IMG/VR virus record: IMGVR_UViG_3300042923_001310
Span: 1-21,263 of that record
Origin: a virus
Strand: one strand, 5' to 3'
DNA length: 21,263 nucleotides
The position numbers and the translations under genes were made by a program. The notes beneath the pieces were generated by a model. That model made no database searches. It was not told the DNA's origin and saw only the letters and a list, made by a program, of their open reading frames with translations. Of this stretch, positions 1 through 21,263 are shown in pieces (within the stretch, counting starts at the first letter, position 1; each line of letters begins with the position of its first letter).

Positions 1-567
1 GTTATGGAGATTTTTCAAAGTATTCAAGGTGAAGGAACTATAGCCGGATATCCTGTAACGTTTATTAGACTTGCTGGATGTAATTTAGCTTGCTCTTGGT
101 GCGATACAAAAGAAAGTTGGAATCCTAAAGATGTTGAAATGCTGACTCCAATACAGATTGAATCTCGCTGCGTTTATCCTTTTGTTGTTATAACTGGTGG
201 AGAACCAACGATTCATGATTTACAAGGCTTGACTGATATCCTTTCAGCATTTGGACATCGGGTAATGATTGAAACTAATGGTACCAATCCTATTCCAGCA
301 AAATGGAAGATAGATTGGGTAGTATGTTCTCCTAAACCTCCATTGTACGAAGTCAATTGTAGGTGTGATGAATTAAAGTACGTAGTGGATGATGCTTTCC
401 AAGAATCTATTATTCCAACGGGAAAGGCTAATTACATTACTCTACAACCAGAGAGTTGTAAGCCCGAATCTCTAAAACGAGCAATAACGATAGTAGAAAA
501 TAGTGCTGCAAGTCGTAAACCTTATAGATTAGGCATTCAATTGCATAAATACATTGAGGTGAAATAA
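1..567 (+). CDS. queE: QueE, 7-carboxy-7-deazaguanine synthase (5' end probably cut by window edge)
   Basis: Radical SAM enzyme that converts 6-carboxytetrahydropterin to 7-carboxy-7-deazaguanine (CDG) in the preQ0 pathway. Counting from the ATG at position 4, the opening matches the QueE start (EIFQSIQGEG), followed by the cluster motif C26-x3-C30-x2-C33 in GCNLACSWCDT and a GGEPT motif near residue 65. Family proteins usually carry a few residues before the EIF motif, and no ribosome binding site is visible, so the true start is probably just upstream of the window. The frame is open from base 1. At 187 residues it is slightly short for the family. It heads a block with folE, a DpdA-like gene and gat-queC, which indicates DNA modification. 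QueD is not in the window and may lie upstream. Confidence 0.93.
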   Translation, partial: VMEIFQSIQGEGTIAGYPVTFIRLAGCNLACSWCDTKESWNPKDVEMLTPIQIESRCVYPFVVITGGEPTIHDLQGLTDILSAFGHRVMIETNGTNPIPAKWKIDWVVCSPKPPLYEVNCRCDELKYVVDDAFQESIIPTGKANYITLQPESCKPESLKRAITIVENSAASRKPYRLGIQLHKYIEVK

Positions 568-568
568 C

Positions 569-733
569 TTGTTAAATAAGGAAAAATATCGAGATATTTG
601 TTTTCAAGCTATATTTGATGAAAACATCGAAGAAATATGTAAAGATTGTGGTTTAACGACTTCCCTTCGATTATGCGAAGGAAGCAATTGTCGTACGGCA
701 ATAGAATTGTTCCTAGAAAAAGAAATCGATTAA
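569..733 (+). CDS. Small cysteine-rich protein (54 aa), unknown
   Basis: Starts at TTG, two bases after the queE stop, with a GAGGTG ribosome binding site (555-560) lying inside the end of queE, so it is probably translationally coupled. The 54-residue product has four cysteines in its second half (C24-x2-C27-x8-C36-x4-C41), which could bind a metal such as zinc, then an acidic helix-like tail. I do not recognise a family. The good binding site, the spacing and the cysteine pattern favour a real gene. Confidence 0.6.
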   Translation: MLNKEKYRDICFQAIFDENIEEICKDCGLTTSLRLCEGSNCRTAIELFLEKEID

Positions 734-744
734 ATAAATCAGCT

Positions 745-795
745 GAGTATTTATATTGCGGCAGAAATAAAAGTGGCTATTCTGGTAATATAAGG
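745..795 (+). promoter_or_regulatory. Recurrent motif A: TATTTATATTGC plus TATTCTGGTAATATAAGG
   Basis: Contains ATTTATATTGC, which is one half of a palindrome seen fully at 3806-3823 and 19445-19462. About 20 bp later comes the 18-bp block TATTCTGGTAATATAAGG (778-795), repeated exactly at 3843-3860 before gat-queC. One reading is a promoter with TTGCGG as -35 and TATTCT as -10, spaced 16 bp. The block lies just before the ATG at 806. Function is inferred from recurrence and position only. Confidence 0.45.
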
Positions 796-805
796 GGAGA
801 GAAAT

Positions 806-907
806 ATGAATTACTCGATAAATATTCAAAATAGCTCATTAAGAGAAAGAGTTTTTGAAACCTTTCAACACTTATGGAAGATTCACGAACTGTCTTTCTC
901 AAAATAA
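806..907 (+). CDS. Short ORF (33 aa) overlapping the HNH gene; possibly its out-of-frame N-terminus
   Basis: ATG preceded by a good GGGGAGAG ribosome binding site, directly downstream of the conserved 18-bp block at 778-795. It encodes 33 residues with a helical, charged centre (LRERVFETFQ) and ends at a TAA at 905-907, inside the HNH gene in another frame. The HNH frame has no ribosome binding site of its own and is closed upstream by TGA at 856. Together these suggest the pair was once, or still is, one protein joined by a frameshift near 890-904. It could also be a leader peptide coupling HNH translation. I see no domain in the peptide. Confidence 0.4.
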   Translation: MNYSINIQNSSLRERVFETFQHLWKIHELSFSK

Positions 908-1317
908 TTAATGTGCTGTCTAATGAATATTCTATTGCTCCTCCTAGGGTGAAAGAGTATTTAAATACAATTCTCCTACCAGAAGAAATCAAAACATATT
1001 CCGCTACTCTAAGGTCCTTAAATGCAATTGGAAAATACAATCCTAGGTGGGTAGGAGATAGAATATTAGATCAGGGATATTTCTATGTTAAGACTCCCAC
1101 TTGGTTTACTGGAATAAGTATGGATGGTACTAGAGTTGCGGAACATATTATAGTTTATTGTCTCGAACATTCTTTAACCGAAATTCCAAAAGGTTTTGTA
1201 ATTCATCACGTTGACTTAAATCCTTTAAACAACGTACCTAGTAACTTACTGATGTTAACTGTGTCCGAACACATAAAACTACATCGAAAATTGAAAGGGG
1301 ATAAATTAAATGATTAA
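874..1317 (+). CDS. HNH endonuclease, probably a homing-type free-standing nuclease
   Basis: The C-terminal third has the HNH signature: an HHVD core, then NPLNN, then SNLLML and a final H-x3-H ([10 protein letters not shown]). Before it lies a region rich in aromatic residues and glycine, typical of phage HNH proteins. It sits between queE and folE, where free-standing homing nucleases are often found, and its last 8 bases overlap folE. The ATG at 874 has no recognisable ribosome binding site. The frame cannot extend upstream because of TGA at 856, so the gene may be 5'-truncated, frameshifted (see the ORF at 806) or started by coupling. At 147 residues it is within the usual range for small HNH proteins. 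Confidence 0.8.
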
Positions 1318-1885
1318 TCAAAAAAGCAGAGAAATTATTGAAAATGCAATTGAAACTATTTTAGCAAACCTTGGTGAAGATGTAAATCGTGAAGGACTGC
1401 TAGATACTCCAAAACGCGTAGCTAAAATGTATGGTGAAGTATTCTCTGGCTACGAACTAAATCCAAAGGATATTTTAGGTACAACTTTTGCGGATGATGC
1501 ACATGAAGAATTAGTAATGGTTGGTCCAATTCCATTTTACAGTCATTGTGAACATCATATGGTTCCATTCTTTGGCCAAGCGTGGATTGGATATATTCCA
1601 GAAGGTAAAGTAGTAGGAATTAGCAAATTTGCAAGACTACTAGATTGTTATGCTAGGAGACTTCAAATTCAAGAACGTTTAACTGATCAAGTTGCAAACA
1701 TGATTCAGGAAGTTTTACACCCTAAGGGTGTAGCGGTAATCATCAGAGCGGAGCATATGTGTATGTCAATGAGAGGTGTTAAAAAACCTGGAACTCGTAC
1801 TACTACGTCCGCTATGAGAGGTGTCTTTTTAAAAGAGCCAGATGCTAGAGCTGAATTTCTTTCTTTGGTTCAAATGAATCAATAA
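1310..1885 (+). CDS. folE: GTP cyclohydrolase I (FolE)
   Basis: Converts GTP to 7,8-dihydroneopterin triphosphate, the first step of both folate and 7-deazaguanine synthesis. Full length at 191 residues. The hallmark motifs are present: zinc ligands C80 and H83 in [10 protein letters not shown], the block [20 protein letters not shown], and C151 in [10 protein letters not shown] followed by [15 protein letters not shown]. Its ATG overlaps the HNH gene by 8 bases and uses the AAAGGGGA site inside that gene. In this context it most likely feeds preQ0 synthesis for DNA modification, although it could also raise folate levels for ThyX. Confidence 0.97.
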
Positions 1886-1897
1886 CAGAAATAGGCC

Positions 1898-1926
1898 TTG
1901 ATTTTATCTTGGGAATATCATATAAT
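1898..1926 (+). promoter_or_regulatory. Sigma-A-type promoter P1
   Basis: TTGATT at 1898-1903, a 17-bp spacer ending in ATATCA, and TATAAT at 1921-1926, followed by TAATTA. It is one of eight near-identical promoters in the window. Here the downstream palindrome is cut short by the ribosome binding site AAAGGAGG. It drives the dNMP-kinase-like gene and probably the DpdA operon. Confidence 0.9.
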
Positions 1927-1946
1927 TAATTAAAGGAGGAATAAGA

Positions 1947-2477
1947 TTGAAAAATCTGAAGGTTGTGTGTATTAATGGTTTTCCCCTTAGTGGGAAAGAT
2001 ACTTTTGTAATTAGTTGTCAAGCTGTAGCGCATCCGAATACTTATATTAGACATATTTCTACAGTTGACAAAGCAAAGGAAGCATTAAAACTTCTTGGAT
2101 GGACTGGAGTAGAAAAAACAGAAGAAGTTAGACAAGCCTTACACACTTTAAAGATGATATCAAATTCCTTATTTAATGGCTCCAAGGCATATGTCGAAGA
2201 TTCAATCCAAGCTATGCTTCATATAGCATATCGTGGAGTTCTTTTCATCGATTCTAGAGAACCAATTGAACTTGCAGAAATGAAGAAATTGTTCAATGCT
2301 ACGTGTATATTAGTTTCAAGACCTAAGAGTGAACTTACTACTGTTCAAACATTTGCGGATCAGAATGTGCTCAATTTTGACTATGATTATATCGTAGATA
2401 ATTCCGGAACCCTTGCAGAATTAAGAGAAACTTCTAAGAGGTTTTTAAGGCAATTATTTGAGGAGGAATTTCAATGA
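1947..2477 (+). CDS. P-loop kinase, likely deoxynucleoside monophosphate kinase
   Basis: Starts at TTG with a strong AAAGGAGGA site 6-7 bases upstream. The N-terminus carries a P-loop of the form G11-FPLS-G16-K17-D18-T19, the GKDT variant typical of phage dNMP kinases and adenylate-kinase-like proteins. A later FIDSREP segment (about residues 100-106) resembles the Walker B/LID area of that family. A role in phosphorylating dNMPs for DNA synthesis is inferred from the P-loop type, the 176-residue size and the neighbours. No residue visible here identifies the base. It is the first gene after promoter P1 and overlaps the next gene by 4 bases. Confidence 0.7.
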   Translation: MKNLKVVCINGFPLSGKDTFVISCQAVAHPNTYIRHISTVDKAKEALKLLGWTGVEKTEEVRQALHTLKMISNSLFNGSKAYVEDSIQAMLHIAYRGVLFIDSREPIELAEMKKLFNATCILVSRPKSELTTVQTFADQNVLNFDYDYIVDNSGTLAELRETSKRFLRQLFEEEFQ

Positions 2478-2659
2478 GAACGTTGGGGTATTTGGATCAA
2501 ATTCATACGGATGAATTAGTCTCAGAATTGCGTAAGAGACCTGGAGTAACTACTATTACAATTGAAGGCAATGAAGATGCATTTGGAGCAGATTTTGATG
2601 CTTTAAATTACATGGAAGGTCCCATGACAATATTAAAGGTGGTGCCAGAATGCAAGTAG
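2474..2659 (+). CDS. Small acidic protein (61 aa), unknown
   Basis: Starts at ATG overlapping the previous stop (ATGA), with a GAGGAGGAA site. It encodes 61 residues with an alternating hydrophobic strand pattern (TTITI, TILKVV) suggesting a small alpha/beta fold. No catalytic motif is recognised. It lies between the kinase and the DpdA-like gene and overlaps the latter by 10 bases, so it is co-translated with the modification genes. Confidence 0.65.
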   Translation: MRTLGYLDQIHTDELVSELRKRPGVTTITIEGNEDAFGADFDALNYMEGPMTILKVVPECK

Positions 2660-3423
2660 CTTTAATAACTCCTGTTCCTCTACTAGCCGAGTTTGCAAGT
2701 CGTAGTAAATATCATTTGACACTTGCTACCGAAATTCTTGATAGTCTGGACTATCAGAATTATTACAGGTATGCTCGTAAAGTTGGAGATTACGTAATGC
2801 TAGATAATTGTGCATACGAACTTGGTAAATCCGTATCGAGCTTACAATTGCGGGAATGTATTAATTTAATTGATCCTAATGCGATGTTTCTACCAGATAC
2901 TAGGTTCAATACTAAGGCAACATTAGAGCAGGTTAAAAACTATGCTCCTTTCTTTGCGGATGGTGTTTTAAAACTATTTGCCGTACCGCAAGGAAATAGT
3001 TTGCAAGAAGTGCTATTCTGCTACGACGAGTTGAGAAAGGATCCTTTAATAGATGGGTTTGGAATCTATGAGGAAATTGGTGAAGTTACTGGAACTGGGC
3101 GTAGAGCAGACTTCCTACGATTACTAGAAGCAACTGGCAGGGTAGATGAACATCGAACGTATCATTGCCTAGGAATGGAAGAAGATGTTGAACAAATAAA
3201 GGAATTAGCGAAGTTCCCTTGGGTTATGGGAGTAGATAGTGCTAAACCAATTGTCTATGGAATCCATGGCATATCTCTGGCAAAGAAGGGTCCACTAGTA
3301 CCTTATCCTCATAGACCTAAAAACTACTTTGAACATTCTGATGTGCAATTCCGAAGCGTAATTCATCACAATATTTCAATGGTGCAACAGTGGGTACAGA
3401 ACCCACTTGCAAATATATGGTAG
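2650..3423 (+). CDS. dpdA: DpdA-like DNA-guanine transglycosylase (TGT paralogue)
   Basis: Predicted to swap guanine in DNA for a 7-deazaguanine base, by analogy with tRNA-guanine transglycosylase and phage DpdA proteins. The 257-residue protein has the short phage-type length. It shows VMLDNCAYELG around D52, which I take as the active-site aspartate segment. Later come a glycine-rich IYEEIGEVTGTGRRADF region, a GVDSAKPIVYG segment and a closing PHRPKNYFE motif. The beta-strand spacing fits a TIM barrel. Assignment rests on these motifs and on co-occurrence with queE, folE and gat-queC. It starts at ATG with AAAGGTGGTG, overlapping the previous gene. A remote alternative is another TIM-barrel enzyme, but the neighbourhood argues strongly for DpdA. 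Confidence 0.8.
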   Translation: MQVALITPVPLLAEFASRSKYHLTLATEILDSLDYQNYYRYARKVGDYVMLDNCAYELGKSVSSLQLRECINLIDPNAMFLPDTRFNTKATLEQVKNYAPFFADGVLKLFAVPQGNSLQEVLFCYDELRKDPLIDGFGIYEEIGEVTGTGRRADFLRLLEATGRVDEHRTYHCLGMEEDVEQIKELAKFPWVMGVDSAKPIVYGIHGISLAKKGPLVPYPHRPKNYFEHSDVQFRSVIHHNISMVQQWVQNPLANIW

Positions 3424-3434
3424 GAGGAATATAC

Positions 3435-3785
3435 ATGTCTTATCCACAAGTAACAGTATTTATTGATGACTTAGAAGGTACGAATGCTTTCCTGAAAGAA
3501 AAGGAAGCAGACTCTCCAGTAGTCATCAGTGCAAACAAGATAGTTGTTCCAGCTAGAAATGGTGCTTCAATTGCACAACTCGTTGTAGTAGTACAACATC
3601 TAGCGAAGTCAGAAGCTGAAGATCTTGTTGAAGCAATAGAATTTAAGCCAGAGATAAAAGGTGGACTTACACCAAATATTGAATTAAAGATTCAAGCAGC
3701 TTTAGAGGATGCAGCTAAAGCTGTTGCGGCGAGTACTACAGCTAATACCGAAGCAACGAAAGTTGTAGAAAAACCCAAGGCTTAA
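3435..3785 (+). CDS. Hypothetical protein (116 aa) with Ala-rich tail
   Basis: The chosen ATG at 3435 follows a good TAGGAGGA site (3421-3428). An in-frame ATG at 3390 lies inside the DpdA gene without such a site. The first 80 residues look like a compact alpha/beta domain. The last 30 or so are rich in Ala, Thr, Glu and Lys and are probably a flexible tail. No family is recognised. It is the last gene of the DpdA transcription unit, followed by a strong hairpin. Confidence 0.7.
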   Translation: MSYPQVTVFIDDLEGTNAFLKEKEADSPVVISANKIVVPARNGASIAQLVVVVQHLAKSEAEDLVEAIEFKPEIKGGLTPNIELKIQAALEDAAKAVAASTTANTEATKVVEKPKA

Positions 3786-3799
3786 TAATCCAAGAGCAA

Positions 3800-3829
3800 A
3801 TCTGCGCAATATAAATATATTGCGCAGAT
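3800..3829. terminator. Perfect 14-bp inverted repeat before gat-queC (terminator or regulatory hairpin)
   Basis: ATCTGCGCAATATA, two bases AA, then its exact reverse complement. The hairpin ends the upstream unit but is not followed by a clear T-run, so simple intrinsic termination is doubtful. Its centre is the recurrent palindrome found also at 19445-19462, so it may instead be a protein-binding site or a folded leader for gat-queC. Confidence 0.6.
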
Positions 3830-3860
3830 AGCTTTCCAGGTATATTCTGGTAATATAAGG
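3806..3860 (+). promoter_or_regulatory. Recurrent motif B: palindrome plus TATTCTGGTAATATAAGG
   Basis: The palindrome GCAATATAAATATATTGC (3806-3823) is followed about 19 bp later by TATTCTGGTAATATAAGG (3843-3860), identical over 18 bp to 778-795. TTGCGC and TATTCT could serve as -35 and -10 at 17 bp spacing. It lies upstream of gat-queC, where no TTGATT/TATAAT promoter of the common type is seen. Confidence 0.5.
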
Positions 3861-3896
3861 CGAGAAATTTAATATGGAGAGGGGAGAATAATCTAT

Positions 3897-5339
3897 ATGT
3901 GTTCAATCACTGGAGTAGTTTATCCAAAAGCTGGTAATTCAACCATTCATGAAGAAATAGGTCAAAGAGTTATGGCTACAATCTATCGTGCGGAGGATCG
4001 TGGTAGAGATAGTTGGGGTTATGCAATGATATTTCAAAATCCTCAAATACCTCCATCTTTGAAGAGATGGACTAGTGCTCCAAGTCAACTGTCAACTGTA
4101 ATTCCAGAAATGTCTCATCCTGGAGCGTCAGTTCTTATTAATAATAATAGAGCGGAACCAACAACTGAATACGTGAAGACTAAATTTCTAGAGGATGTAC
4201 AACCTTATCGTAGTGGAGGCTGGTACGTAGTACACAACGGTACAATAGCTAATGATAAAGAACTTAAGGAAGGATACGGAATTTCTGTTGATACTTCAAT
4301 TGATAGTGCGGTTATTCCTGCGCTCCTTAATACCGCCTTAAGTGATGATAACTTTACTGCGGAAGATGTGGCTAGAGTATTAACTCAAGAGGTAATAGGC
4401 TCTTACTCTTTAGCGATTATGCACTATAAACATCCTGGCAAAGTAATTCTTGCATGCAACTATAAGCCATTGTATCTAGGCTATCATCCGCAATCAAAAT
4501 ATTGGATGTTTTCAAGTCAAAAAGAATATATTACTGGAAAGTCCATTCAACGAAAACTAGGTTGTGCTCTAACTGTAGAAGCAATACCCCCGTATAGTTG
4601 TGTGATGGTATCCAATGAAATGGCACCTAGAGATCTTGAATTCCTATCTCTATATCCTGCGAAAGAAGGTAAGCCGAAAGCATTAGTAGTTTGTTCTGGG
4701 GGATTGGATTCAACTGTTGTAGCTGCAAAGGCCAAGAAAGATGGATACGATGTGACTTTGCTTCATTTTAAATACAGTTGTCGAGCTGAGGAGAAAGAAG
4801 TTATAGCAATCAAAAAGATTGCAGAATATCTTAGTTGTGAATATATGTTCGTAACGACAGATATATTTAAAGACGTTATTAAAGGATCTCCACTAACTGG
4901 TACTGGAAATGAAGAAATTGCGTATAGTCAAGCGGGAGCAGAGTTCGCACATGAATGGGTTCCAGCAAGAAATCTAATTATGCTATCTCTCGCAACGGGT
5001 ATAGCGGAATCTCATGGATTTGATACTTTGATGCTAGGCAATAACTTAGAAGAGTCTGGAGCATATCCTGATAACGAAATGGAATTCATTAACAAGTTAA
5101 ATGCTGTAATGCCATACTCTGTAGCGGCTAATAAGCGGGTTACTATTCAAATGCCAGTAGGTAACCTAATGAAACACGAAATTGTTAAATTAGGTTTAAA
5201 AGTAGATGCACCCCTACATCTAACTTGGTCTTGTTACGAAGCTGGAAAATTGCATTGTGGCGTATGTGGTCCATGTTACATGCGTAGAACAGCTTTTGCA
5301 ATTAATGATACTCCGGAGGTAATTAATTATGAGCAATAG
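3897..5339 (+). CDS. gat-queC: Gat-QueC: class II glutamine amidotransferase fused to QueC
   Basis: 480-residue fusion. The N-terminus begins Met-Cys-Ser-Ile, so removal of Met exposes C2, the nucleophile of Ntn-type amidotransferases. NNNRAEPT and VHNGTI segments that bind glutamine follow. From about residue 262 it is QueC: the ATP-binding PP-loop S267-GGLD-S272, an ARN segment, and a zinc site C446-x7-C454-x2-C457-x2-C460. QueC makes preQ0 from CDG. In Archaea, Gat-QueC fusions complete archaeosine, and in phage 9g a similar set gives 2'-deoxyarchaeosine. The predicted product here is therefore dG+. The start has a GAGAGGGGAG site. The 3' end overlaps the polymerase gene by 11 bases. Confidence 0.93.
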   Translation: MCSITGVVYPKAGNSTIHEEIGQRVMATIYRAEDRGRDSWGYAMIFQNPQIPPSLKRWTSAPSQLSTVIPEMSHPGASVLINNNRAEPTTEYVKTKFLEDVQPYRSGGWYVVHNGTIANDKELKEGYGISVDTSIDSAVIPALLNTALSDDNFTAEDVARVLTQEVIGSYSLAIMHYKHPGKVILACNYKPLYLGYHPQSKYWMFSSQKEYITGKSIQRKLGCALTVEAIPPYSCVMVSNEMAPRDLEFLSLYPAKEGKPKALVVCSGGLDSTVVAAKAKKDGYDVTLLHFKYSCRAEEKEVIAIKKIAEYLSCEYMFVTTDIFKDVIKGSPLTGTGNEEIAYSQAGAEFAHEWVPARNLIMLSLATGIAESHGFDTLMLGNNLEESGAYPDNEMEFINKLNAVMPYSVAANKRVTIQMPVGNLMKHEIVKLGLKVDAPLHLTWSCYEAGKLHCGVCGPCYMRRTAFAINDTPEVINYEQ

Positions 5340-7971
5340 TTGTAATAGTTGTCAACATAAAGAGAATAAGCGTTGTACTAGTAGAGGAAATCCTGGGGCG
5401 GAGATTGTATTTGTTGGAGATTTTCCTAAAGAAATAGAAATTGCGAACGATCAAATTTTTAACAGTATTGGCGGCCGTTTGCTATTACAGACCCTGAAGG
5501 TTTTGAAGAAGGACCCTCAGGAATGTTTCTATTCTAATTTGTGTATGTGTTTATCCGCTACAACGTCTAAGGCTATTATTGCCCAATGTCGTAAAAGGTT
5601 GTTGGAAGAAATGATGGTAATTCGACCAAAGGTTATTTTCGCATTAGGGACATTAGTTTCTCAAATCTTATTAAATACAACTGCGAAGATAGAAGAGATT
5701 CAAGGAACAGCAAAATGGGTTGAAGAATTTGGATGTTATGTAATGCCAGTAATTGCTCCAGGAATTCTTTACCACGATCCATCAAAATTAGAGAGTTTTC
5801 AATCTGCTATTCGAAAAGGATACGTTGCTGTTGATTGGCCTCATGGTGGTAAACCTCCACATGTAGTTAATGCTATTGTTCCAGAAACTGGTGCAGAAGC
5901 AATGTCATTACTTCGAGATTTAAAAATGTTAAATAATTGGCAGAGCTGTGATATTGAAACTGCGGGATTTAATTTTACTACTATGGATATTCTATCAATA
6001 GGTTTTGCACCTAATGCTAATGATGGAATTGTGTTTGGAAAAGATCTAATTGAACATAAAGAAATACAACTAGCAATCGAAGACAATTTTGGAAATCCTC
6101 TTAACAAGTTTGGATTTCAAAATGGCAAATTCGATGGACAATATATGAAATTTAATACAACTCCAGTATTTAAGAAGCAGAAGAAAGTTGTAATTCGAAA
6201 TGTACGAAATGACTTTGATACAATGCTTGCACATTATTGTATCGATGAACGTCAAGGTACTCATGGATTAAAAGTTTGGGCAAAGGAATATTTCGATGCA
6301 CCTGATTGGGATTCTGGTTTAAAGATATACCTTCCAAATAAAGATACGTCATATGAAATGATTCCTCCAAAGATACTTTATAAGTATCAGGCGTATGACC
6401 TTTGCTATACTTATTTAGGAATAGATCTGTTTACTCAAATGATGATTGAAGAAGGCACTTACGGGCTATTTACTGATATATTGATGCCAGCAGCCAATGC
6501 CCTTGCGGATATTGAAATGCGTGGAGTACGTGTTGATAGAGATATGTTAAATAGGCTATTTGATGAAATGGATCCAAAGTTGAAGGAGGCAAAGAAGAAC
6601 CTTGAAAAAGCCGCATTCGCAGTTGGCTTCACTCCAGAGAGATATCAGCAAGAAACAGGCGCGAAGGAGAAGCCTAAATTCTTCAATCCGAACTCACATC
6701 CTCAGATGTCATACGTCGCGTATAACTTATGCCAAATGCCTTTATTCGGAGGCAAGAAAACATGCAACAAAGATGCAGTGGAAATTTACCAGCATAGGCA
6801 TCCCTTTTGGAAGACCATCGCTGAATATAAACAAATTAATGATCTCTTTGGGATTTACGTCAAAGGAATGTTGGAACGCTTGGACGAAGACGGATTCGTC
6901 CGACCGGATTTCTTCTTACATGGCACAGTTACAGGAAGACTTAGCTGCCATGATCCGAATCTTCAGAACATCCCAAGAAAATCTTTCGTCAAAGATCTCT
7001 TCATTGCTGACGAAGATACTGTCATAGTATCTGCGGATTACAAGACTCTGGAAGTCGTTGTAGCAGCAATACTGTCGGATGATCCTGTAATGAAAGCTCC
7101 ATTCCTTGCTGGTGAGGATTATCATACTACTACTATGATGTCAGTCTTTGGAGATCAAATTGCATTAATGAAACATTGGGTTGAAATGAAAGATTTTGAA
7201 GCATTTGATAATTATTTACATCAGCAGATGATGATGGAGATGCGAAATCCCGGAACAGATTACTTATACACTAAAATAGATAAAGACGATCCTACTACAT
7301 GGATCAAGAAACCCATTGAGGATATTAGATTCGACAAGTTATATGATTTACTTGCAGATTTCTTACGTTTCCTTACGAAATTTATTACATTCGGTATTAT
7401 GTATGGGCGTAAAGCAAAATCTCTTGCCGAAGGAGAATTAAATTGCTCTATCAACAATGCGCAACTATACATCAATAATTTCTTCAAAAGATATCCAGAC
7501 TTTAAAGCTTGGCAAGGAAAAATGATCTCTCAAGCTAAGAAAGAAGGATATGTACAAAATCCCTTTGGATTTAAGAGACGTTGGAAAAATATTGATTCCG
7601 ATGCAATTTACTTATTAGAGAATCAAGCAGTTAATACTCCAATACAAGGTACTGCATCTTACATTTGCCTAAAAGCATTAACCAAAATTCACAATGCTTT
7701 TCTTGAAAACCTCTGGGGGTGGGTGCTCTTTACAGTACATGACAGTATTGTATCAGAAGTCAAGAAAGTACATTTAAAAGATGCATTGCATCTAATACAG
7801 TCTAAAATGGAAGAAAAACCTTTTGAAACTGAAGTTCCATTCGTTGCTGATTTAGAAATAGGTCAAAGATACGGCAAAGTAGAAGGAATTACTTTTGAAG
7901 AAGGTAAGTGGGTTCCGGCTAAACCTGAAAAAGCTTCTCAGTGGTTGAAAGATACTCTAGCTTCCCTGTAA
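5329..7971 (+). CDS. Family A DNA polymerase with N-terminal UDG-like domain
   Basis: Replicative polymerase of 880 residues. Residues 1 to about 160 resemble family 4 uracil-DNA glycosylase: C5-x2-C8, C74 and C87 as likely 4Fe-4S ligands, a VGDFP in place of VGEAP, and an IQG segment. The usual HP motif reads A143-P144, so glycosylase activity may be lost. A 3'-5' exonuclease domain follows (D208-x-E210; NGKFD; YQAYD). The polymerase domain has TGRLSCHDPNLQNIP, motif A SADYKTLE with D570, motif B KFITFGIMYG, and motif C VHD805-S806 where VHDE is more common. No 5' nuclease domain is present. It overlaps gat-queC, so replication and modification genes are coupled. Confidence 0.95.
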   Translation: MSNSCNSCQHKENKRCTSRGNPGAEIVFVGDFPKEIEIANDQIFNSIGGRLLLQTLKVLKKDPQECFYSNLCMCLSATTSKAIIAQCRKRLLEEMMVIRPKVIFALGTLVSQILLNTTAKIEEIQGTAKWVEEFGCYVMPVIAPGILYHDPSKLESFQSAIRKGYVAVDWPHGGKPPHVVNAIVPETGAEAMSLLRDLKMLNNWQSCDIETAGFNFTTMDILSIGFAPNANDGIVFGKDLIEHKEIQLAIEDNFGNPLNKFGFQNGKFDGQYMKFNTTPVFKKQKKVVIRNVRNDFDTMLAHYCIDERQGTHGLKVWAKEYFDAPDWDSGLKIYLPNKDTSYEMIPPKILYKYQAYDLCYTYLGIDLFTQMMIEEGTYGLFTDILMPAANALADIEMRGVRVDRDMLNRLFDEMDPKLKEAKKNLEKAAFAVGFTPERYQQETGAKEKPKFFNPNSHPQMSYVAYNLCQMPLFGGKKTCNKDAVEIYQHRHPFWKTIAEYKQINDLFGIYVKGMLERLDEDGFVRPDFFLHGTVTGRLSCHDPNLQNIPRKSFVKDLFIADEDTVIVSADYKTLEVVVAAILSDDPVMKAPFLAGEDYHTTTMMSVFGDQIALMKHWVEMKDFEAFDNYLHQQMMMEMRNPGTDYLYTKIDKDDPTTWIKKPIEDIRFDKLYDLLADFLRFLTKFITFGIMYGRKAKSLAEGELNCSINNAQLYINNFFKRYPDFKAWQGKMISQAKKEGYVQNPFGFKRRWKNIDSDAIYLLENQAVNTPIQGTASYICLKALTKIHNAFLENLWGWVLFTVHDSIVSEVKKVHLKDALHLIQSKMEEKPFETEVPFVADLEIGQRYGKVEGITFEEGKWVPAKPEKASQWLKDTLASL

Positions 7972-7978
7972 TCTTAAC

Positions 7979-8007
7979 AGAGTTCGCTTGTGCGGACTCT
8001 ATTTTTA
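7979..8007 (+). terminator. Intrinsic terminator after DNA polymerase
   Basis: Stem AGAGTTCGC / GCGGACTCT with a TTGT loop (one G-T pair), followed by ATTTTTA. It directly follows the polymerase stop codon and precedes promoter P2. Confidence 0.85.
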
Positions 8008-8030
8008 TCGCCTTTCGACATGAAAAACTC

Positions 8031-8067
8031 TTGATTTCTCTGAGTAAATATCATATAATTAATTATA
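8031..8067 (+). promoter_or_regulatory. Sigma-A-type promoter P2 with -10 palindrome
   Basis: TTGATT 8031-8036, 17-bp spacer, TATAAT 8054-8059. The -10 is part of the perfect 14-bp palindrome TATAATTAATTATA (8054-8067). The whole block from GTAAATATCA to ATAAG is identical to the one at 16718-16743. Confidence 0.92.
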
Positions 8068-8088
8068 AGATTAGAAGGAGGGGAGATA

Positions 8089-8244
8089 GTGATAAAGATT
8101 TTGTCAGGAAAACATCAAGGTAGGTTCGCAGTATTAGACTTGAAACAAATTCCGCCAGAAGTATTAGTCTATTGCGGAAGTTACATTGATCATATTCCAG
8201 CAAATTCTGTCGAGTACGTAGTAGTAGAAGAAAAGTCAAATTAA
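8089..8244 (+). CDS. Small protein (51 aa), unknown
   Basis: Starts at GTG with a strong AGGAGGGGAG site, right after promoter P2. It encodes 51 residues including LSGKHQGRFAVLDL and a C-terminal VVVEEKS strand, suggesting a small beta-rich domain. No family is recognised. It is the first gene of the RNase H-NrdD-NrdG transcription unit. Confidence 0.65.
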   Translation: MIKILSGKHQGRFAVLDLKQIPPEVLVYCGSYIDHIPANSVEYVVVEEKSN

Positions 8245-8264
8245 AAGAAGGTGGTGAAACTAAG

Positions 8265-8732
8265 ATGTTAAACTTGTGGACTGATGGTTCAGCACATGCT
8301 GCTACACGCAATGGAGGCTGGGCCTATGTCATAACTCACTTAGGTGATGTTAAAGTTGCTGAGGCTTCTGGATCGGTTAAAGATACTACTAATAACCGTA
8401 TGGAAATGCAATCAGTAATTGAAGGTCTTAAAAGATTTGATCCTACTGCTGCGGAAGTAACCGTCACTTCTGATTCTGCTTACGTGATAAATTGTTTCTT
8501 ATGTGGATGGTATGCTAAATGGCGTAAGAACGGTTGGTTCACCGCTAGTGGAGCTGTCAAGAATCGTGATCTGTGGGAAGAAATGATTGAGCTTGTAGAA
8601 GCATTTCGGATTCCTATTAAATGGGTTCACATTCGGGGACATAAGGGCCATAAATGGAATGAACATTGTGATAAGTTAGCTGGAGAAGCTAGGCTAGTAC
8701 TTGAAAGAGAACTACAAACCTTAGAAGTATAA
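8265..8732 (+). CDS. rnhA: Ribonuclease HI
   Basis: Cleaves RNA in RNA-DNA hybrids, presumably removing primers during phage replication. 155 residues, the normal length. All four catalytic acids are visible: D7 (WTDGS), E47 (NNRMEM), D70 (TSDSAYV) and D136 (NEHCDKLA). The basic substrate-binding region (WYAKWRKNGW) and the RGHKGHKWNE loop are also present. It starts at ATG after an AAGGTGGTG site. Confidence 0.96.
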   Translation: MLNLWTDGSAHAATRNGGWAYVITHLGDVKVAEASGSVKDTTNNRMEMQSVIEGLKRFDPTAAEVTVTSDSAYVINCFLCGWYAKWRKNGWFTASGAVKNRDLWEEMIELVEAFRIPIKWVHIRGHKGHKWNEHCDKLAGEARLVLERELQTLEV

Positions 8733-8753
8733 TCCAGGTAGGAGGGATGTCAC

Positions 8754-9005
8754 GTGGATACTTCTCAACTTTGGGCTAGAACCCAGTGGATTCAAAAGCA
8801 ACGAAAACGTCTTGGGTGGAGTCAAGAAACTTTAGCTAAAAAGCTAGGAGTAATGGTACCAGAGTATGTTGCTTATGAAGAAGGTAAAGTTGAATTTCAT
8901 GAAGATATTGACTTTGGGGAATTGAAATTCTATCTTGACCATCAAGTACGTCATAAGCTTGTCGAAGGCGATGAAAAAGTACACATGGACAGATTCGAGA
9001 AATGA
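8754..9005 (+). CDS. Small HTH (XRE/Cro-type) DNA-binding protein
   Basis: GTG start with a TAGGAGGG site. The 83-residue product has a helix-turn-helix of the Cro/C1 type over roughly residues 12-48 (IQKQRKRLGWSQETLAKKLG, then VPEYVAYEEGK), followed by an acidic helical tail. It is probably a transcription regulator. Its target is unknown, but the palindromes over the phage promoters are an obvious candidate. It lies 10 bases before nrdD. Confidence 0.8.
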   Translation: MDTSQLWARTQWIQKQRKRLGWSQETLAKKLGVMVPEYVAYEEGKVEFHEDIDFGELKFYLDHQVRHKLVEGDEKVHMDRFEK

Positions 9006-9015
9006 GGTGGAATAT

Positions 9016-11166
9016 TTGAAAGTAATTAAGTTAGACGGAAGAGAAGAAAAGTTTGATTCTGGCAAAATCTATGTCGCGGTTTATAAAGCTACTAAATCCT
9101 TAGAAAACTGCAGTGATGATTATGCCCATCATTGGGCTACAACTATTTCTCAAAAACTTGAGAGAAATTATGGTACTAAAGATATTTCCCAATTGAGTGT
9201 ACCCCAAATACAAAATGATGTAGAAAGAGAATTAATGTTGACAGTTCCGGCAGTAGCTAAAAAGTATGTACTGTTTAGGCAAAAAAGAACTGACATTCGT
9301 GAAATGGATTCTACCCTAATGAAAACAATTGAAGAAATTTCTGCAGAAATGAAACCCGATAATGCGAATGTTGGAAACAGTGCTGCTGCGAAGATGTATG
9401 GTGTAGCAGAAGCAGCTAGTAAGCAATATACCTTGACAAAAATGCTTTCTCCATTGCATGCTAAAAATCATCAACGTGGAGCGATATATGTTAACGATAT
9501 GGGGTACTTTCCTTATACCGTGAATTGCTTCTACAACCCTCTTGGAAGGATTCTTGCAGAGGGATTTAACAATGGTGTTGGGCGTATCCGGCCTCCAAAA
9601 AGTGTTGGCGCAGCTATGGCCCTTGCAGCCATTGTATTGCAAAGTAGTCAGAATGAAATGTTTGGAGGTCAAGGAGTAGTTTCTTTTGATACAGATATAT
9701 CTCCATATGTCGAACTTGAATATCTGCGTCGCATTAGTGCATATAACTACTTGTTTGAAAAGCGTTTGAGGGGATTCATTCAAGTCCTTAAACCACAAGA
9801 ATTCGATACGAAAATTGAAGAACTTGCTATGGAAGATATTGAAAAATCTTGCTTCCAAGCTTGTGAAGCTTTCATCTATAACATGAACACAATGAGATCT
9901 CGTAGTGGAGCTCAGGTAACGTTTTCTAGTATTAATCTTGGAACGGATACAAATCCTTGGGCTAGAATGGTTACACGAAACATTTTAAAAGCGTATATTT
10001 CTGGTCTTGGAAATGGAGAAAATCCTATTTTTCCAAACATTGGGTTCCGCTTGAAAAATGGAGTTAATCTTAAACCTGGGGATCCAAATTACGACTTATA
10101 TCAATTAGCCTTAGAGTGTATGAGTACGAGAATTCAACCCAGATTCGTCTTTTGCGATTCTCCATTGCACAAGGAAAATTGGGAAACTGCTTCAGCAATG
10201 GGTTGCCGTACGTGTGTAGTTTCTGATATTCATGGAAGTGGAGATCCTGTGGCGAGGGGCAATCTAGCGTTTAACACTATCAGCTTACCTTTAATTGCTT
10301 TAGACGTTAAAGCTGTAGGTGGAAACTTCTCAAATTTTTATAGCCACTTGGAAGTAATATGTGATCAAGCTATTGAGCAACTCCATGATCGATATCAGAT
10401 AATGAAGAATTTCAAAGTTAGAGACATTCCTTTTGTCTCAAATTGGTATCAAGGTGGCGAAAACTTAAAGCCAGAAGATTCTATTGAACCAATGATTAAG
10501 CATGGAAGTCTTTCTATGGGCTTTTTAGGTTTAGCAGAATGCTTAGTTGCTTTACTAGGAGAACATCATGGGCAATCTACCTTTGCGCAACAAGCGGGAA
10601 TTGAAATCATATCCCTTATGCGACGTAAGACAAATGAAGCTACTAAAAAGTACAATTTGAATTTCAGTCTATTTGCTTCTCCCGCAGAATCTGCTTGTCA
10701 TACTTTGATGAAAAAAGCCCAGAAACAGTATGGAAATATTCCTGGAGTTACAGATAAAACTTATTTTACGAATTCATTTCACTTACCGGTAAACTTTTCT
10801 TGCAACATTGAACAGAAGATTGACATTGAAGCTCCATACCATGCATATTGTAACGCGGGTGCAATAATGTATGTTGAATTAGGTTCTAGTCCAAAGAATA
10901 ATCTTCCGGGAGTAGAGCGAATTATCACATACATGGCTCAATCAGGTGCCACATATGGCGGAGCAAACTTTACTCACTACTTTTGTCCAGAATGCAATTA
11001 CCAAGGAGACATGCCAGAAGGTAAATGTCCAATCTGCAATAACGAAGATGTAAGAGTTACAGCAATCATTACAGGATACCTTTCAACAGACGATAGATTT
11101 AATCCAGGAAAGCAAGATGAGCGCGCAGAAAGAGTATCTCATGGTGGAGGTGGCCCTCTTGAGTAA
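9016..11166 (+). CDS. nrdD: Anaerobic (class III) ribonucleoside-triphosphate reductase NrdD
   Basis: Glycyl-radical enzyme reducing ribonucleotides to deoxyribonucleotides without oxygen. I chose the TTG at 9016 because TGAGGTGG lies 5 bases upstream and the family N-terminus (KVIKLDGREEKFD) begins there. Longer in-frame starts fall inside the HTH gene. The 716-residue protein has an N-terminal ATP-cone, then NrdD core segments (YTVNCFYNPLG; GRIRPPKSVGAA; MGCRTCVVSD). A zinc site C657-x2-C660 / C671-x2-C674 follows, then the radical glycine G687 in ITGYLS followed by RFNPGKQ. It overlaps nrdG by 8 bases. Confidence 0.96.
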   Translation: MKVIKLDGREEKFDSGKIYVAVYKATKSLENCSDDYAHHWATTISQKLERNYGTKDISQLSVPQIQNDVERELMLTVPAVAKKYVLFRQKRTDIREMDSTLMKTIEEISAEMKPDNANVGNSAAAKMYGVAEAASKQYTLTKMLSPLHAKNHQRGAIYVNDMGYFPYTVNCFYNPLGRILAEGFNNGVGRIRPPKSVGAAMALAAIVLQSSQNEMFGGQGVVSFDTDISPYVELEYLRRISAYNYLFEKRLRGFIQVLKPQEFDTKIEELAMEDIEKSCFQACEAFIYNMNTMRSRSGAQVTFSSINLGTDTNPWARMVTRNILKAYISGLGNGENPIFPNIGFRLKNGVNLKPGDPNYDLYQLALECMSTRIQPRFVFCDSPLHKENWETASAMGCRTCVVSDIHGSGDPVARGNLAFNTISLPLIALDVKAVGGNFSNFYSHLEVICDQAIEQLHDRYQIMKNFKVRDIPFVSNWYQGGENLKPEDSIEPMIKHGSLSMGFLGLAECLVALLGEHHGQSTFAQQAGIEIISLMRRKTNEATKKYNLNFSLFASPAESACHTLMKKAQKQYGNIPGVTDKTYFTNSFHLPVNFSCNIEQKIDIEAPYHAYCNAGAIMYVELGSSPKNNLPGVERIITYMAQSGATYGGANFTHYFCPECNYQGDMPEGKCPICNNEDVRVTAIITGYLSTDDRFNPGKQDERAERVSHGGGGPLE

Positions 11167-11722
11167 AGAATTGTGCCTAAGACTTGCTGGCAGTAGAAAA
11201 ACTAGCATAGTTGACGGAATTGGTGTTAACTACGTAATCTTTACTCAGGGATGCTCTCATATGCCTAAATGCATCGGATGCCACAATCCTTCAACTCATG
11301 GAATAGGTACATCTTCTCAAGACGTAAGCATTCACAAGTTGTTTCACCAAGCAAGCAATATGACGCTACCAGATGGTGTTACTTTCTCTGGAGGGGAACC
11401 TTTGGACCAGTATGATGCTGTAGCAGCACTAGCACAAATGTTTAAAGAATGGAAGTACCGGACTACACTTTATACAGGTTTCAAAATTGATGAAGCCGAA
11501 TGCTGCTACGACCTGTCGATGTTCGATTATGTAATTGATGGAAGATACCGAGAAGACATGAAAGACCTCACGTATAATCTAAAAGGGTCGAAAAATCAGA
11601 GATTCTTAAAAGCGGCTTTAAATTATCCGGGTATATTTACGGATATACACAGCGGAACTAGGGTGCAGCAATATATTTATGCCGCGCGAGAAATCTGGGA
11701 GAAAGATCTAATATGGAAGTAA
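11159..11722 (+). CDS. nrdG: NrdD-activating radical SAM protein NrdG
   Basis: Generates the glycyl radical on NrdD. The start is a TTG at 11159, overlapping the NrdD stop by 8 bases, with GGTGGAGGTGG upstream. A longer in-frame start at 11117 lies deeper in nrdD and lacks support. The 187-residue protein has the NrdG layout: DGIGVNYVIFTQGC, the cluster motif, then a glycine-rich SGGEPLDQ SAM-binding segment. The cluster motif reads C32-x5-C38-x2-C41 followed by HNPSTHG, two residues longer than the usual C-x3-C-x2-C. Confidence 0.93.
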   Translation: MSKELCLRLAGSRKTSIVDGIGVNYVIFTQGCSHMPKCIGCHNPSTHGIGTSSQDVSIHKLFHQASNMTLPDGVTFSGGEPLDQYDAVAALAQMFKEWKYRTTLYTGFKIDEAECCYDLSMFDYVIDGRYREDMKDLTYNLKGSKNQRFLKAALNYPGIFTDIHSGTRVQQYIYAAREIWEKDLIWK

Positions 11723-11734
11723 CAGATTTTCACA

Positions 11735-11771
11735 TTGATTTCTCCTCCAAAATATCATATAATTAATTATA
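11735..11771 (+). promoter_or_regulatory. Sigma-A-type promoter P3 with -10 palindrome
   Basis: TTGATT 11735-11740, 17-bp spacer ending AAAATATCA, TATAAT 11758-11763, with the perfect palindrome TATAATTAATTATA at 11758-11771. It lies 12 bases after the nrdG stop, and no terminator is visible between them. Confidence 0.92.
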
Positions 11772-11799
11772 AGATAAAGAGGAGGAGGGGAGGCAATCT

Positions 11800-12138
11800 A
11801 TGCAGGTGACTAGATATTTAGAACAATTTAAGCAAGCCCTTGTAGTAGAGAGGTCACGTCAAGAAGAGAAGTATGGTAGAGAGAATCTCATGAACTCTAT
11901 GGACAGATATTGTACTATCTTGGGAGAAGAGTTCGGAGAAGTGTGTAGAGCGGCTTATGAGGCTGATCCAGAGAACTTAGAAGAAGAACTTATACACGTA
12001 GCAGCAGTAGCATTTGCAATGTATCAGCGTCTACAAGCTAGTAAGCTTGCAGAAGGAGACGAAGAAAAGTGGCAAGTCACTATCGAAGTTCAAAGCCCAG
12101 AAGACATCCAAGATATGAAAGTAGAAAAATTGAAGTAG
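11800..12138 (+). CDS. MazG-like nucleotide pyrophosphohydrolase
   Basis: 112-residue all-alpha protein. It contains ERSRQEEKYG, then ILGEEFGEVCRA (metal-binding E-x2-E) and, after about 12 residues, NLEEELIHVAAVAFAM, which matches phage MazG-like proteins. Those proteins hydrolyse NTPs or dNTPs to monophosphates or act on alarmones. The second acidic pair reads EEL-IH rather than the more usual EEL-xD, as in several phage relatives. The start has GAGGAGGGGAGG. First gene of the P3 unit, alongside thyX. Confidence 0.75.
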   Translation: MQVTRYLEQFKQALVVERSRQEEKYGRENLMNSMDRYCTILGEEFGEVCRAAYEADPENLEEELIHVAAVAFAMYQRLQASKLAEGDEEKWQVTIEVQSPEDIQDMKVEKLK

Positions 12139-12174
12139 AGAGTATCATGAGAGAGATCGAAATGAAGAGGAGTC

Positions 12175-12561
12175 GTGATCCATTTGGAAAAAGTAGTTCA
12201 AGTGCAGGGGAGTTACGAAATGGTATCGTGGCCCCAAGGGGATGTAGTGAACTATGGGATAAGGAAAACAAGTGAAATTGTTTTTCTTCAAACGTATAAG
12301 CCAACTCCAGATTTGAAAGGTTGGGACCTTCGAAAGCACGTCCAGTTGGAATTAGAAGCAATTGCAAGCTCTGTAGTAATACCAGAAGAAATTACACTTC
12401 CGGAAGATTATATTCCAGAAGGTTTGAAAAAGAAATGCCCTAGGACAATGAAAGTTCCAATTGTGTGTTGGAATCCTCCAAAGAAGATGTCCAGTAGATG
12501 TGACATATGTGCATACTCTTGGATGTGCAGAATACCTCTTAAATCATACCCTAAAAAATAA
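12175..12561 (+). CDS. Cysteine-cluster protein (128 aa), unknown
   Basis: Starts at GTG with AAGAGGAG just upstream. The C-terminal 40 residues hold five cysteines: C88, C98 and the tight set C109-x2-C112-x5-C118. A C-x2-C-x5-C ending is also seen at the iron-sulfur end of Cas4/AddB-type nucleases, but no PD-(D/E)xK core is visible and the protein is short, so I do not call it a nuclease. A metal- or Fe-S-binding accessory protein is plausible. Other frames cross this region, but binding-site quality and length support this one. Confidence 0.65.
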   Translation: MIHLEKVVQVQGSYEMVSWPQGDVVNYGIRKTSEIVFLQTYKPTPDLKGWDLRKHVQLELEAIASSVVIPEEITLPEDYIPEGLKKKCPRTMKVPIVCWNPPKKMSSRCDICAYSWMCRIPLKSYPKK

Positions 12562-12587
12562 ATAGCTTCACTGAGGAGGAAATTATT

Positions 12588-13250
12588 ATGGAAATTGTGA
12601 AACCTTCCATCGAAATCATCAACTTGGGTGATGTAGCAGAAATGTTAAGGACAATAGAACTTGCATATCGTATCTGCTACAAGAGTGAAGGCAAAATGTG
12701 GAAAGATTTTTATGATGCATCCTTTATATCATCGAAGATTAAAATGGGACATGAAACACCTTTAGAACATGAAAAGGTAACAGTTAGAGTTGTGTGTGAT
12801 CGTGGAGTAAGTCATGAGTGGGTAAGGCATCGTATTGCCAGTCCATCTCAAGAAAGTACCAGATATTGTAATTATAACAAGAATGGTCTAATGGTCATTC
12901 ATCCAGGCTTTTGGGATCCAACATCTTCTATTTTCAGACCTAGTAATCCTAACTTTAAAGAATGTTACGAAACATGGCTTAATCACATGGAAGATTGTGA
13001 ATTTGTGTACAACAAGTTAATCAGTCTTGGAGCTACTCCCCAAGAAGCAAGAACAGTTTTAGGAAATAGTACTAAGACTGAAATTGTCTTCTCTGCCAAC
13101 CTAAGAGAGTGGAGGCATTTCTTTAAGTTGAGAGCTGTAGGTACAACAGGCAAGCCTCATCCCCAAATGTTAGAAATTACTATTCCTTTACTGGAAATGT
13201 TTAAGGAAAGAATTCCTGTGATATTCGATGACCTTAAAGCAAAATTTTAG
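12588..13250 (+). CDS. thyX: Flavin-dependent thymidylate synthase ThyX
   Basis: Makes dTMP from dUMP using methylene-tetrahydrofolate, FAD and NADPH. The 220-residue protein has the ThyX signature R80-H81-R82-x7-S90 (RHRIASPSQES) followed by TRYCNY. It also has the upstream GHETPLEHEKV segment and a C-terminal TVLGNSTKTEIVFSANLREWRHF block. It starts at ATG after GAGGAGGAA. Its presence implies that thymine itself, not a substitute pyrimidine, is made for phage DNA, which fits a modification at guanine. Confidence 0.97.
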   Translation: MEIVKPSIEIINLGDVAEMLRTIELAYRICYKSEGKMWKDFYDASFISSKIKMGHETPLEHEKVTVRVVCDRGVSHEWVRHRIASPSQESTRYCNYNKNGLMVIHPGFWDPTSSIFRPSNPNFKECYETWLNHMEDCEFVYNKLISLGATPQEARTVLGNSTKTEIVFSANLREWRHFFKLRAVGTTGKPHPQMLEITIPLLEMFKERIPVIFDDLKAKF

Positions 13251-13261
13251 GAGGGATTGAT

Positions 13262-13414
13262 ATGGGCAGTTTGCTATTTGCTCTTGGATGTGCTTGTATC
13301 GTTAAGGCTGTACATCCTTGGATAGTTGAAAAGATGCAAGAATCTCAGACGTTTGCCGCTACAGCCGTTGGAGTATGTTGCATATTAGTCTCAATTACTT
13401 TATTCGGATTTTAG
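13262..13414 (+). CDS. Small membrane protein (50 aa)
   Basis: ATG at 13262 with an AGGAGGG site that overlaps the thyX stop. Two hydrophobic segments (about residues 2-18 and 32-50, ending ILVSITLFGF) surround a short charged loop (HPWIVEKMQES), so it is probably a two-pass membrane protein. It contains several cysteines. No family is recognised. Confidence 0.65.
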   Translation: MGSLLFALGCACIVKAVHPWIVEKMQESQTFAATAVGVCCILVSITLFGF

Positions 13415-13425
13415 GAGGAGTTAAT

Positions 13426-13632
13426 ATGGCACGTGCAAGGAATGTGGAAGGTCTGAAAGAAGATCAGAAATGTGATAAATGTTACTATTTACTAAAAGTA
13501 GATCGTGCAACGTATGATTGTAAGAAACAAATGTCTTCCAAGAAAGTGGAATTAGCTGAATCTACTGGTGCTTGCTTGAATCATTGGAACCATCTTAAGT
13601 CTGAAGAAAAGGGGTCATGGCATGGATATTAA
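13426..13632 (+). CDS. Small cysteine-rich protein (68 aa), possible zinc binder
   Basis: The ATG at 13426 follows TAGGAGGAG. An in-frame earlier ATG at 13375 lies within the membrane-protein gene and lacks a site. Cysteines C16-x2-C19, C32 and C50 with the nearby H53-W54 could form a zinc site. The N-terminus is basic. Function unknown. It overlaps the next gene by 11 bases. Confidence 0.7.
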   Translation: MARARNVEGLKEDQKCDKCYYLLKVDRATYDCKKQMSSKKVELAESTGACLNHWNHLKSEEKGSWHGY

Positions 13633-13831
13633 AATTTCTAAATACGAAAGGCCATTAGTTGAACCTGATAACGTTAGAGCAAGAAGGCTAATAATTGATA
13701 TTCATCCAGGGGTAAAGCATCCTACGTATCAAGGTAGAGTAGAAGATATTGTTGTAGATAAATCAATTGCCCTTGTAACAATAAATATGTGGTTGGAAAG
13801 AGACATTCCGATGCAAATTACTTATTCATAA
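13622..13831 (+). CDS. Hypothetical protein (69 aa)
   Basis: Starts at ATG within the end of the previous gene, with AAAGGGG upstream. It has a strand-rich pattern (RRLIIDIHPG; VEDIVVDKSIALVTINMWL) that looks like a small beta domain. No family is recognised. Last gene of the P3 unit, followed immediately by a terminator. Confidence 0.65.
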   Translation: MDIKISKYERPLVEPDNVRARRLIIDIHPGVKHPTYQGRVEDIVVDKSIALVTINMWLERDIPMQITYS

Positions 13832-13832
13832 G

Positions 13833-13864
13833 AATAGTCCTCTTAGGAGGACTATTTTTCTTTT
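13833..13864 (+). terminator. Intrinsic terminator of the thyX operon
   Basis: Perfect 10-bp stem AATAGTCCTC / GAGGACTATT with a TTAG loop, followed by TTTCTTTT. Confidence 0.93.
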
Positions 13865-13875
13865 GGTAAGATCCA

Positions 13876-13904
13876 TTGATTAATTTAAGGAAATATCATA
13901 TAAT
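13876..13904 (+). promoter_or_regulatory. Sigma-A-type promoter P4
   Basis: TTGATT 13876-13881, 17-bp spacer ending AAATATCA, TATAAT 13899-13904. Downstream it reads TAAGCATAT rather than the usual TAATTATAAG, so the palindrome is broken here. Confidence 0.9.
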
Positions 13905-13945
13905 TAAGCATATCTAAAAATTATACCGAGCGAGGAGAGATTGAA

Positions 13946-14611
13946 ATGATTCACAAACCAAAAGCAGGTCAAGAGTTTTTACAGTTAATATTATTTGGAG
14001 CAGGATTCGGAGAAAGGAAAGCTTTCTTATGTAAAGAAATTAAAGTCGTTCAAGAACCCTTTCCAAGCGGAATACTTAGTTTCAGTTCAAAATCTCAAGA
14101 AGTAGTTGAGGCTGTTCTACAAGATGGGCTAGAAGTAACAATACTAATCGGTAGTAGTAGTCCTTGGAAATCTTATACAATCTCAGAAGCAACATCTGAA
14201 GAAGAACAAAAATTAAAGGAGGACTTAAAAATGGAAAAGCAAGTTGTACAAGTGAGGTTACGCGAAAGCATTGGAAGATGGACTTCTAAGCAGTACGATT
14301 ATTTAACCTTAGAACCAGTCGCGTTAGATGACATCGTTGTAGTAGCTACGCAATACGGTCCTCAAGTGGGATTAGTTTCTGGTTTTGAAAAGGCTACCGT
14401 AAAATGTATGAAGTATGTTATTCAAAAAGTAGATTTTACTAAAGTTGATGCTATAATTGCTCGAGAAAAAGAACTAGTTTCATTACGTCAGAAAATTCGG
14501 GATCGTGCAAATGTAGTTAGGAAGAATCAAGAATTAATGACCTTAGCAATGCGTGATTCTAGGTTAATGGAATTAGTTGAAGAATTGCAAAAAGCGGAGG
14601 CGGGTGAGTAA
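13946..14611 (+). CDS. Two-part unknown protein (221 aa) with strong internal start
   Basis: First gene of the P4 unit, ATG with GAGGAGAG upstream. Residues 1 to about 95 form one alpha/beta-looking segment ending in an acidic linker (SEEEQKLKEDLK). Residues 96-221 form another, with a strand-rich start (VVQVRLRE, DDIVVVATQYGPQVGLVSG) and a long basic-acidic helix (VDAIIAREKELVSLRQKI) that may be a coiled coil. An ideal AAAGGAGG site (14215-14222) stands 8 bases before an in-frame ATG at 14231, so a shorter 126-residue product is likely made too. Function unknown. Overlaps the next gene by one base. Confidence 0.75.
   Translation: MIHKPKAGQEFLQLILFGAGFGERKAFLCKEIKVVQEPFPSGILSFSSKSQEVVEAVLQDGLEVTILIGSSSPWKSYTISEATSEEEQKLKEDLKMEKQVVQVRLRESIGRWTSKQYDYLTLEPVALDDIVVVATQYGPQVGLVSGFEKATVKCMKYVIQKVDFTKVDAIIAREKELVSLRQKIRDRANVVRKNQELMTLAMRDSRLMELVEELQKAEAGE
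14215..14233 (+). promoter_or_regulatory. Internal ribosome binding site and in-frame ATG
   Basis: AAAGGAGG at 14215-14222, eight bases, then ATG at 14231, in frame with the gene starting at 13946. The segment quality equals that of the true gene starts in the window. Confidence 0.7.
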
Positions 14612-15765
14612 TGGCTTCAAGGTTCGAATTAAGTCTTAGCGAAAACTATATTCAAAGTTGGGGAATAGTTGAAGCGATTCGAGAAATTTTTCAGAACGCG
14701 TTAGATCAGCAAACCGTTGGTGATGGCAAGAACAATATGTTTATAAATTACGATGCTACCTTTAAGAAATTAGAAATTGGAAACAAAATTTCAGTCCTTG
14801 AAGCTTCTTCTCTTTTACTAGGAGAATCTAGTAAGAGAGGAGATGATACTACTATTGGTCAATTTGGTGAAGGATACAAACTTGCACTTCTAGTACTTTG
14901 CAGATTAGGTAAAGAAATAGCAATTCGTAATTGGGGTAAGAGAGAATCTTGGTTTCCAAAATTGATCACTTCCCGGAGATATGGCGGTCAGAGAATCCTT
15001 GTAATAGACGTAGAACGTAATTGGTTTTGGGAAGAAGTTCCAGAAAACAACCTAGTATTCGAAATTTCTGATATTTCTCCAGAAGAGTATCAAGAAATTC
15101 AAGAATCTAATTTACACCTTCAAGGAAAATATTCCTTCTTAAGTACTTCCTTAGGAACAATCTTGCTTGATGAGCCCCATGCAGGAAACATATATGTTAA
15201 TGGCTTATATGTCTCTCATGTAAATGAAATAAAGTATGGCTATAACATTAAACCAGCGTACATTAAATTAGACCGGGATAGAAAAGCAGTTACTACTTTT
15301 GATCTTACTTGGACTACTTCTAGGATGTGGGGAGAAAGTGGTGATTCTAGGCTGGGAGATCTTGTAAGAGCTGGTTCCCAAGATGTAGCATATTTAAAAC
15401 AGACTTCTTCCTTCAGTGGAAGTAGGAAGTATCGAGAATGTTGTGAAGAAATATATAGTGACTTTAAAGTAGAACATGGTATTAACGCATATCCTGTTAC
15501 AGCTCAGGAGGAACTTACTGAAGCAATTGAAAGGTTTGGAACACTAGTTAAACCTATAATTGTAAAAGAGGCTCACAGAGTTGCAATTCAAGAAAGCGTC
15601 ACCTTCAAGAAGGATGTAGAAGAATTGCCACCTCCGATAGAGAAAGTTACTCCTCAAGAAAGGCTTGAAGAGTTCTATGCTAAAGCATTTCCGTATCTCA
15701 ATGATGAATTGCAAGCGGAACTTCTTGAGATAATAGAAGAGAGTAAGGAGTGGGAAACAGAATGA
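14611..15765 (+). CDS. GHKL (histidine-kinase/Hsp90-like) ATPase domain protein
   Basis: 384-residue protein with an N-terminal GHKL ATP-binding fold. The N-box is EAIREIFQNALD (E25, N29, D32) and the lid glycine box is G83-QF-G86-EG-YKLAL. The usual DxGxG between them is replaced by a weaker EIGNKIS (55-61), although the spacing is kept. Residues about 190-320 continue with a strand-rich region (GNIYVNGLYV), perhaps a transducer-like domain. The last 80 residues are acidic and helical. T4 rIIA is a known phage GHKL protein, but I see no specific match. ATP-driven conformational change is inferred. The role is unknown. Confidence 0.75.
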   Translation: MASRFELSLSENYIQSWGIVEAIREIFQNALDQQTVGDGKNNMFINYDATFKKLEIGNKISVLEASSLLLGESSKRGDDTTIGQFGEGYKLALLVLCRLGKEIAIRNWGKRESWFPKLITSRRYGGQRILVIDVERNWFWEEVPENNLVFEISDISPEEYQEIQESNLHLQGKYSFLSTSLGTILLDEPHAGNIYVNGLYVSHVNEIKYGYNIKPAYIKLDRDRKAVTTFDLTWTTSRMWGESGDSRLGDLVRAGSQDVAYLKQTSSFSGSRKYRECCEEIYSDFKVEHGINAYPVTAQEELTEAIERFGTLVKPIIVKEAHRVAIQESVTFKKDVEELPPPIEKVTPQERLEEFYAKAFPYLNDELQAELLEIIEESKEWETE

Positions 15766-15992
15766 CGGAGCAGCCAGAAGAGAGAACATTCTATAAATTT
15801 ACTTTAGAAGACTCTTGGTTAGAAACTCCTTTTGAAGATTTAAAGAAAGGAGATATATTTACCCAATCGGATGACCCTAGATCAACCTTCATAGCAGAAG
15901 AAGATGCAGAACCAAGATCGTGGTTAGGAGTGTACCCAGCTAGAGTTAAATCACATTTAGTAGTATTTACTCTTGGAGAGGGATTGCAATAA
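15762..15992 (+). CDS. Small protein (76 aa), unknown
   Basis: Starts with an ATG overlapping the previous stop (ATGA). A GTG at 15750 in the same frame is too close to the AAGGAG site. The 76 residues are acidic at the start, then contain LKKGDIFTQSDDP and a beta-rich end (SHLVVFTLGEG). This resembles the short phage proteins with a GD-x-F turn that occur in replication regions. No function assigned. Confidence 0.65.
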   Translation: MTEQPEERTFYKFTLEDSWLETPFEDLKKGDIFTQSDDPRSTFIAEEDAEPRSWLGVYPARVKSHLVVFTLGEGLQ

Positions 15993-16030
15993 TTATTCTA
16001 AAAAGTACGTTCAATAAGGAGGTAGTCACA

Positions 16031-16198
16031 ATGCCCAAGAAAGTTAAAGCGAAGGTACGTAGTGTCGTAGAAGAAATAGCCATCATTGTATTAGAAGATG
16101 ATGGCTATCACGTTAGAGAATTCATTGAACAACACTCGGAAGATGATCATGAAGTGGATGAAGTTATTGACATAATTGATGTGATAGATGAATGGTAA
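16031..16198 (+). CDS. Very acidic small protein (55 aa)
   Basis: ATG with AAGGAGGTAG upstream. A basic first 10 residues (PKKVKAKVR) are followed by a highly acidic remainder (EDDGYH, SEDDHEVDEVIDIIDVIDEW). The charge pattern suggests a DNA-mimic or a protein-binding peptide, but this is speculation. It overlaps the next gene by 7 bases. Confidence 0.65.
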   Translation: MPKKVKAKVRSVVEEIAIIVLEDDGYHVREFIEQHSEDDHEVDEVIDIIDVIDEW

Positions 16199-16461
16199 TC
16201 ACAGTCACATTTACAAAATCAGAACCAACTCTTGCTATGTGGTCTTTCGCTCAAACGATTGCAAAAGCATTAGATCTTAAGCTACCAAAATACGAATACG
16301 AAGCTGTAAGTGAATTTCTTAACTTTTTCTCCCCAGAATTTTATCGACATAAGAAAATATGTAACTATGACTTTTGGAACTACACTTTTTGGATGAATAG
16401 TCATTTAGACGAAGAGGACGAATGGTTTGAGTATGAACATCAAGGAGGTGGATGGGATTAA
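16192..16461 (+). CDS. Hypothetical aromatic-rich protein (89 aa)
   Basis: ATG inside the previous gene's end with no strong binding site, so it is probably coupled. The protein is rich in Trp, Phe and Tyr in its second half (NYDFWNYTFWMN), with an acidic tail. No domain recognised. Its last base is shared with the next start codon. Confidence 0.6.
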   Translation: MVITVTFTKSEPTLAMWSFAQTIAKALDLKLPKYEYEAVSEFLNFFSPEFYRHKKICNYDFWNYTFWMNSHLDEEDEWFEYEHQGGGWD

Positions 16462-16658
16462 TGAATGAACAGATTTTAAGAGATCATGCTTTAGTTGTTT
16501 CACAATCCGCATGTGCTCTTATATCCGCAATAGGAATGTTTGTAGCAAACAGTCAACATCCGAATGACCAACCTTATTCAATAGATGACATTAAAGCAGT
16601 AATTGATGAGCATGGAATAGGATATAACTCCGTTATGACACAGTTGTACAATCGATAA
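16461..16658 (+). CDS. Hypothetical protein (65 aa)
   Basis: I chose the ATG at 16461, which is 10 bases after AAGGAGGTG. The in-frame ATG at 16452 is too close to that site. A central hydrophobic helix (SACALISAIGMFVA) is flanked by polar ends, so membrane association is possible but not certain. Last gene of the P4 unit. Confidence 0.6.
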   Translation: MNEQILRDHALVVSQSACALISAIGMFVANSQHPNDQPYSIDDIKAVIDEHGIGYNSVMTQLYNR

Positions 16659-16679
16659 TTTCATATTGTAACTAAAATA

Positions 16680-16715
16680 AATCAAGGGAATTTATTCATT
16701 TCCCTTGATTTTTCT
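16680..16715 (+). terminator. Intrinsic terminator overlapping promoter P5
   Basis: Perfect 11-bp stem AATCAAGGGAA / TTCCCTTGATT with a 9-base loop, followed by TTTTTC. The end of the right arm is also the -35 box (TTGATT) of the next promoter. Confidence 0.93.
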
Positions 16716-16741
16716 ATGTAAATATCATATAATTAATTATA
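16705..16741 (+). promoter_or_regulatory. Sigma-A-type promoter P5 with -10 palindrome
   Basis: TTGATT 16705-16710 (inside the terminator arm), 17-bp spacer, TATAAT 16728-16733, and the perfect palindrome TATAATTAATTATA 16728-16741. It drives the ligase and sigma genes. Confidence 0.92.
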
Positions 16742-16763
16742 AGTAAAAATGGGAGATGATTGA

Positions 16764-17660
16764 ATGATAGGTCTTATGAATGCAAATCCTATTGGAAAGA
16801 AAGCAGAAGCAATCTTAGCTGATCCTAATTACATTGCAGAAATTAAATGGGATGGTTGTAGGTACGAGTACAATGAATCAGATTTAATAAGTCGTCTGGG
16901 AATAAGTAAAGGGGCAAATGCACCACACCTAATTCAAATCCTTTCAAAGTACAATGTTGTATTAGATGGAGAAGTTTACTATCCAGGAAAGACATCCAAC
17001 GCTACTACAAGTGTGATGGGATCCCTTCCTGGAGTAGCGACAGCAAAACAATTAGAGTTTGGTAACATTCGCTATGTACTTTTTGACATTTTATCCCAAA
17101 ATGGAACACTATTAATTCAACAACCATGGCACGTTCGTCGTAAAGCTCTTGAGAAATTTTATGAATCAATGTCTGAAGAAGACAAAGAGTTCATCGATCT
17201 ATCAGAAGTATTTCCAGATAAGTTTGGTCTTAAAACTCTAGAAGATGTCATGGAATACATCAAGAAACATAAGATTGAAGGATTGATGTTTAAAAACATC
17301 AAAGCTATATACCACCCAGATAAGAGTCCAGAAAATGTATGGTTCAAAGCTAAAAAAGACATATCCTTTGAAGCGATTATTTCAGGATTTACTCCAGGAA
17401 AGGGTCAGTATGAAGGGCTTATCGGAAGTATAGTATTTAGTCTTTACAATTCAAATGGTGAGCTAGTTGAATGTGGTAAATGTTCGGGATTCTCTAATAT
17501 GATTCGTAAAGAAATTTCCGCAAACAGAATTGAGTACTTAGGTAAAATAATTCAGGTTCATGCAATGGAAAAGACTGAAGATGGCAGATTTAGACATCCT
17601 ACCTTTTACAGCTTTAGAGATGATAAAGATCCAAAAAGGTGTACAATGGATCAAGTATAG
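16764..17660 (+). CDS. ATP-dependent DNA ligase
   Basis: Seals nicks in phage DNA using ATP. 298 residues, in the range of small phage ligases. Visible motifs are motif I K28-W-D30-G31 (AEIKWDGCRYEY, K28 being the adenylated lysine), VVLDGEVYYPG, motif IV IEGLMFKN and motif V VWFKAKKD. An OB-fold-like C-terminal part follows, starting ISGFTPGKGQYEG. It starts at ATG with GGGAGATGA upstream. First gene after promoter P5. Confidence 0.93.
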   Translation: MIGLMNANPIGKKAEAILADPNYIAEIKWDGCRYEYNESDLISRLGISKGANAPHLIQILSKYNVVLDGEVYYPGKTSNATTSVMGSLPGVATAKQLEFGNIRYVLFDILSQNGTLLIQQPWHVRRKALEKFYESMSEEDKEFIDLSEVFPDKFGLKTLEDVMEYIKKHKIEGLMFKNIKAIYHPDKSPENVWFKAKKDISFEAIISGFTPGKGQYEGLIGSIVFSLYNSNGELVECGKCSGFSNMIRKEISANRIEYLGKIIQVHAMEKTEDGRFRHPTFYSFRDDKDPKRCTMDQV

Positions 17661-17677
17661 TACTGGAGGATAGGTAT

Positions 17678-18241
17678 ATGACTATCAAGGCGGAAGAACA
17701 TATTAGTTTTGCGTATTACATGTTAAAGAAAATGAATATCTTTCCTCTGACGCATTTTAATTATTCAGATCTAGAGTCTGCTGCTCTCTATGGTTTAGTC
17801 AAAGCCGCTAATTCATTTAAAGGAGATATCGGAACAACATGGACCACGTACGCAGCAAGAGTTATTAAGAACGAAGTTTTTCAGGCAATTCGAAGAGAAA
17901 GAAAACATCATGAATGCGTATCTATAGAAACTCCAATAAGTGAAAATTATCATGATGGTGGTATAGCGACTCTAGCAGATTGCATTCCTGAGAAACGAGA
18001 TGAAATTGAAATGTTTCTTTGGGATTCAGCATACTCTTGCTTTATAGTAGATATGCGAAAGGTAGGTGAAAGATTTACCAAGAGAAAGCAACAAGTATTT
18101 AACACATTTATTTCTAACCCTTCAATCACTCAAAGAGAACTTGCAACTCAACTAGGACTTACTCAAAGCTATGTTTGTAGAGTACTAGAGCAGATTAGAA
18201 AGGTCTTAAGACCTATTAGAAGAAGAGCTTTTGACATTTAA
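17678..18241 (+). CDS. Phage RNA polymerase sigma factor (sigma-70 family)
   Basis: The ATG at 17678 follows CTGGAGGATAG. An in-frame ATG at 17639 lies inside the ligase gene. The 187-residue protein has a region 2 segment (NYSDLESAALYGLVKAANSF, then TTWTTYAARVIKNEVFQAIRRERK) with a core-binding helix and -10 recognition helix. It also has a C-terminal region 4 HTH (TQRELATQLGLTQSYVCRVLEQI). There is no region 1, and the middle is shortened, as in small alternative sigmas. It likely redirects host RNA polymerase to a class of phage promoters. The recurrent motif at 745, 3806, 19445 and 20122 is a candidate target, but nothing proves it. Confidence 0.9.
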   Translation: MTIKAEEHISFAYYMLKKMNIFPLTHFNYSDLESAALYGLVKAANSFKGDIGTTWTTYAARVIKNEVFQAIRRERKHHECVSIETPISENYHDGGIATLADCIPEKRDEIEMFLWDSAYSCFIVDMRKVGERFTKRKQQVFNTFISNPSITQRELATQLGLTQSYVCRVLEQIRKVLRPIRRRAFDI

Positions 18242-18259
18242 TTTAAAGGAGAGAGAAGA

Positions 18260-18511
18260 ATGAATTTCGTATTAAATTCAATTCAAACCTTAAGTGAAAT
18301 TATTTTAGCACTAATCAATACTGCAATTTGCGCTTCATTAATAGTATTCATGCTAGCGGTATTAGGTTCATTTATTGGAAAAGTTGTTGATGCAACTGTA
18401 CAGAAACTACTAGATTTTCAATACAAAAGGGCCATAAATAAAGTTCGAATACAACAAGCCGAAATTACAATGTTAGGTACAGTAACGTCCAAAGACGCAA
18501 AGATAGAATAG
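18260..18511 (+). CDS. Single-pass membrane protein (83 aa)
   Basis: ATG after AAAGGAGAG. Residues about 12-40 form a long hydrophobic segment (EIILALINTAICASLIVFML and on), followed by a basic-to-mixed helical cytoplasmic-type tail (FQYKRAINKVRIQQ). No family recognised. It lies between the sigma factor and a secreted protein. Confidence 0.7.
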   Translation: MNFVLNSIQTLSEIILALINTAICASLIVFMLAVLGSFIGKVVDATVQKLLDFQYKRAINKVRIQQAEITMLGTVTSKDAKIE

Positions 18512-18569
18512 GATAAGTCTGTAGGAAGGAGGATGTAGTTACCAATCTAAATTAAAGGAGTGTATAAAA

Positions 18570-19061
18570 ATGTATAAACGTATTCTACTCACCTTCCTAT
18601 GCATGCTTTTTCTAATCTCCACAGTACACGCATCAAACAATTCTCCAAATGGATTTCACGAAATTCCTTGGGGAATCTCAATCGAAGCTGTAGCGGATCA
18701 GTTTGAAGAAATTGAAGAACCTTGCGATGATTCAAACATTAAGTCGTATCGAAAAAAGAACGATACTCTTAAGATAGGTAGAGCAACAGCAGATTCTATT
18801 ACGTATCATTTTTGGAAAGGAAAGTTCTTTGGTATCTATGCTACAAATGCGGGATACCTAGGATACTTCTTAGCAGAAATAAGTGCTCAATTAGGTACTC
18901 CAACTTATAGCTACGAAAATAGAAAATACTTGTATGTATGGAATCAAGACCCTAAAGTACATGCAGGATTTTATGGTAGAAACTTTGGTGACTTTACTAT
19001 GTACAATGTAGATATCAAAAGAGAGATGGAAATTGAACAACCCCTGACAGTATATAACTAA
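18570..19061 (+). CDS. Secreted protein with signal peptide (163 aa), unknown
   Basis: Starts at ATG after AAAGGAG. It has a classical signal peptide: MYKR, a hydrophobic core (ILLTFLCMLFLIS) and an AxA-type site at VHA before SNN. There is no lipobox cysteine at the cleavage point. The mature part contains a GFHEIPWGISIEAVADQF segment like periplasmic or cell-surface proteins that begin with 'IPWG', then a strand-rich domain with many aromatic residues. A role at the infected cell surface is inferred from export only. Last gene before a strong terminator. Confidence 0.75.
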   Translation: MYKRILLTFLCMLFLISTVHASNNSPNGFHEIPWGISIEAVADQFEEIEEPCDDSNIKSYRKKNDTLKIGRATADSITYHFWKGKFFGIYATNAGYLGYFLAEISAQLGTPTYSYENRKYLYVWNQDPKVHAGFYGRNFGDFTMYNVDIKREMEIEQPLTVYN

Positions 19062-19078
19062 TTGAGTTTGATACTCTT

Positions 19079-19112
19079 AAAAGACTATAGAACTAAGTTC
19101 TATAGTCTTTTA
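19079..19112. terminator. Strong bidirectional terminator
   Basis: Perfect 16-bp inverted repeat AAAAGACTATAGAACT / AGTTCTATAGTCTTTT around a single A, giving a long stem with a T-run on either strand. Confidence 0.9.
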
Positions 19113-19510
19113 ACATGTATTCAAAACACAGTAGAAAACAACCCATTACTGCTACAGACGCACCTAGCCAGAGGCTGTAGAAGCAATACCCGGGAGGGAA
19201 TTCTCAAAAATTTTTATATCATATCGGGTTAATTTAGAAAAATATCCTTCGGCGTACCACATTGCGTTCGAAGTTCTCGAATCGAAATTCCTTCAAAAGG
19301 TGTTCCTCCGAAGACACTAATTTTTCAAAGTGATGTAGTCTGGAGGTCGAAATTTTAAATTTTTCCAGGCAATAGACACGTATATCAAAATAAATTGAAA
19401 TTTCTCCCCTTATATTTCAGATATAAGCCGTTTTTAAAGTCGCAGCAATATATTTATATTGCCCCGAAAAGTTCTACCGTGAAAATAAGTATGTAAATTT
19501 GTGTTAAACC
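19113..19510. other. Non-coding stretch (about 400 bp) with several potential hairpins
   Basis: No ORF with start and ribosome binding site is present on either strand. Inverted repeats include CAGTA / TACTG (19129-19151), CTACAG / CTGTAG (19152-19180), and a nested pair CTTCGG (19247-19252) with CCGAAG (19308-19313) enclosing TTCGA / TCGAA (19267-19281). AT-rich patches are also present (19204-19222, 19352-19368). It could encode a structured RNA or hold a replication or regulatory site. I cannot distinguish these. Confidence 0.5.
19445..19504 (+). repeat. Recurrent motif C: palindrome plus CCGAAAAGTTCT ... AAATTTGTGT
   Basis: Perfect 18-bp palindrome-type motif GCAATATATTTATATTGC (19445-19462), then CCCCGAAAAGTTCT and, ending at 19504, AAATTTGTGT. 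It shares order and sequence blocks with 20122-20190 and lies just before promoter P6. The palindrome is the reverse complement of the one at 3806-3823. Confidence 0.6.
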
Positions 19511-19512
19511 TA

Positions 19513-19549
19513 TTGATTTATTGACTGATTCATCATATAATTAATTATA
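19513..19549 (+). promoter_or_regulatory. Sigma-A-type promoter P6 with -10 palindrome
   Basis: TTGATT 19513-19518, 17-bp spacer ending ATCA, TATAAT 19536-19541, palindrome TATAATTAATTATA 19536-19549. Upstream, GTTAAACCTA, the -35 and TATTGA match the minus-strand promoter near 20420 exactly over 22 bp. Confidence 0.92.
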
Positions 19550-19570
19550 AGTAAATAAGGAGGAATTTAT

Positions 19571-20074
19571 ATGTGGCCTAAAAGACCTACGGATTCACCA
19601 AAATGGCCTACCTTTAGAGGGGCAATGTTAGATGATAAAACCTTCGAGAATATTGCGAGTCTGTTGGAAGGCATCTTGGAGCAAGAAGGAAAGTTTCCTA
19701 GAACTCAAAGGAAGCTAATCTACGTTGCGAAAGGAAAGCAATATGTAAGAGAATCTTCAAATGGTGGATTCGTTAATGGTGGCGGAACTCGTAATTGCTA
19801 TAATTGTTTGTCGTTCGAGCTAGAGTTCAAAATGCCTAAGTGTAAAGATGGTAAGATCACTCAAGGAAACATTTACCTCATTGTATGGGTAGGTGGATAT
19901 GGTAAAGGTTCGATTATGCATTGTGGGTGGCAGTTTCCACATTCGGAGAATTATGATCCCTATCTCTTAGAACAAGCAGCATTGCAAACGTATTATGCAA
20001 TAGCAAGTCTCATATATGATGGAAGACCTTTAGATAAAGAAGTTGAAAAGTTCATCAATTTAGTAATGAATTAA
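19571..20074 (+). CDS. Hypothetical protein (167 aa)
   Basis: ATG after AAGGAGGAA, expressed from its own promoter P6 and ended by its own terminator. The N-terminus is Pro/Trp-rich (WPKRPTDSPKWPTF). The middle has a glycine/cysteine segment (NGGGTRNCYNCLSFELEF) and a hydrophobic strand (GNIYLIVWVGGYGKG). The C-terminus is helical. The spaced Cys and His residues (NCYNC, MHCGW) could bind metal. No family recognised. It is flanked on both sides by related repeats (19445 and 20122). Confidence 0.75.
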   Translation: MWPKRPTDSPKWPTFRGAMLDDKTFENIASLLEGILEQEGKFPRTQRKLIYVAKGKQYVRESSNGGFVNGGGTRNCYNCLSFELEFKMPKCKDGKITQGNIYLIVWVGGYGKGSIMHCGWQFPHSENYDPYLLEQAALQTYYAIASLIYDGRPLDKEVEKFINLVMN

Positions 20075-20080
20075 TCATTC

Positions 20081-20106
20081 AGGAGTGGAAACACTCCTTT
20101 ATTTCT
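20081..20106 (+). terminator. Intrinsic terminator
   Basis: Stem AGGAGTG / CACTCCT with a GAAA tetraloop, followed by TTATTT, seven bases after the stop codon. Confidence 0.88.
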
Positions 20107-20121
20107 CGTCAAATTTCTCTC

Positions 20122-20190
20122 GCAATGTATTTATGTTGACTCGAAATGTTCCGCATTGTAAATCCGAAATATGCCTAGGGAAATTTGTGT
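20122..20190 (+). repeat. Recurrent motif D, diverged copy of motif C
   Basis: GCAATGTATTTATGTTGA (20122-20139), CTCGAAATGTTCC, and AAATTTGTGT (20181-20190), in the same order as in 19445-19504. TTGACT and TAAATC, 17 bp apart, could be weak -35 and -10 boxes. Confidence 0.5.
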
Positions 20191-20226
20191 AACTAAAAGG
20201 AGTAACCGAAGTTACTCCATTTAGTT
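20191..20226. terminator. Convergent terminator hairpin
   Basis: AACTAAA-A-GGAGTAAC, CGAA loop, GTTACTCC-A-TTTAGTT. On the minus strand the loop is TTCG (an exceptionally stable tetraloop) followed by TTTTAGTT. It therefore ends the minus-strand gene just upstream, and possibly plus-strand transcripts as well. Confidence 0.85.
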
Positions 20227-20357
20227 TACTTTACGATTGTACTGAAGAAACCACTTTGATAAACCTTCCAAATTAAGTAAATTGTTCCGCATAAACACAC
20301 CATTACAGTGATAGCGTTTACACATCCACTAGCACCTTTCATGTCTTCCTCTCCCAT
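20226..20357 (-). CDS. Small membrane protein (43 aa)
   Basis: ATG (minus strand) with a very strong GAAAGGAGGTGAG site. After a short acidic start it has one hydrophobic segment (VNAITVMVCLCGTIYLIW) and a short basic end. It has a dedicated promoter of the common type upstream and a hairpin at its 3' end. Function unknown. Confidence 0.7.
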   Translation of the reverse strand: MGEEDMKGASGCVNAITVMVCLCGTIYLIWKVYQSGFFSTIVK

Positions 20358-20396
20358 CTTTCTCACCTCCTTTCACGAATTTATTACCTATGTATT

Positions 20397-20425
20397 ATTA
20401 TATGATATTTACCTCAATAAATCAA
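20397..20425 (-). promoter_or_regulatory. Sigma-A-type promoter P7 (minus strand)
   Basis: Read on the minus strand: TTGATT (20425-20420), 17-bp spacer ending AAATATCA, TATAAT (20402-20397). It has the same spacer length and upstream ATATCA as the plus-strand promoters. Downstream it reads AATACATA rather than the palindrome. Confidence 0.9.
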
Positions 20426-20435
20426 TAGGTTTAAC

Positions 20436-20466
20436 AAAAAAAAAAGTAAACATTTAAGTTTACTTT
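20436..20466 (-). terminator. Intrinsic terminator (minus strand)
   Basis: On the minus strand: AAAGTAAAC / GTTTACTTT stem with a six-base loop, running into about ten Ts. It ends the operon of the three small genes and lies just before promoter P7. Confidence 0.93.
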
Positions 20467-20597
20467 AAGAAATTCCAACTACGTATGCTGTAGTAGCATA
20501 CGAAGTCAAGAAGTTCATTTATGCTAGGAAAAGTTTTCTGCCTATACTTCTTACGACCATTTGATGTAACTTCGTTAGTAAGATATCTCACAGTCAT
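20460..20597 (-). CDS. Small basic protein (45 aa), unknown
   Basis: ATG overlapping the upstream stop (ATGA), with a GGAGGCAACA site. It encodes 45 residues, basic in the first half (TSNGRKKYRQK), helical and aromatic after that. Its stop codon lies in the terminator stem. No family recognised. Confidence 0.65.
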   Translation of the reverse strand: MTVRYLTNEVTSNGRKKYRQKTFPSINELLDFVCYYSIRSWNFLK

Positions 20598-20836
20598 TTG
20601 ATTGTTGCCTCCATAATATGGCTTACAATACCCACAGTTAATTCATTGTTAGGGAGAGATATTCCGTTCTTAGAAGGAAACCACAGAGTGGAAGTTTTAG
20701 TTTTGTACCATTCCCTTACTGTTATGAAGTTCTTGCCACCTCTAGTACATCTGTGAACAAGAAACTTAGAAGTTTCGGATTTAAGTGTTTCGCCAACAAA
20801 TTCTTCAGTATCCCAATATTTGTTTTCCACTACCAT
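20594..20836 (-). CDS. PC4/YdbC-like single-stranded DNA-binding protein
   Basis: 80 residues, ATG after AAAGGAGGAAA. The central segment KNFITVREWYKTKTSTLWFP followed by SKNGISLPNNEL has the PC4-type pattern: strand, charged-aromatic turn, and a 'K-GISL' strand leading into the helix VGIVSHIMEA. Firmicute YdbC-type and phage PC4-like proteins bind single-stranded DNA and can act in replication or transcription. Assignment is by motif only, with moderate confidence. Confidence 0.65.
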   Translation of the reverse strand: MVVENKYWDTEEFVGETLKSETSKFLVHRCTRGGKNFITVREWYKTKTSTLWFPSKNGISLPNNELTVGIVSHIMEATIK

Positions 20837-21000
20837 TTTCCTCCTTTATTTTGAGTAAGTTCAAATATGTGCAATAGCAAAGTGTTAACTGCATTTTCGT
20901 CTTCATCTAGTACTGCAACAACTTCCGCGATTTGTTCTACTGAAAGTTCTTTACACAAGACACAAGCAACCTCTAATAAAATAGCCTTTTCACTGCTCAT
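20830..21000 (-). CDS. Small helical protein (56 aa), unknown
   Basis: The ATG at 21000 follows GAGGAGGAT at good spacing. An in-frame ATG at 21045 lies over the hairpin at 21035 and lacks a site. The 56 residues are mostly alpha-helical and acidic (EKAILLEVACVLCKELS; VEQIAEVVAVLDEDENA). Overlaps the PC4-like gene by 7 bases. Confidence 0.7.
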   Translation of the reverse strand: MSSEKAILLEVACVLCKELSVEQIAEVVAVLDEDENAVNTLLLHIFELTQNKGGKW

Positions 21001-21034
21001 CTTTATCCTCCTCAATATTCGTTTTGAGGCCTTA

Positions 21035-21056
21035 AGGAGTGACACATGTCACTCCT
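21035..21056. terminator. Hairpin between minus-strand genes
   Basis: Perfect 10-bp inverted repeat AGGAGTGACA / TGTCACTCCT around CA, located between two minus-strand genes. No clear T-run follows on either strand, so it may be a weak terminator, a processing signal or a protein site. Confidence 0.5.
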
Positions 21057-21072
21057 GAACCTTGAAGAACAA

Positions 21073-21263
21073 TTACTTGTCATACTTCGCACGAGCTTCA
21101 TCAATTTGTTTACTAATCTTGTCATTAATCGTTTGAATCTCTTCTGAAGTTGAATTCTTTGGAAGTACTACCCCATCACCACCTGCAAAGTAATTTTCAA
21201 CTATCTGTTCAACTTGTTCTGGTGTTGCTGCAAGAGTTTCAGTTGTCTTAAGTCCAGCAAGCA
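21073..21263 (-). CDS. C-terminal part of an unknown protein (5' end outside window)
   Basis: Open on the minus strand to the window end, 62 residues plus stop. The visible part includes TPEQVEQIVENYFAGGDGVV and a helical, charged end (IDEARAKYDK). It could be the tail of a larger protein, possibly coiled-coil. No family is recognised from this piece. Confidence 0.6.
   Translation of the reverse strand, partial: LAGLKTTETLAATPEQVEQIVENYFAGGDGVVLPKNSTSEEIQTINDKISKQIDEARAKYDK

Follow-up and report, generated by a model that had tools for sequence, protein, structure and literature searches.

Which sigma factor reads the promoters of a phage, and which of their bases matter to it? The question is raised by a 21,263-base virus record (analyzed as a whole and called the window here), along which one promoter motif recurs and which carries a sigma factor gene of its own.

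Seven promoters of one form in the window

A pattern scan of both strands for the exact sequence TTGATT-N17-TATAAT returned seven sites in the window, on the + strand at 1898, 8031, 11735, 13876, 16705 and 19513 and on the - strand at 20425. All seven have exact hexamers and a spacer of exactly 17 bp, and all seven had been listed in a first-pass annotation of this DNA. That annotation counted eight promoters; the window holds no eighth exact site, the next best candidates having one or two mismatches and lying within genes or overlapping a true site. The sites and their surroundings are as follows.

1898..1932, + strand: promoter 1, TTGATT-N15-CATATAAT-TAATTAAA; its target is the gene at 1947-2477 (start codon TTG at 1947; weak match to deoxynucleoside monophosphate kinase).
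8031..8067, + strand: promoter 2, perfect palindrome at 8054-8067; 3′ of the polymerase gene and a terminator-like hairpin (7979-8000), 5′ of the gene at 8089, which is followed by the RNase H, HTH and nrdD genes.
11735..11771, + strand: promoter 3, perfect palindrome at 11758-11771; upstream of the gene at 11800-12138 and the thymidylate synthase block.
13876..13912, + strand: promoter 4, palindrome broken (TAAGCATA); 3′ of a terminator-like hairpin (13830-13859), 5′ of the gene at 13946.
16705..16741, + strand: promoter 5, perfect palindrome at 16728-16741; upstream of the ligase and sigma genes.
19513..19549, + strand: promoter 6, perfect palindrome at 19536-19549; upstream of the gene at 19571-20074.
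20391..20425, - strand: promoter 7, without the palindrome (AATACATA); upstream of a small - strand gene starting near 20366/20357.

At each of the seven sites a start codon lies 15-36 nt downstream of the expected start point, with a Shine-Dalgarno sequence in between. Two sites lie behind terminator-like hairpins, and the -35 of promoter 5 falls within a 12-bp hairpin, in its 3′ arm, so that several operons of the window are separated by terminator-promoter pairs. The motif precedes every recognizable operon of the fragment.

Chance does not account for this arrangement. In 300 dinucleotide-preserving shuffles of the window, TTGATT-N17-TATAAT occurred 0.017 times on average and once at most, and TTGATT-N15-CATATAAT, also present seven times in the window, did not occur. 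The box CATATAAT is found seven times in all in the window (1.7 expected), every time at one of these promoters. Allowing two mismatches removed the enrichment (14 observed versus 8.9), indicating that the signal resides in the exact form. Beyond the element, the flanks of the window sites are only 31-32% identical to one another (27% expected from composition), which rules out a recent duplication of promoter cassettes; rather than being recently copied blocks of DNA, the sites are held in position by selection. The motif is a real, strongly non-random and lineage-conserved promoter class.

A cytosine at -14 conserved across lineages

Comparison with other viral contigs revealed that the conserved element is TTGATTT-N14-C(A/G)TATAAT and not the palindrome. 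The closest relative with much sequence, G001 (32,299 bases, 49% GC; polymerase 54% identical to that of the window), was scanned with only TTG(A/T), the 17-bp spacing and TATAAT fixed. Of the 11 sites that it yielded, 8 start with TTGATT. All 11 carry C at -14 followed by a purine at -13; the palindrome is seen at none of them. In a third lineage, L226 (43% GC; polymerase 48% identical), TTGATT-N15-CATATAAT-TAATCATA lies directly 3′ of the polymerase gene, and a promoter after this gene is common to the window, G001 and L226. The structural-gene contig L009 (38% GC), retrieved by a search in which -14 was unconstrained, has two sites carrying the exact palindrome of the window.

Counted over scans in which -14 was left free (the window, the two relatives and one contig linked to them only by the motif), C occupied this position in 20/20 sites on four contigs of 37-49% GC, compared with 3/23 sites of other phages with a -35 of the TTGA type at the same distance (Fisher p = 2e-9). 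Four more sites were found in L060 and L033 (terminase genes, 47% GC) and were left out of this count because the search pattern already contained the C. The extended -10 element of SigA is TGnTATAAT, so that G rather than C at -14 benefits SigA; the TG at -15/-14 is lacking here, all 20 sites having C at -14. C-R before TATAAT is thus the mark specific to this lineage. The first-pass annotation had argued that a plain SigA promoter does not require this much conservation, a view that is supported here; the ATATCA that it reported before the -10 box is present at six of the seven window sites, the exception being 19513 (TTCATCA).

Two features of the polymerase region were noted in the relatives. 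At 12600-12680 of L016 (G001), a 10-bp inverted repeat (CTTCCTGGGA/TCCCAGGAAG) holds the -35 of the post-polymerase promoter in its loop, and its hairpin overlaps the promoter. In L226 the polymerase gene is split by an insert (2801-3376) with an HNH-like reading frame (2801-3355), which suggests a homing element.

The phage sigma factor and host SigA as candidate readers

The window contains one gene of particular relevance to the reading of these promoters.

17639..18241, + strand: sigma factor gene of the SigE/SigK type, start GTG at 17639 or ATG at 17678; downstream of promoter 5, after the ligase gene.

Matches in Pfam, NCBIfam and PHROGs place a sigma-70-family protein in both the window and G001. 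The window protein matched Pfam Sigma70_r2 (5e-6) and the NCBIfam models of SigK (1.6e-19), SigE (7.8e-18) and RpoD (0.012), and that of G001 matched both SigE and SigK at about 2e-18. As both fall far short of the equivalog cut-offs (68 versus 299 bits for SigK, 65 versus 339 bits for SigE), the two proteins, which are 26% identical to each other, are best described as distant SigE/SigK relatives and not as members of these families. The closest PDB chains by profile were an 82-residue sigma chain (8b3z) and sigma-K, and structure prediction gave a model of low confidence (mean pLDDT 55). In G001 (L016 coordinates), a motif promoter (15396) immediately precedes the sigma gene (15463). Sigma gene and motif thus occur together in two lineages, the only ones with sufficient sequence to show both, the remaining motif contigs being short fragments; no further relatives of the sigma factor were found in viral contigs beyond G001. 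A MazE/AbrB-type DNA-binding protein is encoded just before the G001 sigma gene (L016 14783-15049), and no counterpart was noticed in the window.

The -10 region of the promoters points to the same sigma family. In Clostridioides difficile, SigE and SigK have very similar -10 boxes and differ in the -35 (ATA versus AC), and the -10 box of the sigK P2 promoter is exactly CATATAAT (PMC3789822). With C placed two bases ahead of TATAAT, the -10 of the phage promoters becomes this mother-cell SigE/SigK type, and the pattern CATA followed by nnnT is present as CATATAAT at 7/7 window sites, with C and A before TATAAT as in Bacillus and Clostridioides SigE/SigK promoters (PMC3789822). In contrast to those promoters, the -35 is neither ATA nor AC but TTGATT at 7/7 sites. 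Measured against SigA (a TTGACA-like -35 and TATAAT at 16-18 bp), the promoters agree at 10/12 consensus positions.

We weighed two readers. With a probability of about 0.5, the promoters form a regulon under the sporulation-type sigma factor encoded by the phage, which may share them with host SigA and probably reprograms the host RNA polymerase; the recurrence of the motif before operons (7 sites in the window and 11 in G001, against about 0 in shuffles) is consistent with such a regulon, and the sigma factor, which the first-pass annotation had proposed as a candidate, remains a good one by its type and its place downstream of a motif promoter. The class reads (A/C)TTGATTT-N14-C(A/G)TATAAT, with an AT-rich discriminator and a predicted start near an A, and the invariant C(-14) and purine(-13) extend the -10 to CATATAAT, the kind of box read by SigE/SigK. 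Host core polymerase carrying the phage sigma factor would then transcribe the replication, nucleotide and DNA-modification genes. As TTGATT-N17-TATAAT also makes a reasonable promoter for SigA, the host factor could conceivably start transcription before the phage factor takes over, and with the sigma operon under its own promoter class, positive feedback would be expected. No second promoter class was recognized in the window or the G001 fragment, suggesting either that SigA starts at the same promoters or that early promoters lie outside the fragments. Counting against the phage regulon are the SigA-like -35, the 26% identity of the two sigma factors, the dispensability of a sporulation-like sigma factor in phage SP10 (see below) and other phages with SigE/SigK-like sigma factors (CB473P1, MT835471 and others), which lack the motif and in which no enrichment of CATATAAT was found.

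The main rival, which we regard as possible but rather unlikely, is that these are ordinary host SigA promoters made uniform in this phage lineage, with C(-14) historical or strength-tuning and the phage sigma factor serving other genes or disturbing host sporulation. Like SigA extended -10 promoters, they combine a TTGA-type -35, a 17-bp spacer and TATAAT; the 10/12 consensus match fits this account, the SigA-type promoters of phage CB473P1, in which TGA precedes TATAAT, are similarly uniform, and unrelated viral contigs contain TTGATT-N17-TATAATTAATTATA. However, SigA prefers G at -14, whereas the phage sites have C there without exception, and it is difficult to account for an invariant C in 20/20 sites on four contigs unless something reads that base.

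A broader version of the phage regulon can be put forward only tentatively: a sporulation-type sigma factor may have been adopted as a general transcription factor for replication and packaging, hybrid promoters (SigA-like -35, SigE/SigK-like -10) permitting a start by host SigA and a takeover by the phage factor without any change of promoter. If true, such a factor would be the main promoter reader of the phage and not a tool for disturbing host sporulation, a single base at -14 (C versus G) would separate phage promoters from host ones, and the motif would provide a promoter signature for finding members of this uncultured phage group. The question of what such factors do for phages, left by PMC9429907, would also become testable.

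Related systems are known from other phages. Phages phiEco32 and 7-11 encode sigma factors with phage-specific promoters that were recognized from the genome, some of them upstream of the sigma gene (PMC4331800). The window and G001 share with them a phage-encoded sigma factor, a phage promoter set and a motif promoter upstream of the sigma gene, a layout that, by analogy with phage 7-11 (PMC4331800), is that of a self-amplifying sigma regulon. Whereas the phiEco32 and 7-11 promoters are short, non-housekeeping boxes of the TGATGT type, those of the window combine a near match to the SigA consensus with an extension of the SigE/SigK type, which is also the type of the sigma factor itself. Sporulation-type sigma factors are also found in SPO1 (gp2.21) and other phages; SigK-like promoters of the SPO1 genome have been proposed as gp2.21 targets, as cited in PMC9429907, and the sporulation-like sigma factor of Bacillus subtilis phage SP10 is dispensable (PMC9429907). 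While SPO1 gp2.21 and other such phage factors are dispensable and their link to promoters is unconfirmed, the motif described here stands before every recognizable operon and is conserved in the lineage.

Palindrome, timing and genomic context

The first-pass annotation had drawn attention to a palindrome at the -10 box, which to it suggested an operator or a phage DNA-binding protein. The palindrome TATAATTAATTATA is indeed perfect at four of the seven promoters (8054, 11758, 16728 and 19536), giving eight strand matches against 0 in 300 shuffles; it has one mismatch at 1921 and two at 13899, and is missing from the - strand site. It is absent from G001, L226, L060 and L033, all of which share the rest of the motif, and TTGATT-N17-TATAATTAATTATA is present in 14 other viral contigs, 10 of which have G at -14, the usual extended -10. 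Absent from relatives and present in unrelated phages, the palindrome is not the conserved part, and is most simply explained as TATAAT meeting an AT-rich discriminator, which makes it look incidental. The idea that it acts as a second -10 in the opposite direction was also discarded, since inspection by eye, of 8054-8067 only, turned up nothing resembling a TTGATT -35 with a 17-bp spacing on the opposite strand.

The candidate regulator of that annotation is also encoded in the window.

8754..9005, + strand: small HTH_3 protein (Pfam HTH_3, 1.5e-6).

It is improbable that the region from -18 to +4 is an operator through which this or another phage DNA-binding protein controls SigA-driven promoters. 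Four perfect 14-bp palindromes in the window, two more in L009 and an HTH_3 protein encoded nearby, with a syntenic homologue in G001 (34% identity), would suit such a site, but G001 keeps this homologue without the palindrome and nothing ties the protein to the promoters. Moreover, a symmetric site is found at only 4/7 window promoters and at none in G001, L226, L060 or L033, the conserved ATATCA-TATAAT part is asymmetric, and unrelated phages carry the identical palindrome; comparison of lineages thus rejects the palindrome as the main feature.

An early or middle timing, proposed along with the operator, is weakly contradicted. Motif promoters precede replication genes in the window and G001 and terminase genes in L060, L033 and L009; if these three contigs, whose kinship is indicated by the motif alone, come from one lineage with the window, the promoter has a general role and not an early or middle one.

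It is very unlikely that the promoters were built for the host's SigE or SigK, with phage genes switched on in the mother cell during host sporulation: their -10 CATATAAT is a mapped C. difficile SigK promoter box and the class III ribonucleotide reductase, nearest to clostridial phages among records with a named host, suggests an anaerobic Firmicute host, but the -35 fits neither factor and core replication genes would wait until sporulation.

The window encodes QueE, FolE, a Gat-QueC fusion, DNA polymerase A, RNase H, a class III ribonucleotide reductase with its activase, thymidylate synthase, an ATP-dependent DNA ligase and the sigma factor. The best matches of the ribonucleotide reductase with a named host were clostridial phages, and an anaerobic Firmicute is the likely host; we name none, as neither the full palindrome form of the motif (exact match) nor the window polymerase found a match among 84,980 bacterial and archaeal genomes. 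No near DNA match to the window was found among 50,697 phage records, and no RNA families were detected in it. The motif is not a general property of phages with this Gat-QueC gene, 79 other such loci having shown no enrichment.

At 4-5339, QueE, FolE and Gat-QueC adjoin a conserved 257-aa protein (2650-3423) of an unknown PHROG family. This region probably specifies a 7-deazaguanine DNA-modification pathway, in which the 257-aa protein would, at a guess, be a DpdA-like transferase; that TTGATT and C(-14) are suited to DNA modified in this way is speculation. A 384-aa protein encoded at 14611-15765 belongs to PHROG 6077 (unknown function, 1.2e-82), and its N-terminus resembles, by eye, a GHKL-type ATPase.
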